In this document: in pieces, positions 1 through 64,000 of the stretch
Layout of the letters: each line of letters starts with the position of its first letter
Position numbering within the stretch: position 1 is the first letter of the stretch
Origin: Arion vulgaris
Lineage: Eukaryota; Mollusca; Gastropoda; Stylommatophora; Arionidae
Length of the DNA stretch: 64,000 nt
Assembly (NCBI GenBank): GCA_020796225.1
Contig: CM036765.1
Coordinates: 6,110,805 to 6,174,804 of the forward strand
Reading direction: 5' to 3'
The notes under the pieces: generated by a model
Database searches by the model: none
What the model was told of the DNA's origin: nothing
The model's input: the letters and a program-made list of their open reading frames with translations, nothing else
Made by a program: the position numbers and the translations under genes

Positions 1-59
1 TAAAATGTTTATGTCGAACACATTTTAATTGCAGAATTAAATATATTTTCCTGTCGCTT

Positions 60-240
60 TCTATTTGATTTATTGATAAATAGGACATCTTTAATTGCAC
101 TTTGGTGAATAGCCATGTGTGCTCCGATCTCTTTCCTAGACAGGAACATATCAGCGGCAGTTCACATACACCGTAGCACCGCTAGGGTCCGGGTATCATT
201 TTGAAGATGGTCAACAATTTGTATAAATTTATTGGTGACA
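60..240 (-). mobile_element. SINE-3 fragment
   Basis: This is a 5'-truncated copy of the tRNA-derived SINE-3 family, best preserved at 47060-47485. The shared core reads, on the plus strand, GCACTTTGGTGA...GTGTGCTCCGATCTCTTTC...CCGTAGCACCG...TTTTGAAGATGG. The tRNA-like head is missing. The 3' tail lies at the left edge as a degraded ATTGATAA run. Confidence 0.7.
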
Positions 241-339
241 TATTTGTTTACTCTGATCAGATTTCAAGAAAACACTTTGTTTCTGGTTTTTTTTTTTACA
301 TAGTACTCACATGAACATATAGACATGTGAATAAGAACA

Positions 340-640
340 GGACAGGCTTCCATGATGAACCAGATTAAGAGGAGAAAATGGCAATGGGTTGTGCATACCC
401 TACGGACGACACAGTCGAGTGTCACTAGATAAGCACTTGAGTAAAACCCGTAAGGAAAACGGAAAAGAGGACGACCTAAACAGAACTGGAGAGGAAGTCG
501 TCTTGAGAAATGGAAGGGGGGTGCTCGACTAACCTGTGAGACCATCAAGAAATCAGATAGAGACTGGGAAAAGGGGCGAACCGTTGAGTTTCTATACTCC
601 ACGAGGAGCGGAGAGAAATACGTAAGTCTCATGAACACGA
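340..640 (+). mobile_element. LINE-C reverse transcriptase tail, decayed
   Basis: Broken frames on the plus strand give QIKRRKWQWVVHTLR, then GKRKRGRPKQNWR, then an IKKSDRDWEK-like stretch. This order (KRRKWxWxGHTLRR, GKRxRGRPKxTWRR, ARDRxxWR) is the C-terminal region after the RT domain in widespread RTE-like non-LTR retrotransposons. Several stops and frameshifts interrupt it, so it is dead. No RT catalytic core or endonuclease is present. Confidence 0.7.
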
Positions 641-744
641 TCTTCGCGTGTTAGCAATCTTGTTTTATTTTGTAACCATTCTACTTCATTCTAACACCAC
701 ACTTTAGCTTTTTTACTGAAGAAAGCGTCGTCAACTTTACTACA

Positions 745-1400
745 TTAACATTACCATTATTATTACCAGTAGTAGTACTGACAATATATATTGTCTATCA
801 ACGGAGAGAAAATAGAAAATGTGAACAGTTTTGAATATCTCGGTTTACTGCTAACAACAGATGGAAATGAGATGAAGGAAATTAAAAGAACAAGCATGGC
901 TTTACAAAAACTTATACAGAAAACAGTATAGAATAGAACTGATTGGAAAACTATGATCAGAAAACTAAGAGCATGCATATTCGCAGTGGCAACGTATGAG
1001 TGTGAAGCATGGACATTTAATAAGGTAGTGTAAAATATATACGTGCTTTTGAATATAAGTGTTACAGAAGAGTCATCCGTATATCTTGGACAGAGAAGAG
1101 AACCAATAGATCTATACAGAAAGAACTCAAAATCAAAGAAAACATGCTTATGCTACAAATAAGAATCAGAAAATTGAAGTATTTTAGACAAATAAAGTGA
1201 CACGAAGGGCTGGAGAAGACCGTCATGAAAGGAGGTATCCCGGCAAAGAGGTGAATAGGAAGACTACGGAGAAGATGGATTCAGGATGTAACTGATGGTT
1301 TGAGCTTGGTCGTTGCAAAGGCAGGATATCTGACGATAAATTCTGAAGGATTTTTGGGGTGGCAAAGTTCTACTCAGCACCAGCTACTTGACGATGACGA
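745..1400 (+). mobile_element. LINE-A 3' part, decayed RT tail
   Basis: This is one of about a dozen LINE-A copies. On the plus strand it shows INGEKIENVNSFEYLGLLL, LRACIFAVATYECEAWTF, and nucleotide matches to the segments that in better copies encode RISWTEKRTNRSIQKELKIKEN and GRPRRRWIQD. It ends near a CTACTTGACGATGACGAG run, corresponding to the family's TGATGA-type tail. It is frameshifted throughout. The FEYLG and YxCExW motifs belong to the thumb and post-RT region of RTE-like LINEs. Confidence 0.8.
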
Positions 1401-1409
1401 GTTGTATTG

Positions 1410-1985
1410 CAATCATCACATGGCGCCTGTACCCCCACAACCATCAGTCAGATGCGTCTCATATATAAAAGCTTTGAACACCGCTGTTCTAGACATTTCC
1501 TTACGGTCACCTTTGAAGTATAAATATCCTGTAGCTAATGATTCCTTCGTTTATTACAGGAAGAGATAAACATAAATAAGATTTATTATCAACCAAACTT
1601 ACCCGCGTTTTCCAGCCTTTACAACCTATAGACCTGTAAATTCAACTGTTTCAATAAAATCTGGTTGTACGTTTCATGTTATATGAAGTCTTATGTCTTT
1701 GATGTTATTTTAAAAAAAAATAAATAGAATTCTCTAACTGAGTACCAAGTTTATAGCAATTTTCTCCAATCACCTGGAAATCTTTGCTACGTTTGAGAAT
1801 AAATTGTTTAGTGTATAACTTGTTCCATATTTGTTGCTTTAATTTCATTGTTGGTTATCATATTATTATAAGTCCATTAAAAGATTGAAAGCAAGTCTTG
1901 CTGAAAGGAATATTAATTTTTTTATCGCCCGATATGTATTTCGGATTTTTCATAACGCCTAATATGGCGCCTTTCACTGGTTTGT
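1410..1985. other. no recognisable feature
   Basis: AT-rich sequence with a short T/A-rich stretch near 1710-1730. I see no gene, repeat family match or structured element. Confidence 0.5.
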
Positions 1986-1989
1986 AAGT

Positions 1990-2340
1990 GAATTCTTGCT
2001 TTTCTTATCACCAATGTTCCTCATTCTGACCAGAATGCCCTGGTATTGCCTACCACAGAGAGCCACACAGAAAAAGTATAATGAACACAAGTCAAGAGGA
2101 AGACCACGCAAAAGATGGAGCAACGGCATCAAGAACAGCCTTACGAACATGAATATCAGCTTACAAAGTGCCTTAAAAAAGCACACACAAGATCACTACG
2201 TTTCACCGCCAACACTTCTATAAAGAAGTCAATGGTGGAAGAGAAGAAGAATGTTCCTCACTATTCAGGCGAACCTTATTTCGACCTCAGAGGTACTTGC
2301 AATTTAGATCCCCAAGTAATAGATCAGTGTTTCCTCTAGT
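1990..2340 (+). mobile_element. LINE-C tail fragment (GRPRKRW type)
   Basis: An open stretch carries SRGRPRKRWSNGIKNSL, the basic GRPxKRWxDxIK motif found after the RT domain of RTE-like LINEs. The flanks are stop-ridden. It abuts LINE-A copy 2452-3690, whose ATC-rich tail begins near 2452. Confidence 0.55.
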
Positions 2341-2451
2341 CCAATCCGTACTGTGTGCACACTGAAAATGTGTGAACTAAGCTGGCATTGCAATTCGGAA
2401 TTTCCACGACACGTGGCCACAAGTGCAACGAGTTATCAACTTTGCTATGTC

Positions 2452-2822
2452 ATCATCATCATCAAATAGTTTGTCCTGAGTAGAACTTTGCCACCTTTAC
2501 AATTCTTTGGAATTTTCCTCTCTCACAAGCAAGATGTCCCGCCTTTGCAGCGGTCATGCTAAAATCATCAGCTACATCCTCAATCCATCTTCTCCGTGGA
2601 CTTCCTATTCTCCTCTTTGTCGGGATGCATCCTTCCAATATGGTGTTCTCCAGCCCTTTGTATCACTTTATATATCTAAAATATCTCAATTTTCTTATTT
2701 GTAGCATAAGCATGTTTTCTTTGTAAAATATCTCAATTTTCTTATTTGTAGCATAAGCATGTTTTCTTTGTAAAATATCTCAATTTTCTTATTTGTAGCA
2801 TAAGCATGTTTTCTTTGATTTT
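2452..2822 (-). mobile_element. LINE-A 3' end, left part, split by an insertion
   Basis: Read on the minus strand, this is the LINE-A tail: a TTTG-ATGATGATG end, the conserved GTCCTGAGTAGAACTTTGCC segment (plus strand), and the GRPRRRW-coding region. The element continues at 3515-3690 after a 692-bp inverted-repeat insertion (2823-3514). A 47-bp piece at its right side is triplicated (separate entry). The frames are broken. Confidence 0.85.
2677..2817 (-). repeat. 47-bp unit, three tandem copies inside LINE-A
   Basis: Units start at 2677, 2724 and 2771 and are almost identical. Each starts TAAAATATCTCAATTTTC and ends GCATGTTTTCTTTG. The unit is part of the LINE-A RT tail (the segment coding IKENxLMLQIRKRKLRYF on the minus strand), so this is an early-stage array seeded in a retrotransposon. 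Confidence 0.9.
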
Positions 2823-3514
2823 TAAAGGGTGGAGACTGCAGTAAAACTTGGAAAAATAGCTAAACACGTAAAAACATAGTACTATAGTTTTACAAAATAC
2901 ATAAACAGTAACGATAAACAGCAACGTTTCGACCAAAGGCCTTTATCAAGCAAACAATACAACAAGAATGACGAATTTCGAGGAACACTACAAATGAACG
3001 ATTACATGAAGAAACATTCAAACATATCTAATGAAAATCTGGGAATAAAAACGAATAACGAAATGAGTGCAACACGATGTTCCTCCGATGATCGCAGTCG
3101 ATTCGCCCTGGAGAACCGTTTTATTTCATTCTATGGCACCTTGCGACCTCTTGGACTCAACGCATTACATTCCTATGCTTCTTAGTACTGTCTTATCTCA
3201 TGCCTTGTAAACTATATGTGTATTTGCTCCATATATATAAGTTATTTATCCACTATATTGTTTATTGTTTCTCTTCTTTTCTACTTCCGGTTTTGTGTTG
3301 CACTCATTTCGTTATTCGTTTTTATTCCCAGATTTTCATTAGATAGGTTTGAATGTTTCTACACGTAATCGTCCATTTGTAGTGTTCCTCAAAATTCGTC
3401 ATTCTTATTGTATTGTTTGCTTGATAAAGGCCTTTTAGTCGAAACGTTACTGTTTATCGTCACTGTTTCTGTATTTTGTAAAACTATAGTACTTTGTTTT
3501 TACGTGTTTAGCTA
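2823..3514. mobile_element. FB copy 1: inverted-repeat element with hammerhead-like arms
   Basis: A 692-bp element has long imperfect inverted arms (about 2838-3080 and 3293-3514). The left arm contains AGCTAAACACG, ACTATAGTTTTACAAAATAC, CAACGTTTCGACC and CTTTATCAAGCAAAC. The right arm contains the complement of each. It is flanked by TTTCTTTGATTTT at 2810-2822 and 3515-3527, a 13-bp target duplication of LINE-A sequence. The right arm contains TTGATAAAGGCC (3421-3432) and GTCGAAAC (3438-3445), resembling a hammerhead ribozyme core. There is no coding potential. It is probably non-autonomous, perhaps related to Penelope-like elements. Confidence 0.8.
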
Positions 3515-3690
3515 TTTCTTTGATTTTGAGTTCTTTCTCGATAGATCTATTTGTTCTTTTCTCTGTCCATGATAAACGGAAGACTCTCCTGTAATACTTA
3601 TATTCAAAATCACAACAATGTTTTTCTACTGCCTTGCTAAATGTCCATACTTCACATCCTCTTCCATATCTACGACACTCAAATAAATAA
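3515..3690 (-). mobile_element. LINE-A, right part of the split copy
   Basis: This continues the copy at 2452-2822. On the plus strand TTTGATTTTGAGTTCTTTCTCG, then TCTCTGTCCATGATAAACGG and CTTATATTCAAAA are the complement of the KELKIKE, ISWTEKRT and FEYKCYRR segments. It is decayed. Confidence 0.8.
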
Positions 3691-3744
3691 TTACAAAATT
3701 CATTTAAGGCTAAACAGGCAGGAAAAGTCGTGTATCTAAAAAAA

Positions 3745-4012
3745 GGTATGTAGCCGAAGAATTAACATCAATGCACCGGGATTTACCACATCTGGCTCGG
3801 TCCCACTCCGCACAGTTAACACACCATCTGCCGAGAGTATTGCACACGGCACGAACTCCGTAGCTCCGACACCAATCCTAGTGGTCTCTGAAAATAATAC
3901 ACTCGTGAACAGAACGACGAGGTCCGGATTCGAAAACACGACCTTCGTAACGCAAGAAAAGGGATTGACCACATAGCCACAGAGACACCCACAGTCTTGA
4001 GTATATCCAGGA
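3745..4012 (-). mobile_element. SINE-1 copy (tRNA-derived)
   Basis: On the minus strand the head lies at 3940-4000. It carries box A-like TGGCTATGTGGTCAATC and box B-like TTTTCGAATCCGG. The body includes the family signature GGAGCTACGGAGTTCGTGC. The 3' part reads towards 3745 with the complement of CACCGGGATTTACC. Box A and B spacing fits a tRNA-type Pol III promoter. Head bases are mutated. Confidence 0.8.
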
Positions 4013-4024
4013 TCCTTTTCTTTT

Positions 4025-4279
4025 GTAGTCACACTGTTACCGGGTTATTGCCCTGTGTCGTGGTTTTCTGTTTTTGTAGTCACACTGTTACCGGGTTATT
4101 GCCCTGTGTCGTGGTTTTCTGTTTTTGTAGTCACACTGTTACCGGGTTATTGCCCTGTGTCGTGGTTTTCTGTTTTTGTAGTCACACTGTTACCGGGTTA
4201 TTGCCCTGTGTCGTGGTTTTCTGTTTTTGTAGTCACACTGTTACCGGGTTATTGCCCTGTGTCGTGGTTTTCTGTTTTT
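4025..4279. repeat. 51-bp tandem array, 5 copies
   Basis: Five nearly identical 51-bp units start GTAGTCACACTGTTACCGGG and end TTTTCTGTTTTT. The array lies exactly between the head of SINE-1 (3745-4012) and the end of a minus-strand LINE fragment (4280-4500). The minus-strand reading of the unit (NRKPRHRAITR) runs on from the LINE frame, so the array was probably seeded at the LINE end. The overlapping ORFs are products of the repeat. Confidence 0.9.
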
Positions 4280-4500
4280 GTCTTGCGCTGTTCTAGTGGC
4301 TTGGATGATTGTTATTTTTGCTCTTTGACAGAATTCTGCTATGCCATCTAACCATCTTTTTCGTGGTCTTCCTATTGCCTTTTTTTCTGACGTTCTGTTG
4401 TAGAAGACTATGTACACTGTTGAGTTTGGATGCATTCTTATTAAGTGGCTAAATCACTTCATTCTTGGTTTATCAATGTAATTCAATCACGGTTCTGATC
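4280..4500 (-). mobile_element. LINE-C tail fragment
   Basis: An open minus-strand stretch codes MHPNSTVYIVFYNRTSEKK, then AIGRPRKRWLDGIAEFCQRA and TRTAQDKNR. Upstream sequence adds a WFSHLIR-like motif. This FGHLxRM, GRPRKRWLDGI, AQDR series is the post-RT region of RTE-like LINEs. Only this end piece remains. Confidence 0.75.
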
Positions 4501-5110
4501 CAACTTTCGTTCTTATGCTGATGTTGTTGACTCTATATCCAGAATAGCAACTTTAAATGTTCAAACAAAGCAATAATCTTCCTATGAATGTCAGGAAGTT
4601 CTGGTAATAGCAACATTTTAAGTTGCTGTTGTTTGTTATTTGATCATTCTTATTGTGATATATAACTGATCTTTGCCAACAACCACCATACTTTACACTT
4701 CAGCTAATCGGCCCCTACGTATGTATAGTTCCATACACGTGTAGGATAGGCCTCATAATTTTGGCCTAAGACACTTAAGTAAACACTTAAATACTTAAGA
4801 CACTTATGTATTTTCTATTTTAAGCTCGCTGTATAAAAATTAATTAACTCATTCCATACCATTAACCACTATATTTAAGTTTCAATGTGAGCATTTTGCG
4901 ACATTTGCCCGTTCAACAAACTATCCAATAGAGCACTTTCTATCGTTTCGTACTAATCATTTCAAGTTTTGGATTGCGCTTAATATATTAAAATAAACAC
5001 ACACACACTTTACAAAAATTGCCAACTTATCAGGAGCACAGAAGACTGATATGACCGTCTCTTAAAGCCATGGTTTCAATAAAATCTTTATGACAATCAC
5101 TAACCTAAGG
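4501..5110. other. no gene; one imperfect hairpin
   Basis: AT-rich. An imperfect palindrome is centred near 4728 (CCTACGTATGTATAG against CATACACGTGTAGG). A run of ACTTAA-type words lies at 4767-4807. No coding region is supported. Confidence 0.4.
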
Positions 5111-5194
5111 AGAATCACTTTTTATTGGGAAAGGGGTGGGGGGTGGGATGGGAGAAAATTGAAGCCTGAAATAAAACATACAATAATAGCAACC

Positions 5195-5455
5195 ACAGCT
5201 TCTTCTTCTTCTTCTTCGAGTGCTTCATTTCGATCACTTGTTAACCACTCTGTGATTTGTATGTGATTTGAGCCTATGAGCCATTGTACGTTGTGCCAAT
5301 TATGCGCCAACACATCCAATTTCTGCAATGCTTTTTATGTACTAGGATAGCTTCTATAGGCCCCTACCTCAATCACCTCTTACGACATGCCTTGTAGGTC
5401 GCAGTTTTACTTTTATTTGCTCCCCTTGCGAGTCCCGACAATACACGGGCGGAAA
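5195..5455 (-). mobile_element. SINE-2 copy
   Basis: Minus-strand copy of the GAA-tailed SINE-2 family. The tail is the TTCTTCTTCTTCTTC run at 5201-5215. Next come the conserved words CGATCACTTGTTAACCACTC, TTATGCGCC, CTTTTTATGTACTAGG and TACGACATGCCTTGTAGG. The family's 5' end lies near 5440 (CGAGTCCCGACAATACACGG). Eleven copies are visible in the window. Confidence 0.85.
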
Positions 5456-7880
5456 ATGTTTTGAAACAAGATGTTACAGAAATATTCTTAGAACATCCTG
5501 GGCAGAGAAGAGAAATATTCTTAGGACATCCTGGGCAGAGAAGAGAAATATTCTTAGGACATCCTGGCAGAGAGAGAAATATTCTTAGAACATCCTGGGC
5601 AGAGAAGAGAAATATTCTTAGAACATCCTGGGCAGAGAAGAGAACAATTCTTAGAACATCCTGAGCAGAGAAGAGAACAATTCTTAGAATATCCTGGATA
5701 GAGAAGAGAACAATTCTTAGAGCATCCTGGAGAGAAGAGAAATATTCTTAGAACATCCTGGACAGAGAAGAGAAATATTCTTAGAACATCCTGGGCAGAG
5801 AAGAGAACAATTCTTAGAACATCCTGAGCAGAGAAGAGAACAATTCTTAGAATATCCTGGACAGAGAAGAGAAATATTCTTAGAACACCCTGAGCAGAGA
5901 AGAGAACAATTCTTAGAACATCCTGGGCAGAGAAGAGAACAATTCTTAGAACATCCTGGACAGAGAAGAGAACAATTCTTAGAACATCCTGGACAGAGAA
6001 GAGAAATATTCTTAGAACATCCTGGGCAGAGAAGAGAAATATTCTTAGAACATCTTGGACAGAGAAGAGAAATATTCTTAGAACATCCTGGGCAGAGAAG
6101 AGAACAATTCTTAGAACATCCTGGACAGAGAAGAGAAATATTCTTAGAACATCCTGGACAGAGAAGAGAACAATTCTTAGAACATCCTGGGCAGAAAGAG
6201 AAAATTCTTAGAACATCCTGGACAGAGAAGAGAAATATTCTTAGAACATCCTGAGCAGAGAAGAGAACAATTCTTAGAACATCCTGAGCAGAGAAGAGAA
6301 CAATTCTTAGAATATCCTGGACAGAGAAGAGAACAATTCTTAGAGCATCCTGGACAGAGAAGAGAAATATTCTTAGAACATCCTGGGCAGAGAAGAGAAC
6401 AATTCTTAGAACATCCTGAGCAGAGAAGAGAACAATTCTTAGAATATCCTGGACAGAGAAGAGAAATATTCTTAGAACATCTTGGACAGAGAAGAGAACA
6501 ATTCTTAGAATATCCTGGACAGAGAAGAGAAATATTCTTAGAACATCTTGGACAGAGAAGAGAACAATTCTTAGAATATCCTGGACAGAGAAGAGAAATA
6601 TTATTAGAATATCCTGGACAGAGAAGAGAAATATTCTTAGAACATCCTGGGCAGAGAAGAGAAATATTCTTAGAATATCCTGGACAGAGAAGAGAACAAT
6701 TCTTAGAACATCCTGGACAGAGAAGAGAAATATTCTTAGAATATCCTGGATAGAGAAGAGAACAATTCTTAGAACATCTTGGACAGAGAAGAGAACAATT
6801 CTTACAACATCCTGGGCAGAGAAGAGAACAATTCTTAGAACATCCTGGACAGAGAAGAGAAATATTCTTAGAACATCCTGGGCAGAGAAGAGAAATATTC
6901 TTAGAACATCCTGGACAGAGAAGAGAACAATTCTTAGAACATCCTGAGCAGAGAAGAGAACAATTCTTAGAATATCCTGGACAGAGAAGAGAAATATTCT
7001 TAGAACATCTTGGACAGAGAAGAGAACAATTCTTAGAATATCCTGGACAGAGAAGAGAAATATTATTAGAATATCCTGGACAGAGAAGAGAAATATTCTT
7101 AGAACATCCTGGGCAGAGAAGAGAAATATTCTTAGAATATCCTGGACAGAGAAGAGAACAATTCTTAGAACATCCTGGACAGAGAAGAGAAATATTCTTA
7201 GAATATCCTGGATAGAGAAGAGAACAATTCTTAGAACATCTTGGACAGAGAAGAGAACAATTCTTACAACATCCTGGGCAGAGAAGAGAACAATTCTTAG
7301 AACATCCTGGACAGAGAAGAGAAATATTCTTAGAACATCCTGGGCAGAGAAGAGAAATATTCTTAGAACATCCTGGACAGAGAAGAGAAAAATTCTTAGA
7401 ACATCCTGGGCAGAGAAGAGAAATATTCTTAGAACATCCTGGATAGAAAAGAGAAAATTCTTAGAACATCCTGGGCAGAGAAGAGAAAAATTCTTAGAAC
7501 ATCCTGGACAGAGAAGAGAAATATTCTTAGAATATCCTGGACAGACAATTGAAAAAGTCTTAGAACATCCTGGACAGACAATTGAAAAAGTCTTAGAACA
7601 TCCTGGACAGAGAAGAGAAAAAACAAAGACATCCTACAAGACTTGCATACGAGAAACATTGGCTCATAAATAACATCATGTCCAGGGAGATGTATTATTT
7701 TGGCAACGTTAAACGTCACAATAGTTTGGAGAGAACAATAATAGAAGACGTATTTCTTGGAGTACGAGACAGGGTACGACCAAAACTAAGGTGGCATCAG
7801 GACAACAAAGATACCTTGAATATGACGTTTGAGGAGGCAGGAGAACTTTTTAGAGACAGCAAGTTTTTTTCCGGCGGGCT
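5453..7880 (+). mobile_element. LINE-A-like RT tail hugely expanded by an internal array
   Basis: The LINE sequence before the array (TTTTGAAACAAGATGTTACAG) matches the FEYKCYRR-coding segment of other copies. The sequence after it codes SREMYYFGNVKRHNSLERTI, then RDRVRPKLRWHQDNKDTLNM and EEAGELFRDSKFF, the FGHxKRH / GRPxxRW / AGxLAxxRExF order of this LINE group. Between them one 33-bp piece is repeated about 65 times (5484-7620). Without the array this would be about 290 bp of LINE tail. Confidence 0.8.
5484..7620 (+). repeat. 33-bp minisatellite, about 65 copies
   Basis: The unit is AGAACATCCTGGACAGAGAA followed by GAGAAATATTCTT or GAGAACAATTCTT. It matches the LINE-A segment coding LRISWTEKRT (CGTATATCATGGACAGAG in the 48.5 kb copy) and reads ILRTSWTEKRT per unit. 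Main variants are GGACAG/GGGCAG/GAGCAG, AATATT/ACAATT, and AACATC/ATATCC. Blocks of variants recur: the series around 6480-6870 is largely repeated around 6970-7340, showing higher-order duplication of roughly 490 bp. Confidence 0.95.
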
Positions 7881-7884
7881 ATTA

Positions 7885-8225
7885 TGAAATAGACTTTCCA
7901 CAAGGAACATACTACTACTACTTACTATAGTAGTCGCGATTGTGATGTTGTTCGATTTGTTATATTTCCAAACGTTTGTTGTAAAAGTTAAAACTTTAAC
8001 TTCCAAAACTCCTCCTGTTTTGTTTCATTAATTGTTTAAATCGAAAAACACATCACATAAGAAAACTATGATAAACATTGTTGACAGGTGATTAAATTGT
8101 ATGCAGCTAAGCAAACAAACTAGTATCGTGTTTCTGTTGGATTCAATTTGGTGTTATGCTGTCTACAGGAGAGTAGATAATTTCTATATCAACAGCAGCC
8201 ACCTAGAAATCTGATATTGTTGATA
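7885..8225. other. no recognisable feature
   Basis: AT-rich sequence with a few ACTACTACT words at 7911-7923. No repeat family match or coding region seen. Confidence 0.4.
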
Positions 8226-8247
8226 TATGAAGCTGCTAAATCTAATC

Positions 8248-8372
8248 CGTGTTCCTCTTCTTCTTCCTCTTGTTCCTCTTCTTGTTGTTCTTCTTCTTCT
8301 TGTTCTTCTTCCTGTTGTTCTTCTTCTTCTTCTTCTAGTTCTTCTTCTTGTTCTTCTTCTTCTTATTGTTGT
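8248..8372 (+). repeat. TTC/TTG pyrimidine-rich microsatellite
   Basis: An imperfect run of CTTCTT, TGTTCT and TCCTCT words is about 125 bp long. Frames across it give poly-Ser/Cys or poly-Leu/Val ORFs that are only the repeat. Confidence 0.9.
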
Positions 8373-8499
8373 TGTTTACCCAAGAATGAAGACACGTTTA
8401 CTCTCCGTTCCAGACAGTAGTACGTGCCCTCTGCGTACATTGAAGATTTATACATTGTCTCCCGTTGAAGGAATGACTTATCTGTCTCTGTCCATGTGT

Positions 8500-8735
8500 T
8501 GCAGGGACTTGTAATGGGAGCAAAGAATTGTAACACTGTAACCTACAAGGCATGTCTGAGGTAGGGGCCTAGGAAGCTACTCTAGTAAATAAAAAGCATT
8601 GCATAAATTGTAAGTGCCGGTCTACTTGGAGGCGCATAACTGGCACAATGACTAATTGCTCTTAAACTCAGATCACATACAAATCACAAAGAGTGGTTAA
8701 CAAGTGGTCGATATGAAGCGTTTGAAGAAAAAGAA
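8500..8735 (+). mobile_element. SINE-2 copy
   Basis: Plus-strand copy. It carries GGAGCAAAGAATTGTAACAC, TACAAGGCATGTC, GAGGTAGGGGCCTAGGAAGC, TAGTAAATAAAAAGCAT, ATCACAAAGAGTGGTTAAC and a terminal GAAGAAAAAGAAGAAAA tail. The 5' GCCGG start is lost. Confidence 0.85.
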
Positions 8736-8774
8736 GAAAACAAATACTTATTTGGACCAGTTTTCTTTAAATAA

Positions 8775-8960
8775 CTCCGTCCATGTTGGCATAATTGATA
8801 CGTCACATATCTAGAGTGTTGCACAAAGCACGGATTCCGTAGCTCCAGCAAAAATCCAATGGATCTCATGAAATGATTATATATGGGACGCGGTCCAGAT
8901 TTGAACTCACAGCCTTCAGAACGATAAGCAAACTACTTTTCCATAGAGATCTCCATCTTT
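8775..8960 (-). mobile_element. SINE-1 copy
   Basis: Minus-strand copy: plus-strand words GTTGCACAAAGCACGGATTC, CGTAGCTCCAGCA and ATTTGAACTCACAGCCTTC (complement of a degraded box B region), with the head near 8920-8955. It lies head-on to the SINE-2 at 8500-8735. Confidence 0.75.
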
Positions 8961-8964
8961 GAAG

Positions 8965-9184
8965 ATCTTTAGCCTGGGGCCTCATGAACTGGAGCACGTT
9001 TTCATATATTTTTTTCCCTCTCAATTTCCAGTGTTACTTAACTCCTACAGTACGAAAACCTACTTGACAATACTACGTGTGGTACTAATTTTGTGATAAG
9101 CCACCTTACTAACCAACAACTTTAACTTGAAAATAATTACAAAGTTCATTTGATGTTCATTTGTTTATATATCTTAATAGAATA
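8965..9184. other. no recognisable feature
   Basis: AT-rich with no family match seen. Confidence 0.4.
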
Positions 9185-9186
9185 TA

Positions 9187-9597
9187 CAGGGTGGGCCAAA
9201 AAAAATGAGAACATCGCGTAACATGCGCGTTTTTTACAAATGTTATTTAATTTAATTATATTGTTTCATGTAATTTTGTTTGCCAAGTATTTAACTAATC
9301 AGAAATCATGTTCAATTTTTCTAAGAATCGACGCCACTCGTTTAATCAGAATACGGTCTTCCGTAGTAATTTTTGTCATTCTTGGTAACAAATTTAAACT
9401 TGCAGATGTAAACAATTGGCATATTAAAAATCAAAGATTGTGCCCGGAAATTGTCGAAATAAAAACATCATATAGCTAAATAGGTAAATAAGTAAATGAG
9501 TAAACAATTTAATCTATTATTGATACAGTTAAAACTATTTTGATGTAATTATATGACTTTTTACGCGATGTTCTCATTTGTTTTTGGACCCACCCTG
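9187..9597. mobile_element. Tc1/mariner-type MITE, 411 bp
   Basis: Terminal inverted repeats start CAGGGTGGGCCAAAAA and end with the near complement TTTTTGGACCCACCCTG. TIR identity continues about 38 bp inwards (ATGAGAACATCGCGTAA against TTACGCGATGTTCTCAT). A TA dinucleotide flanks each end (9185-9186 and 9598-9599), the target duplication of the Tc1/mariner superfamily. The interior is AT-rich with only a short meaningless ORF, so it is non-autonomous. Confidence 0.92.
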
Positions 9598-9809
9598 TAT
9601 ATATATATAATCTTTGGGTCTCGTTTGACACTTATTGCTTCCTCCTTAGATTTTCAATGTTTTCTTTCTGCCGCCTTTCTACCAATTATATCTAATCTCA
9701 GACCATCATCTTTCATCTCTTTCCCCAGCTTTTCTCATTGTTTTCTTTGAGTTTCAATTATTTATCTTCCTCACCGCTGTCCATTGTGAGCTGTCCTAAC
9801 CAATGTCTC

Positions 9810-9950
9810 TACCGTAGGACTGTTGCTAGAGCTATGGACGTGGTTCAATGGTCGTGGTAAATAACATGCCATCTCTGCCGACATGGACGAAGCCATATTG
9901 GGTAACCCGGTGCAATGAAGTAAATGCTTCGCCTTTGTGCCCTTTAATAA
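9810..9950 (+). mobile_element. SINE-1 3' fragment
   Basis: A plus-strand partial copy: TTGCTAGAGCTATGGACG, CATGCCATCTCTGCCGACATG, GCCATATTGGGTAACCCGG and TGCAATGAAGTAAATGCTTC match the 3' half of SINE-1. The head is missing. Confidence 0.7.
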
Positions 9951-10029
9951 GTCTGTCTATGATTTCATTGTATCTTGGTGTCTTGTCATTTGTTACATTT
10001 CGTATGACTCTGTATTCTTTATCTGGTGT

Positions 10030-10740
10030 TGGTTTAATATATCGAACCTGTCTAACTAGTTTTTTACTATATGGCTCAGAAACATGGACAGCCTACTCAA
10101 GGAGACTTAACATCTTTCCCCGTCGATGTTTCGGCAAGATTATGAACATCAGGTGGTACGACAAGGATGTGCGGAAACCTACAAAACCGATCTGGTCAGA
10201 GCGCATCAGATTAGAACCGGAGAAAACCGAGTTAGGCTGCACTGATACGTAATAACTTGGCATTTCAGGACAAAGACGCATATGTATGGTATCACATAAG
10301 CTAGCAAACATGAATAATAAAATAATACAACTAACAAAACTCCAACGTATCGACTATAAGTCTGCTTCAGGAAACATAGAAACAGACACAATGAATCCTA
10401 ACCAACCCTGAAGTACTGCAACGTGCAAACATAAGTTCTACAATGGACATGTTCAGCAGTAGATGGCTAGGATGGTTGGGGAATGTGAGAAGTATGGAAA
10501 CTTATCGCATACCAAAACAAATGTTATTCTGTAAACATTTGGAGGAAGAGGCACCAGGGAAGACCACTGCTCAGATATAAAGATGTCTTCAAGTCATCAG
10601 TGAAGAACTTTTATATAGGTCGCAGTACAGAGGAAAAACTAGCTGATGACAAAGTTGCGTGGAATGCGATACTGTGCAAGTAGAGACTCTTTTGAGAAGC
10701 GACTTATGTATGAGCTGAAAGACAAAGAGAAAAGCAAAAT
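10030..10740 (+). mobile_element. LINE RT tail interrupted by REP-7
   Basis: Plus-strand frames give YRTCLTSFLLYGSETWTAYS, then RCFGKIMNIRWYDKDV, and after an insertion (10162-10395) NPEVLQRANI, SRWLGWLGNVRSMETYRIPK, KTTAQI. YGSETW, RWLGHV and RIPK are the post-RT motifs of a second LINE group. Before the insertion the RT tail is open; afterwards it has stops. It is dead. Confidence 0.75.
10162..10395 (+). repeat. REP-7 copy 1 (about 230 bp dispersed repeat)
   Basis: Shared with 47935-48340 and 53765-53945: CGGAAACCTACAA, TCTGGTCAGAGCG, GGAGAAAACCGAG, TGTATGGTATCACATAAGC, GAATAATAAAAT, and a CTTCAGG...ACATA end. It lies inside the LINE tail at 10030-10740. No terminal repeats or tRNA boxes are obvious, so the class is unknown. 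Confidence 0.75.
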
Positions 10741-10744
10741 TCAA

Positions 10745-11565
10745 AGGTTGTCACCGTAAATCACTTGCCAATTGACCGTCTGTAAAGACGAAAAAGCTAT
10801 ATATATATATATATAGTGTTGGTTTATCGCATCGTTAGAACAGCGGAAGAAGACAGAAAATAGAAACAGAGCGGCCTGTAACAGTATTACAACAAAAAGA
10901 AGAAGAGAACCACATATCACCTAAGATTTGTTATTAAATGTGCCAGTCAAAGATTTAATATCTTTTATTATTTTCTCATCTTTTCCATTTCCTTGATAAT
11001 CTTATATCATATCACATTTGGCATGTATTCCTTATGTTCTTCATTATTTGTCTTAACATATTTTTATATTCCTCTTTGTCTTTGTTATTTGTCTTTGCTC
11101 TACTACATACTTTCTCTTTCCTTTCTCAATTTATCAATTCAAATTTAACTTCTATAATTTATTTTTGTAATGAAACGTTTTCTGTGGGATTACGTCCTTA
11201 GCTGTTGAATTTTTTTTTTTCATTAATAGCTAACTCATCCGGTGATAAGTCTTCTTACGCTTTTAGCAATATTTGTTTAAGTTTAAGTTTGCAAAATGCG
11301 AACGAAAGCCTGCTAAGAAAATTAGACAGAAGAAAATATAAGTATGCAGGATTAAAGATGTTATAGATAATATGGCAGAAAAAAAAGAGCAAAGAATATA
11401 CCATAATATATATACAAGATGTTTGTAAAGTCTCACAGCACTTTATATGTAGAATAAATGTGAAAAACAAAGTACATGATTTCGTGAAAAAAATGTGTTC
11501 CATAGTCAATTGTGACGCAATATGCAGTGAATGACTGTTGTCTGCTGGGGTAATTCTTTTCACTC
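10745..11565. other. no gene; AT-rich
   Basis: A short TA run lies at about 10798-10815. The rest is AT-rich and I cannot match it to a repeat family in the window. ORFs here show no family motif. Confidence 0.4.
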
Positions 11566-11569
11566 GGCA

Positions 11570-11745
11570 AAACACGTAATCACAAAGTACTGTAGTTTTA
11601 CAAATTACAAAAACAATGACAAAATACAGCAACGTTTCGACCAACAAGGCCTTTATCAAGCAAACGAACAACAGGAGTGACAAATTTAAAAAAACAAATG
11701 GACGACCAAATACAAACGTTTCAGCTTCTACGACTTCTCATTTCT
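11570..11745. mobile_element. FB copy 2, single arm
   Basis: The arm reads AACACGTAATCACAAAGTAC, TAGTTTTACAAATTAC, CAGCAACGTTTCGACC, AACAAGGCCTTTATCAAGC and GGACGACCAAATACAAACG. These are the left-arm words of FB copies 1 and 5. No opposite arm follows. Confidence 0.8.
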
Positions 11746-11749
11746 TTTC

Positions 11750-12125
11750 ACTCAAACCGTAATGATGTTTTCAAGTGAAGAAATAATATTTGACAATATG
11801 AAGAAACGTGTACAGACATATCTTGAAGCCTGTGGTGGATATTTCCAACATCTGTTAAAATGAATATTTCATTTGTGCTTTCTAGTTTACCAAGAACAAC
11901 AGTAGACCATAGCGGTAACTATTGTGACTAATTTCACTACTTTGTTTAAGCACATTTTTTGATGACATCACGTACTTCGTTTTTCATGCTGCCCTACATT
12001 TGAAGTGTTGTGAGACTTGACAAACACTCTATAGTATACTAGGTAAATGTGAATGGGTCCGAAGGTCCGAACACCCTGTACTACTAGATGAATAAATAAG
12101 AGAAATGTAAACAAAATACAAGAGG
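11750..12125. other. no recognisable feature
   Basis: AT-rich; no family match seen. Confidence 0.4.
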
Positions 12126-12129
12126 AAAG

Positions 12130-12270
12130 AAACCATTGTTCTATAAAGATTGTTATATAGGCCGCTGTTGGGCCGCTGGACGCTGCTGGAGTTGCTGAGG
12201 CGGAGATCGGAGCACCTATGGACATGTCCGAGTGCTATGATGATAGTCCTCATATAACTGATAACTGATA
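12130..12270 (+). repeat. REP-8 copy (dispersed, unknown class)
   Basis: GCTGAGGCGGAGATCGGAGC, CACCTATGGACATGTCCG and GATGATAGTCCTC, then CTGATAACTGATA. It recurs inverted at 35665-35800 (GGAGCACCTATGGACATGCC in complement). The repeated CTGATAA words look like a short microsatellite tail, so it may be the 3' end of a retroelement. Confidence 0.65.
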
Positions 12271-12570
12271 GTGTTCTTGGTTATTTGTTACTAAACTGAC
12301 GTCATTGCACTCCAGGCAGACCCATAGGTGCTCAGTCTGCACCAATAAATATCGAAATGTAGGCATACTGGTTAAACACACTCGTCACTCTGCCCTTCAG
12401 ACATCAGGTTCTACTTAACTTGTACAACGGTTCACTCCAAACTCCTTGCATGAGTGTTTCAGAGCAGCGATAACAAAGTAGTTAAAGCATTTGCATTGTA
12501 AGAGCATAGTCCACAATCTAATTCCACTTGTTCTTTTTTCCGACCTGATGCTGAAAGGCAATATTGTGTT

Positions 12571-13110
12571 ACATTATCATCATCAAATAGCTTGTCCTGA
12601 GCAGAACTTTGCCACCTCAACAGTCCTCCGAAATTTCTCTCTCTCATAGGCCAGATGTCCTGCCTCTGCAGCCGTCATGTTCAAACCATTAGTTACATCC
12701 TGAATCCATCTTCTCTGTGGTCTTCCTCTTCTTGTCTTTGTCGGAATGCCTCCTTCCATGATGGTCTTCTGCAGCCCTTTGTGTCTTTTTATATGTCCAA
12801 AATATCTCAATTGTCTCTTTTTTATGTGTAGCATCAGCCAGTTTTCTTTGATTCTGAGTTCTTTCTGGATAGATCTATTTGTTCTCTTCTCTGTCCGAGA
12901 TATACGAAGGACTTTTCTGTAACACATATATTCAAAAGCACATATATTTTTTCCACTGCTTTATTAAATGTCCATGTTTCACCTCCATACATTGCCACTG
13001 GGAATATGTATGCTCTTATTATTCTGATCTTTGTTTTCTTATCAGTTCAGTTCCGTTCCATACTGTTTTGAGTTGTTTAATTTTTTGTAAAGCTTATGTT
13101 ACATACCTCC
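12571..13110 (-). mobile_element. LINE-A 3' part, best-preserved open tail
   Basis: A 114-residue minus-strand open stretch (12583-12927) reads in order: MCYRKVLRISRTEKRTNRSI, KELRIKENWLMLHIKK, LRYFGHIKRHKGLQKTIMEG, TRRGRPQRRWIQDVTNGLNM, AEAGHLAYEREKFRR, EVAKFCSGQAI. It is followed by a TGATGATAATG tail (complement at 12571). This is the C-terminal end after the RT domain. Upstream (to 13110) the copy continues into RT thumb sequence with frameshifts. It is the reference for the LINE-A family here. Confidence 0.88.
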
Positions 13111-13590
13111 ATGTTATGTAAAAACGATGTTGGGGGTAGGGGTATTTCAAAAGTAAATGTAAACTCCCACGCTAACATATCACTGCAACAGAACAATTTG
13201 GAGAGAACTCCATGTCCCTTAAACAACCCATCTCTCAACATTTGTCTCTCATATCTTAACTAACATGAATAAATTCACACCACACGTTAAGTTCTGACCT
13301 GACGAAGGACGTGTCAGTTCCACCACCTTGCTTCTCATTCAACAGCCCTGGGAGTACCCTTCGTGATCGCCTTGAATGGCAGGCGGAGCGGATTCTGTAG
13401 TATCCTGTTACAAAGTTCGCCGGTAACTACGGTCATATTCGGAAGGTTGAGCTCAAACTGACACCGTCATGAATAGGAACCGTATTTTGTGTGTTCACAC
13501 TGAACGAGGTTAGTCCTCAAAGAAAGATGGGAACGAACAATTCAGAAAACACAAAACTGTGCAGCAGTTGGAAACAATAATAATAATTCA
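13111..13590. other. no recognisable feature
   Basis: More balanced base composition than nearby DNA (ACGAAGGACGTGTCAG, AATGGCAGGCGGAGCGG), but no ORF, family match or structure I can name. Confidence 0.4.
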
Positions 13591-13594
13591 TCTG

Positions 13595-13885
13595 GTACCG
13601 TTATACGTTACATTGGGCGTGCAAGCAATTTCTCCATACCGCTCTATCATGTACAACTCGCTCAATCTCCTTCATGGAACTAAGACTGATATTTCTTGCC
13701 TCTCTCAGCAAAGTTCGTTTCAGGGTCTCCTTAAGTCGTCCTCTCTTTCTTGAACCCTTTGCATCCCACTTCAATGCCAGCTTTGATATTCGTTGATCAT
13801 TTCTCCTCAAGGTGTGCCCGAAATATCTCCATCTTCTCTTTCTTATAACAGTTGTCACTAGTGGTTGACTAGACATTTCCTCTCA
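13595..13885 (-). mobile_element. LINE-C RT tail, open but partial
   Basis: A 91-residue minus-strand stretch has VIRKRRWRYFGHTLRRNDQR, ISKLALKWDAKGSRKRGRLK, then ETLKRTLLREA and VVHDRAVWRNCLHAQCNV. This is the typical end of RTE-like LINE ORFs (RRWxxxGHTLRR, KGxRxRGRPK, AxDRxxWRxxxxALC). No RT core remains. Confidence 0.85.
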
Positions 13886-13919
13886 AGGTGTGTCTCAAAG
13901 ACATTTAAAAGATGTCACA

Positions 13920-14365
13920 ACGCCCGTATCCTCCCCATGAGGCCATTACCTTGTAGTGGTGGGGAGGCTTGCGTGCTCTAATGATACAGTGAGCTATGAC
14001 GGCGGGAACTTATGTTCCCGGAAGGGTTAACCAAGCCGGAAAGGTCACTGAGGAGGGGACAGACGAAGCATGGTCTCCTGGTCCTCCAGGTTTGGGGTTG
14101 GGCTTGGGACTAACGATCCCATCCTTTAAAAAAATTAAAGTTACGGAAACAACAACAAACATACAACCTATCTACGGGCATGAAGGGCTACCAGAGTCAT
14201 TGACTCACATGACTGGAAGTGGTGAAAGCCGAAAGGAGAACGATAGAGCAAGAGCTGAAGGAAATGAATCATAGCTGGAACACAATACAGAGGAAGGCCA
14301 TGAACAGGGAAGAATGGTGTACGTTTGTTGCTGCCCTAAACGCCAGGGGCGTAACAGGCTAAAGA
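13920..14365 (+). mobile_element. LINE-associated untranslated region and ORF end
   Basis: An open plus-strand stretch codes GRVNQAGKVTEEGTDEAWSP and SHMTGSGESRKEND, followed by HSWNTIQRKAMNREEWCTFV and AALNARGVTG. The last words resemble the AxxRxxWRxxVxALC end of RTE-like LINEs. The part before them (GAGGCTTGCGTGCTC..., AAGCATGGTCTCCTGGTCC) recurs in weaker form at 30300-30400. Probably a LINE end region; exact class uncertain. Confidence 0.55.
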
Positions 14366-14384
14366 GAGAGAGAGACAACGCCCG

Positions 14385-14475
14385 TATGGTACCGGGGCCC
14401 GCAAGGAAGCAAAGAATAGTACCACTGCAACCTACAATGCATGTCGTAAGTGGCGACTGATGTAGGCCCTAGAGT
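14385..14475 (+). mobile_element. SINE-2 5' fragment
   Basis: CCGGGGCCCGCAAGGAAGC, AAAGAATAGTACCACTGC and CATGTCGTAAGTGGCGACTG match the start of SINE-2; the copy is cut after TGTAGGCCCTAG. Confidence 0.7.
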
Positions 14476-14529
14476 ATTATTATCAGGAATTGATTGATTC
14501 ATTCATTAATAGGACCATCGTCATTGTCG

Positions 14530-14730
14530 ATATAAGGGGAGAGAATTCAGTAAAATTATGTAGCAATGCTGAAACACGTAAAAGCAAAGCACTGTAGTTA
14601 TACAAAAACAATAACAATACATAGCAACGTTTCGACCAAAAGGCCTTTATCAGACAAAGGACACAAAAATTATGAAAGTCTTTTTGGTCAAAACGTTTCT
14701 GTGTATTGTTATTGTTTTTGTAACGTTTTG
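14530..14730. mobile_element. FB copy 3, compact inverted repeat
   Basis: Left arm ACAAAAACAATAACAATACA, GCAACGTTTCGACCAAAA (14597-14643) faces the right arm TTTTGGTCAAAACGTTTCTG, TGTATTGTTATTGTTTTTGT (14681-14722). About 40 bp lie between them. The inner arm word GGCCTTTATCAG is the complement of CTGATAAAGGCC, a closer match to the hammerhead CTGATGA core than in the other copies. It directly abuts the 38-bp array. Confidence 0.75.
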
Positions 14731-14733
14731 CCA

Positions 14734-14999
14734 TCGTAATATTACGTCTAAGAATAACATTGTCCGTTCTGTCGTAATATTACGTCTAAGAATAACATTG
14801 TCCGTTCTGTCGTAATATTACGTCTAAGAATAACATTGTCCGTTCTGTCGTAATATTACGTCTAAGAATAACATTGTCCATTCTGTCGTAATATTACGTC
14901 TAAGAATAACATTGTCCGTTCTGTCGTAATATTACGTCTAAGAATAACATTGTCCGTTCTGTCGTAATATTACGTCTAAGAATAACATTGTCCGTTCTG
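14734..14999. repeat. 38-bp tandem array, exactly 7 copies
   Basis: The unit is TCGTAATATTACGTCTAAGA followed by ATAACATTGTCCGTTCTG. Seven copies are nearly perfect, with one CCA for CCG change near 14880. Each unit contains the perfect 12-bp palindrome CGTAATATTACG. Confidence 0.95.
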
Positions 15000-15004
15000 A
15001 TTTC

Positions 15005-15245
15005 TTTCTTATCCAGGAAGATCTGTGTAACATATTACAAACTCCGTACCACCGGCGAGTATCACAACTGTAATTTTAATGATGGTGTCAAAAGGCACGT
15101 CCACGCAAAAGGTGGACCGCAGAGATAACAGATGCGATGAAAAATATTGTTTATGAAAAGCACACAAAAGCCCGTTCTAGCAATGTCTTCTTTTTATTTC
15201 ACCATTTGAGGCAATACAGTATTAGAGAAAAGGAGAAGAAAGAAT
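15005..15245 (+). mobile_element. SINE-3 fragment and LINE-C tail fragment
   Basis: 15009-15090 matches the SINE-3 core on the minus strand (AGGAAGATCTGTGTAAC, CTCCGTACCACCGGCGAGT). 15090-15240 codes KARPRKRWTAEITDAMKNIV on the plus strand, the GRPRKRWTDEIxDAM motif of LINE tails. Both are short remnants. Confidence 0.55.
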
Positions 15246-15464
15246 CACATTTTTGGGGGAAACTATTTTAAAATCTCATTTAGTTATTGTTGTGTCTGTG
15301 CAGACTATTCTTACGATTTTCATCTGCAACGGATTCCTTTACTAGCTTAACTTGAATAAAGGATATGCCTTTCACGCTATGTTGTGTTATGTTATCCGAT
15401 CGAAGTCATGGTACATTTGACATTCACATGCGTGCTCTGTAATCCGTTGCAGCAACCATCCTAA

Positions 15465-15690
15465 TGTCCATTTGCTCACCATGAGAAGTTGATTAGTATA
15501 CCTTCTTTCTCTACCACGAAGACGAAACTGTTTGGCATGTCCAAACTTAACTCCTAATTATCACACTCGTTCCAATGTCTGAGACTCGCCTATATCACAT
15601 AAATAAGTGCGTACCGCAGTGATGACATCGGCTCTGTCCATACTTCTGCCCGCTTCAGTCGGGGCATTGTTTGCAAGAAAGTTATACTTG
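15465..15690 (-). repeat. REP-9 copy (LINE-derived?), target of the hAT MITE
   Basis: CATGAGAAGTTGATTAG, TCTCTACCACGAAG, CACTCGTTCCAATGTCTGAG, CATATCACATAAAT, CATACTTCTGCCCGCTT and CATTGTTTGCAAGAAAGT are shared with 29930-30165. On the minus strand one frame of the 29.9 kb copy is open for 65 codons (TLERVRELEVRFEHVRQC), with no family I recognise. It may be coding sequence of an unrecognised retroelement. Confidence 0.6.
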
Positions 15691-15694
15691 GACT

Positions 15695-15935
15695 CAGTGA
15701 CGGCTCGTGACCATTTTTATTGGTGGGGCCAGACAAACATTTTTCGGAAAAGTCATAGTTTTGGGTTACATTGTATTTTAGTATTTACTATTATTTGTAT
15801 ATTTCGGAAGATATTCAACTTTCAAAGCTAATCAGTATCACGTTAAAAGTAATAATTATGAAATAATAAATACACGTTACATACAATTTTTGGTGGGGCT
15901 CGGCCCCTCTGGAGCTTAATGACGAGCCGCCAATG
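15695..15935. mobile_element. hAT-type MITE, 241 bp
   Basis: Termini are CAGTGACGGCTCGT... and ...GACGAGCCGCCAATG, matching the CAGTGGCGGCTCGT terminal repeat seen in animal hAT elements. Inner words (GGTGGGGCC against GGGGCTCGGCCCC) extend the inverted repeat. An exact 8-bp target duplication CTTGGACT lies at 15687-15694 and 15936-15943. The interior is AT-rich and non-coding. Confidence 0.95.
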
Positions 15936-16189
15936 CTTGGACTAAGAGCTCTAACACACCTATATTGAGATTAGAGTTCTTGGATAATATCCCAATAGCT
16001 CCAGTAGAAAACGTGCCTATTACTTTTGAAACGAGTAGCTTTCCTCCACACAGCAGACACAGGTCAAACTTTATTAAAAGGAAACATGTGCCGTCGCAGG
16101 TAAATAAAAATCCCCCTTATAAAAATGAATTAAATAAACAATGTACACAAAATGTAAAAAATAAGTTTCAGAATAAGGGAAAAAAATAC

Positions 16190-16745
16190 TGGCAGAAATA
16201 GAATCGAGCTAAATAGAAACATACTGGGCAAAGCTTCTCTCACTACATTATCAAGTGGCTTTGGCATTGCTTTGTACGGAAGATGTAAAACAGAGATTAG
16301 GAGTAGAATAGTTCAAGTGAAAGCAGATTTTATGAAAGTGAAAAGAAAGGATTAAGTATAAATGTAAAGAAAACAGAGGTAATGGTTATCTTTAAGAAAC
16401 AGGAAACACCAAAATGCAATATCAAAATAAATAACACAACACTGAAACAACGACATCGATTCAAGCATTTGGGAACACTCCTAACATCAGATGGAAGATG
16501 TCAAACAGAGATTAGGAGCAGAATAGCTCAAACGAAAGCAGCTTTTATGAAAATGAAGCACACATTATGCTTGAATTTACTACCAATGACACTGCGAAAA
16601 CGAGCACTTATGTATGGCAACGTAACATGGACAATGAACAAACGATCAATAAGATCATTGGAAGCCACAGAGATGTGGTTTTACAGAAGAATGCTGAAAC
16701 CGACCGATATAAAATCATCCACGTGAGAGAAATGATTGATTTTGA
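16190..16745 (+). mobile_element. LINE-B RT thumb and tail fragment
   Basis: An open plus-strand stretch (16382-16726) reads MVIFKKQETPKCNIKINNTT, then QRHRFKHLGTLLTSDGRCQT, EIRSRIAQTKAAFMKMK and SLEATEMWFYRRMLK. F(K/E)YLGxxxTSDGRxxxEIxxRI and TExWFYRRMLxI are standard motifs just after the RT catalytic core of RTE-like LINEs. The YxDD core lies upstream and is missing. A partial duplication of the EIRSRI region (GAGATTAGGAGTAGAATAG) occurs at 16290-16310. Confidence 0.85.
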
Positions 16746-16749
16746 CATT

Positions 16750-17490
16750 GTTATATAGATAACATTGGCGACCTTCATAAAGTATTTTTTGCCCACCCAA
16801 ACATTTAGTGCTGTAAGATTTTACTTATATGTTATTAGTAAAATAACAACGATTTTGATTTGGTACACATGTAGAAGTTAAACCGTTCTGTAGTCAAGTC
16901 TTCCTAAAATTACCCATTTGTGTGCTAAATATGCAATCCAGCACCAGTGCAAATCGGAAATCGCGTGGAATTAATCATTTCACACTTTATCTGAACGTAT
17001 GTCATTGGCGTATGTTCACACTATTTATTTTCATTGATAGAAATGGAAGATATCATGTGTTCACTATGTCACATTACTTTTTATAATATGTAATATGGAT
17101 ACGCCTTTGCAAACATTCGCCACCATTTTGTGTATTACTGTAAATTCTAAACTTTGATTATCATTTTGTTGTGCTTATTCAAAGTTATGTAATAAAAAAC
17201 GCTTTTTGCATCAACCAAACTACCTACCAATTACTTAAACATGAATTTCTAAGTTTGTGAGGTTTATAAGACAGCCTGCAAAAAATTACTGTTATGCATC
17301 CTGTAGATTTCTTACAAATAAGCCTTCGTGTGTTCACGAACTTTGGAACAAACTATAACACTTTCTAAACTTCGACTCAGAAGAAAGTGGAATAGTAAAT
17401 GCACAAAACAACATTACAGGTAATGAAAGTCATTATAAATAACTCATCCGTATTTATCTCGTATTGCTATAGCAGCTAGTGCCTTCACTA
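16750..17490. other. no recognisable feature
   Basis: AT-rich, no repeats matched and no ORF of interest. Confidence 0.45.
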
Positions 17491-17499
17491 AATTAACGA

Positions 17500-17995
17500 A
17501 TATCTGGCAATCTCAAGACCTTAGTATATGCACAAAGTTAAATTGTTTAGGTCATGTGTGATTCCTGTACTGACCTACGGTTGTGAAAGTTGGAAAATCA
17601 ACAAAGAAAATTGATAAGAAACTGGACAGCTTTGAGAATAAATGTCTCCGAAAATTATTAAAAGTAAAATGGAGTGATTTCGTTTCTAACAGCACAGTGA
17701 GAGATAGAACACACCAACAACCCATATCAAATATTATAACGAAACGAAGATGAAATATTTAGGTCATGTTCTTAGATCAGACGAAAAGAGACTAAATCGA
17801 CAAGTCCTTATGTGGTCACCAGTTGGGAAAGAAAACGTGGAAGACCAAAGACCACTCTTCGAAGAACCATCCAACAAGAAAGTAAACTATTGGGATGTAA
17901 AACCATATAAGATCTCCAACTGCTAGCAACGAACCGCATCACATAGAGATCTAAAACCTCTGCCCTATGTGCCGTCTTTGACACGAAAGGAACCA
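17500..17995 (+). mobile_element. LINE-C RT tail, decayed
   Basis: Plus-strand frames give RSCVIPVLTYGCESWKINKE, then KYLGHVLRSDEKRLNRQVLM, WSPVGKENVEDQRP and a final LCAVFDTKGTN-like end (17960-17990). YGCESW, LGHVLR and WxPxGKRxxGRP mark the post-RT region. It has several frameshifts. Confidence 0.8.
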
Positions 17996-18119
17996 ACTAA
18001 CTAACTAACAATTTATTGAAGTCAGAGGGTTCTTCAGTTTTGTATAGAGCTGAAATGTACTACAAATGTAGAGCCGAATACTGAAATATCGATGCAAATC
18101 TCTGACAATAAATAAACAT

Positions 18120-18360
18120 ATCTAAAGATCTCCCTAGACCACAGAGCTGTGATTTAGCAAGAAAATGTTAAGAATCGCATGGATTTATAAAGTAAATAAT
18201 TATGATGTGTTGAAAGAGATCAGAGCACAGAGACACCGTATTATCAATATAAAATAAGATACAAACAACATTTTTCGCGCATGCAATGAGAAAGTGGGGT
18301 TTAGAAAACATTGTGACAACCTGTAAAATCAATGAGAGATGAAACAACGGAAGACATCTT
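18120..18360 (+). mobile_element. LINE-B tail fragment
   Basis: ATELWFSKKMLRIAWI-like, VLKEIRAQRHRIINIK and FRACNEK words align with the 28.75-28.9 kb LINE-B tail (VLNEIKTQRKLIINIRKKQ). It is decayed. Confidence 0.7.
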
Positions 18361-18364
18361 TTTA

Positions 18365-18610
18365 TTCTTCAAACACTTCATATCAACCATGTGCTAAACA
18401 ACTCTTTGTGATTTGTATGTGATCCTAGCTTAATAGAGTTTGTACATTGTGCCAGTTATGTACCTAGAAGTAGGCCATCACATACGATTTTGCTGCGCAT
18501 TTTATTTACTAGGATATATTCTTTAGATCTCTACCTCAGTCACATCTACAACATCCATGTAGGTTGCAGTGTTACTATTCTTTGTTCCCCTTGAGACCCG
18601 GCAAAACACG
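18365..18610 (-). mobile_element. SINE-2 copy
   Basis: Minus-strand copy with TTTTATTCTTCAAACACTTC at the tail side, CTCTTTGTGATTTGTATGTG, CAGTTATGTACC, TTTTATTTACTAGGATA, and the 5' end CCTTGAGACCCGGC near 18600. Confidence 0.8.
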
Positions 18611-18637
18611 AGCGAGACAAAGGAAGTCAAAATGGGG

Positions 18638-18870
18638 CTAACGATGAAGGGTTTACTTCATTGATCAGAGTTTCCCATATGGCTCCGTAACTGTTGACAT
18701 AAATAGCTAGCCATCTGCTGAGAGTGTCGCACAAAACACAAAATCCGTAGTTCCAGCAGCAATTCTAGGGTTCTCATGAAATAAATGCACATGTGATTCG
18801 ATCTAGATTCGAGCCTACAACCTTCATAACCACAGACAAACGTCTTAATCACTTCGCCATAGAGGTCTCT
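18638..18870 (-). mobile_element. SINE-1 copy
   Basis: The minus-strand head near 18820-18870 includes GGCGAAGTGATTAAGACG (box A-like). The body has complement of GAGTGTCGCACAAAACAC and CCGTAGTTCCAGCAGC, and the 3' end CGATGAAGGGTTTACTTC. It is followed on the minus strand by SINE-2 (18365-18610) in the same orientation. Confidence 0.8.
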
Positions 18871-18944
18871 GAGAGAGAGAGAACACTCATGACTGCCTGG
18901 CTTCATTGCACAAAAGAATTTCAATATCTGAAGAGATAATCATT

Positions 18945-19290
18945 TTCAAAGACAATAGTTTGTCGTAATCCATAAGTTCTTATCCAATCGGCATGAATCT
19001 CTCTCTCTCTCTCTCCTTTTTGAACCCAGATTTGGACATAGAGCCTCAATCAACGCATGACAATTCTTCCTATTTATAGCTATCTCCTGCAGCTCCCCCA
19101 AACTCTTCTTTATATTGTTGATCTCTGTCTCCAATTATCGTCTCCATGTATTTATCAGCCTCCCCTTCTTTCGCTGTCCCTGTGGGTTCAGGAAAGGATC
19201 CTTCTTGTTATATTCCCCTCAGGTTTTCGCAAAGTGTGTCCTATCCAGCGCAGCCAGCATGACACAAGATGATAATGTACGTATACACTT
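18945..19290 (-). mobile_element. LINE-C tail fragment
   Basis: Minus-strand words METEINNIKKSLGELQEIAI, NRKNCHALIEALCPN and upstream KTWRREL-like sequence match the final part of the LINE with VEAEI...SWRELQEIA...W...VxGLCS; compare 56280-56440. A GA-rich AGAGAGAGAGAGAG run (complement at 18998-19013) sits near its end. Confidence 0.75.
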
Positions 19291-19554
19291 TCTTGTTACA
19301 TAAATGTCCTAGCCATTATAAGAGAATTTCTAAACATGACCTGACGAAAACCAGAAGGATACGCCCTGTTTTAGAACCAGAGAAAATAGGTGCCATGTGT
19401 CTCGTTTCTTAAGAGGCAGTTTTGACTGAAACCATTACAGGTGTCGGGAAAACAGGTGCAACGTAAAGAGAAAGGATGTGAAGGGAACTCTGTATCGTAA
19501 TTCCTGTATTAGAGCACTAGTGAAAGAGTGATTGATGAGTGGAAGAAAATATTG

Positions 19555-19765
19555 TGTGTGTATATACACATCTTCACTAAAACAAAGCTCAGGATATTCA
19601 ACTGAAATGTTAAATCTGTCTTGATGTATGGCTATGAAACGTGACAAGTCAACAAGTTAAATACAAACAAGGTTCAGACCCTTACCAACAGATGTCTTCT
19701 ACATATTCTTAGACTCAGAACGGCACCCCACCCTCTTCATAATATTATGTGGCACGACTGTTCTG
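19555..19765 (+). mobile_element. LINE-C RT tail fragment
   Basis: LNxKSVLMYGYET, NTNKVQTLTNRCLLHILRLR and a HDCSD-like end. The YGxET followed by a KxQTFxNxCLRxILxIRW-like region is diagnostic. It ends in a run of ATC repeats at 19768-19787. Confidence 0.65.
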
Positions 19766-19784
19766 ATTATCATCATCATCATCA

Positions 19785-19985
19785 TCATTTTTTTTTTTTT
19801 TTTCCCCATCCAGAAGCACATGAGCTTTCAGCTCTTCGGCTCATCGTAACCCTTCGGTTCGGTGCCACGAACACCGTGAATCTGGGAACCTGTAGCTTTT
19901 CTGCCAGTCCGCGGAATTAAACCCACACACACAGAGGACTCTAGTAACCCGCAGTCCAACGCGCTACGAACACGCTGGGCAGAAG
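19785..19985 (-). mobile_element. SINE-5, tRNA-derived with poly(A) tail
   Basis: On the minus strand: head GTTCGTAGCGCGTTGGACTG (box A-like) and GGGTTTAATTCCGCGG (box B-like), then a body with GGTTCCCAGATTCACGG and GAGCTGAAAGCTCATGTG, then a poly(A) tail seen as a T run at 19788-19803. It sits between an ATCATC run on the left and the CATCATCATTAAAT tail of LINE-A on the right. Confidence 0.75.
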
Positions 19986-20325
19986 GGCTTCATCATCATT
20001 AAATACCATGTCCCGAGTAGAACTTTGCCACTTTTACACTCCTTCGAAAAATATCTCTCTCGTAGGCCTTACAGTCCCGCCTTTGCAGCCGTCATGTTCA
20101 AACCATCAGTTACATCCTGACTCCATCTTCTCCGTGGTGCACCCCTTCTCCTCTTTGCCGGGATGCCTCCTTCCATGGTAGTCTTCTGCAGCCATTCGTG
20201 TCTCTTTATGCCCAAAATATCTCATTTTCTCTTTCTTATTTGTAGCATCAGCCAGTTTTTGGATATCCTGTTGGATAATATGCATACACTTTGACCGAAA
20301 TTCATTTGTTTCTGTCCGTGGTCTC
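19986..20325 (-). mobile_element. LINE-A 3' part
   Basis: The complement of GTAGAACTTTGCC...TTTGCAGCCGTCATGTTC, CATCTTCTCCGTGG, TCCTTCCATGGTAGTCTTC and AGCATCAGCCAGTTTT. The minus frame gives KEKMRYFGH and RRHPGKEEK. It is decayed. Confidence 0.8.
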
Positions 20326-20404
20326 CGATAACATACGGCCGGTGGGCTCATGTAGAAGGTCTAGGAAATAAGACCACAACCATCGCATGTCCTCTCATTC
20401 CAGT

Positions 20405-20695
20405 ATTGTAGTCTTCTTCTTCTTTTCTTCCTCAAACGCTCCATATCGATCACTTGTCAACAACTCTGTGTGATTTGTATGTGATCTGAGCCTAAGAACA
20501 ATTGTACGTTGTGCATGTTATGCGTCTACAATATTTCCAGCACATTCGATTTCTGTGCTGCTTTTTTTTAAACTAGGGTGGCATCCCTAGGGCCTACATC
20601 AGTTGCCTCTTACGACATGCAATGTAAGTTACGGTGGTACTATTCTTTGCTCCCCGCTTCCCTTGCGGGCCCCGCTCACACGGGTGCAGTATTGT
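20405..20695 (-). mobile_element. SINE-2 copy inserted in REP-6
   Basis: A complete minus-strand copy: GAA tail (complement GTCTTCTTCTTC), CTCCATATCGATCACTTGTC, TTATGCGTCTACA, TACGACATGCAATGTAAG, and 5' end CGGGCCCCGCTCACACGGG near 20680. The flanking 9-bp CAGTATTGT duplicates fit a retroposed insertion. Confidence 0.88.
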
Positions 20696-20751
20696 TGTAT
20701 AAAGACGAATTAATTTTAAAAACAACATAACGTGTTAAATCATGGTTATGT

Positions 20752-20995
20752 TATGTTACAAATTTAAGTTGAACACTAAGGAATATCAGTATTACGTTAC
20801 AAGTTAAGTTTAACACTAAGGAATATCAGTATTAGTTACAAGTTAAGTTTAACACTAAGGAATATCAGTATTATGTTACAAGTTAAGTTTAACACTAAGG
20901 AATATCAGTATTATGTTACAAGTTAAGTTTAACACTAAGGAATATCAGTATTATGTTACAAGTTAAGTTTAACAATAAGGAATATCAGTATTATG
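20752..20995 (+). repeat. 40-bp tandem array, about 6 copies, inside REP-6
   Basis: The unit is GTTACAAGTTAAGTTTAACA then CTAAGGAATATCAGTATTAT. Other REP-6 copies (25530, 43070, 49190) hold a single unit, so the array arose within this copy. Confidence 0.92.
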
Positions 20996-21289
20996 ATATT
21001 CATTAATAAATAACCATGGACTCTAGAATTCAGTCAAATTACAAAAAAACTTACAGTGTTTATCAGGCATGTACAAAAACCAGGCCCCATTAAACTGGAA
21101 TTTTGTTTTTCCCGTCTGAGCTAGTCGGCCTTATGTTCCTGCTCTACCTGCGTAATGGTACAACGGGTCGATACACACTCATGTTCTCAACGCAAATCAC
21201 ACATACGAGTATCAGAGAGAGTGTGTGACTTCTTGATAAGAATAAACGCAAACAAACACAAACAATAAATTCATCTTTTTCTTTCTGCT

Positions 21290-21545
21290 TCTTCTTCTTT
21301 AAACGCTCCATATCGACCCCGCTTGTGAAGCCACTCTTTGTGATTTGTATATGATTTGAGCATAATAACGAGTGCACGTTGTGTGAGTTATGCGCCTTCA
21401 AGTAGACCAGCACATATAATTTCTGCCAAGCTTTTTATTTACTAGGTTAGCTTCCCTAGACCCCTACCTTATTCGCCTCTTACGACATGCCTTGTAGGTC
21501 GTAGTGTTACTCTCTCACGGGCTCCGGCAACACACAGGCGTAATT
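21290..21545 (-). mobile_element. SINE-2 copy
   Basis: The complement of a GAAGAAGAAG tail at 21287-21299, CGCTCCATATCGACC, AAGTAGACCAGCACATA, TTTTATTTACTAGG, TACGACATGCCTTGTAGG and GGCTCCGGCAACACACAGGC. Confidence 0.85.
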
Positions 21546-21599
21546 CTCTCTTGAAAGTCTCTAACTATTTGCGTGGAAATAATGAGACGTATAGTAATT

Positions 21600-22145
21600 C
21601 ATATACAACTTGCATCATTATACAACTTGCATCATTATACAACTTGCATCAGTATACAACTTGCATCATTATACAACTTGCATCAGTATACAACTTGCAT
21701 CATTATACAACTTGCATCAGTATACAACTTGCATCAGTATACAACTTGCATCATTATACAACTTGCATCAGTATACAACTTGCATCAGTATACAACTTGC
21801 ATCATTATACAACTTGCATCAGTATACAACTTGCATCAGTATACAACTTCATCATATACAATTGCATCAGTATACAACTTGCATCAGTATACAACTTGCA
21901 TCAGTATACAACTTGCATCAGTATACAACTTGCATCAGTATACAACTTGCATCAGTATATAACTTGCATCAGTATACAACTTGCATCAGTATACAACTTG
22001 CATCAGTATACAACTTGCATCAGTATACAACTTGCATCAGTATACAACTTGCATCAGTATACAACTTGCATCAGTATACAACTTGCATCAGTATACAACT
22101 TGCATCAGTATACAACTTGCATCAGTATACAACTTGCATCATATA
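21600..22145 (+). repeat. 17-bp tandem array, block 1, about 32 copies
   Basis: The unit is CAACTTGCATCAGTATA, with a CATTATA variant more common at the left side and one damaged unit near 21845-21870. The left third alternates the CATTATA and CAGTATA forms; the right part is uniform CAGTATA. ORFs of up to 199 codons (HQYTTCIS-like) are only the repeat in three frames. Confidence 0.95.
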
Positions 22146-22199
22146 CGTAGTATGAACAACCTCGAATCGGGTAATACAAGGCCTGATTTCAGACCTTGC

Positions 22200-22512
22200 A
22201 CATTATACAACTGTATACAACTTGCATCAGTATACAACTTGCATCATTATACAACTTGCATCAGTATACAACTTGCATCAGTATACAACTTGCATCAGTA
22301 TACAACTTGCATCAGTATACAACTTGCATCATTATACAACTTGCATCAGTATACAACTGAATCGGTATACAACTTGCATCATTATACAACTTGCATCATT
22401 ATACAACTTGCATCAGTATACAACTTGCATCAGTATACAACTTGCATCAGTATACAACTTGCATCAGTATACAACTTGCATCAGTATACAACTTGCATCA
22501 GTATACGTAAGG
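22200..22512 (+). repeat. 17-bp tandem array, block 2, about 18 copies
   Basis: The same unit as block 1, after a 55-bp spacer with CTCGAATCGGGTAATACAAG. One unit is changed to CAACTGAATCGGTATA. The array is cut at its right edge by a SINE-4 insertion. Confidence 0.95.
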
Positions 22513-22785
22513 TAAAGGTAAAGGAACCCTTTCATACCTCGTGGTATATAGGTTAATACAGTGTTAGGCCTGTATTTTTCATTGACCGTCGGCACACAAT
22601 GGGTGATGTGGTCAACATCACGCCGGACGCCTTTACTTTCCCAGAGCATGTCTGGTACCCAGTTGAGGCTGGATCGACCTGAGAGCCGTCGTGGTCCGGA
22701 AAAATTCCACGTGCATTGCGGGAGCTGAACCCAGACCACCAGCCTTGCTAAGCGAGTTCACTAACAACTACGCTACAGCGGCTCT
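22513..22785 (-). mobile_element. SINE-4 copy with 14-bp target duplication
   Basis: The minus-strand head GAGAGCCGCTGTAGCGTAG, TTGTTAGTGAACTCGC and GGGTTCAGCTCCCG gives box A- and B-like words of a tRNA-derived SINE. The body has GTACCAGACATGCTCTGGG and CACATCACCCATTGTGTGCC. The tail complement is GGTAAAGGTAAAGG. CATCAGTATACGTA precedes it (about 22495-22508) and follows it (about 22786-22799), so it jumped into the 17-bp array. Confidence 0.92.
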
Positions 22786-22799
22786 CATCAGTATACGTA

Positions 22800-23590
22800 C
22801 TTAATTAAATAATCGTGGGTAAAGAGTTTTTTGATTGGTTTTCTTTTCTTCAAATTTCACAATTTGAATTTTATGATCCCACATATTCTCTTGTGGAGTT
22901 GGAAGTGTTTTTTGTGGTTGGTACCAGACAAGACCATGCCATAAAAGCAGCTCAATCTGGGAGTTCGCTTTTCACCCTAACTTGGTGTCCATATTATGTT
23001 ACCAATATCGCTGTCTAAACAATAACACATTTTATGACTATTGAAATACAAAACCTGTTCTAAAATATCTGAGTCTTTTGTGGGCTTTTAAGACTCCAAA
23101 AAGTATTTTAAATTTAACATGAGTGAACATTTATAGCAATTATCAGCAGCTGGATACACAATGCAGTTTGAAATTATTCATTAAGTTTAGTTGAATATAA
23201 ACAGTATATTAGAAAGCTGATATTTACCAACACGGTGTAACTTGATACCAATATCCATGTCGTTGTTTTTCCATTGAACATCTTCTTTTGATAGTTAAGC
23301 TACTGACAGATTTATTTTCATTTTATTTTTCATACACAATCTTCGTCACCTTTTTTAGAGCAACATTTTTTATGATAGCAATTTCAGTCGCGTTCTGTGT
23401 TTTTGTTGTTAACTTTGTTGTCTCCTGTGCACATGAGACTTCAATAACTTTGTGGTTCTGCGCTTAAATTGTCTTTTGTCTTTCCACAGGTGAATAATGG
23501 AATTAGTTGTCCACTCTTATCGTTAAGCGTAGGGGTGGGAGCTTTAATTTGCATTCCAGGGCCAGATGAGTCTCCCATGTTGTGTTATAT
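22800..23590. other. no recognisable feature
   Basis: AT-rich. A 67-codon ORF (22815-23018, plus) starts MGKEFFDWFSFLQISQFEF; it has no motif I recognise and no supporting context, so I do not call it a gene. Confidence 0.4.
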
Positions 23591-24060
23591 CCGTTTTTAT
23601 GTAGTGTGGTGTTGATATTATATGGTCATCTTTTTCTTGGTCCTCCCTTGACTTTAGTACCTGATCTCTTTTTAGTGTATGCTGTTACTGGTGGTTGGTT
23701 GTATTCCCTTCTCATTAAATGTCCAAACCACTGCATTTGTTGACTTTCAATGTATTCGGGTGCATGAAGTTATTCTCACTCTGCTTCTGATGTCCTCGTT
23801 TCGTGATCTATCTTTCCTGATGACCCCTGCTGCCTTCATCAATCATTTCATTTCAGACGTGGTGCGCTTTCGGTGGTGTGTTGCTGTCAGCGACCAAGTT
23901 TGGCACTGGTAACAAAGTTTTGGTAGAAAAATACCTTTTATCATCTGTCTTTTCACTTCTATCTTGATCTTTGGGTACTGTAGTAACGGTGCCTGCTCGT
24001 ATGTCACTGCATTTGCTTTTTTGGAATCTTGTATCTATTTCTGTATCGATCTTAAGTTTT
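23590..24060 (-). mobile_element. LINE RT tail, decayed
   Basis: Minus-strand frames read KIDTEIDTRFQKSKC, then a SEMKxLMKAAGVIRKDRSRN-like stretch, then IRSRVRITSCTRIH and NAVVWTFNEKGIQPT. The order matches EIxxRIxxA, MKxLRRxxGxTRxDRIRNExIRxxL and WFGHVxRM of LINE tails. Many stops. Confidence 0.65.
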
Positions 24061-24089
24061 CATATTGAAAAATAACAGTTTTACGGTGA

Positions 24090-24190
24090 AGGGTTTGACG
24101 TCCTTGAACCGGGGTTTCCTATATGGCGCTTAGTTCCTCTAAAAAAATGTCGACATTACTTTGAAAAGCACGAAATCCCTTTTCTCCAGC
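24090..24190 (-). mobile_element. SINE-1 3' fragment
   Basis: GAAGGGTTTGACGTCCTTG, CGGGGTTTCCTATATGGC and AGCACGAAATCCC resemble the 3' end of minus-strand SINE-1 copies. It is short and diverged. Confidence 0.45.
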
Positions 24191-24589
24191 AACAAATTCG
24201 TGGGATTTCTCTAAATACAACTGAATCAAACGACATACTTCAGATTCTAATCAACATATTCCAGAACGCAATGTAAACCGTTCAACCACGTAGTACAAAG
24301 ATCCACATTTGATATCAGATTCATTTGTAAGAGATAAACTTTTTTGTTTGTGTTGACACTGGCTTTCAATCAGACCTGATACCATTCTACAGTATAATTC
24401 CAGATGTGATACTTCAAACAAAGGACTTATGTAAAATCTTACATTAACCCATATGTACCAATATATGTCTTGTTGGATAATATGCATACATTTTAACCAG
24501 AATTCGGATCTGTGTTTCTTATATATCATATTAGTCTATGTAGGGCGAAACGTACTCATGTTCTTGGCGCAAACCATGCGCATCACAAA

Positions 24590-25050
24590 GAGCGGTTAAC
24601 TTGATTCCAATGACTAGCCCTAGAAAGGTTGAGAATGCTCCTACACCGGAGCGACCTCACCCAGTCAGCACAAAGTAGTTAATGCTATTTGGCGTAGATC
24701 CAAGCCTAAATATACGGCATTAAAAGATCATTAAAAAACGGTTTTCATGCAATGCGTATGGAACGACCTCACCAAAGGCAGGACAACCGATAGAGAAGGC
24801 GGGCTTCACTGGCCGTAAAAGTACCGATGGCACGAGGACTCTAGGGAAATGTTTCGTGGACTACAGGTTTCTTGTACCGATCTCACTTGAAGGATCTACT
24901 CTTCAAGTACCTCTGAAGACGGCGAGGCAGACATAATGGTGAGGTTTACCGGTAAAATGGTAAGTAGACCTCACGCAAAACTCAGGAGCGCAATACCAGG
25001 CGTTATGACTTCCGCCTGAACTGACAGAAGGCGTTCGCAGAAGAAGAAGA
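24590..25050 (+). repeat. unclassified retroposon-like segment with GAA tail
   Basis: One frame has AGRVENAPTPERPHP-like words, then GTTSPKAGQPIEKAGFTGRK, STDGTRTLGKCFVDYRFLVP and SLEGSTLQVPLKTARQ, with frame changes. The segment ends GCGTTCGCAGAAGAAGAAGAG, a tail like that of SINE-2. It is the only copy in the window; it may be a SINE or LINE end rather than a gene. Confidence 0.4.
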
Positions 25051-25189
25051 GTCGTACTTGCATAGTGAGGTTACTTCATTATATCAATAGTGAGCCAGGT
25101 CTGAACTATGTGTTCTACAGTCTGAGTACTTTATCTTCTAATGAACAAAACTTCCTCGTTGACCGAAACTAGGATATTCATATCCTACA

Positions 25190-25255
25190 TTATATCATCA
25201 TCATCAGGTGCCGTACCGTCTGGCGTAGGCGATCATGGATCTTCTCAAATCTCTA
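25190..25255 (-). mobile_element. LINE-B terminal fragment
   Basis: ATCATCATCATCAGGTGCCG and GCGTAGGCGATCATGGATC (plus strand) are the complement of the last bases of LINE-B, as at 29040-29080. Confidence 0.65.
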
Positions 25256-25394
25256 TCCTACATTCTATAGATGCCCAAAATAACCGTGACAAATGCATTC
25301 TCGTTCTCGACGCAAACTGCGCAGATCACAAAAAGTGGTTAACATATTTAATAAAAACTAACTCAAAGGCAAAGTTTGAGCCGTGGACTCCGAT

Positions 25395-25580
25395 AAATAT
25401 ACGGCCGGCGGGCTCAGGTAAACATTCTTGGAAATAAGACTACAACTGTCGTGTGATCCTCGCATTCCAGTATTGCTGTGTATAGATTAATTCATTTTAA
25501 AAACAACACGACTTGCTAAACCAAGCTTCTATTATGTTACAAGTTAAGTTTAAGGCTAAGGAATATCAGTATTATCAACC
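25395..25580 (+). repeat. REP-6 copy 2
   Basis: ATACGGCCGGCGGGCTCAGG, AATAAGACTACAACTG, CTCGCATTCCAGTATTG, AAAAACAACACG, TTACAAGTTAAGTTTAA and GAATATCAGTATTAT. Single unit of the segment that is tandem at 20752-20995. Confidence 0.8.
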
Positions 25581-25689
25581 TTTTTATTATGTTTCTTTTT
25601 TATAACTTCTTTTTTTTCCATAGGTTTTCTAGCTCTTTTAATTTCTGCAGAACAATGCTCATTCTTCTTGTTATCTCTTTTATAACATT

Positions 25690-26090
25690 TCAGACGAAAT
25701 TCATCATCATCATCAAGTAGCTTGTCCCTTCCAGAACAGTAATCCTGAAAACTCTCTGTTCTTTGCAAGTTGACCGGCGTCAGCATGCAATCATTCTTTG
25801 ATCGTCAATGACATATTCATATCGAAAAATTAAATATTTCGGATACATCAGATGTCGTTTGATGTATCCGAAATATTTAATTTTCCTTGATGTTCTGTTC
25901 TTTAATAGCCACCTATATTTAATATCAAGTTGTTGCAGAACTATTTACTAATGAAACCTATATATTCAAAATGGTCTTTTCTTTCCAATGTATGTTCATT
26001 GTTGAATATATTAACTGTGATATCGAATTTATCAGTTGCGAAAGATGAAAGCTGAAAATGTTTTAGAATTTCTTTGAAACGATCTAACGT
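25690..26090 (-). mobile_element. LINE-A-type RT fragment with an internal hairpin
   Basis: The complement of CATCATCATCAAGTAGC, TTGTCCCTTCCAGAACAG and CAAGTTGACCGGCGTCAGC matches the 44.2 kb LINE. Further upstream on the minus strand is FDITVNIFNNEHTLERKDHF and EYIGFISK, the RT thumb. A perfect 25-bp inverted repeat (25826-25884) lies inside it. SINE-1 follows at 26090. Confidence 0.7.
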
Positions 26091-26640
26091 CGAAGGATTA
26101 ACTTCATTGTGCGGGGTTTCCGCATATGGCTCCGTCTCTGTCAGGCAGAAATGGCATGCCATCTTCCGAGAGTGTTGCACAAAGGACGAACTCCGTAGCT
26201 CCAGAAACAATCTTAGAGATCTTCTTGAAAAAAAATGTGAATGTGATTTGGTTCACATTTGAGCCCACAACCTTCAGAACGACATGAAAACGTCTCAACC
26301 ACTTCACCAACCACTTCACCAACCACTTCACCAACCACTTCACCAACCACTTCTCCAACCACTTCACCAACCACTTCACCAACCACTTCACCAACCACTT
26401 CACCAACCACTTCACCAACCACTTCACCAACCATTCACACTCAACTCACTTCACCAACCACTTCCCCAATCACAACCACTTCACCAACCACTTCACCAAC
26501 CACTTCACCAACCACTTCACCAACCCCTTCACCAACCACTTCACCAACCACTTCACCAACCACTTCACCAACCACTTCACCAACCACTTCACCAACCACT
26601 TCACCAACCACTTCGCCATTGACATACCCCAACCCCTTGT
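26085..26640 (-). mobile_element. SINE-1 copy with expanded head
   Basis: The body at 26090-26280 holds the usual words (ACTTCATTGTGCGGGG, GTTGCACAAAGGACGAACTC, CGTAGCTCCAG, TTTGAGCCCACAACC). The head should start GGCGAAGTGGTTGAGACG on the minus strand. Instead the box A word GGTGAAGTGGTT is repeated for 330 bp (26284-26620) before the true start near 26620-26640 (TGTCAATGGCGAAGTGG on the minus strand). Confidence 0.88.
26288..26620 (-). repeat. 12-bp array derived from the SINE-1 box A
   Basis: The unit on the plus strand is ACCACTTCACCA; on the minus strand it is TGGTGAAGTGGT, the core of the SINE-1 box A. About 27 units, with small damage at 26430-26475 and one CCCCTTC unit near 26525. 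The Thr-Ser-Pro, Leu-His-Gln-Pro and Val-Gly-Glu ORFs are products of the repeat. Confidence 0.95.
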
Positions 26641-26644
26641 TTGA

Positions 26645-27380
26645 GGATCTATGTCCCATATGAGGATACAAATACACAAGAGAGGGGACAGAGATGTTAT
26701 ACACCCTCATTACGCATCTTTGCTGAACTGTACCCTCAGATTTAGTCTTATTGACTTGCAAGTTCTGGTATTCGCTGTTTCTATGAGCTAGTACTAATAA
26801 GTTCTCTCTACAACATATACATATATATAATACAAGTAGGAAAACACTGTGATTCACTTCAACTTCAATAACCCGTGATTCAATACCTTATTTTCTTATC
26901 TCCACCTTCACTTTCATATCTGTCTGTTTACATATAGTCATACTGAAGATGCACAGAAACACCATCACACAAATATGCCTTCATCAAACAATATTACAGG
27001 GCCGGACACAAAGACACTGTCAGGAGACTCCAAGCCAGCTATTTGCTTTAGAGCTAATCTTAGTCCAGTTCAACATACAATGTTTGTATCCTACGACTTA
27101 GAGCTGATCTAGCCGCAAATAGCTGGCCATACTCACTAGAGTTGTCACTCTGATCCTGTGGAATAGCTGATTTTTAGAGGCCATAATGCAAAATGATTTG
27201 TGTTCCAGAATTTAAGATATTTTGTAGAGAAAGCGAGAGTCGAGAGAAAGAAAGGGGAAGAGAGAATGACTCATTTGGTCAACATTAGCTGGCAGTTAAC
27301 ATATGCTTCTCGTTAGTTTTATTGGTACTATTTGTCTATTTCTTCTTTTATTTCTGTAATTCTTCTTTGATTAATTAATT
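26645..27380. other. no gene; one inverted-repeat segment
   Basis: 27032-27130 has a terminal inverted word (CCAGCTATTTGC against GCAAATAGCTGG) about 85 bp apart, with TTAGAGCTAATCTTAG and TTAGAGCTGATCTAG inside, suggesting a small MITE. CAGGGCCGGACAC sits just left of it at 26998-27010. The rest is unremarkable. Confidence 0.45.
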
Positions 27381-27388
27381 AATAATTC

Positions 27389-28028
<640 letters not shown>

Positions 28029-29080
28029 ATCTGCGTTCAACAATGTAAACCATCAAGAACTTTTCAAAATGTTAGAGAGCTTACACATCGACAAAAAAGA
28101 TCTAAGAATCATCCAGAACATATATTGGCAGCAAACAGCAGCTATAAGAATAGACAAAAAGATTGGAATTTTCTAGAAGATCAAAAAAGGTGTTAGACAA
28201 GGATACGTATTATCACCAGACCTGTTCTCATTGTATTGTGAAAGCATTTTTAGGTCTATAAAAGATATTCATGGAATAGCTGTGGGAGGACATATCATAA
28301 ATAACCTGAGATACGTTGATGATACTGTCTTAATAGCAAGAAATAAAATGGAGCTACATAAATTAGTTGATAAGGTTGTGACAGAAAGTAATAACAAAGG
28401 ACACAGTTTGAATATTAAGAAGACAGAAGTTATGATCATATCATAAAAGCAGATTTTGCCAAAATGCACCATCACAGTAAATGGGACTGATCTAAGACAA
28501 GTGCAGCAATTTAAATACCTCGAGTCCTGGTAACATCAGATGACAGATGACGATCAGAAATAGAGCAGAATAGGACAAGCGAAAACATCATTCCTGAAAA
28601 TGAGAAGCATTATCTGCAACAAGTCCTTGTCAATCCAGATCAGAATGCGAGTTATTCAGTGCTACATAGAACCAATACTGACATACGGATGCGAGTCATG
28701 GACAATAAACACACAGATCGAAAAATATCTGAGGGCCACAGAAATGTGGTTTTATAGAAGAATAGTAAGAATCCATGGACTGCTAAAATGACTAATGTTG
28801 AGGTATTGAATGAGATCAAGACACAGAGAAAACTTATCATCAATATAAGAAAGAAGCAGTCATCATTTTTCGGGCATGTGATGAGGAGGGAGGTTTAGAA
28901 CACATTGTAACAACTGGTAAAATCGAAGGTAGACGAGACAGAGGAAGACAGAGAAAACTTTGGATAGATTGACTTCATGGCACGGTAGGGCGTCAAAATC
29001 TGAAGGGAAAGCAAACTCCAACGACAGAGATTTGTGGAGATCCATGATCGCCTACGCCAGCCGGCACGGTACCTGATGAT
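28029..29080 (+). mobile_element. LINE-B, RT core to 3' end, 5'-truncated
   Basis: This is the only copy here with an RT catalytic core. Order: AFNNVNHQELFKML (28030-28070; RT motif AFDxVxHxxL), IIQNIYWQQTAAIRI, a stop, KKGVRQGYVLSPDLFSLYCE (motif GVRQGxxLSPxLF), IAVGGHIINNLRYVDDTVLI (catalytic YVDD at about 28310-28325), KKTEVMIIS, then MRVIQCYIEPILTYGCESWT, ATEMWFYRRIVRIHG, SSFFGHVMRREG, IEGRRDRGRQRKLWID and a TGATGATGATT end. Stops and frameshifts occur at about 28174, 28445 and 28530. The endonuclease is absent. Typical of RTE-like non-LTR retrotransposons. Confidence 0.9.
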
Positions 29081-29084
29081 GATT

Positions 29085-29600
29085 ACATATCTATATGTTC
29101 TCTAATCATGTTTCACCTTTCAGCGTCAGGTCGAGAAAAGAAGTCACCTGGAGCGAGCCTTTCTATGCAACTTGTCTTTCATTCTCTTCTCCAATCCTCT
29201 CAGCAAAACTCAGATGACACGTCTTCTTATAAATATAAAACAAAAAAACAACAAACTATTTTTATACCCCATCGTACATAGCCGTCCATCGCAAGCGATG
29301 ATGACAACAGCCTCAGACGTGTTCTGCTGCACCTCTCTGGTGTGTGCGGATGTGACTAGAGTCTAATCCTAGGACACAATCCCTACTACAGGTGGGGCAT
29401 ACATGATCAAAGTTAGACATGTGGGTGTTGTGTGTTCTTTTTTTTCGAGAAGCTCATTTTCTGTGAGTCTCAACGGCGTCCATCTTGTGCGTGGACGGCC
29501 TTTTGTTTCTATCTACTGTATCAGAGTAGCATTGCACTTTGTGGTGCACTGTCTGCTGTTAATCTGTTTGTGCAGCCTAACTAATTACTTTGTTGTTTCG
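29085..29600. other. no clear feature
   Basis: 29403-29603 is an open 66-codon stretch (FFSRSSFSVSLNGVHLVRGR) without a recognisable family. The text ATGATCAAAG...TGTGTTCTTTTTTTTCGAG may be part of an old LINE, but I cannot support it. Confidence 0.35.
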
Positions 29601-29604
29601 TGAT

Positions 29605-29925
29605 TGATTGATAGGACTATCATCATTGAACTTTGGTGAGTAGCAATGTGTGCTCCGATCTCTTCTTTACACAGGACGATCTCAGCTGCAGTGCACGAAC
29701 TCCGCAGCACCGGCGTGAATTCCCGCTGTAATTTTTAAAGATGAAGTTATTTTGTAGTAGTTTTTTTAATAGTTTTTTCTAATGAATGTTGCCCGGGCAG
29801 TGTCTTCCCAGCCTACTCTTCTCGAATTTGAACTGTGAAAAGTTATTTTACGTGCTCGGTTTGAACAGGGGACCTACGTTCTATCTTTCGTCTCCGATAG
29901 GACTAGGAACTCGATCTCAAATGCG
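29605..29925 (-). mobile_element. SINE-3 copy
   Basis: From the tail GATTGATTGATAGGAC (29601-29616), through AGCAATGTGTGCTCCGATC, CTCAGCTGCAGTGCACGAAC, TTTGCCCGGGCAG-like text at 29791, TCTTCTCGAATTTGAACTG and GTCTCCGATAGGACTAGGAA, to ACTCGATCTC. The tRNA-like head is replaced by REP-9 sequence. Confidence 0.85.
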
Positions 29926-29929
29926 AACT

Positions 29930-30165
29930 CACCGTACGCATGAGAAGTTGATTAGCATACATTCTCTCTCTACCACGAAGTCGACACTGTCTGACATGTT
30001 CAAACCTAACTTCTAATTCTCTCACTCGTTCCAGTGTCTGAGAATCGCCCATATCACATAAATGAGAGCGTACGGCATTTATGGAATCGGCTTTGCTCAT
30101 ACTTCTGCCCGCTTAAATCGGAGCATTGTTTGCAAGAAAGTCAGCACTCTTGTTACCGTGCACTT
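29930..30165 (-). repeat. REP-9 copy 2
   Basis: CATGAGAAGTTGATTAGC, CTCTCTACCACGAAGTCG, CTCACTCGTTCCAGTGTCTG, TACTTCTGCCCGCTTAAATC and GCATTGTTTGCAAGAAAGTC match 15465-15690. It abuts the truncated SINE-3. Confidence 0.65.
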
Positions 30166-30299
30166 CAGCATGTCCAAGGTGTGTACAGTCAAGTATATGT
30201 GTGATATATACAAAGCACTGCTTTGTATCCATGATCCGGAAAGCTATGCTGACAGGAGCTTACTCCTACTGGAACCTCCATGTCAGAAAAGTTGAAAGA

Positions 30300-30670
30300 T
30301 AGAGGGCAGAGAAAGATGACCTCCTGGTCCTCAGGTTGGATTGGAGCATGGGCAACAACCATTCCTTTTTTAAAAAATCATTTACGGAAACAGAAGCAAG
30401 AGATACCATTGTTACAACTGTGTGAAGGGAGCAGGTCTATCAGGTACTGATTTCATGACCAGGGATCGTAACAGTGGGGACATTGGCTAGGACAGCTCTC
30501 AGATGGACAGCGAATGGGAAGATAAGGCCTGGACGTCTAACGGAAACGTGAAAAAGAACGGCAGAGAGAGAAAGAGAGAGTTTAAGGAGTGTGACTTGAC
30601 ATGGGAGACGTTGGTAGAAAGGCAGCAGAACGGCTACAGTGGAAGTCTCTTGTGTGCTTATGTGTCACTC
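30300..30670 (+). mobile_element. LINE-C fragment
   Basis: 30300-30400 resembles the AGACGAAGCATGGTCTCCTG region at 14058-14160. 30475-30665 codes GTLARTALRWTANGKIRPGR, then TAERERESLRSVTWHGRRW, and in another frame ERQQNGYSGSLLCAY. This fits ALRWTPxGKRxxGRPxxTWRRTxExE...W...LCA of RTE-like LINE tails. Frameshifted. Confidence 0.6.
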
Positions 30671-31114
30671 GGGATACGAATTGGATATAGAAATGTAGTG
30701 CATTTGATAAAAGACACATTAAATATATATATAATATTTCACGCAAAGGAAACTAAGAAAGGACAGACGTAGTCCTGGGTCTACAAGTTTGGGAACCATT
30801 GTTTCCTGTAATTTGGAGATCTGTACGATATAACCTGACGTTACGCTATTCGAATTTTGCTCAGGCATGCCATCGCTGATTTCTGGCATCCGCTGCCATC
30901 AGAAACCGCAAATGGTTTCTCTCCTAGGCGGGGTAAATCTCACAGACCTGTCTATTGCAATATGTGATAAAAATGTGAGGCGTGAAATCCTGAAAGCGTT
31001 CGGGGTCTTACCTTCTATTCCAGCTGAATTCCTTTTCTTCATCACCAGAAAGTTTGTTCTAACTTTGCGGTTTTTAGATCATTTTTAGTTTCTCGAAATT
31101 ATTTTGTGCGTACA

Positions 31115-31285
31115 TTTTGTCTCATCATCAATATCATCATCAGGTGCCGTGGCGTAGGCGATGATGGATCTCCATAAACAATGCTCTACAGCTCCAACAA
31201 CAATTGAATCTCATAAAAGCTGCACATATGACTCGGTCTGGATGTAAACCCAGAACTTTCAGAACGACGGTATAGAGACCTTCCT
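31115..31285 (-). mobile_element. LINE-B end fragment followed by a SINE-1 fragment
   Basis: 31128-31180 is the complement of the LINE-B end (ATCATCATCAGGTGCCGTGG, GGCGATGATGGATCTCC). 31185-31285 (GCTCTACAGCTCCAACAACA, CCCAGAACTTTCAGAACGAC, TATAGAGACC) matches the 5' half of a minus-strand SINE-1. Confidence 0.6.
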
Positions 31286-31424
31286 GATTGAATACGATTC
31301 GTCTATACAGCGTTAAAAAACCTCATCTCACTACGAGAAGTCATACTTTCATAACATTCGGAGAATTAGAAATACTTATTTCTTTAAACCTATCCACTTC
31401 ACACTAATACAATTTATAATCATC

Positions 31425-31690
31425 AGGTGCCGTGCAGGCTGACGTCGTTGATCATGGATCTCCACAAATCTCTGGTGTTTGCTATCATCTCAGATGTTGA
31501 CGCTCTTCTGTGTCATGAAGTCACGCTATCCACAATTTTCTCTTTCTGTCTTTCTCTGTCCCGTCTCCCCTAGATTTTACCGGTTGTTACAATGTGTTCT
31601 AATCCTCCCCTCCTTATCACATGTTCGAAAAATGATGACTGCCTCTTTTTATATTGATGATAAGCTTTCTCTGTGTCTTGGCTTAATCAC
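31425..31690 (-). mobile_element. LINE-B tail fragment
   Basis: The complement of ATCATCAGGTGCCG, GATCATGGATCTCCACAAAT, TAGATTTTACCGGTTGTTAC, AATGTGTTCTAATCCTCC and ATTGATGATAAGCTTTCTCT, aligning with 28820-29070. Confidence 0.75.
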
Positions 31691-31694
31691 AGCC

Positions 31695-32449
31695 AGGCTA
31701 TAGCCCAGGCCGTACAACTCGCCAGGTATTCCCTGACCTAGATAAGAAAAGGGGCTGACTATATTCTTAAGATCTCTTTACGAAATCCATTACTGTACAG
31801 ACATACATTTAATGACAAACATCGTAAATGGATTATAGATAATAATAAACTTGAGATATGGTCATAAAATGAATTTTATTTTAATCAAATGATCATGGTT
31901 TTATTCATATTTGGTTTTATTCATATTTAACACAGCTTTAAGAAAATTCAATGTAGAAGCTCAAAATGATTAACAAAGTATTGCAGAACAACAGTTGCAT
32001 TATAATGTAATACATAGCTGTATAATAAGGTACAATATACATTTCTAACAGACACAGAAGTTGCTTTAACTGTAGCACACTTTGTTGTTCTTTTATATAT
32101 GTCCATCTTACTTAGATCATTGATATGTAATGATAAATATTGTAAACAATTGACTATAAACAATTACTTGCTAGTGAAGTTTGAAGTACCCTTCCAAGTT
32201 TATACATTTTATAGACATTTGAAGCACATACAGCAAATTATATCAGATGAACTGAAAACAAAACGCCGTCATGCAAACATTGCAAATTAGCTTATACATA
32301 TTGTTTCTTAAAGTTTGCCTTGAGATTTTGAGTGTAAACTGAAGGTTGTTGCAAAGTGTTAATTGATGAAACTTAATGTGAAAATTTGGCCAATTTTCTC
32401 TTGTTAGAAGAACTGACTGTTTTATCGTTATGCATTTTTCTGTAATTGT
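31695..32449. other. 3' flank of the P-like transposase; end not fixed
   Basis: AT-rich non-coding DNA downstream (minus strand) of the transposase. The 3' end of the P-like element should lie in or beyond this stretch. GCCCAGGCCGTACAAC at 31702-31717 is a weak match (about 9-10 of 13-15) to the candidate 5' end at 35436-35450. Confidence 0.4.
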
Positions 32450-32884
32450 TTAAAAATACATTAGACAGTGGGGATAATGCTTTTGAAATAATGCTTGCCT
32501 TTGGACATCCATTAGGACACACATACCACTAAATTCATCAACACAATGTTTCACAATACTACATGTAACAATATGGATAAGGAGCTTCTTATGCTGTTTA
32601 CAAGCCAGAAATTTTGCTTCTAATTCTGGTGATATGAGCCTCTGCATAGCAGCATATGACACAAATGTCAACAGTGTAATCAGTTTAGATGGGTATTTTA
32701 GCTCTCCTCTATCCAGTAATTGAATGTAGTCAGTTGCAATCTCTGGCTGAACATCAACTGTCAGTGTTTTCTCCATTTGTAGCAAGGCCTTACATGAAAT
32801 GCACTGAGTTTTCCTACTGATCTTACTGGAGACATATCCAGCAATATATACTAATGATTCCTCTGTACCTTCTACACAAAGCAA
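32450..32884 (-). pseudogene. P-element/THAP9-like transposase, C-terminal part
   Basis: A 144-codon frame begins MLCVEGTEESLVYIAGYVSS, then KISRKTQCISCKALL, and ends YPHCLMYF. The EESLxYIAGYVxxK...C..C block is the hallmark C-terminal region of P-element and THAP9 transposases. It overlaps the next upstream frame (32872-33591) by 13 bp in a different phase, so at least one frameshift separates them. The frame ends in a stop near the expected protein end. Confidence 0.85.
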
Positions 32885-33591
32885 CTCACAATCATTAGGA
32901 TCAATGTGGAAAACACTTTGTCTACATCAGACTGGATACCATCTTCAAAAACACTATCACATTCATCACCCTCATGACTCATAGCTTCAGCAAAGTTACG
33001 AATTGAAAAATGACCATAGACAGATGATGTGAGACACAATAAGGAGTAAATCTTCAATTTCTTTTCTGTTTCCAATATTTGTTTCACTGATACTAGATAA
33101 TTAGAACCAGACAATGGACGATATTCACCAAAGCGGGCTTCTAAGTTATCAGTTTGTAATTTTCCCAAAAGTATGAATTCTACATTGAAAGTAGAAAAGG
33201 AATACTCAGCCAGTTCAATCATAACAGTTACAGAATGCAGTAAAGCAGAATATGTCTCTCTGGTTAGTTTCCCAATGGAAGTAGGCAACTTGCCCCATTC
33301 AGTCAACCACACAACAAAATTTTTCAAATAAAGAAACAATTCGCTGTTAATTGAAGTTAGTGGATTAGCAAAATTATTACAGCTATTCCTTCCTGCGAAT
33401 TTACTCTTAACATTCATAATGTGCCACCATCTCCAAATGACCTCAATGAAATCTGCTGTTTCTTGACTTCCTAGGAACCTCAAAGCTGCAATATTGTACT
33501 CACTGAAAATTGCAAGAGCTAGTGAAACTTTCTGCCTCTCTATACTTGAGGGGCAAAGGGCTTTACTAGTTAAAGTTGGTGCCAACTTCAC
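32872..33591 (-). pseudogene. P-like transposase, insertion-domain and RNase H end
   Basis: A 239-codon frame, the longest non-repeat ORF in the window. It begins MKLAPTLTSKALCPSSIERQ, has FLGSQETADFIEVIWRWWHI and NVKSKFAGRN, and carries FILLGKLQTDNLEARFGEYR followed by LSGSNYLVSVKQILETEKKL. The LQTDxLExRFGxYRxxSGxxYLVS block is highly typical of P-element/THAP9 transposases. The glutamate in NLEARFG is at the position of the last acidic catalytic residue in that family. Integrity over 239 codons suggests fairly recent decay. Confidence 0.88.
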
Positions 33592-33596
33592 AATAC

Positions 33597-33818
33597 TCAG
33601 ACGCTCATTTTGATACAGTTTTTCAAATGTGAAAAAGAAGCACTTGCTACTTGGCTAGAATTAGTACAATTTGAGATTGATGTTTTATTCAGAAGTAACT
33701 CGGTTGTGGCGGGATATGATAATGTCTGCTCTGCATCTTTCTGGTTCAGCCAATTTCTCCACAGACATTTCAACAGATGCACTGAGTCATACAATAAAAA
33801 TATTTTTTTTACCAGCAA
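33597..33818 (-). pseudogene. P-like transposase, middle part
   Basis: A 73-codon frame starting LVKKIFLLYDSVHLLKCLWR then NWLNQKDAEQTLSY. The D(S/P)VHLLKxxRNNWLxQK motif follows the ADNxxNR block in P/THAP9 transposases. It joins 33831-34100 and 32872-33591 only by changing frame. Confidence 0.85.
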
Positions 33819-33830
33819 TTCCAGGATTTT

Positions 33831-34160
33831 CTATATATGTACTGTTGTTTTTAGAAGGTTATTATAAACTTTACGGTTAACTGAGTTGTCTGCAAGTACT
33901 GCCAGAACTGTGAAACCGCACTTTTGTACACTGTTGATGATCTGAAGCAATTTTGTGCCAAGATCCTCTGATGTCATCCTGTACATAGGCGACAGCTCGA
34001 CAACTTCTCGATAACTTCCAAACACTGAGGAAATCAGAAAAGCCTGTACTGTTGTTGCTGATTGCATAGAGTTTTCAGCCCTACCAAGTAAACCTACCAC
34101 CTGAGTATGTTACAGCTGATTTGATATGAATTTCATCCATTTGTACTGCCACAATCTTTT
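33831..34160 (-). pseudogene. P-like transposase, catalytic core start
   Basis: The first catalytic motif reads KIVAVQMDEIHIKSAVTYSG (34103-34162), in a frame that then shifts. The rest is open at 33831-34100: VVGLLGRAENSMQSATTVQA, PMYRMTSEDLGTKLLQIINS and GFTVLAVLADNSVNRKVYNN. The MDEIxIKS aspartate and the LADNSVNR aspartate match the first two acidic residues of the P-type RNase H fold. Confidence 0.87.
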
Positions 34161-34190
34161 CCAACTCAGAAAGTCTGCACTCTTTAAATT

Positions 34191-34967
34191 TCATGTATGT
34201 AGAAATGCTGCCATCATCATTAGACAATGAATAAGGAGAGTTAAATTTTTAATGTAGATGGATGTGGAGACATAATAGAGAGATTTTCTGATAAATCTAT
34301 AGCATGCAGGAGATTTCAAGAAAACCATATAGGAAAAGCATAATGTACAACTACTGTAGCGTCTTCTGTATTTGTCCTTATTGACAAGTTGTACCTGCTC
34401 TAAGATAAATGTTAGTTGTTTTTCATGTATGTGTGTATTAGTATCTTCAGATGATAATATTAATTCTCTAACAATTTCTAAATTACTATATGCTTCTTCT
34501 AATAAATCACTAATACTCTTTATGTTTGGAGAAGTAGTAGGATCAGTATCTTTGTAGTGGATCAGTAAATGTTCCAGCTGTGACCACCTCTCAAGTTTAC
34601 TGTTAATTAAAATCCAATCAAGATATTTACCAGACACTTGTTTATTTTCTACATAAACTTGTACACTCATGTCTGGTAAAACATTGACACTTACAGAAAT
34701 GGATGGTGCACTGTTTGCTTTCACACTGATAGTATACAAAACAATACAAGTAAATATATCCTCTGTGACTGTATGCATTCTCCAGTTTTTATCTAACAAG
34801 TCTTTTAACTTTGCTGTTATCTCACACTGTAAAGTTGGAAAATCTTGTATAATATCTGCAGACAACCACTCAGCTGTTCTATTGTCATGTTTGCTGACGA
34901 TCTCTGCTACTCTTATTTCTGGATCTTTACGAGATTGTGGTTGTTGACTCGATAAATAAGATGGCAA
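34191..34967 (-). pseudogene. P-like transposase, region between THAP and catalytic core
   Basis: A 258-codon frame. An N-terminal linker (PSYLSSQQPQSRKDPEIRVA) is followed by a region with KYLDWILINSKLERWSQLEH and then NKDKYRRRYSSCTLCFSYMV, FLKSPACYRFIRKSLYYV. The last part matches the RYSxDTLxFSYxxxxxSPAAYRFLRK motif before the catalytic core in P-type transposases. The frame is 2 bases out from the THAP frame. Confidence 0.82.
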
Positions 34968-34996
34968 TTCAGGAAAAGAGATGGATAAGCAGTTTT

Positions 34997-35278
34997 TTAA
35001 ACCAGGATGCTTCGAGGAAGTTCATGTTTAATTCCACATTTATCTATAAATGTATCAGACAATATAATGTCACATGGATGAAAATGTTTACGACACACAA
35101 CGCTTGATTTAGCTGGTGACCAGTCTTTTCGTGGAATGCATTTCTTCCAACTGTCTCTCCTATCAGAATTTGATGGGAATTTAAAAACACTCACATATTC
35201 TTTAGTCGAGTCGTAGTTCGATTTACATCCAGGAACACAGCACGTTTTTGCCCATTTTAAGATGAAAACAATATGCAC
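34997..35278 (-). pseudogene. THAP zinc-finger domain of the P-like transposase
   Basis: A 93-codon frame with KTCCVPGCKSNYDSTKEYVS, VFKFPSNSDRRDSWKKCIPR, DWSPAKSSVVCRKHFHPCDI and a HELPRSI end. The C2CH zinc ligands (CxxxC ... CxxH) and the FPxxxxxRxxWxxxxxR and HFxxxD marks of the THAP DNA-binding fold are present. Here the finger would bind the element's own ends. The start methionine at 35278 precedes the finger by 12 residues, as is usual. The frame stops just after the domain, before the next block. Confidence 0.92.
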
Positions 35279-35435
35279 AAATTTAATTTAACACTCTGCA
35301 ATATCAGTAATCCAAATATTTGTTGTAGATAAATATCCAAGGACTCAAAATCGAATAAAATAACAAGACATGCTGACGTTCTATCGTTTACTGACACACA
35401 CAAAATGTCAGACCACTTTACGGAAGAGAGAAAAC

Positions 35436-35450
35436 CTGGTGTCCGGCCCA
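35436..35450. other. candidate outer end of the P-like element
   Basis: GGTGTCCGGCCCAG lies about 160 bp upstream of the THAP start, where a 5' terminal repeat would be expected. Its complement shares GGGCCGGACAC with 26999-27010. No 8-bp target duplication could be matched. Confidence 0.35.
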
Positions 35451-35494
35451 GTAGTTTATAGTTGGCTCTGGCTTAATTCAATTGCTTCACATTA

Positions 35495-35665
35495 GTCATT
35501 TTATCTGTCCATGGGATTCTCATCATTCTTCTGTAAAACCACATCTCTGTCGCACTTAGAGACATTTCGATTTGTTTGTTTATTGTCCATGACTCGCATC
35601 CATATGTCAGTATTGGTTCTACTGCAGTATTGGTTCTATTGGTTCTATTGGTAGCACTGTATAAC
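35495..35665 (-). mobile_element. LINE-B tail fragment
   Basis: Minus-strand reading: EPILTYGCESWTINKQIEMS, LSATEMWFYRRMMRIPWTD, KMTNV. It aligns with 28670-28800. A short GGTTCTATT-type triplication lies at 35620-35650. Confidence 0.8.
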
Positions 35666-35800
35666 TCTTCAGATATCAGTTATCAGAGGACTATCATCAT
35701 AGCACATCGGGCATGTCCATAGGTGCTCCGTTCTCCGCCTCAACAAACCCAGCAGCGCTCAGCGCCCAACACGCCAGTTCAATGTTGATTAATCAGTCTC
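35665..35800 (-). repeat. REP-8 copy 2
   Basis: The complement of the 12130-12270 repeat: CAGTTATCAGAGGACTATCA, TCGGGCATGTCCATAGGTGC, TCCGTTCTCCGCCTCA. Confidence 0.65.
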
Positions 35801-35819
35801 TTTGCATAGTTGGTAAATG

Positions 35820-36140
35820 TTCTGTTCAGGTAAACAAATAGATCTATCTAGAAAGAATTCAAAATTAAAGAAAACTGGCTGATGCTACAAATAAGAAAGA
35901 AAAAACTGAGATATTTTGACATATAAAAAGACATGAAGGTTTGGAGCAGACCAGAATGGAAGGAGGCATACCGGCAAAAAGAAGAAGAGGAAGACCACGG
36001 GGAATATGGATTCAGGATGTATCTGATGATTTGAACATGACGGCTGCAGAGGCAGGACATTTGGCATATAAGAGAGAGAGAAACTCCAGAGAACTGTTTG
36101 GGTGGCAAAGTTCTGCTCAGTACAAGCTGTTTAATAATGA
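35820..36140 (+). mobile_element. LINE-A 3' part
   Basis: AAGAATTCAAAATTAAAG (KEFKIKE), then from 35941 the open frame MEGGIPAKRRRGRPRGIWIQ, DVSDDLNMTAAEAGHLAYKR and LFGWQSSAQYKLF. Ends in TTTAATAATGAAATT, a decayed TGATGA tail. Confidence 0.88.
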
Positions 36141-36204
36141 AATTATGTCTACATTATATATCTGTAAGCATATTATCAAATTTGTGTGCTGTTTTTTATT
36201 TTAA

Positions 36205-39200
36205 CACTTCTTTAGCCTTTCATTATATACTTTTGTTCATTTAACAACTCATTTCCTTGTTCTTGAAATGTTCAACACAACTCAATGTTTCACTTTAGCC
36301 ATTCATTGATATACTGTGTGTTGAGTTAACACAACTCAATGTTTCACTTTAGCCTTTCATTGATATACTGTTTGTTCAGTTAACACAACTCAATGTTTCA
36401 CTTTAGCCATTCATTGATATACTGTGTGTTGAGTTAACACAACTCAATGTTTCACTTTAGCCTTTCACTGATATACTGTTTGTTCAGTTAACACAACTCA
36501 ATGTTTCACTGTAGCCTTTCATTGATATTCTGTTTGTTCAGTTAACACAGCTCAATGTTTCACTTTAGCCTTTCATTGATATACTGTTTGTTCAGTTAAC
36601 ACAACTCAATGTTTCACTTTAGCCTTTCATTGATATACTGTTTGTTCAGTTAACACAACTCAATGTTTCACTTTAGCCTTTCATTGATATACTGTTTGTT
36701 CAGTTAACACAACTCAATGTTTCACTTAGCCTTTCATTGATATACTGTTTGTTCAGTTAACACAACTCAATGTTTCACTTTAGCCTTTCATTGATATACT
36801 TTTTGTTCAGTTAACACAACTCAATGTTTCACTTTAGCCATTCATTAATATACTGTTTGTTCATTTAACACAACTCAATGTTTCACTTTAGCCTTTCATT
36901 GATATACTGTTTGTTCATTTAACACAACTCAATGTTTCACTTTAGCCAATCATTGATATACTGTTTGTTCATTTAACACAACTCAATGTTTCACTTTAGC
37001 CATTCATTGATATACTGTTTGTTCAGTTAACACAACTCAATGTTTCACTTTAGCCTTTCATTGATATACTGTTTGTTCAGTTAACACAACTCAATGTTTC
37101 ACTTTAGCCTTTCACTGATATACTGTTTGTTCAGTTAACACAACTCAATGTTTCACTGTAGCCTTTCATTGATATTCTGTTTGTTCAGTTAACACATCTC
37201 AATGTATCACTTTAGCCTTTCATTGATATACTGTTTGTTCAGTTAACACAACTCAATGTTTAACTTTAGCCATTCATTGATATACTGTTTGTTCAGTTAA
37301 CACAACTCAATGTTTCACTTTAGCCTTTCATTGATATACTGTTTGTTCAGTTAACACAGCTCAATGTTTCACTTTATCCGTTCATTGATATTCTGTTTGT
37401 TCAGTTAACACATCTCAATGTTTCACTTTAGCCTTTCATTGATATTCTGTTTGTTCAGTTAACACATCTCAATGTTTCACTTTAGCCTTTCAGTGATATA
37501 CTGTTTGTTCAATTATCACAGCTCAATGTTTCACTTTAGCCTTTCATTGATATACTGTTTGTTCAGTTAACACAACTCAATGTTTCACTTTAGCCATTCA
37601 TTGATATACTGTTTGTTCAGTTAACACAGCTCAATATTTCACTTTAGCCTTTCATTGATATTATGTTTGTTCAGTTAACACAACTCAATGTTTCACTTAG
37701 CCTTTCATTGATATACTGTTTGTTCAGTTAACACAGCTCAATGTTTCACTTTATCCGTTATTGATATTTGTTTGTTCATTTACCCAGTCAATGTTTCACT
37801 TAGCCTTTCATTGATATACTGTTTGTTCAGTTAACACAACTCAATGTTTCACTTTAGCCTTTCATTGATATACTGTTTGTTCAGTTAACACATCTCAATG
37901 TTTCACTTTAGCCTTTCATTGATATACTGTTTGTTCAGTTAACACAACTCAATGTTTCACTTTAGCCTTTCATTGATATACTGTTTGTTCAGTTAACACA
38001 GCTAAATGTTTCACTTTATCCGTTCATTGATATTCTGTTTGTTCAGTTAACACAGCTCAATGTTTCACTTAGCCTTTCATTGATATACTGTTTGTTCAGT
38101 TAACACAACTCAATGTTTCACTTTAGCCTTTCATTGATATACTGTTTGTTCAATTAACACAGCTCAATGTTTCACTTTATCAGTTCATTGATATTCTGTT
38201 TGTTCAGTTAACACAACTCAATGTTTCACTTTAGCCTTTCATTGATATACTGTTTGTTCAGTTAACACAGCTCAATGTTTCACTTTATCCGTTCATTGAT
38301 ATTCTGTTTGTTCAGTTAACACAACTCAATGTTTCACTTTAGCCTTTCATTGATATACTGTTTGTTCAGTTAACACAGCCAATTTTCACTTTATCCGTTC
38401 ATTGATATTCTGTTTGTTCAGTTAACACAGCTCAATGTTTTACTTAGCCTTTCATTGATATTATGTTTGTCAGTAACATCTCAATGTTTCTAGCCTTCAT
38501 TGATATACTGTTTGTTCAGTTAACACATCTCAATGTTTCACTTTAGCCTTTCATTGATATTCTGTTTGTTCAGTTAACACAATCTCAATGTTTCACTTTA
38601 CCTTTCATTGATTTTCTGTTTGTTCAGTTAACACAACTCAATGTTTCACTTTAGCCTTTCATTGATATACTGTTTGTTCAGTTAACACAACTCAATGTTT
38701 CACTTTAGCCTTTCATTGATATACTGTTTGTTCAGTTAACACAGCTCAATTTTTCACTTTATCCGTTCATTGATATTCTGTTTGTTCAGTTAACACAGCT
38801 CAATGTTTCACTTTAGCCTTTCATTGATATACTGTTTGTTCAGTTAACACAACTCAATGTTTCACTTTAGCCATTCATTGATATACTGTTTGTTCAGTTA
38901 ACACAGCTCAATATTTCACTTTAGCCTTTCATTGATATTATGTTTGTTCAGTTAACACAACTCAATGTTTCACTTTAGCCTTTCATTGATATACTGTTTG
39001 TTCAGTTAACACAGCTCAATGTTTCACTTTATCCGTTCATTGATATTCTGTTTGTTCAGTTAACACAGCTCAATGTTTCACTTTAGCCTTTCATTGATAT
39101 ACTGTTTGTTCAGTTAACACAACTCAATGTTTCACTTAGCCTTTCATTGATATACTGTTTGTTCAGTTAACACATCTCAATGTTTCACTTTAGCCTTTCA

Positions 39201-42200
39201 TTGATATACTGTTTGTTCAGTTAACACAACTCAATGTTTCACTAGCTTTTCATTATATACTGTTTGTTCAGTTAACACAACTCAATGTTTCACTTTAGCC
39301 TTTCATTGATATACTGTTTGTTCAATTAACACAGCTCAATGTTTCACTTTACCCAGTTCATTGATATTCTGTTTGTTCAGTTAACACAACTCAATGTTTC
39401 ACTTTAGCCTTTCATTGATATACTGTTTGTTCAGTTAACACAGCTCAATGTTTCACTTTATCCGTTCATTGATATTCTGTTTGTTCAGTTAACACAACTC
39501 AATGTTATTTAGCCTTTCATTGATATACTGTTTGTTCAGTTAACACAGCTCAATTTTTCACTTTATCCGTTCATTGATATTCTGTTTGTTCAGTTAACAC
39601 AGCTCAATGTTTTACTTTAGCCTTTCATTGATATTATGTTTGTTCAGTTAACACATCTCAATGTTTCACTTTAGCCTTTCATTGATATACTGTTTGTTCA
39701 GTTAACACATCTCAATGTTTCACTTTAGCCTTTCATTGATATTCTGTTTGTTCAGTTAACACATCTCAATGTTTCACTTTAGCCTTTCATTGATATACTG
39801 TTTGTTCAGTTAACACAACTCAATGTTTCACTTTAGCCTTTCATTGATATACTGTTTGTTCAGTTAACACAACTCAATGTTTCACTTTAGCCTTTCATTG
39901 ATATACTGTTTGTTCAGTTAACACAGCTCAATGTTTCACTTTATCCGTTCATTGATATTCTGTTTGTTCAGTTAACACATCTCAATGTTTCACTTTAGCC
40001 TTTCATTGATATACTGTTTGTTCAGTTAACACAGCTCAATGTTTCACTTTAGCCTTTCATTGATATACTGTTTGTTCAGTTAACACATCTCAATGTTTCA
40101 CTTTAGCCTTTCATTGATATACTGTTTGTTCAGTTAACACAGCTCAATGTTTCACTTTAGCCTTTCATTGATATACTGTTTGTTCAGTTAACACAGCTCA
40201 ATGTTTCACTTTAGCCTTTCATTGATATACTGTTTGTTCAGTTAACACAGCTCAATGTTTCACTTTAGCCTTTCATTGATATACTGTTTGTTCAGTTAAC
40301 ACAGCTCAATGTTTCACTTTAGCCTTTCATTGATATACTGTTGTTCAGTTAACACAATCAATGTTTCACTTTACTATCTTGATATACTGTTTGTTCAGTT
40401 AACACAGCTCAATGTTTCACTTTAGCCATTCATTGATATACTGTTTGTTCAGTTAACACAACTCAATGTTTCACTTTAGCAATTCATTGATATACTGTTT
40501 GTTCAGTTAACACAGCTCAATGTTTCACTTTAGCCTTTAATTGATATACTGTTTGTTCAGTTAACACAACTCAATGTTTCACTTTAGCCATTCATTGATA
40601 TACTGTTTGTTCAGTTAACACAGCTCAATGTTTCACTTTAGCCATTCATTGATATACTGTTTGTTCAGTTAACACATCTCAATGTTTCACTTTAGCCTTT
40701 CATTGATATACTGTTTGTTCAGTTAACACAGCTCAATGTTTCACTTTAGCCTTTCATTGATATACTGTTTGTTCAGTTAACACAGCTCAATGTTTCACTT
40801 TAGCCTTTCATTGATATACTGTTTGTTCAGTTAACACAGCTCAATGTTTCACTTTAGCCTTTCATTGATATACTGTTTGTTCAGTTAACACAACTCAATG
40901 TTTCACTTTTTCATATATACTGTTTGTCAGTAACACAGCTCAATGTTTCACTTTATCCGTTCATTGATATTCTGTTTGTTCAGTTAACACATCTCAATGT
41001 TTCACTTTAGCCTTTCATTGATATACTGTTTGTTCAGTTAACACAGCTCAATGTTTCACTTTAGCCTTTCATTGATATACTGTTTGTTCAGTTAGCACAG
41101 CTCAATGTTTCACTTTAGCCTTTCATTGATATACTGTTTGTTCAGTTAACACAGCTCAATGTTTCACTTTAGCCTTTCATTGATATACTGGTTCTTTAAC
41201 ACAGTCAAGTCATTTAGTTTCATTGATATACTGTTTGTTCAGTTAACACAGCTCAATGTTTCACTTTAGCCTTTCATTGATATACTGTTTGTTCAGTTAA
41301 CACAGCTCAATGTTTCACTTTAGCCTTTCATTGATATACTGTTTGTTCAGTTAACACAACTCAATGTTTCACTTTATCCTTTCATTGATATACTGTTTGT
41401 TCAGTTAACACAACTCAATGTTTCACTTTAGCCATTCATTGATATACTGTTTGTTCAGTTAACACAGCTCAATGTTTCACTTTAGCCATTCATTGATATA
41501 CTGTTTGTTCAGTTAACACAACTCAATGGTTCACTTACCCATTCATTGATACTGTTTGTTCAGTTAACACAACTCAATGTTTCACTTCAGCCATTCATTG
41601 ATATACTGTTTGTTCAGTTAACACAACTCAATGTTTCACTTTAGCCTTTCATTGATATACTGTTTGTTCATTAATTACAACTCAATGTTTCACTTTAGCC
41701 TTTCATTGATATACTGTTTGTTCAGTTAACACAGCTCAATGTTTCACTTTAGCCATTCATTGATATACTGTTTGTTCAGTTAACACAGCTCAATGTTTCA
41801 CTTTAGCCATTCATTGATATACTGTTTGTTCAGTTAACACAACTCAATGTTTCACTTTAGCCTTTCATTGATATACTGTTTGTTCAGTTAACACAACTCA
41901 ATGTTTCACTTTAGCCATTCATTGATATACTGTTTGTTCAGTTAACACAACTCAATGTATCACTTTAGCCTTCATGATATACTGTTTGTTCAGTTAACAC
42001 AGCTCAATGTTTCACTTTAGCCATTCATTGATATACTGTTTGTTCAGTTAACACAACTCAATGTTTCACTTTAGCCTTTCATTGATATACTGTTTGTTCA
42101 GTTAACACATCTCAATGTTTCACTTTAGCCATTCATTGATATACTGTTTGTTCAGTTAACACAGCTCAATGTTTCACTTTAGCCTTTCATTGATATACTG

Positions 42201-42450
42201 TTTGTTCAGTTAACACAGCTCAATGTTTCACTTTAGCCTTTCATTGATATACTGTTTGTTCAGTTAACACAGCTCAATGTTTCACTTTAGCCTTTCATTG
42301 ATATACTGTTTGTTCAGTTAACACAACTCAATGTTTCACTTTAGCCTTTCATTGATATACTGTTTGTTCAGTTAACACATCTCAATGTTTCACTTTACTT
42401 TTCATTGATATACTGTTTGTTCAGTTAACCTAATGTTTCACTTGTATTAT
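36205..42450 (+). repeat. 54-bp satellite array, about 115 units
   Basis: The unit is CACTTTAGCCTTTCATTGAT, ATACTGTTTGTTCAGTTAAC, ACAACTCAATGTTT. Units vary at a few sites: AACTC/AGCTC/ATCTC, GCCTTTC/GCCATTC/TCCGTTC, and ATACTG/ATTCTG/ATTATG. Short deletions occur (37760-37800, 38460-38500, 40340-40380, 40905-40935, 41190-41220). It degrades at both ends. No long ORF crosses it. It is cut off at 42453 by SINE-2. Confidence 0.97.
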
Positions 42451-42452
42451 TG

Positions 42453-42725
42453 ATACTTCTTCTTCTTCTTCGAACGCTCCATATCGACCACTTATTAATC
42501 ACTCTTTGTAATTTGTATGTGATCTGAGCCTAAGAGTGATTGTGCATTGTGCCAGTTATGCGTCTACAAGTAGGGCAGCACATCCGATTTCTACGACGCT
42601 TTTTATTTACTAGAGTAGCTTCCCTAGGCTCCCACCCCAGTCGCTTCTTACGACATGCCTTGTAGGTTGCAGATGTACTATTCTTTGCTCCTTTTAGGGC
42701 TCCGGCAACGTACGGTCGTGTTTAG
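42453..42725 (-). mobile_element. SINE-2 copy at the satellite edge
   Basis: Tail complement CTTCTTCTTCTTCG, GAACGCTCCATATCGACC, CTACAAGTAGGGCAGCACAT, CTAGAGTAGCTTCCCTAGG, TACGACATGCCTTGTAGG and GGCTCCGGCAACGTACGG. It marks the satellite boundary. Confidence 0.9.
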
Positions 42726-42924
42726 GAACATAAATACCACTTTACAACTAAGCTAGGAAGATTTCATAAATGATAGATTTCAACCTGAAACTAGTAATGC
42801 TAGTTACAGGTCGACGTGCTCCAACAAGCCAGATTTAATCAGTAATCCTAGTTTGTGTTTGGTAAACAAATATTAAGTTGACAGAAATATTGATTGCTAA
42901 GTTTGCACGTGTGTATGTTTATGC

Positions 42925-43570
42925 TACGGCCTACGATAACATAAGGCCGGTGGGCTCAGGTTAAAAATTCGATGAAATAAGACCACAACCTTCACGTAGC
43001 CTCGCATTCCCGTATTGTTCGATATTGACGTATTCATGTTACAAACGGCACAACATGCTAAATCAATGTTATATTATGTTACAAATTAAGATTAACACAG
43101 ACAAATATCAGTTTTATTAACATTTTTCAACAATAAATAACAATGGACTCGTAGAATGGTATAAAATTACAAAATATAGATGAGACTGCAGTAAAACTAT
43201 TTGATTGACAAAACAAGTAATCACAAAGTACTGTAGTTTTACAAATTACAAAAACAATGATAAAATACAGCAACGTTTCGACCAACAAGGCCTTTATCAA
43301 GCAAACGAACAACAGGAGTGACAAATTTTAAAAACAAATGGACGACCAAAAACAAACGTTTCTAATGAAAATATGGGAATAAAAACGAATAACGAAATAA
43401 ATGTAACACAAAAATACACATAAAAACTAGAAATAGTTTTTCTGGTATAAAATTACAGCAAACCTTACATTGTTCTATCAAACACTTATAAAAATCAGCC
43501 CCTTTTAAACATAAATTGTTGTTTTCCTTCTAGTCAGTCGGCCTTCTGTTGCTGATGGCCATGTTTTTAA
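42925..43570 (+). repeat. REP-6 copy 3, split by FB copy 4
   Basis: CGATAACATAAGGCCGGTGG, GCTCAGG, AATAAGACCACAACCTTC, ACAACATGCTAAATCAATG, AAATATCAGTTTTATT, ATAACAATGGACTCG at left; after the insertion, AAATTACAGCAAACCTTAC, AAATCAGCCCCTTTTAAAC, TCAGTCGGCCTTCTGTTGC at right. Confidence 0.85.
43172..43443. mobile_element. FB copy 4, single arm with 14-bp target duplication
   Basis: GAGACTGCAGTAAAACTA, AGTAATCACAAAGTACTG, CAGCAACGTTTCGACC, AACAAGGCCTTTATCAAGC and GGGAATAAAAACGAATAACG align with the left half of FB copy 1. The duplication GGTATAAAATTACA lies at 43158-43171 and 43444-43457, so a single-arm element of 272 bp inserted as such. Confidence 0.92.
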
Positions 43571-43774
43571 CAAGCGAAAAATCATAACAACTCTGATAAG
43601 ATAGAATAGCTTCAAAATTAACACTGATCGATTAAAAAAAAAAAACTAGAAGAAGACTATAAATGAAATTAATCACTAAATTCACACATAAAAGCAAACA
43701 AGATTAAATGATTTATTCACCTGACAAAAATGCACTAAAATTGTCTACCTCAAAGAGCAATTAAAAAAAAGAAA

Positions 43775-44035
43775 GGAACCCTTTTTATACCACATGGTAT
43801 AGAGGGTAATAGGATGTTAGGCCCGTATTTTTCATTGATTATCGGCACACGATGGGTGATGAAGTCGACATCACGCCTGCTGCCTTTACTTCACAGTGTT
43901 TTTCCTGGTACCCAATTGAGGCTGGGTCGAACTGAGAGCCGTTGCGGTCGAAAAAAATTCCCGCTTACTTTGGAATTGAACTCGGACCATTAGTCTAAGA
44001 AGCGCGTTCACTAACAACTACGCTACTTCGGATCT
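43775..44035 (-). mobile_element. SINE-4 copy
   Basis: Plus-strand words AAGGAACCCTTTTTATACC, GTTAGGCCCGTATTTTTCAT, GATGGGTGATGAAGTCGAC, GGTACCCAATTGAGGCTGGG and the head complement CACTAACAACTACGCTACTT. Same family as 22513 and 58515. Confidence 0.88.
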
Positions 44036-44216
44036 ACAACGACACATAGTGACACATAATTACTGAACATGGAGCAAGGGGAAGCCTTTTTAACGGAAGT
44101 ATTGGGGAAGGAAATCGTGAGCTCCGCGTAATTCACACACGAAGTATATTTCGCCACCAAACATGGTACGTATTCTCTACAATTGTTTACTACAAAAGTG
44201 ACACGGGTCTAACTCA

Positions 44217-45040
44217 TCATCATCATCAAGTAGCTTGTCCCTTCCAGAACTAGGCTCCCATGACAGCAGTCCTGTAAAACCCTTTGTTCTGTGCGAGTTG
44301 ACCGGCGTCAGCAGCAGTCATTCTCAGATCGTCAATGATATATTATAGCAATCGTATATTAGGTCTTCCTCTCATTCTTCTTCCAGGCACCATTCCCCCC
44401 AAAATTATCTTCTCTATACACTCATTTCGTTTGATGTGTTCGAAATATTTAATTTTCTTTGATTTTATGCTCATTAATAGCCAACTATCTTTAATACCAA
44501 GCTGTTGCAGAACAGAAGCGTGTGTTCTTCTTTCTGTCCATGATATTCTAAGTGCTCTTCTGTAGCATTTGTATTTAAACGCGTAAATTATGTTCTCCCC
44601 CGCATTGTCAATGTTCCATGTCTCACAATCATATGTTGCAAAGAGAAACATACAGCTTCTTAAACACTTGATTTCATCAGTGTGGTACCGGAGCCCGCAA
44701 CGGAACCAAAGAATAGTACCACTACGACCCACAAGGCATGTCGTAAGAAGCGACTGATGTATGATCTATTGAAGCTACCCTAGAAAAAAAAATCATCGCA
44801 GAAATTGGATGTGCTACCCTATTTGTAGTCGCATAACTGGCACAACGTATAATCGCTCTTAGGCTCAAATCACATAAATTACACAGAGTGGTTAACAATT
44901 AGTCGATATGTAGCGTTTGAAGAAGAAGAATTAACACTTGATTTTTGTTCTTATGTCAGTTCCCTTCGAGTCTTTTGTTTTTAATTGCATATCCTATACA
45001 GGATTTTGCGAATCAGCCCCAGCTTTTTAACGCTGTTTGT
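44217..45040 (-). mobile_element. LINE-A-type RT tail, split by SINE-2
   Basis: A 129-codon minus-strand frame (44343-44732) has RSCMFLFATYDCETWNIDNA, YKCYRRALRISWTERRTHAS, LQQLGIKDSWLLMSIKSKKI, KYFEHIKRNECIEKIILGGM and RRMRGRPNIRLL. It is followed by AGQLAQNKGF-like and FWKGQAT words and a TGATGATGATGAG tail. The upstream remainder lies after the SINE-2, near 44930-44985. This is a subfamily distinct from LINE-A proper. Confidence 0.85.
44683..44930 (+). mobile_element. SINE-2 copy inserted in the LINE
   Basis: GTACCGGAGCCCGCAACGG, AACCAAAGAATAGTACCAC, CACAAGGCATGTCGTAAG, GTAGTCGCATAACTGGCAC, ACACAGAGTGGTTAACAA and GAAGAAGAAGAA. ACACTTGATTT on both sides is the likely target duplication. 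Confidence 0.88.
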
Positions 45041-45220
45041 GGTTTTTCTAGGCATTACTACGTTCAATAGTTTTCCATTGCTTTCTGAACGGGTGGTGCC
45101 ATCGTCCTTTTATAAACATCCACGCGAAACAATTTGCAACCAAACTGTTTGCAGCGTGATTCGAACTCAGAACGTCGGGGTTAATAGACTGTCACTATCC
45201 CCTAAACCATAGACGCCACC
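44990..45220 (-). mobile_element. SINE-6, tRNA-derived, single copy
   Basis: The minus-strand head (45140-45218) GGTGGCGTCTATGGTTTAGG, GGATAGTGACAGTC, then GAGTTCGAATCACGCTG supplies box A- and box B-like words at tRNA spacing. The body (to about 44990) shows no match to other SINEs here. Confidence 0.6.
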
Positions 45221-45514
45221 TCGAGTCTAACTACATTGTGAAATTTGACAATAGTCTATTAAAGTTTGAACTGTTTTAGATACATCGTGAGCTCCACGTA
45301 ATTCACACACGAAGTATATTTCGCTACCAAACATTGGACGTAATCTCGACAATTAATGTTTACCCAAAATTACCTGAGTCTGACTGCACTTTGAAATTTG
45401 ACCCCAGTCTAGTAGAGTTTGAACTGTTTTAAATAATCCGTGCAAGTTAAACCTTCAAAAGAAATAAGTTAGTTTTGCAACAGTAAGAAAACAAACATAA
45501 AATGGAAAATGTAA

Positions 45515-45800
45515 CCTCTAGCACATAATCAAAGAAAACTGGCTGATGCTACAAATAAAAAGAGAAAATTGAGATATTTTGGACATATAAAAAGACATGA
45601 AGGGCTGGAGAAGACCATCATGGAAGGAGGCATACCGGCAAAGAGAAGAAGAGGAAGAATACGGAAAAGATAGATTTATGATGTAACTGATGGTTTGAAC
45701 ATGACGGCTGCAGAGGCGGAACATCTGTCCTACGAGAGAGATAAATTACGGAGGACTGTTGGGGTGGCAAAGTTCTGCTCAGGACAAGCTATTTGATGAT
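45515..45800 (+). mobile_element. LINE-A 3' part
   Basis: AAAGAAAACTGGCTGATGC, TTGAGATATTTTGGACATA, GGAGGCATACCGGCAAAG, ATGACGGCTGCAGAGGC, AGTTCTGCTCAGGACAAGC, TATTTGATGATGAAC. Near-intact at DNA level, with a stop in the RRRW segment (AGATAGATTTATG). Confidence 0.88.
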
Positions 45801-45804
45801 GAAC

Positions 45805-46139
45805 ACATACTATTCACAAACATAGCAATCTTCTTCTCTTATTAACCGTCGAACGTTCTCATTCTGTACCTTGTTAACTTCAAAATAAAACTGTTTGCTC
45901 ATCTTTCGATGAAATGCATAACAGATAAAAAAAATATTGTGAAAAACACATTATAAATTAAATGAAAACAGAATTATATTTTCCAAAAAGGTATTAAAGC
46001 ACTCGAGCCCGCTTCCTGCAATGTTGATCTACACATGTGTTGAAGATTTAATGCGCAATAATTATAATGAGATTGCTTTGAAAAATGGCGAAGGTAAATT
46101 TAGTTTTTGTTGGGAATATTTCATAAGCGTTTAAAAGGA
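45805..46139. other. no recognisable feature
   Basis: AT-rich with no family match. Confidence 0.4.
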
Positions 46140-46990
46140 TTTTAAAGCCGAAGGATTGACTTCATTGCACCGGGTTTTACCCCATATGGCTAGGTCCCTC
46201 TTCGCAGAAATGGCACAGCACCTGCCGAGAGTATTGCACAAAGCACGAACTCCGTAGCTCCAACAACAATCCTAGGGGTCTCTGGAAAAACTGCACTCGT
46301 AAACAGAACGGCGCGGTCCGTATTCGAACCCACGACTTTCGACTCACAAGGCAAAGGGCTTAACCACTTAGTCACAGAGACCTTCGACTCACAAGGCAAA
46401 GGGCTTAACCACTTAGTCACAGAGACCTTCGACTCACAAGGCAAAGGGCTTAACCACTTAGCCACAGAGACCTTCGACTCACAAGGCAAAGGGTTTAACC
46501 ACTTAGCCACAGAGACTTTCGACTCACAAGGCAAAGGGCTTAACCACTTAGCCACAGAGACCTTCGACTCACAAGGCAAAGGGCTTAACCACTTAGCCAC
46601 AGAGACCTTCGACTCACAAGGCAAAGGGTTTAACCACTTAGCCACAGAGACTTTCGACTCACAAGGCAAAGGGCTTAACCACTTAGCCACAGAGACCTTC
46701 GACTCACAAGGCAAAGGGTTTAACCACTTAGCCACAGAGACCTTCGACTCACAAGGCAAAGGGTTTAACCACTTAGCCATAGAGACCTTCGACTCACAAG
46801 GCAAAGGGCTTAACCACTTAGCCACAGAGACCTTCGACTCACAAGGCAAAGGGTTTAACCACTTAGCCACAGAGACCTTCGACTCACAAGGCAAAGGGTT
46901 TAACCACTTAGCCACAGAGACCTTCGACTCACAAGGCAAAGGGTTTAACCACTTAGCCATAGAGACCTTCGACTCACAAGGCAAAGGGCG
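46140..46990 (-). mobile_element. SINE-1 copy with 45-bp head array
   Basis: The body at 46142-46335 has GCCGAAGGATTGACTTCATT, GCACCGGGTTTTACCCCAT, GAGTATTGCACAAAGCACG, AACTCCGTAGCTCCAAC and the box B complement TATTCGAACCCACG. The head then repeats rightwards (46336-46990). The 277-codon minus-strand ORF is simply this array plus body. Confidence 0.93.
46336..46990 (-). repeat. 45-bp array of the SINE-1 head, about 14.5 copies
   Basis: The plus-strand unit is CCTTCGACTCACAAGGCAAA, GGGCTTAACCACTTAGCCAC, AGAGA. Its complement, GTGGCTAAGTGGTTAAGCCC, is the SINE box A. Variants GGGTTT, TAGTCAC and TAGCCAT let sub-blocks be followed; the TAGCCAT unit recurs four units apart (46741 and 46921). 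Confidence 0.96.
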
Positions 46991-47054
46991 CGCTTGCTTA
47001 ATCATAAGCGTTTGTTTTGTCAAGGTGCAAAGATGTGGCTCTATTTAGAGGTTT

Positions 47055-47490
47055 TGTTTGATTGATTGATAGAACCATCATTATTACACTTCGGTGAGTA
47101 ACCATCTGTGTTCCGATCTCTTTCTTACGCAAAGAGATCTCAGCTGCCATGCAGGGACTCGGTAAGCACCGACGAGTGTCGCCACTGTGATTTTGAAGAT
47201 GGGGAAGATTTTTGTAGGAATTTTATTTTTATCTTTTCTAATGAATTTTGCCCGGGCAGCGGCTTTCCAGCCTGCTCTTCTCGATTTTGAACTGCCAAGG
47301 GTTCTTTTACGTTTTCAAATTGAACACGGGAACTAGGTTATATCGTCAGTCTCCGATAGGACTAGAAACTCGACCTCACCTACACTGAGATCAGGGATTT
47401 CTGGTAAAATATCCAGATGCCTCGACGAGGGGGCACATCTGGTTCCTTTGGCACAAAAGACGAGCACTTAACCTCTACGCCACATCATGC
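47055..47490 (-). mobile_element. SINE-3, full-length reference copy
   Basis: The minus-strand head at 47450-47490 (GATGTGGCGTAGAGGTTAAG) is box A-like. The body has GATCTCAGTGTAGGTGAGGT, GTCCTATCGGAGACTGAC, GTTCAATTTGAAAACG, GAAGAGCAGGCTGGAAAGC, CTGCCCGGGCAAAATTC and GGTTACTCACCGAAGTG. The tail is ATGATGATGG then TATCAATCAATC. A canonical box B near the head is not clear. Confidence 0.85.
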
Positions 47491-47494
47491 ATGA

Positions 47495-47930
47495 CAATAT
47501 GATTTTTACTTCAAGACAGTTAACGTACATTTTTGTTTAGTGGAATCAGTTTCTCGTTCATCTTACAAAACATGATTGCTGCGGTCAAATAGAGTTTTTG
47601 TTCAATTTCCTGTTTCATTGTGGGGTTGTGATGGGGAGGGGGTAATGTAGGCAGAAAGGGTAGATATGCATGTTGTCTAAATGGTTACAAGATGGGGTAC
47701 TGGTAAGATTTTACAAAGAAAACTTCGTGATAATAGTACCACATCTACTCACTTATACTGTATCATAGTCACATATCTCCTTGATCATATGTGTGGTTAT
47801 GATAGCTTCTTCATGAGAGAATTAAACTATAAGCAGCGCATATATTATGCTGACGTCGGCAGTCAGCTTCAGGTCTGTCAGGTTTCCCCAAAGCATATTT
47901 TTTAGGTTGACTGGGTGTGGCTACATGTTG
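47495..47930. other. no recognisable feature
   Basis: A G-rich word (GGGGTTGTGATGGGGAGGGGG, about 47620-47642) is the only oddity. No family match. Confidence 0.4.
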
Positions 47931-47934
47931 CTTC

Positions 47935-48340
47935 TCAGCGCACAGCGAGGAGCGGAAACCTACAATTCTGATCCGGTCAGAGCGGATCAGATCAGATCTG
48001 GAGAAAACCGAGGTGGGCTGCAGTAATCAGCAATAAATAAATTGGCGTTTAAGGACAAAGACACGTATGTATGGTATCACATAAGCTAGCAGAGACACGT
48101 ATGTATGGTATCACATAAGCTAGCAGAGACACGTATGTATGGTATCACATAAGCTAGCAGAGACACGTATGTATGGTATCACATAAGCTAGCAGAGACAC
48201 GTATGTATGGTATCACATAAGCTAGCAGAGACACGTATGTATGGTATCACATAAGCAAGTAAAAATGAATAATAAAATGATAAAACTAACAAAAATACAA
48301 CATGTCGACTACAAGTCTTCTTCAGGGAACATACAAAAAC
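47935..48340 (+). repeat. REP-7 copy 2 with internal 34-bp array
   Basis: GCGGAAACCTACAATTC, GATCCGGTCAGAGCGGATC, GGAGAAAACCGAGGTGGGC, then the array, then ATGAATAATAAAATGAT and CTTCTTCAGGGAACATAC. The copy at 10162 has one unit in place of the array. Confidence 0.8.
48055..48256 (+). repeat. 34-bp tandem array, about 6 copies, inside REP-7
   Basis: The unit is AGAGACACGTATGTATGGTA, TCACATAAGCTAGC. Units are virtually identical. Confidence 0.95.
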
Positions 48341-48469
48341 AGAGAATGCATTTTAAATGAACTAAATGATGGATCTAAATCGGAAGGATTTCAGCTCGCA
48401 CTAACTCTTACCTAATCCTGACATGACTAGACTATGAACTAAGCTTCCATTACTTGTCTGATTCAACAA

Positions 48470-48895
48470 ATTATGGAAGGACATTTGATTGAGGTATTAT
48501 GTGGTATCTTTAGCAAGGCAGTGGAGAAACTTATATGTGCTTTTGAATATAAGTTTTACAGAAGAGTTCTTCGTATATCATGGACAGAGAAGAGAACAAA
48601 TAGATCTATCCAGAAAGAACTCAAAATCAAAGAAAACTATCTGATGCTACAAATAAGGAAAAGAAATTGAGATATTTTGGAAACAAAAAGACATGAAGGG
48701 CTGGAGAAGACCATCATGGAAGGAGGCATACCGACAAAGAAGAGAAGAAGACCACGGAGAAGATGGATTCAGGATGTAACTAATGGTTTGAACATGACGG
48801 CTGATGAGACGGACATCTGGTCTATGAGATAGAGAAATTTCGAAGGACTGTTGGGGTAGCAAAGTTCTGCTCAGGACAAGCTATTTGATGATGAT
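48470..48895 (+). mobile_element. LINE-A 3' part
   Basis: The frame 48473-48670 ends KLICAFEYKFYRRVLRISWT, EKRTNRSIQKELKIKENYLM, LQIRKRN. It continues out of frame through GAAGGAGGCATACC, AGAAGACCACGGAGAAGATG, AACATGACGGCTGATG to TATTTGATGATGATCC. This holds the single-copy source segment of the 33-bp array at 5484-7620. Confidence 0.9.
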
Positions 48896-49039
48896 CCTGT
48901 GATATAATATTCACGAAATAAGATGATAATCGTAGATACCAAGTAACTTAGTCTTACAACGTGCGAGAGCAATATACATCAACAGTTCGACCAAAAGGAC
49001 TTTATCAATCAAATGGATTCATCGTTTCACTTTGTCTAT

Positions 49040-49760
49040 ACATGTTCTCCGATAACGCGAAGTCGGTGAACTCATGTAAAAATTACAGGAAATAAGACCA
49101 CAACAGTCGCGTGAGATTATATTCCAGTATTGGAAGATAAAAAGGCACATTTTTTTAGAAACAACAAAACATGCTAAATCAAGTTTGTATTATGTTACAA
49201 ATTAAGTTTAACAATAAGGAATATCAGTATTATTAAAATAGGAAGACTGCAGTAAAACTTGGTAAATAGGAAACACGTACAAACAAAGTACTATAGTTTT
49301 ACAAAATACAGAAACAGTGACGATGAACAGCAACGTTTCGACCAACAAGGCTTTATCAAGCAAACGAACAAACAGGAGTGACAAATTAAATGAAACACAA
49401 ATGGACGACCAAATACAAACGTATCTAAGGAAAATCTGGAATCCTTATTTTCCAGATTTTCCTTAGATACGTTTGTATTTGGTCGTCCATTTGTTTCATT
49501 AATTGTCACTCCTGTTTGTTCGTTTGCTTGATAAAGCCTTGTGTCGAAACGTACTGTCATCGTCACTGTTTCTGTATTTTGTAAAACTATAGTACTTTGT
49601 TTTACGTGTTACAGTATTATTAAATTTTCATTAAATAAATAACCATGGACTGGTAGAATTGTGTAACAGTGCAGAAAATAGTACAATGTACTATTAAACA
49701 TTTATCAAACCAGCCCCATTAAGAGAAATTTTGTTTTCCCGTCTGAGGTAGTCGGACTTT
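49040..49760 (+). repeat. REP-6 copy 4, split by FB copy 5
   Basis: CTCCGATAACGCGAAGTCGG, AATAAGACCACAACAGTC, CATGCTAAATCAAGTTTG, AATATCAGTATTATTA at left; TAAATAACCATGGACTGG, AACCAGCCCCATTAAGAG, GTCTGAGGTAGTCGGAC at right. Confidence 0.85.
49236..49611. mobile_element. FB copy 5, near-perfect foldback, 11-bp target duplication
   Basis: Two arms of about 180 bp meet around 49435-49455, with only about 10 bp between them (GGAAAATCTGGA against TCCAGATTTTCC). Outer words are GACTGCAGTAAAACTT with AAACACGTACAAAC on the left and complements GTTTTACGTGTT on the right. CAGTATTATTA duplicates lie at 49225-49235 and 49612-49622. Both arms contain the CAACGTTTCGACC / CTTTATCAAGC words. No coding capacity. 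Confidence 0.93.
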
Positions 49761-49769
49761 TATTGCTGG

Positions 49770-50040
49770 GGACCACGGTCAATGATATATGACCGTCCAC
49801 TCTTCTTTCCTTTTGGTCGTTTGAAATATTGTCTATATATTCTAATGTTGCCACTTACAGGACCGTGCAGTGTTATGATACAGAGAGGCAGTCGCATCAG
49901 GCGGCACCGTAAAGGGGCGGAATAAGCAGTAAAATTAAGGGGTAACATTTCGAAGACTTGCATCATACTGATAAAATATACCGCACGGTCCAGGTCACTT
50001 ATATATAGTTCATTGTCTTTTGTAGTGCACATGTAAGTCA
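49770..50040. other. no clear feature
   Basis: A 90-codon minus-strand ORF (49760-50032) has no recognisable motif. The right edge (TCAGTGCAGTTGTCTGTACTG) merges into the 36-bp array. Confidence 0.35.
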
Positions 50041-50045
50041 GTGCA

Positions 50046-50850
50046 GTTGTCTGTACTGCGCTGTTTCACAAGGTCAATGAGTTTGTCTCTACTGTGCTGT
50101 TTCACAAGACCAATGAGTTTGTCTGTACTGCGCTGTTTCACAAGGTCAATGAGTTTGTCTCTACTGTGCTGTTTCACAAGACCAATGAGTTTGTCTGTAC
50201 TGTTGCTGTTTCACAAGACCAATGAGTTTGTCTGTACTGTTGCTGTTTCACAAGACCAATGAGTTTGTCTGTACTGTTACTGTTTCACAAGACCAATGAG
50301 TTTGTCTCTACTGTGCTGTTTCACAAGACCAATGAGTTTGTCTGTACTGTTGCTGTTTCACAAGACCAATGAGTTTGTCTCTACTGTTGCTGTTTCACAA
50401 GGCCAATGAGTTTGTCTGTACTGTTGCTGTTTCAAAAGACCAATGAGTTTGTCTCTACTGTGCTGTTTCACAAGGCCAATGAGTTTGTCTCTACTGTGCT
50501 GTTTCACAAGACCAATGAGTTTGTCTGTACTGTGCTGTTTCACAAGGCCAATGAGTTTGTCTCTACTGTGCTGTTTCACAAGGCCAATGAGTTTGTCTCT
50601 ACTGTGCTGTTTCACAAGGCCAATGAGTGTGTCTCTACTGTGCTGTTTCACAAGACCAATGAGTTTGTCTCTACTGTGCTGTTTCACAAGGCCAATGAGT
50701 TTGTCTCTACTGTGCTGTTTCACAAGGCCAATGAGTGTGTCTCTACTGTGCTGTTTCACAAGGACAATGAGTTTGTCTCTACTGTGCTGTTTCACAAGAC
50801 CAATGAGTTTGTCTCTACTGTGCTGTTTCACAAGACCAATGAGTTTGTCT
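50046..50850 (+). repeat. 36/37-bp tandem array, about 22 copies
   Basis: The unit is TGCTGTTTCACAAGGCCAAT, GAGTTTGTCTCTACTG, with a 37-bp form (CTGTTGCTG). Variants AAGACC/AAGGCC/AAGGTC, GTCTC/GTCTG and GAGTGTG. Sub-blocks recur (the GAGTGTG unit appears twice, near 50625 and 50735, three units apart). Long ORFs on both strands are products of the repeat. Confidence 0.95.
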
Positions 50851-51004
50851 CATTAAATCATATTTGGGAGAGTTTTGAAGCATCTGCTCTATTGTCTGCG
50901 TGTCTGACTTTATTTACACATGGTATGAAAGTCTCTCTAGCGTAGAGGCTATTCCCTCGCCTCTCTTTCCAAAACTACTCTGTTTGCTCCCTCGTGGAGC
51001 CATC

Positions 51005-51365
51005 AGGATATTTCAAGAGATCCATTATTTCAGTGTAAGTGAAATCGAGTTCCTAGTCCTATTTTAGACGGATGATAAAACGTAGATCCTGTGTTCAAGG
51101 TGAGCAAGTAAAAATAACCTTTGATTGTTCCAAATCGTGAAGAGCAGGCTGGAAAGCAGCTGTCTGAACAAAATTATTTTTAAAATTTCAAAATATTGTC
51201 AACATCTTATAAGTTACATCGGGGATATTCGCCGGTGCTACCTAGTTCGGGAACTGCGGCTGAGATCTGTATGTGTAAGAAAGAAACCCGAGCACGCATG
51301 GTTACTAACCGAATTTCAATGATGATGATCCTATCAATCAATCAATCAATCAATCAATCAACGTA
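51005..51365 (+). mobile_element. SINE-3 copy with AATC tail
   Basis: TTTCAGTGTAAGTGAAATCG, TCCTAGTCCTATTTTAGACG, GTGTTCAAGGTGAGC, GAAGAGCAGGCTGGAAAGC, GGTTACTAACCGAATTTC, ATGATGATGATCC and TATCAATCAATCAATCAATC. The head is replaced by unrelated sequence. Confidence 0.87.
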
Positions 51366-51369
51366 CAAA

Positions 51370-51620
51370 TGGCTGAATTGTTAATCTTAATTTGTGTATA
51401 CATGTATCTACATAGACAGGTATGTCCTGCTGATATCAGACAAACTATTCTAACCTGCTCATACGATTATAGCTATCCGGTGTTAATACTCTTGTTTTTC
51501 TGACTGTTTTAATCATCATTTAAAACAAATTTAAGTACAGTCTGGCTATGGATGCAGGAAAAACAGATTAGTTCACAAAATACCCTGCTTTTCCCTGGCA
51601 CCGTAGTATCTTAGTCTGAA
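51370..51620. other. no recognisable feature
   Basis: AT-rich sequence without a match. Confidence 0.4.
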
Positions 51621-51624
51621 GGTC

Positions 51625-51873
51625 AATAATCGAATGATTGACTTCATTGTATCGGGTTTTACACCCTATAGCCCGGTCCCTTTCCACAGAAGTGGCGAGT
51701 AGAGTAGAGTATTCTTCCGCCTAGCGTAGTTTGCAAAGTATAACTCCGTAGCTCCAGCAAGAATCCAAAGATTCTGTGAAAAATATGCAATTGTGAGCAG
51801 AACGGAGTGGTTCGGATTCAAACCCACGACCGCTAAAACGCAATGCAAAGGCCACTTAGCCAAAGAGACCTCC
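51625..51873 (-). mobile_element. SINE-1 copy
   Basis: ATGATTGACTTCATTGTATC, GGGTTTTACACCC, AACTCCGTAGCTCCAGC, box B complement GATTCAAACCCACGACC and the head complement GGCCACTTAGCCAAAGAGACC. Confidence 0.88.
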
Positions 51874-51879
51874 ATTATC

Positions 51880-52300
51880 ATAGTACACTATGACATTCCA
51901 TAGCAAACGCTTTTTAAAGACAAAAAATAGATTGATATGCTACGGAGTACCTGCTCTATCGCTGAGCCTGCAAACAACAAGCAATCTACTGAAAATAACA
52001 GCTAGAACTAATGAGATCGTTTTGAATGCAGTTATATTATCTTGTGGTTTCCCTTTCTGTAGCATGCAAGACTGATAACAAGTTTGTTGTTTTGTATGTT
52101 TCTTTGTTGCAGTATTTTTGTGGCATCGACAATTGTCTGTTGTTCGGCTCTAAAATTTGCTGAAAGTTCTCCAGTCCCACTTGAAGATTTTTTTATAGTG
52201 GTGGTAACTTGGAGTATAATGGCGGTTCCGGCCCCTCCTTTTCTCGCTGTTTGGAGAACTCCAACTGACATGCAGCTTAATAGAGGCAACCCATGGTTTA
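51880..52300. other. no supported gene
   Basis: A 121-codon plus-strand ORF (52084-52449) starts MLFCMFLCCSIFVASTIVCC, a hydrophobic leader-like stretch, but its second half is the tRNA-like SINE sequence. No other feature seen. Confidence 0.4.
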
Positions 52301-52304
52301 GAGG

Positions 52305-52378
52305 AGCCGGCTGGCTCGGTTGGCTAGAGCGTCGTGCTAATAAAGCGAATGTCGTGGGTTCGATCCCCATACTTTCCA
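52305..52378 (+). pseudogene. tRNA-Ile(AAT)-like sequence
   Basis: A 74-nt segment follows the animal tRNA-Ile plan: GCCGGCTGGCTCGGTTGGC (D-arm region with box A), TAGAGCGTCGTGCTAATAAA (anticodon loop CTAATAA, anticodon AAT) and GGGTTCGATCCCC (box B and T-arm). The 5' and 3' acceptor strands (AGCCGGC and ACTTTCC) do not pair and A replaces G before TAC, so it is not a working tRNA. Its last 40 nt are shared with the repeated SINE heads that follow. Confidence 0.8.
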
Positions 52379-53020
52379 AATATCTGGGGGTGGGTGGTTA
52401 CTCTGTATCTAAGTGGTTAAGCTCTTCTCTAGCGAGTCGAAGGTCGTGAGTTCGATCCCCATACTTTCCAAATATCTGGGGAAGTGGTGGGTTACTCTGT
52501 ATCTAAGTGGTTAGCTCTTCTCTAGCGAGTCGAATGTCGTGGGTCTGATCCCCATACTTTCCAAATATCTGGGGGAAGTGGGTGGGTTACTCTGTGTCTA
52601 AGTGGTTAAGCCCTTCTCTAGCGAGTCGAATGTCGTGAGTTGATCACCATACTTTCCAAATATCTGAGGAAGTGGTGGTTACTCTGTATCTAAGTGGTTA
52701 AGTTTCTCTAGCGAGTCGAATGTCGTGAGTTCGATCGCCATACTTTCCAAATATCTGAGGGAAGTGGTGGGTTACTCTGTATCTAAGTGGTTAAGCTCTT
52801 CTCTAGCGAGTCGAATGTCGTGGGTTCGATCCCCATACTTTCCAAATATCTGGGGGAAGTGGGTGGGTTACTCTGTGTCTAAGTGGTTAAGCCCTTCTCT
52901 AGCGAGTCGAATGTCGTGAGTTCGATCGCCATACTTTCCAAATATCTGAGGGAAGTGGTGGGTTACTCTGTATCTAAGTGGTTAAGCTCTTCTCTAGCGA
53001 GTCGAATGTCGTGGGTTCAT
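52379..53020 (+). repeat. 96-bp tandem array of SINE-1 heads, about 7 copies
   Basis: Each unit has ATCTGGGGGAAGTGGGTGGG, TTACTCTGTATCTAAGTGGT (box A), TAAGCTCTTCTCTAGCGAGT, CGAATGTCGTGGGTTCGATC (box B), CCCATACTTTCCAA. Both promoter boxes are kept in most units. Two forms alternate (TATCTAAG...GCTCTTC and TGTCTAAG...GCCCTTC). The unit pair at 52660-52855 is repeated at 52855-53020, so growth was by dimers. Confidence 0.95.
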
Positions 53021-53250
53021 ATTCAGACCACGCCATTCTGTTCTCGAGTGTATTTTTTTCCAGAGACTCTAGGATTGTTTCCTGAGCTACGGAGTTCGAG
53101 CTTTGTGCAGTACTCTTGGTCGGTGGCCTGACATTTCTGCGGAGAAGGGTCGAGCCATATGGGGTAAAGACCGGTGCAATGAAATCAATCCTTTGGCTTT
53201 AAAACGCTTTTTAAAACGAAACCAAATGCAAAGAAGAAGAAGAAAGCAGT

Positions 53251-53475
53251 TAGGTAGGTTCCAGCGATTGCTAACATTGTTAAGCCCGCTAAAAACTGAC
53301 ACGGAATGAGTTGTCGATAAACCTTCCTCCGCAACAGCGAATAACGGTGCAGAATGAACATGCACGCGAGGAGAATATACAGCAAAACGACGGCCCGCAT
53401 GTGGTCTCCACGGCCGGTACAGTCTTGTAGAAATTTGGATTTCACCAGACATAGGGAAAATGTAATATTTGACAA
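53251..53475 (-). other. CpG-rich open segment, possible exon
   Basis: Outside the SINE, this stretch is richer in CpG than its surroundings (GCACGCGAGGAG, AAAACGACGGCCCGC in plus orientation). One minus frame reads GDHMRAVVLLYILLACMFIL, then HRYSLLRRKVYRQLIPCQFL and AGLTMLAIAGTYLT: two hydrophobic stretches separated by a basic one, as in a membrane protein. It then runs into the SINE tail (poly-Phe). No family recognised, no clear splice sites. It may be chance. Confidence 0.2.
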
Positions 53476-53760
53476 CTGATGTGCTTAACTAACTATAAGA
53501 AAGGTTCTATATATGTGGATTACCTGGACAATCAAAAAGTTCGTAAATTTATTATAACAAGTTAATTCAAATGATTTTATTTATAGTTTGATTTAGTCAA
53601 ATAATTTATATCGTGTTGTTAGTTTTATATGATCTCTTTCGACCTTCTCAGACGATATACTGTCTTATATTATTTTGTATTATGACGCAAAGCCAGTATA
53701 CATGCTAATTTAGTGTACATTGTGAAGTAAACGCGCCCGGATTTTAAATAAATGACGGAG
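53476..53760. other. no recognisable feature
   Basis: AT-rich, no match. Confidence 0.4.
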
Positions 53761-53764
53761 TGAA

Positions 53765-53945
53765 AAAGTTAATTAAATGTTTTCTCTATTTATGTGATAC
53801 TATACACACGTGTCTATATCCTTTAAACGACAATTTACTTAGTATCACCGCAACCTACCCACGGTTATCTCCAGATCTGATCGGGTCTGATAGAATCCAC
53901 CACAGATTTGTAGTTTTTCGTACATTGCCGGCCTATGTATTGATA
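53765..53945 (-). repeat. REP-7 copy 3
   Basis: The complement of TATGTGATACTATACACACG, TGTCTATATCCTTTAAACG, CGGTTATCTCCAGATCTGAT and GATTTGTAGTTTTTCG, matching 47950-48080. It lacks the distal end. Confidence 0.75.
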
Positions 53946-54074
53946 CGCTGAGAACGGTTACTATGGAGATCTGATAAAATATGTTGAAAATAATTTAAAT
54001 ATTTGGAATGTGTTATCATCATTATGTAGATCTGTTTTAAAAGTATAATGTAGACGCCAAATTAACTGTGCATA

Positions 54075-54715
54075 ATTTTAGTATTCTGTTGTCCTTTTCT
54101 GCTTTGTAGCCGTTTTTAGCCGTAGCAGGTTACTGATGATCGGTTTCTGAGATAGTACACGTTGCTCGGTCGCTTGATATGCTGTGGTATTGGGGAGTTT
54201 TAAGATGTCTATAGCTTTATCAATCCATCTTTGTCTTAGTGTGCCCCTTCCTCTTGATGATTCTATGTTCGGGTTGTAACCTCTTGCAACTGGTGTATAC
54301 GGGTTCATTCTCGCCAAGTGGTCAAACCATATGTCTGTTTTTCCAATGAATATAATAGCAGCTGTTGTTCCGACTGTTCTTCTATGTTCCTCATTTCTTA
54401 TATGGCCTCTTCTTGTTCTATTTACTGCTTTCCTCAAGCATCTCATTTTGCATGTGGTAATTTTACTTTCTTGTTCTTTTATCAGTGCCCATGTTTGGTA
54501 CTGCTATCACAGTGTTGGTATGAAGATTGCATTTATAATCTGTCTTTTAGTCTCTACTGGAATTGCTGGGTGTTTCAAGATTGGGATAAGTTGGTATGTA
54601 ATGCTGTTGGCTTGCTGGATTCTAGTTTTGATCTCTCTGTCTAGTCTACTGTCAGATGTGAAGATACTTCCGATATATTTGAATTCTCTCACCTGCTTTA
54701 GCGTTTGGTCATTTA
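54075..54715 (-). mobile_element. LINE RT thumb and tail
   Basis: Minus strand in order: REFKYIGSIFTSDSRLDREI, KTRIQQANSITYQLIPILKH, PAIPVETKRQIINAIFIPTL (54507-54692), CYGS, then after a frame break MRCLRKAVNRTRRGHIRNEE, IGKTDIWFDHLARM, ESSRGRGTLRQRWIDKAIDI and KLPNTTAYQATEQR. This is the FKYLGSxxTSDxxxDxEIxxRI, YGSExW, R(N)HxRRxxxDxIR, WFGHLxRM, RGRPxxRWxD order of LINE ORF2 tails. Two long open parts, one frameshift region (54450-54505). Confidence 0.88.
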
Positions 54716-54834
54716 TTTTGTTATTGATATTTGTATGTTCTGTGTATGATTTAATTTACTGTGTTAAACAAAAATTGGAACATGTATTTCTTTTCTTTCT
54801 ATACAAGAATTGTATAAGAAGAATTCATATCAAC

Positions 54835-55640
54835 AGAGTACCCTTAGATAGCGTGGACACACGTGTACACCGACGGATCGGCAAAGAACGTGATTAGCGA
54901 TGGAGGAGGAGGAATAGTGCTTAAACTTCCACGACAAATGAAGGTCTCGAAGACGATAGCCACATGAAAGTACTCCAACAACTACCGTGTTGTGGCGGAG
55001 GCGCTAAGAGTAGCCGCAGAAATGACCCTAGAGAGAAGCAGCGCAGCACACAACAAAGTTGTGATATTCACGGACGCCTAGTCGGACGTCAAAGCACTAA
55101 AAAGCTCAATCGGCACAGAGCTAAACGAGCTAAAAGCGGTCCTCGGAGTAATAACAAACTCATACACACAGTCAAACACACAGCCATACAGTGGATCCCA
55201 TCACACTGCACCATAAGGGGAAACGAAGAGGCAGATATGCTAGCAAAGGCATGAGGGCAACTGCAGCAGACCGATTACGAAATCAGCTACGAGGAGGCTA
55301 AAACAACCATCGGATGACGATATGGAGAGAAGTGGTCGCAAGACCACCCTCAAGACAGCGTCAATGATGGGTACTATCGTCCGTCCCGTAGTCAACAAGT
55401 TATCATATTCCGCCTCCGCACCGGCCAATTTATTTTAAATTTGGCACAACTAGCATGTGCCAGTGAGTTCAGGCGGACATGATGGCAGAGCACTTACTGC
55501 AAGACTTCCCACTGCTAGCAGGCCTGAGAAACGAAACCTGGCTGGAAAATATCGAAATAAATGAGAAGCTATACGGAGGTACGGGGTCCCTAATAAAAAT
55601 AGCAGAATTCATGTGCAACTCTGGTACATCAGTCTAAGCG
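54835..55640 (+). mobile_element. LINE RNase H domain remnant
   Basis: Plus-strand frames: VYTDGSAKNVISDGGGGIV (YTDGS, first catalytic Asp), VVAEALRVAAEMTLERSSA (catalytic Glu region), VVIFTDAxSDVKALKS (second Asp, with an in-frame TAG), then in a second frame HTAIQWIPSHCTIRGNEEAD, MLAKA (WxPxHxxxxGNExAD, third Asp), then SYEEAKTT-, HLLQDFPLLAGLRNETWLEN-like text and EKLYGG. This is the RNase H domain of an I/Jockey-type LINE, broken by frame changes. It is head-to-head with the RT tail at 54075-54715, so they need not come from one element. Confidence 0.85.
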
Positions 55641-55729
55641 GTGATCTCGAGAGAGAATCTATACAGTAAAATCTCGATTAACTGTCAGTTTCTGTTATCG
55701 GCCACCTTTAAAAAAATGCGTGAGTGTCA

Positions 55730-56465
55730 ACAAACAAACATTGACAACATTACACCAGAAGAAGTAACAGATTGTCCTGCTGTATGGGTCAGAAACATGG
55801 AAAACCAGAAGAAGTAACAGATTGTTCTGCTGTATGGGTCGAAATATGGAAACCTGAAGAAGTAACAGATTGTTCTGCTGTATGGGTCAGAAACATGGAA
55901 AACCAGAAGAAGTAACAGATTGTTCTGCTGTATGGGTCAGAAATATGGAAAACCAGAAGAAGTAACAGATTGTTCTGCTGTATGGGTCAGAAATATGGAA
56001 AACCAGAAGAAGTAACAGATTGTTCTGCTGTATGGGTCAGAAACATGGAAAACGGCTAAAATAAAAACGCATAAATTGAAAACATTCATCAACTGCTGTC
56101 TGCACAGAATAGAGGGACTGAGATGGTATGATAGGGTCACAACTGAGGAACTTATGGAGAGAACAAGACAGATTCCAGTGAACCAAGAGGTTAACAAAGA
56201 CGCTTTCGCTGGATAGGACACACTTTGTAAAAACCGGAGGGGAATGTAACAAGAAGAGTCCTTTTCTGGAACCATAGGAACAGCAAAAGAAGGGAAGGTC
56301 GAGAAATACATGGAGGCGAGATTTGGAGGCAGAGATCAACAATATAAAAAAAAGCTGGAGGGAGCTGCAGGAGATAGCTAGAGAAAGGAAGACTTGGCAT
56401 GAGTTGGTTGAGTGCCTATGCTCCAATCCGGGTTAAAAATGCAGAGAGAGAGAAAGAGAGAGAGA
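55730..56465 (+). mobile_element. LINE-C RT tail with internal array
   Basis: After the array (55757-56050): LLYGSETWKTAKIKTHKLKT, FINCCLHRIEGLRWYDRVTT, EELMERTRQIPVNQEVNK, then out of frame GGRDQQYKKKLEGAAGDS-type text in place of EAEIxxxxxSWRELQEIA, and a GAGAGAGAGAG run at 56450-56470. Typical RTE-like LINE end with YGSETW, FINxCLRxILxxxW and ExLWERTxQxP. Confidence 0.87.
55757..56050 (+). repeat. about 51-bp array, 6 copies, of the LINE YGSETW region
   Basis: The unit is GAAGAAGTAACAGATTGTTC, TGCTGTATGGGTCAGAAACA, TGGAAAACCAG. GTTCTGCTGTATGGGTCAGA codes the VLLYGSE motif. One unit has lost bases (GGGTCGAAATATGGAAACC, near 55840). Confidence 0.93.
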
Positions 56466-56489
56466 GAGAGAAACAGATTAGTTTCAATG

Positions 56490-57345
56490 TGACAAAATGG
56501 ATGGAGGCATTGCAAGTTTGAACGATGACAAAATTGTTTATAGTGTGACTACCATTGCAGAAGAAATTGATGACGATGAAGGATCAGTTTTTAACCAAAA
56601 ACTTACAACTAGCCACCCAGATGCAGAAACAATGTTATCAAAGTGCATCCATCAACTGGTTTGTTTAACCAAAATCTACAACTAGCCACTGTGAAGCAGA
56701 AACAATGTTATCAAAGTGCATCAACTGGTTTGCTTAACCAAAATCTACAACTAGCCACTGTGAAGCAGAAACAATGTTATCAAAGTGCATCAACTGGTTT
56801 GCTTAACCAAAATCTACAACTAGCCACTGTGAAGAAACATGTTATCAAGTACAACTGTTTTTACAATCTAATACCAACAGAAACAATGTTATCAAGTGCA
56901 TCAACTGGTTGTACCAAATCTACAATAGCACTTACGAAACAATGTTATCAATGCATCAACTGGTTTGAAAATCTACAACTAGCCACTGTGAAGCAGAAAC
57001 AATGTTATCAAAGTGCATCAACTGGTTTGCTTAACCAAAATCTACAACTAGCCACTGTGAAGCAGAAACAATGTTATCAAAGTGCATCAACTGGTTTGCT
57101 TAACCAAAATCTACAACTAGCCACTGTGAAGCAGAAACAATGTTATCAAAGTGCATCAACTGGTTTGTTTAACCAAAACCTACAACTAGCCACTGTGAAG
57201 CAGAAACAATGTTATCAAAGTGCATCAACTGGTTTGAAATGCAATAGGAGACAAATTCAACATAGATCCTACTTCTGCGTAGAAACAGAACATAGCCGTG
57301 CAGAAAGCTCAAGCCTTAAAGACACAAGGAGACGATATATTATTT
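56490..57345 (+). mobile_element. Tigger/pogo-like transposase C-terminal remnant
   Basis: The plus-strand frame MDGGIASLNDDKIVYSVTTI, AEEIDDDEGSVFNQKLTTSH and PDAETMLSKC resembles the acidic C-terminal tail of Tigger/pogo (CENP-B-like) transposases, where an H-x-A-E-x-x-x-x-L-x-x-x-x-x-W-x-E-Q block follows. The repeat unit codes EAETMLSKCINWFA. After the array, SKCINWFEMQ, ETNST and ILLLRRNRT match the WxEQQxExxxTxLLLLxRLRD end. No DDE core is present. Domain choice is from motif memory only. Confidence 0.6.
56627..57238 (+). repeat. 69-bp array, about 9 copies, in the Tigger-like tail
   Basis: The unit is GTTTGCTTAACCAAAATCTA, CAACTAGCCACTGTGAAGCA, GAAACAATGTTATCAAAGTG, CATCAACTG; one length is 69 bp (23 codons). 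Two central units (56835-56960) are damaged by deletions. The 236-codon ORF is a product of the repeat in a frame different from the transposase-like one. Confidence 0.93.
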
Positions 57346-57364
57346 TCAAGTAACGTAATGTTCT

Positions 57365-57560
57365 ATGAGACGAATGAATTAGGTGCCTAGGGTAGCTACT
57401 CTAGTAAATAAAAAAACCTCGCAGAAATCGGAAGCACTGGCCTACTTGTAGGCGCATAACTGGTACAACGTACAATCGCTCTTAGATTCGGATCACATAC
57501 AAATCACAAAGAGTGGTTGATATTTGGTCGATATGGAGCGTTCAAAGAAGTAAAGGTCTT
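57365..57560 (+). mobile_element. SINE-2 3' part
   Basis: TAGGTGCCTAGGGTAGCTAC, TAGTAAATAAAAAAACCTCG, GGCCTACTTGTAGGCGCATA, CAAAGAGTGGTTGATA, GATATGGAGCGTTCAAAGAAG. Confidence 0.82.
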
Positions 57561-57654
57561 TCGACCCAGTAGACAATACATCTAAATAACATTGTCGTTT
57601 GTGGCACATTGTATGTTTATAGTCTGCACGTTGACCAAACCACGTTGACTCTTT

Positions 57655-57780
57655 GCTTCATGTTGAGTGATTAGACCATTATCATTGCACTTTGGTGAGT
57701 AACCATGTGTGTTCCGATCTATTTCTTACACAAGAAGATGTCAGTGGCAGTGCACGAACTATGTAGCACCGGCTAGGTTT
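57655..57780 (-). mobile_element. SINE-3 fragment
   Basis: TTGCACTTTGGTGAGTAACC, ATGTGTGTTCCGATC, GTGCACGAACTATGTAGCAC. Cut off after CGGCTAGG. Confidence 0.75.
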
Positions 57781-57784
57781 CCTT

Positions 57785-58200
57785 GTTTGTGGTTCAAGGT
57801 CTGTGCTAATATTGTACCAACATTTTCCTTTGTGTCTTCATCCCTAAACCGAACTTTTCTTAAAACTCATAAAAACTGCGTAGACACTTCATCTCTGTCG
57901 TTACTAATTTTCTTCTGTGGTTTTATTTTTGGGTCTCCTCATTTGTAGATAATAGCACATGACTGTTGCATAGCAACATTAACGGTTTGTTCCTATTTTC
58001 TTCTTTGCTTTCTTGCCCTGCCAGACACCTATACGTTTATAAAGATAGATGGCGTGTACAATTGCTTGTGAATGGAAGGAATAAGGATGAGAATTAAACA
58101 AACTGACAGAGTCTATTTGGAGTTAGGTTTTAGAAATCCGCCTTCACAATAAAAAGATAATATTTTTCAGAGATATGAAAAGTTAAAACAGACTTATCTT
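57785..58200. other. no recognisable feature
   Basis: A 79-codon ORF (57709-57948) overlaps the SINE-3 piece and has no motif. Nothing else supported. Confidence 0.4.
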
Positions 58201-58224
58201 CTTCATCAAACGCTCCATATCATT

Positions 58225-58310
58225 ATATATCACTAAAATTACATAGGGGAACCTCGCCGATGCTACGGAGTTCATGAACTGCAGCTGAGTTATTCCTGTG
58301 TAATAGACCT
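58225..58310 (+). mobile_element. SINE-3 3' fragment
   Basis: AAAATTACATAGGGGAACC, CTACGGAGTTCATGAACTGC and AGCTGAGTTATTCCTGTG match the 3' half of SINE-3. Confidence 0.6.
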
Positions 58311-58324
58311 CTGTGGTCTATATC

Positions 58325-58870
58325 TTATCCTCTTTGCCGGGATGCCTCCTTCAGTAATGGTCTTCTCCGACTCTTCGTATCTTTTTATATGTTCAAAATA
58401 CTTAATGTTTCTCATTCTTAACTGTAGCATCAGCCAGTTTTCTTTGATTTTGAGTTCTTTCTGTATAGATCAATTTGTTCTCTTCTCTGTCCATGATATA
58501 CGAAGTACTTTTCTGTAATAAGTAAAGGAACCCTTTCATACCTCATGGTATATAGGTCAATACAGTGTTAGGCCTGTATTTTCATTGACCGTCGTCACAC
58601 GATGGGTGATGTGGTCAGCATCACGCCGGCCGCCTTTACTTTCCCAGAGCATGTCTGGTACCCAGTTGAGGCTGGGTCGACCTGAGAGCTGTCGCGGTCT
58701 GGAAAAATTCCACGCGGGAGCTGAACCCAGACCACCAGCCTTGTCAAGCGAGTTCACTAACAACTACGCTACAGCGGCTCTCACTTTTCTGTAATACTTA
58801 TATTTAAAAGCACATGTATGTTTCTCCAAAGCATTGTTAAATGTCCATGCTTCACCCCCATACGCTGATA
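58325..58870 (-). mobile_element. LINE-A part, split by SINE-4
   Basis: Left part 58325-58514 (TGCCGGGATGCCTCCTTC, AACTGTAGCATCAGCCAG, TGATTTTGAGTTCTTTCTG, CTCTGTCCATGATATACG) and right part 58783-58870 (CTTATATTTAAAAGCACATG, AAATGTCCATGCTTCACC) are one minus-strand LINE-A copy. Confidence 0.87.
58515..58783 (-). mobile_element. SINE-4 copy with 14-bp target duplication
   Basis: AGTAAAGGAACCCTTTCATA (tail side), TTAGGCCTGTATTTTCATTG, GATGGGTGATGTGGTCAGC, CATGTCTGGTACCCAGTTGA, CTAACAACTACGCTACAGC and GGCTCTC (head). ACTTTTCTGTAATA occurs just before the insertion (about 58507-58520) and right after it (about 58784-58797). Almost identical to the 22.5 kb copy, so both are fairly young. Confidence 0.93.
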
Positions 58871-58889
58871 TTTGTATTACACGAAAAAA

Positions 58890-59090
58890 CTCGAATAAGT
58901 ATCCCAGGGATAGTATAGCGCTAAATTAGAGTGATTAGTGCGCTTGCATCACATACGCGTGGTCCTAGGTTCGAATTCATTTCTTCCGCAAAACGGTTCT
59001 CAGGACGATCCAACCTCAGTTAAAAAAATAAAGACAAACTGGACAGTTATTGCAGTCAACGTGATGTTGTCCACATTGTCCATTATGTTC
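58890..59090 (+). mobile_element. diverged tRNA-derived SINE (SINE-4-like)
   Basis: GATAGTATAGCGCTAAATTA and GTGCGCTTGCATC head words, GGTCCTAGGTTCGAATTC (box B), then TTCTCAGGACGATCCAACCT and AACGTGATGTTGTCCACATT, which parallel the SINE-4 body (CTCTCAGGTCGATCCAGCCT, GTGATGTTGACCACATC). Confidence 0.6.
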
Positions 59091-59099
59091 TGTTAGTTA

Positions 59100-59625
59100 A
59101 AGAAAAATATCATTATAAAACCGTACTCCCTATTATTAAACAAAGTCATAAAAACATTAAACAACAAAATAGTATGGAATGGAACCGATAGAAAAACAAA
59201 GATCAGAATATTAACATTATGCATATTCCAAGTGTGAATGTATGCGTGTGTAGCATAGACATTTAGCAAGACACTGAAAAAAACATACATGTGCTTTTGA
59301 AGATGAAGTATTACTGGTGATCAGGACGAAGAGCTGGCTTGACACAAATAAATAAAAACATGCGTACACTATAGGTGACTCATTGAACACGCTCAGAAAA
59401 ATTCAGACTGGTAACATACGATTTGTTGAAGATTTGTTGGCTTTGTAGACACTATTTTGGAACCCACCGAGAAAGAGGATTAGTGGAAGGCTTAGACATA
59501 CCCGGAGAAGAGAGCTCAAGACTGGCATTAAAAGGATAGGTAAAACATGGAAAGTATTGGAAGGTATGGCAAGAGAGAGGAAGAGTTGGAAGAAGTTTGT
59601 TGAATCTCAAATCTCGCTGGCATAT
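59100..59625 (+). mobile_element. LINE-A fragment joined to LINE-C tail
   Basis: 59120-59330: NKVWNGTDRKTKIRILTLCI and TFSKTLKKTYMCF-like text (LINE-A RT thumb). 59460-59620: PTEKED-, RRELKTGIKRIGKTWKVLEG, MARERKSWKKFVESQ, an RTE-like LINE end (W(R)RELxxxIKxxGKTWxxLExxAxxRxxWxxFVExL). Two different LINEs joined or one mosaic. Confidence 0.65.
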
Positions 59626-59784
59626 GTTAGAATTGATACAACATTTGAATTGAAAATTCGTAATTTATTTTAAAATCATATAACTTGCAGTTCCATATTT
59701 TATTTATACTTAAATGTTGATGTTGCTATAATTCATATTAAAATGGAGTTAAATTACTACATGCAGTAAGTAGAAGAAGTAGAG

Positions 59785-59850
59785 AGAAATTCCGGACTGT
59801 TGGGGTGGCAAAGTTCTGATATTGATGATGATGATGAATTCGAAGATCTC
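59785..59850 (+). mobile_element. LINE-A terminal fragment
   Basis: GAGAAATTCCGGACTGTTGG, GGTGGCAAAGTTCTG, then a TTGATGATGATGATGAA tail: the last 60 bp of LINE-A only. Confidence 0.8.
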
Positions 59851-59854
59851 TTTA

Positions 59855-60425
59855 AAATTTAGGGCTTGGTTTTGTTGTCGTATTACCGACCAACATGGAT
59901 ATCTGAAGATGTCATATTAATGTGAATTGAACAATTTTTCAATCGAATTTTCAACCGACATTGTTGCTACTATTTTGTATGTCACTAACACATATTGTGT
60001 TAAGTAACGATTGTGTCAGCTGTAACTTATTCATATTTGGATTTCCTACATTAATAAAGTAGCTGTTAGAGTTTATTTACCAAAATATTCCAATTGGACG
60101 CCTTTGGTAAGTGAAAATTTTGTATTACTAATTTCTAATTGTTCTTTGCATCGTGCTTGTATTTGTTTATTCCACGGATATCTCTGCATTACATTTGTCA
60201 ATTTGTTTAACATAATTATAAAGGTCATCAATTTTCCTTGAATTTGCTGTACGAAAAGTTATACTTAAATCGAAATTATGTTTAATGTTCTTTTTCGGTT
60301 TTTTTTCAGATGGTCAATGATAAGTGTTTTATTGTGACAATTTCAGAGTTTGCTCTTGTCTCTCGTGCCTATCAGCTCATCCTTAAGTCTCTTTTCAAAA
60401 GATTCTTTACGTAATGTTGTTTTCC
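59855..60425. other. no recognisable feature
   Basis: AT-rich; no match found. Confidence 0.4.
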
Positions 60426-60429
60426 TCAT

Positions 60430-60635
60430 AACTCCATCATCAATTAGTTTTTTTTTTCCATTTGTTGGGACCGATAGAAAAGGTCATCATTGAGGCCGTG
60501 CAGACATCTTGATATATGAGCAGTCGTCTGCCTTGGTGTCTCTTCCCTTCTGAACGTTCATAGAAAAACTGCTTGTAGAGTGCGGCAGTTGTCCATTATT
60601 CTCACATGCCCTAGCCATCTTAGTCATCTGGATAT
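60430..60635 (-). mobile_element. LINE tail fragment (second LINE group)
   Basis: Minus strand: ALYKQFFYERSEGKRHQGRR, LLIYQDVCTASMMTF, matching the LPKQLFYGELxxGxRxxGxPxLRxKDVCKRDM tail of the LINE type also seen at 10030-10740. Confidence 0.65.
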
Positions 60636-60639
60636 TTTT

Positions 60640-60990
60640 CCAGAGATACCTAATCTCAGTGTAGGTGAGATCGAATTCCTAGTCCAATCGGAGACGGATT
60701 ATAAAACGTAGGTCCCGTGTTCAATTTGAGCTCGTAAAAGAACCATTGGAAGCTCAAAAATCAAAAAGTGCAGACATGAAAGCCTCTGCCTGGGCAAAAT
60801 TCATTAGCAAAGATTAAAAACAAAATTCCTACAAAAATATCTTCACCATCTTCTAAATTACATCGGAGACCCACGCTGGTGCAATGGAGTTCTTGCACTG
60901 CAGCTGAGATCTTCCCGTGTAAGAAAGAGATCGGAGCACACATGGTTACTCACCCAAGTGTAATGATGATGGTGCTATCAATGAATCAGC
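60640..60990 (+). mobile_element. SINE-3 copy
   Basis: GGATATTTTTCCAGAGATAC, CTAATCTCAGTGTAGGTGAG, TCCTAGTCCAATCGGAGACG, CCCGTGTTCAATTTGAGC, CTGGGCAAAATTCATTAGC, CATGGTTACTCACCCAAGTG, ATGATGATGGTGC. Lacks the head. Confidence 0.88.
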
Positions 60991-61034
60991 GTTCTACTGT
61001 TGAAAATTTAGACTTCTACTGCTGAGCATACCAA

Positions 61035-61460
61035 TGATCATCATTATCGAAAAGCTTGTCCTGAGCAGAACGTTGTCACCCCAACAGTCCTCCGGAACTT
61101 CTCTCTCTCATAGGCCAGATGTCCTGCCTCTGCACCCAACATGTTCAAACCATCACTTACATCCTGAATCCATCTTCTCCGTGGTCTTCCTCTTCTTTTC
61201 TTTGCCGGTATGCCTCCTTCCATGATGGTCTTCTCCAGCCCTTCAGTCTTTTTATATGTCCAAAATATCTCAATTTTCTCTTTCTTATTTGTAGCATCAG
61301 CCAGTATTCTTTGATTTTGAGTTCTTTCTGGATAGATCCATTTGTTTTCTTCTCTGTCCAAGATATACGAAGGTCTCTTCTGTAACACTTATATTCAAAA
61401 GCACATATATGTTTTTCCACTGCTTTATGCCATTGATAGATGGCAAATTTTTGCTCTTCC
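61035..61460 (-). mobile_element. LINE-A 3' part
   Basis: A 114-codon minus frame (61044-61388): SYILDREENKWIYPERTQNQ (frameshifted EKRTNGSIQKELKIKE), LEKTIMEGGIPAKKRRGRPR, RRWIQDVSDGLNMLGAEAGH, LAYEREKFRRTVGVTTFCSG. The other frame (61157-61462) supplies AFEYKCYRRDLRISWTEKKT. One frameshift (near 61300) joins the two. Confidence 0.9.
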
Positions 61461-61469
61461 AATTTATGC

Positions 61470-62040
61470 CTAGCATGGGCAGTTGATATGTGGAATGTGC
61501 CTTATTTATTTTGCACAAACCTCCACTCCACCCTACTATTTCATCCCACCAAAAATACATGTTTAGAAGCAAGCAGAGTTTTCATACGTTTAATATTTCA
61601 AGTCAATTAACAAGCGTCTACAATTTTTAGCCCCGAAAACTATAATTCCGTCCAGGGGATAAAATAATTACGTACTGAATCAGTTAATAAGACATAGAAG
61701 ATATTCTACAACATCTCAAGTTATTTTTCTCTTATATCGTCTCATGATTTTACTCACAAGAAAACGACCATCAAAATTTGAAGCAAGTATATATTTTTCT
61801 CTTTATGACATATGCTAGCAATTCCACCCCTACTAGTCTAGCAGTAAATCTCGCAATGTGACTGTTCTGGAACATCCCTCGTATTCCTCTGACCTGATAC
61901 CCCCTGATGTTTTTGCTGTTTCTCGCTTGATTTCGTTACTAAAAGTTGTTATCTTTATATGGTACATGTTGATCTGTTGGACTCAACACTCTACTTTATT
62001 ATGCTTCAGACGCCATAAATATATACATATGTTCTAGAGC
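61470..62040. other. no recognisable feature
   Basis: AT-rich; 61600-62040 shows no match. Confidence 0.4.
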
Positions 62041-62047
62041 AGAAACA

Positions 62048-62300
62048 CTATGGAGGTTTCTGTGGCTAACTTGTTAAGCCGTTGCCTTGCGTTCCAAATG
62101 TTGTGTTTGTCCAATCCGTATCGCACATTTCTGTTCACAAGTATATTTTTTCTTTTAAAAAACACTTAAGATTGTTGACTGAGCTACAGAGTTCGTGATT
62201 TGTGCGATACTCTCTGCAGGTACGTGTCATATCAGCAAGTAATGTCTGGTAAAAAAAAAACAACATGGTTTAAAGAAGACAATCCTTCGTCTTTAGATGC
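62048..62300 (+). mobile_element. SINE-1 copy
   Basis: Head TTTCTGTGGCTAACTTGTTA and AGCCGTTGCCTTGCG (box A region), degraded box B GTTGTGTTTGTCC, body GAGCTACAGAGTTCGTGATT, TGTGCGATACTCTCTGCAGG. A SINE-2 follows at once in the same orientation. Confidence 0.8.
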
Positions 62301-62324
62301 TTTAGATCGCCAGTGTATTACCGG

Positions 62325-62555
62325 TACTGCAAGGGAGCCAAGAATAATAACACTGAGACCTACAAGGCCTGTCGTTAAGGGCGACTGAGGTAAGTGCCTA
62401 TGGAAGATATCCTAGTAAAAAAAAACGTCGCAGAAATCGGATATGCTGGCATACTTGTAGGCGCATAACTGGCACAACGTACAATCGTTCTTAGACTCAG
62501 AACACATGCAAGAGTGGTTCAACACGGGGTCAATATGGAGCGATCGAAGCAGAGT
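62325..62555 (+). mobile_element. SINE-2 copy
   Basis: GCAAGGGAGCCAAGAATAAT, ACCTACAAGGCCTGTCG, GGCATACTTGTAGGCGCATA, ACTGGCACAACGTACAATCG, CAATATGGAGCGATCGAAGC. Confidence 0.85.
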
Positions 62556-62619
62556 CTTTATATATACGAGGGATGTTTGGAAAGTAATACACCATATTTT
62601 TGTTTCCCAGCGATTAAAT

Positions 62620-62815
62620 TCGAAGAAATGACTTTATTGCATCGGATTTGACACCATATGGTTCGGTCACATTCCGTAGAAATGGCACACTATCTGCCTA
62701 AGTATTGCACAAAGTATGAACTCAATAGCTCCAGCAAACATCCAATGGGTCTCTGGAAAAAACTGTACTCATGAAGAAAGCGGCGCTGCCCGGATTCGAA
62801 ACCAGCGATTACCTG
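62620..62815 (-). mobile_element. SINE-1 copy, 5'-truncated
   Basis: GAAATGACTTTATTGCATCG, TTTGACACCATATGGTTCGG, GAACTCAATAGCTCCAGC, CCGGATTCGAAACCAGCG (box B complement). Confidence 0.82.
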
Positions 62816-62871
62816 CGGCAGAAGGAAACATTAACTTTTCAAACTTCATATTTGGAACGTCTTTATTGTAT

Positions 62872-63325
62872 GTACTTCTTCTTCTTCAAACCCTCCACAT
62901 CGATCACTTATTAAACCCTCCACATCGATCACTTATTAAACCCCTCCACATCGATCACTTATTAAACCCCTCCACATCGATCACTTATTAAACACCTCCA
63001 CATCGATCACTTATTAAACCCCTCCACATCGATCACTTATTAAACCCCTACACATCGATCACTTATTAAACCCCTCCACATCGATCACTTATTAAACCCC
63101 TCTTTGTGATTTGTATGTGATTTCATCCTAAGCGCGACTCTATATTATGCCACCTATGCGCCACAAGTAGTCCAGCACATCAGATTTCTGCGCCGCTTTT
63201 TATTTACTAGAGTAGCTTTCCTAGGCTCCTAATTCAGTTGCCTCTTACGACCTGCCTTGTTGGTTGCAGTGTTACTATTCTTTGTTGTCTTTTTGAGTCC
63301 CAGCAACACATGGGCGCATTGCTGG
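62872..63325 (-). mobile_element. SINE-2 copy with 26-bp internal array
   Basis: CTTCTTCTTCTTC tail complement, then the CACATCGATCACTTATT segment repeated, then CTCTTTGTGATTTGTATGTG, CGCCACAAGTAGTCCAGCAC, TTTTATTTACTAGAGTAGC, TACGACCTGCCTTGTTGG and GAGTCCCAGCAACACATGGGC. Confidence 0.9.
62885..63095 (-). repeat. 26-bp tandem array, 8 copies, inside SINE-2
   Basis: The unit is AAACCCCTCCACATCGATCA, CTTATT. It matches the SINE-2 segment normally present once (CGCTCCATATCGATCACTTGTTAACC). Confidence 0.95.
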
Positions 63326-63439
63326 CATGAAATTGCACTACATTTGAACAATTTAAACAGCTGCAGTAGTTGCTTAGAGATGGATGTTTGTGAGCAGCAT
63401 CTGTTCCAAGCAATGAATTGTAAAATAATTTCTCATTGC

Positions 63440-63730
63440 TGAAATAAACCAGTGGTGAACATTCATAAACGTTTGTGTTATGTATGGAGACATTACACTC
63501 TTCCTTGCATATTACATAGACCCTGCAAATAATTTCTCCAAACTGCTCTATCCTAGACACTCGGTTCAATCTCTTCTTTGTGATTAAGTCCGATATTTCT
63601 TACCTTTCTCCGAAAAATGCATGGTTTTCCACACAGCACCCACTCTTTCTTAAACCCTTTTTGCTTCCCACTTTAGAGCTCGTTTTATGATTCTTTGCTC
63701 ATTTCTAAACCGAGAATGCCTAACATTTTA
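63440..63730 (-). mobile_element. LINE-C tail, decayed
   Basis: Minus strand: KRVxERVGAVWKTMHFSEKG-like, KKYRT, then RDWTECLG and SSLEKLFAGSM-like text, corresponding to the KRGRxxETLxxTLxREARxIxLS...DRxxWRxxLxAxC series of 13595-13885. Many frame breaks. Confidence 0.6.
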
Positions 63731-63914
63731 TTTGTTTGTTATGTAAGGGATTAAATCCTACTTAAGCTTAGACACGCCACATTCAACCTAAGGCGTACCT
63801 TGTTGTTGGTTATATCCTATGGTGTAGGCCACTAAACATGGATAATATGAATGAACTCTTTTCCGAGAATCTATTAATTAACATGTCTAACATATCTCAA
63901 TAATCTCTTTCTTA

Positions 63915-64000
63915 TAACGTCTGGCTGAATAGATTATACCACAAGCTTCGATTCGGGGGATCAGGGTTCAATTCCGGTACGGCAAAGGAGTTTTGTTCTG
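63915..64000 (+). mobile_element. tRNA-like SINE head, cut by the window end
   Basis: GTCTGGCTGAATAGATTATA (box A-like) and GATCAGGGTTCAATTCCGGT (box B-like) at tRNA spacing (about 40 nt). The body would lie beyond the window. Confidence 0.5.

What the first reader, a model, noticed from the sequence alone, without database searches (positions are those of the whole stretch)
2677..63095. Window-wide pattern: tandem arrays nucleate inside transposable elements
Units of 12, 26, 33, 34, 40, 45, 47, 51, 69 and 96 bp can each be traced to one internal segment of a LINE, SINE, DNA transposon or dispersed repeat that is single-copy in sister elements; the other 51-bp array (4025) is a probable further case. 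Only the 17-, 36-, 38- and 54-bp arrays and the microsatellites lack an evident source. Such a density suggests a genome with a very active tandem-duplication process, perhaps replication slippage or rolling-circle re-insertion acting on short TE segments.
Basis: partly seen in the sequence, partly recalled or inferred. Interest (0 to 1): 0.8.

Follow-up and report, generated by a model that had tools for sequence, protein, structure and literature searches.

The report
Minisatellites grown from old transposon DNA
Most of the many short tandem-repeat blocks in this animal-type DNA grew in place from pieces of old mobile elements, but in a genome so full of repeats this is what chance would give; the more unusual point is that one spot, the tail end of a retrotransposon, has expanded again and again.

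Summary
The arrays are real. Ten of 15 trace to a segment that is single-copy in sister elements: 12, 26, 33, 34, 36, 40, 45, 47, 51 (at 4021) and 69 bp. The host is an unnamed 1.52-Gb genome in which arrays cover 14.0% (bootstrap 10.3-17.8%) of 20 random 10-kb stretches; the window has 22%. Best explanation: ordinary in-situ tandem duplication after insertion, for some units between short direct repeats, then local turnover. It is uneven within elements: of 20 LINE 3' ends picked by coding similarity alone, 8 (7 distinct of 19) carry 32/33-bp arrays, against about 4% expected per 75 bp; copies found otherwise carry 44-, 45-, 51- and 52-bp arrays from the same segment. TE-derived minisatellites and hot spots are known; this is a clear new example.

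The parts
2677..2817 (-). 47-bp array, 3.0 perfect copies; unit from the coding end of a LINE copy whose match to sisters stops about 5 bp beyond the unit
   Evidence: (39 of 39 sisters single)
4021..4281 (-). 51-bp array, 5.1 perfect copies, at the 3' end of a LINE (LINE runs on the minus strand)
4282..4534 (-). 3' coding end of that LINE, 90-92% identical to the sisters listed
   Evidence: RVT_1-like stretch in sister L030 (below the Pfam cut-off)
5478..7622 (+). 33-bp array, about 65 copies; unit from a LINE coding segment
14734..14999 (+). 38-bp array; unit straddles a fold-back element and another dispersed element
20751..20995 (+). 40-bp array; 6 sisters have direct repeats of 4-10 bp at the unit borders (median 6)
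21602..22506 (+). 17-bp array, source not traced
26296..26618 (+). 12-bp array in the 3' part of a SINE
36274..42429 (+). 54-bp array, about 115 copies, just after a LINE 3' coding end; a decayed unit-like stretch lies before it; source unit not found elsewhere
46334..46989 (+). 45-bp array in the tRNA-like 3' part of the SINE
48059..48256 (+). 34-bp array, 5.8 perfect copies
50047..50851 (+). 36-bp array inside a dispersed element
   Evidence: (39 of 39 sisters single)
52346..53018 (+). 95-bp array; unit joins SINE 3' part to other sequence; 16-bp motif at both ends
55754..56053 (+). 50-bp array straddling the start of the match to a LINE (read as its 5' truncation)
56591..57239 (+). 69-bp array inside a dispersed element
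   Evidence: 38 of 38 sisters single
62891..63102 (+). 26-bp array near the left end of a dispersed element

Best explanation
The window shows a genome-wide minisatellite load. Short stretches (median period 35 bp) of whatever DNA is there, mostly old dispersed elements because these fill the genome, are duplicated in tandem in place, some of them between short direct repeats, and the arrays then grow and are homogenised locally by slippage or unequal exchange. Formation is not specific to mobile elements, but within an element some spots expand far more often than others; the clearest is the 3' end of one LINE family. Shown within the sample: in-situ origin, closer likeness of units within than between arrays, lack of enrichment over the repeat background, the LINE hot spot. 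Inferred: the molecular step (replication slippage or unequal exchange) and that it still goes on.
For: In situ: one unit joined to both flanks matches sisters straight through for 47, 69, 36 and 40, 34, 26. Array units are more alike than the elements they sit in: LINE 90-91% in the sisters vs five 51-bp units 100%; 84-87% vs 100% for 47; 74-78% vs 94% for 36; 79-86% vs 92-99% for 69. No enrichment. Load everywhere: 20 of 20 random stretches hold at least one array, mean 14.0%. Hot spot: 8 of 20 LINE 3' ends (7 distinct of 19) hold arrays vs 4.1% expected per 75 bp, P 6e-6. Repeated origin: periods 32, 33, 44/45, 51, 52, and unit distances 0.083 within vs 0.108 between 15 arrays, 0 of 1000 permutations as low. 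Direct repeats in single-copy sisters: TTTTGT at spacing 51 in 8 of 12, TGTCGT at spacing 32 in 4 of 12; TTTTGTC at 51 is the longest direct repeat of the consensus segment; median 6.5 bp for 51 and 6 for 40 against a null mean of 3.3 and 3.2% at 6 or more.
Against: Direct repeats at unit borders are near the null for 47, 45 (SINE), 34, 26, and for 33 and 44/45 in the LINE (medians 3-4; 36% of random sites reach 4), so slippage between direct repeats cannot be the only start. Arrays sit at edges of similarity more than simulated arrays do (39/55 vs 195/384, p 0.006), which would favour a start tied to element ends; the effect is weak in arrays with at least 95% matches (15/23, p 0.20) and in the window alone (7/11, p 0.54), strong in older ones (24/32, p 0.009), so decay may explain it. 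Of the 15 LINE arrays, L035, L042 and L005 have units about as far from each other as from other arrays, and in L007 they are farther (0.151 vs 0.130). No tree of the LINE copies was built. The hot-spot segment was looked at because the window has an array there. The database is 264 kb, so only families of thousands of copies count as repeats, and shuffled units of 28-40 bp already match in 60 of 87 cases.
Confidence: 0.75

Rival explanations
1. Arrays are carried and spread by the mobile elements: some LINE source copies already had a tandem 3' end and passed it on, as in elements with built-in repeats.
For: Many LINE copies carry arrays at the same place, several with the same period.
Against: 12 of 20 sisters are single-copy; array-bearing copies differ in period and mostly in unit variants; the window's five units are identical while its LINE is about 9% from sisters.
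Confidence: 0.15
2. The first duplication happens at insertion, at element ends or 5'-truncation points, through the insertion machinery, and slippage only enlarges it.
For: Units at or across ends: 47, 50, 38, 51, 26, SINE 3' parts; edge test 39/55 vs 195/384; in two elements the inner part has no array (SINE 5' body 0 of 31 places, right part of the 26-bp element 0 of 41) while the end part has some (5 of 12 places = 3 arrays; 5 of 40 places = 2 arrays, chosen after the fact).
Against: 36, 40, 34 and 69 lie inside elements; edge effect weak in young arrays; unit identity points to growth long after insertion.
Confidence: 0.25
3. One reading: a process that acts especially on mobile elements, or rolling-circle re-insertion of excised segments.
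For: High density of arrays traced to elements.
Against: No enrichment over random segments; flanks continue the source element in register.
Confidence: 0.08
4. Assembly artefact: long-read errors or mis-assembly made or stretched arrays.
For: The unplaced contig C3143, which repeats window 55640-57900, differs from it by many small gaps; part of the 69-bp array (56848-56967) looks degraded.
Against: Two contigs with the same flank (C23 and unplaced C2584) show the same five-unit 32-bp array; arrays occur in 20 of 20 random stretches.
Confidence: 0.05

Closest known systems
TE-derived minisatellites of the human genome (Ahmed and Liang 2012, PMC3389668; abstract, section 9 part 1, sections 12 and 13 read)
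   Same: Arrays from internal TE segments, local growth after insertion, hot spots in some elements, few with flanking direct repeats
   Different: Human: 23% of minisatellites TE-derived, 0.32% of the genome as stated there; here arrays of all origins cover 14% of sampled DNA (laxer criteria) and the hot spot is a LINE 3' end
Haber and Louis model of minisatellite origin (known only through the review PMC6947457, passages read)
   Same: Short direct repeats of 5-10 bp bounding the future unit: 51 and 40 bp here, suggestive for 32 and 36
   Different: 47, 45, 34, 33 and 26 bp show no such repeats above chance
Helentron elements with central satellite-like repeats in oyster (PMC7492417, passages read)
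   Same: Dispersed short arrays tied to mobile elements
   Different: There the array is a built-in part of the element; here 12 of 20 sisters are single-copy
FoTeR non-LTR retrotransposons with variable-number tandem repeats in Fusarium (PMC12857005, passages read)
   Same: Non-LTR elements whose copies differ in tandem repeats
   Different: There mostly upstream of the coding part, some near the 3' end; here at the very 3' end
Gmr9/GmOgre minisatellites of soybean (PMC3305785, abstract read)
   Same: Variable minisatellite beside the 3' coding end of a retrotransposon family
   Different: LTR element; here a LINE, and a minority of the copies looked at

Membership tests
TE-derived minisatellite | Unit is homologous to a dispersed element | tested here: met
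   12, 26, 33, 34, 36, 40, 45, 47, 51, 69 bp
TE-derived minisatellite | Unit single-copy in sister elements | tested here: met
   39/39, 38/38, 39/39 and 12/20
TE-derived minisatellite | Holds for the 54- and 17-bp arrays | tested here: inconclusive
   54: 0 of 39 other places hold the unit; 17 not searched genome-wide
Arrays enriched in mobile elements | Overlap above element coverage | tested here: not met
   within a 264-kb sample and without a curated element library
Haber-Louis direct-repeat origin | Direct repeats bound the unit in single-copy sisters | tested here: inconclusive
   above null for 51 and 40, suggestive for 32 and 36; not for 47, 45, 34, 33, 26
Element with built-in tandem repeats (Helentron type) | Array present in most copies of the family | tested here: not met
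   12 of 20 LINE 3' ends single; Helentron ends not looked for
LINE (non-LTR retrotransposon) | Reverse transcriptase in the element | tested here: inconclusive
   RVT_1 E 1.6e-4 on L030:1898-2263 but 21.9 bits, under the 29.6 cut-off; clade not tested; GAA-type tail in 11 of 12 single-unit copies; LINE coding motifs recognised from recall

The most novel reading that the evidence does not exclude
The 3' end of this LINE is a built-in seed of minisatellites: a segment with several nested direct repeats (and a possible hairpin) that expands anew in about a third of its copies, so that an active LINE continually plants tandem arrays across the genome; more generally, arrays start at element ends and junctions.
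Probability: 0.25. Interest if true: 0.6.

Novelty: new member of a known kind. Interest (0 to 1): 0.38.

Why it matters
One LINE end with many copies (5685 and 6547 first-look candidates, not confirmed copies) offers many parallel trials of tandem duplication from the same starting sequence: the outcome (period, border, copy number) can be read against the direct repeats present in each copy. That makes the long-standing question of how minisatellites start testable by counting. It also warns that 'arrays lie in transposons' means little in a genome full of transposons unless it is set against background.

Tried and rejected
A border test on perfect tandem runs was dropped as evidence: sub-runs inside long arrays make the overhang meaningless. 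A first, cruder unit-detection run (nearest unit in the own array for 45.5 of 74) was replaced. The spanning test with 120-bp flanks found single-copy spans for 13 of 109 arrays against 365 of 1200 random positions, both flanks hit for 49 of 109 against 724 of 1200, any flank for 93 of 109 against 1012 of 1200; it is biased against arrays near element ends. RNA hairpin as a reverse-transcriptase signal: the window unit folds no better than shuffles (z -0.47) and the 12-copy consensus hairpin of 10 pairs has no pair changed on both sides, so no claim. Allele comparison with C3143 was given up because that contig is noisy. Pfam on eight window ORFs gave nothing useful. Rfam found no family at gathering scores. 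By the filter of PMC3504011 (units 7-50 bp, at least 95%; passages read), coverage here is only 2.1% against 0.35-10.3% in the libraries of that paper, so the load is not a record by that measure.
Full report
What is there. In 20 random 10-kb stretches arrays with period 10 or more cover 14.0% of bases, bootstrap range 10.3-17.8%, with values from 0.5 to 31.6% per stretch and at least one array in 20 of 20; the window has 22.3%. Median period in sample and window together is 35 bp. So the window is a rich piece of a genome that is rich in every stretch sampled. Two sampled stretches, L020 and L021, contain 7,525 N in all. With units of 7-50 bp and at least 95% matches the sample figure is 2.1%.

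Where the units come from. In the 264 kb of window plus sample, places outside TRF arrays that match most of the unit with flank number 23 for 26 bp, 11 for 47, 10 for 33, 9 for 45, 6 for 40, 5 for 12, 4 for 34 and 2 for 36 (E up to 5, so some are weak). Genome-wide, a query of one unit joined to both flanks is matched unbroken through the unit in 39 of 39 other places for 47 bp, one of them in the window itself at 1129-1296, in 38 of 38 for 69 bp (the window and the duplicate contig C3143 left out; one of the 38, on C7, has an array elsewhere in the element) and in 39 of 39 for 36 bp. These searches score 40 candidates each. At an element's end, where there is no outer flank, one reported row does not prove one unit: L032 and C12:27325869 hold 32-bp arrays. 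Three units are not internal segments: the 50-bp unit starts 12-24 bases before the point where all 38 sister LINEs begin to match; the 38-bp unit contains the beginning of a right-hand element (13 of 13 right-hand matches start inside it) next to a fold-back element on the left; the 95-bp unit joins the tRNA-like 3' part of the SINE to other sequence, with a 16-bp motif at window 52346, 52812 and 53003. The 54-bp array, 6.2 kb long, follows a LINE coding end, but none of 39 other places holds its unit. The 17-bp array was not traced.

Is it more than chance? In 264 kb with arrays masked, usable 100-bp flanks of arrays match dispersed DNA in 91 of 180 cases and random 100-bp pieces in 553 of 1000 (p 0.26); units of 28-120 bp have a dispersed relative in 44 of 69 cases, random segments in 400 of 600 (p 0.69), shuffled units in 80 of 207. 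By size: 28-40 bp 28/29 vs 512/600, 41-60 bp 10/23 vs 359/600, 61-120 bp 6/17 vs 230/600, no band significant; shuffled units match in 60/87, 14/69 and 0/51, so only the longer bands are specific. A test including shorter units gave 11 of 18 window and 46 of 88 sample arrays against 576 and 589 of 1000 random segments. So arrays are in dispersed elements about as often as any DNA here. The limit is that a 264-kb database reveals only families of thousands of copies, and no curated element library was at hand.

The LINE 3' end. The 51-bp array at 4021 is the 3' end of a LINE that runs on the minus strand. To avoid picking copies that have arrays, I took the 20 best-scoring of the 39 other places of a search made with the coding part alone and fetched their 3' ends. 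Twelve have one unit, 11 of them with a GAA-type tail; eight have 32/33-bp arrays of 2 to at least 16 copies; two of the eight, L042 and L044, look like the same locus on two contigs. Seven of 19 compares with 4.1% expected per 75 bp from the array density of the sample (P 6e-6); the segment was chosen because the window has an array there, so the P value is indicative. Seven further copies found by a query that contained the array have periods of 51, 51, 45, 51, 44/52, 52 and 45. Units within an array are closer (0.083) than between arrays (0.108) over 15 arrays and 151 units, with 0 of 1000 label permutations as low; in L035, L042 and L005 the two distances are about equal and in L007 the inner one is larger. 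In the single-copy sisters the longest direct repeat of the consensus segment is TTTTGTC at spacing 51; TTTTGT at spacing 51 is present in 8 of 12 sisters and TGTCGT at spacing 32 in 4 of 12.

How it starts. With the same search freedom for a random control (null mean 3.3 bp; 36% reach 4, 12% reach 5, 3.2% reach 6), the median direct repeat at unit borders in single-copy sisters is 6.5 for 51, 6 for 40, 5 for 36 (two sisters), 4.5 for 32, 4 for 33 and for 44/45 in the LINE, and 3 for 47, 45 in the SINE, 34 and 26. Exchange or slippage between direct repeats is therefore supported for 51 and 40, possible for 32 and 36, and not shown for the rest, much as Ahmed and Liang found for human arrays (PMC3389668; section 9 part 1, sections 12 and 13 read). 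Arrays lie at edges of similarity more often than arrays simulated at random places (39 of 55 vs 195 of 384, p 0.006), but this comes mainly from older arrays (24 of 32; young ones 15 of 23, p 0.20), so a start at insertion junctions is open, not shown. The elements are older than the arrays look: 90-91% to the sisters against 100% among the 51-bp units, 84-87% against 100% for 47 bp, 74-78% against 94% for 36 bp. Turnover within arrays can keep old arrays alike, so this dates the last homogenisation rather than the first duplication.

What is known. TE-derived minisatellites, hot spots within elements and the direct-repeat model are established (PMC3389668; review PMC6947457, passages; soybean PMC3305785, abstract; oyster PMC7492417, passages), and variable tandem repeats in copies of a non-LTR element are described in Fusarium (PMC12857005, passages), mostly upstream of its coding part. 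My searches (listings seen, 20 of 115, 11 of 11, 11 of 11 and 12 of 15 papers) listed no paper on a LINE 3'-terminal hot spot of this kind, but the library lacks most subscription journals. Verdict: a real and dense phenomenon, of a known kind, whose stated cause (a process aimed at transposons) is not supported; the LINE 3' end is the part worth following.

Noticed in passing
L007:1893-2155; also C3:17270642, C26:5872413, C25:23174688: A second spot in the same LINE, about 65-70 bp in the coding part, is duplicated in 3 of the 39 other places and forms a 3.9-copy array in L007.
   Followed up: partly
window 49272-49610: A 339-bp near-perfect palindrome (92%), with smaller inverted repeats at 14601-14722 and 25826-25884.
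   Followed up: no
window 32450-35021, minus strand: Open-frame pieces of 158, 260 and 276 aa that look like a decayed DNA transposase (likeness recalled; no Pfam support).
   Followed up: no
L028:3394-4125: A 77-bp array from the same dispersed element, and the same end of it, as the 26-bp array.
   Followed up: partly
window 27393-27953: Long compound CTAT/TCTG/CGTC microsatellite block, directly before coding-like sequence.
   Followed up: no
L053 (C3143:1-2200): Unplaced contig that repeats window 55640-57900 with many small gaps; unplaced contigs may be unpolished second copies.
   Followed up: partly
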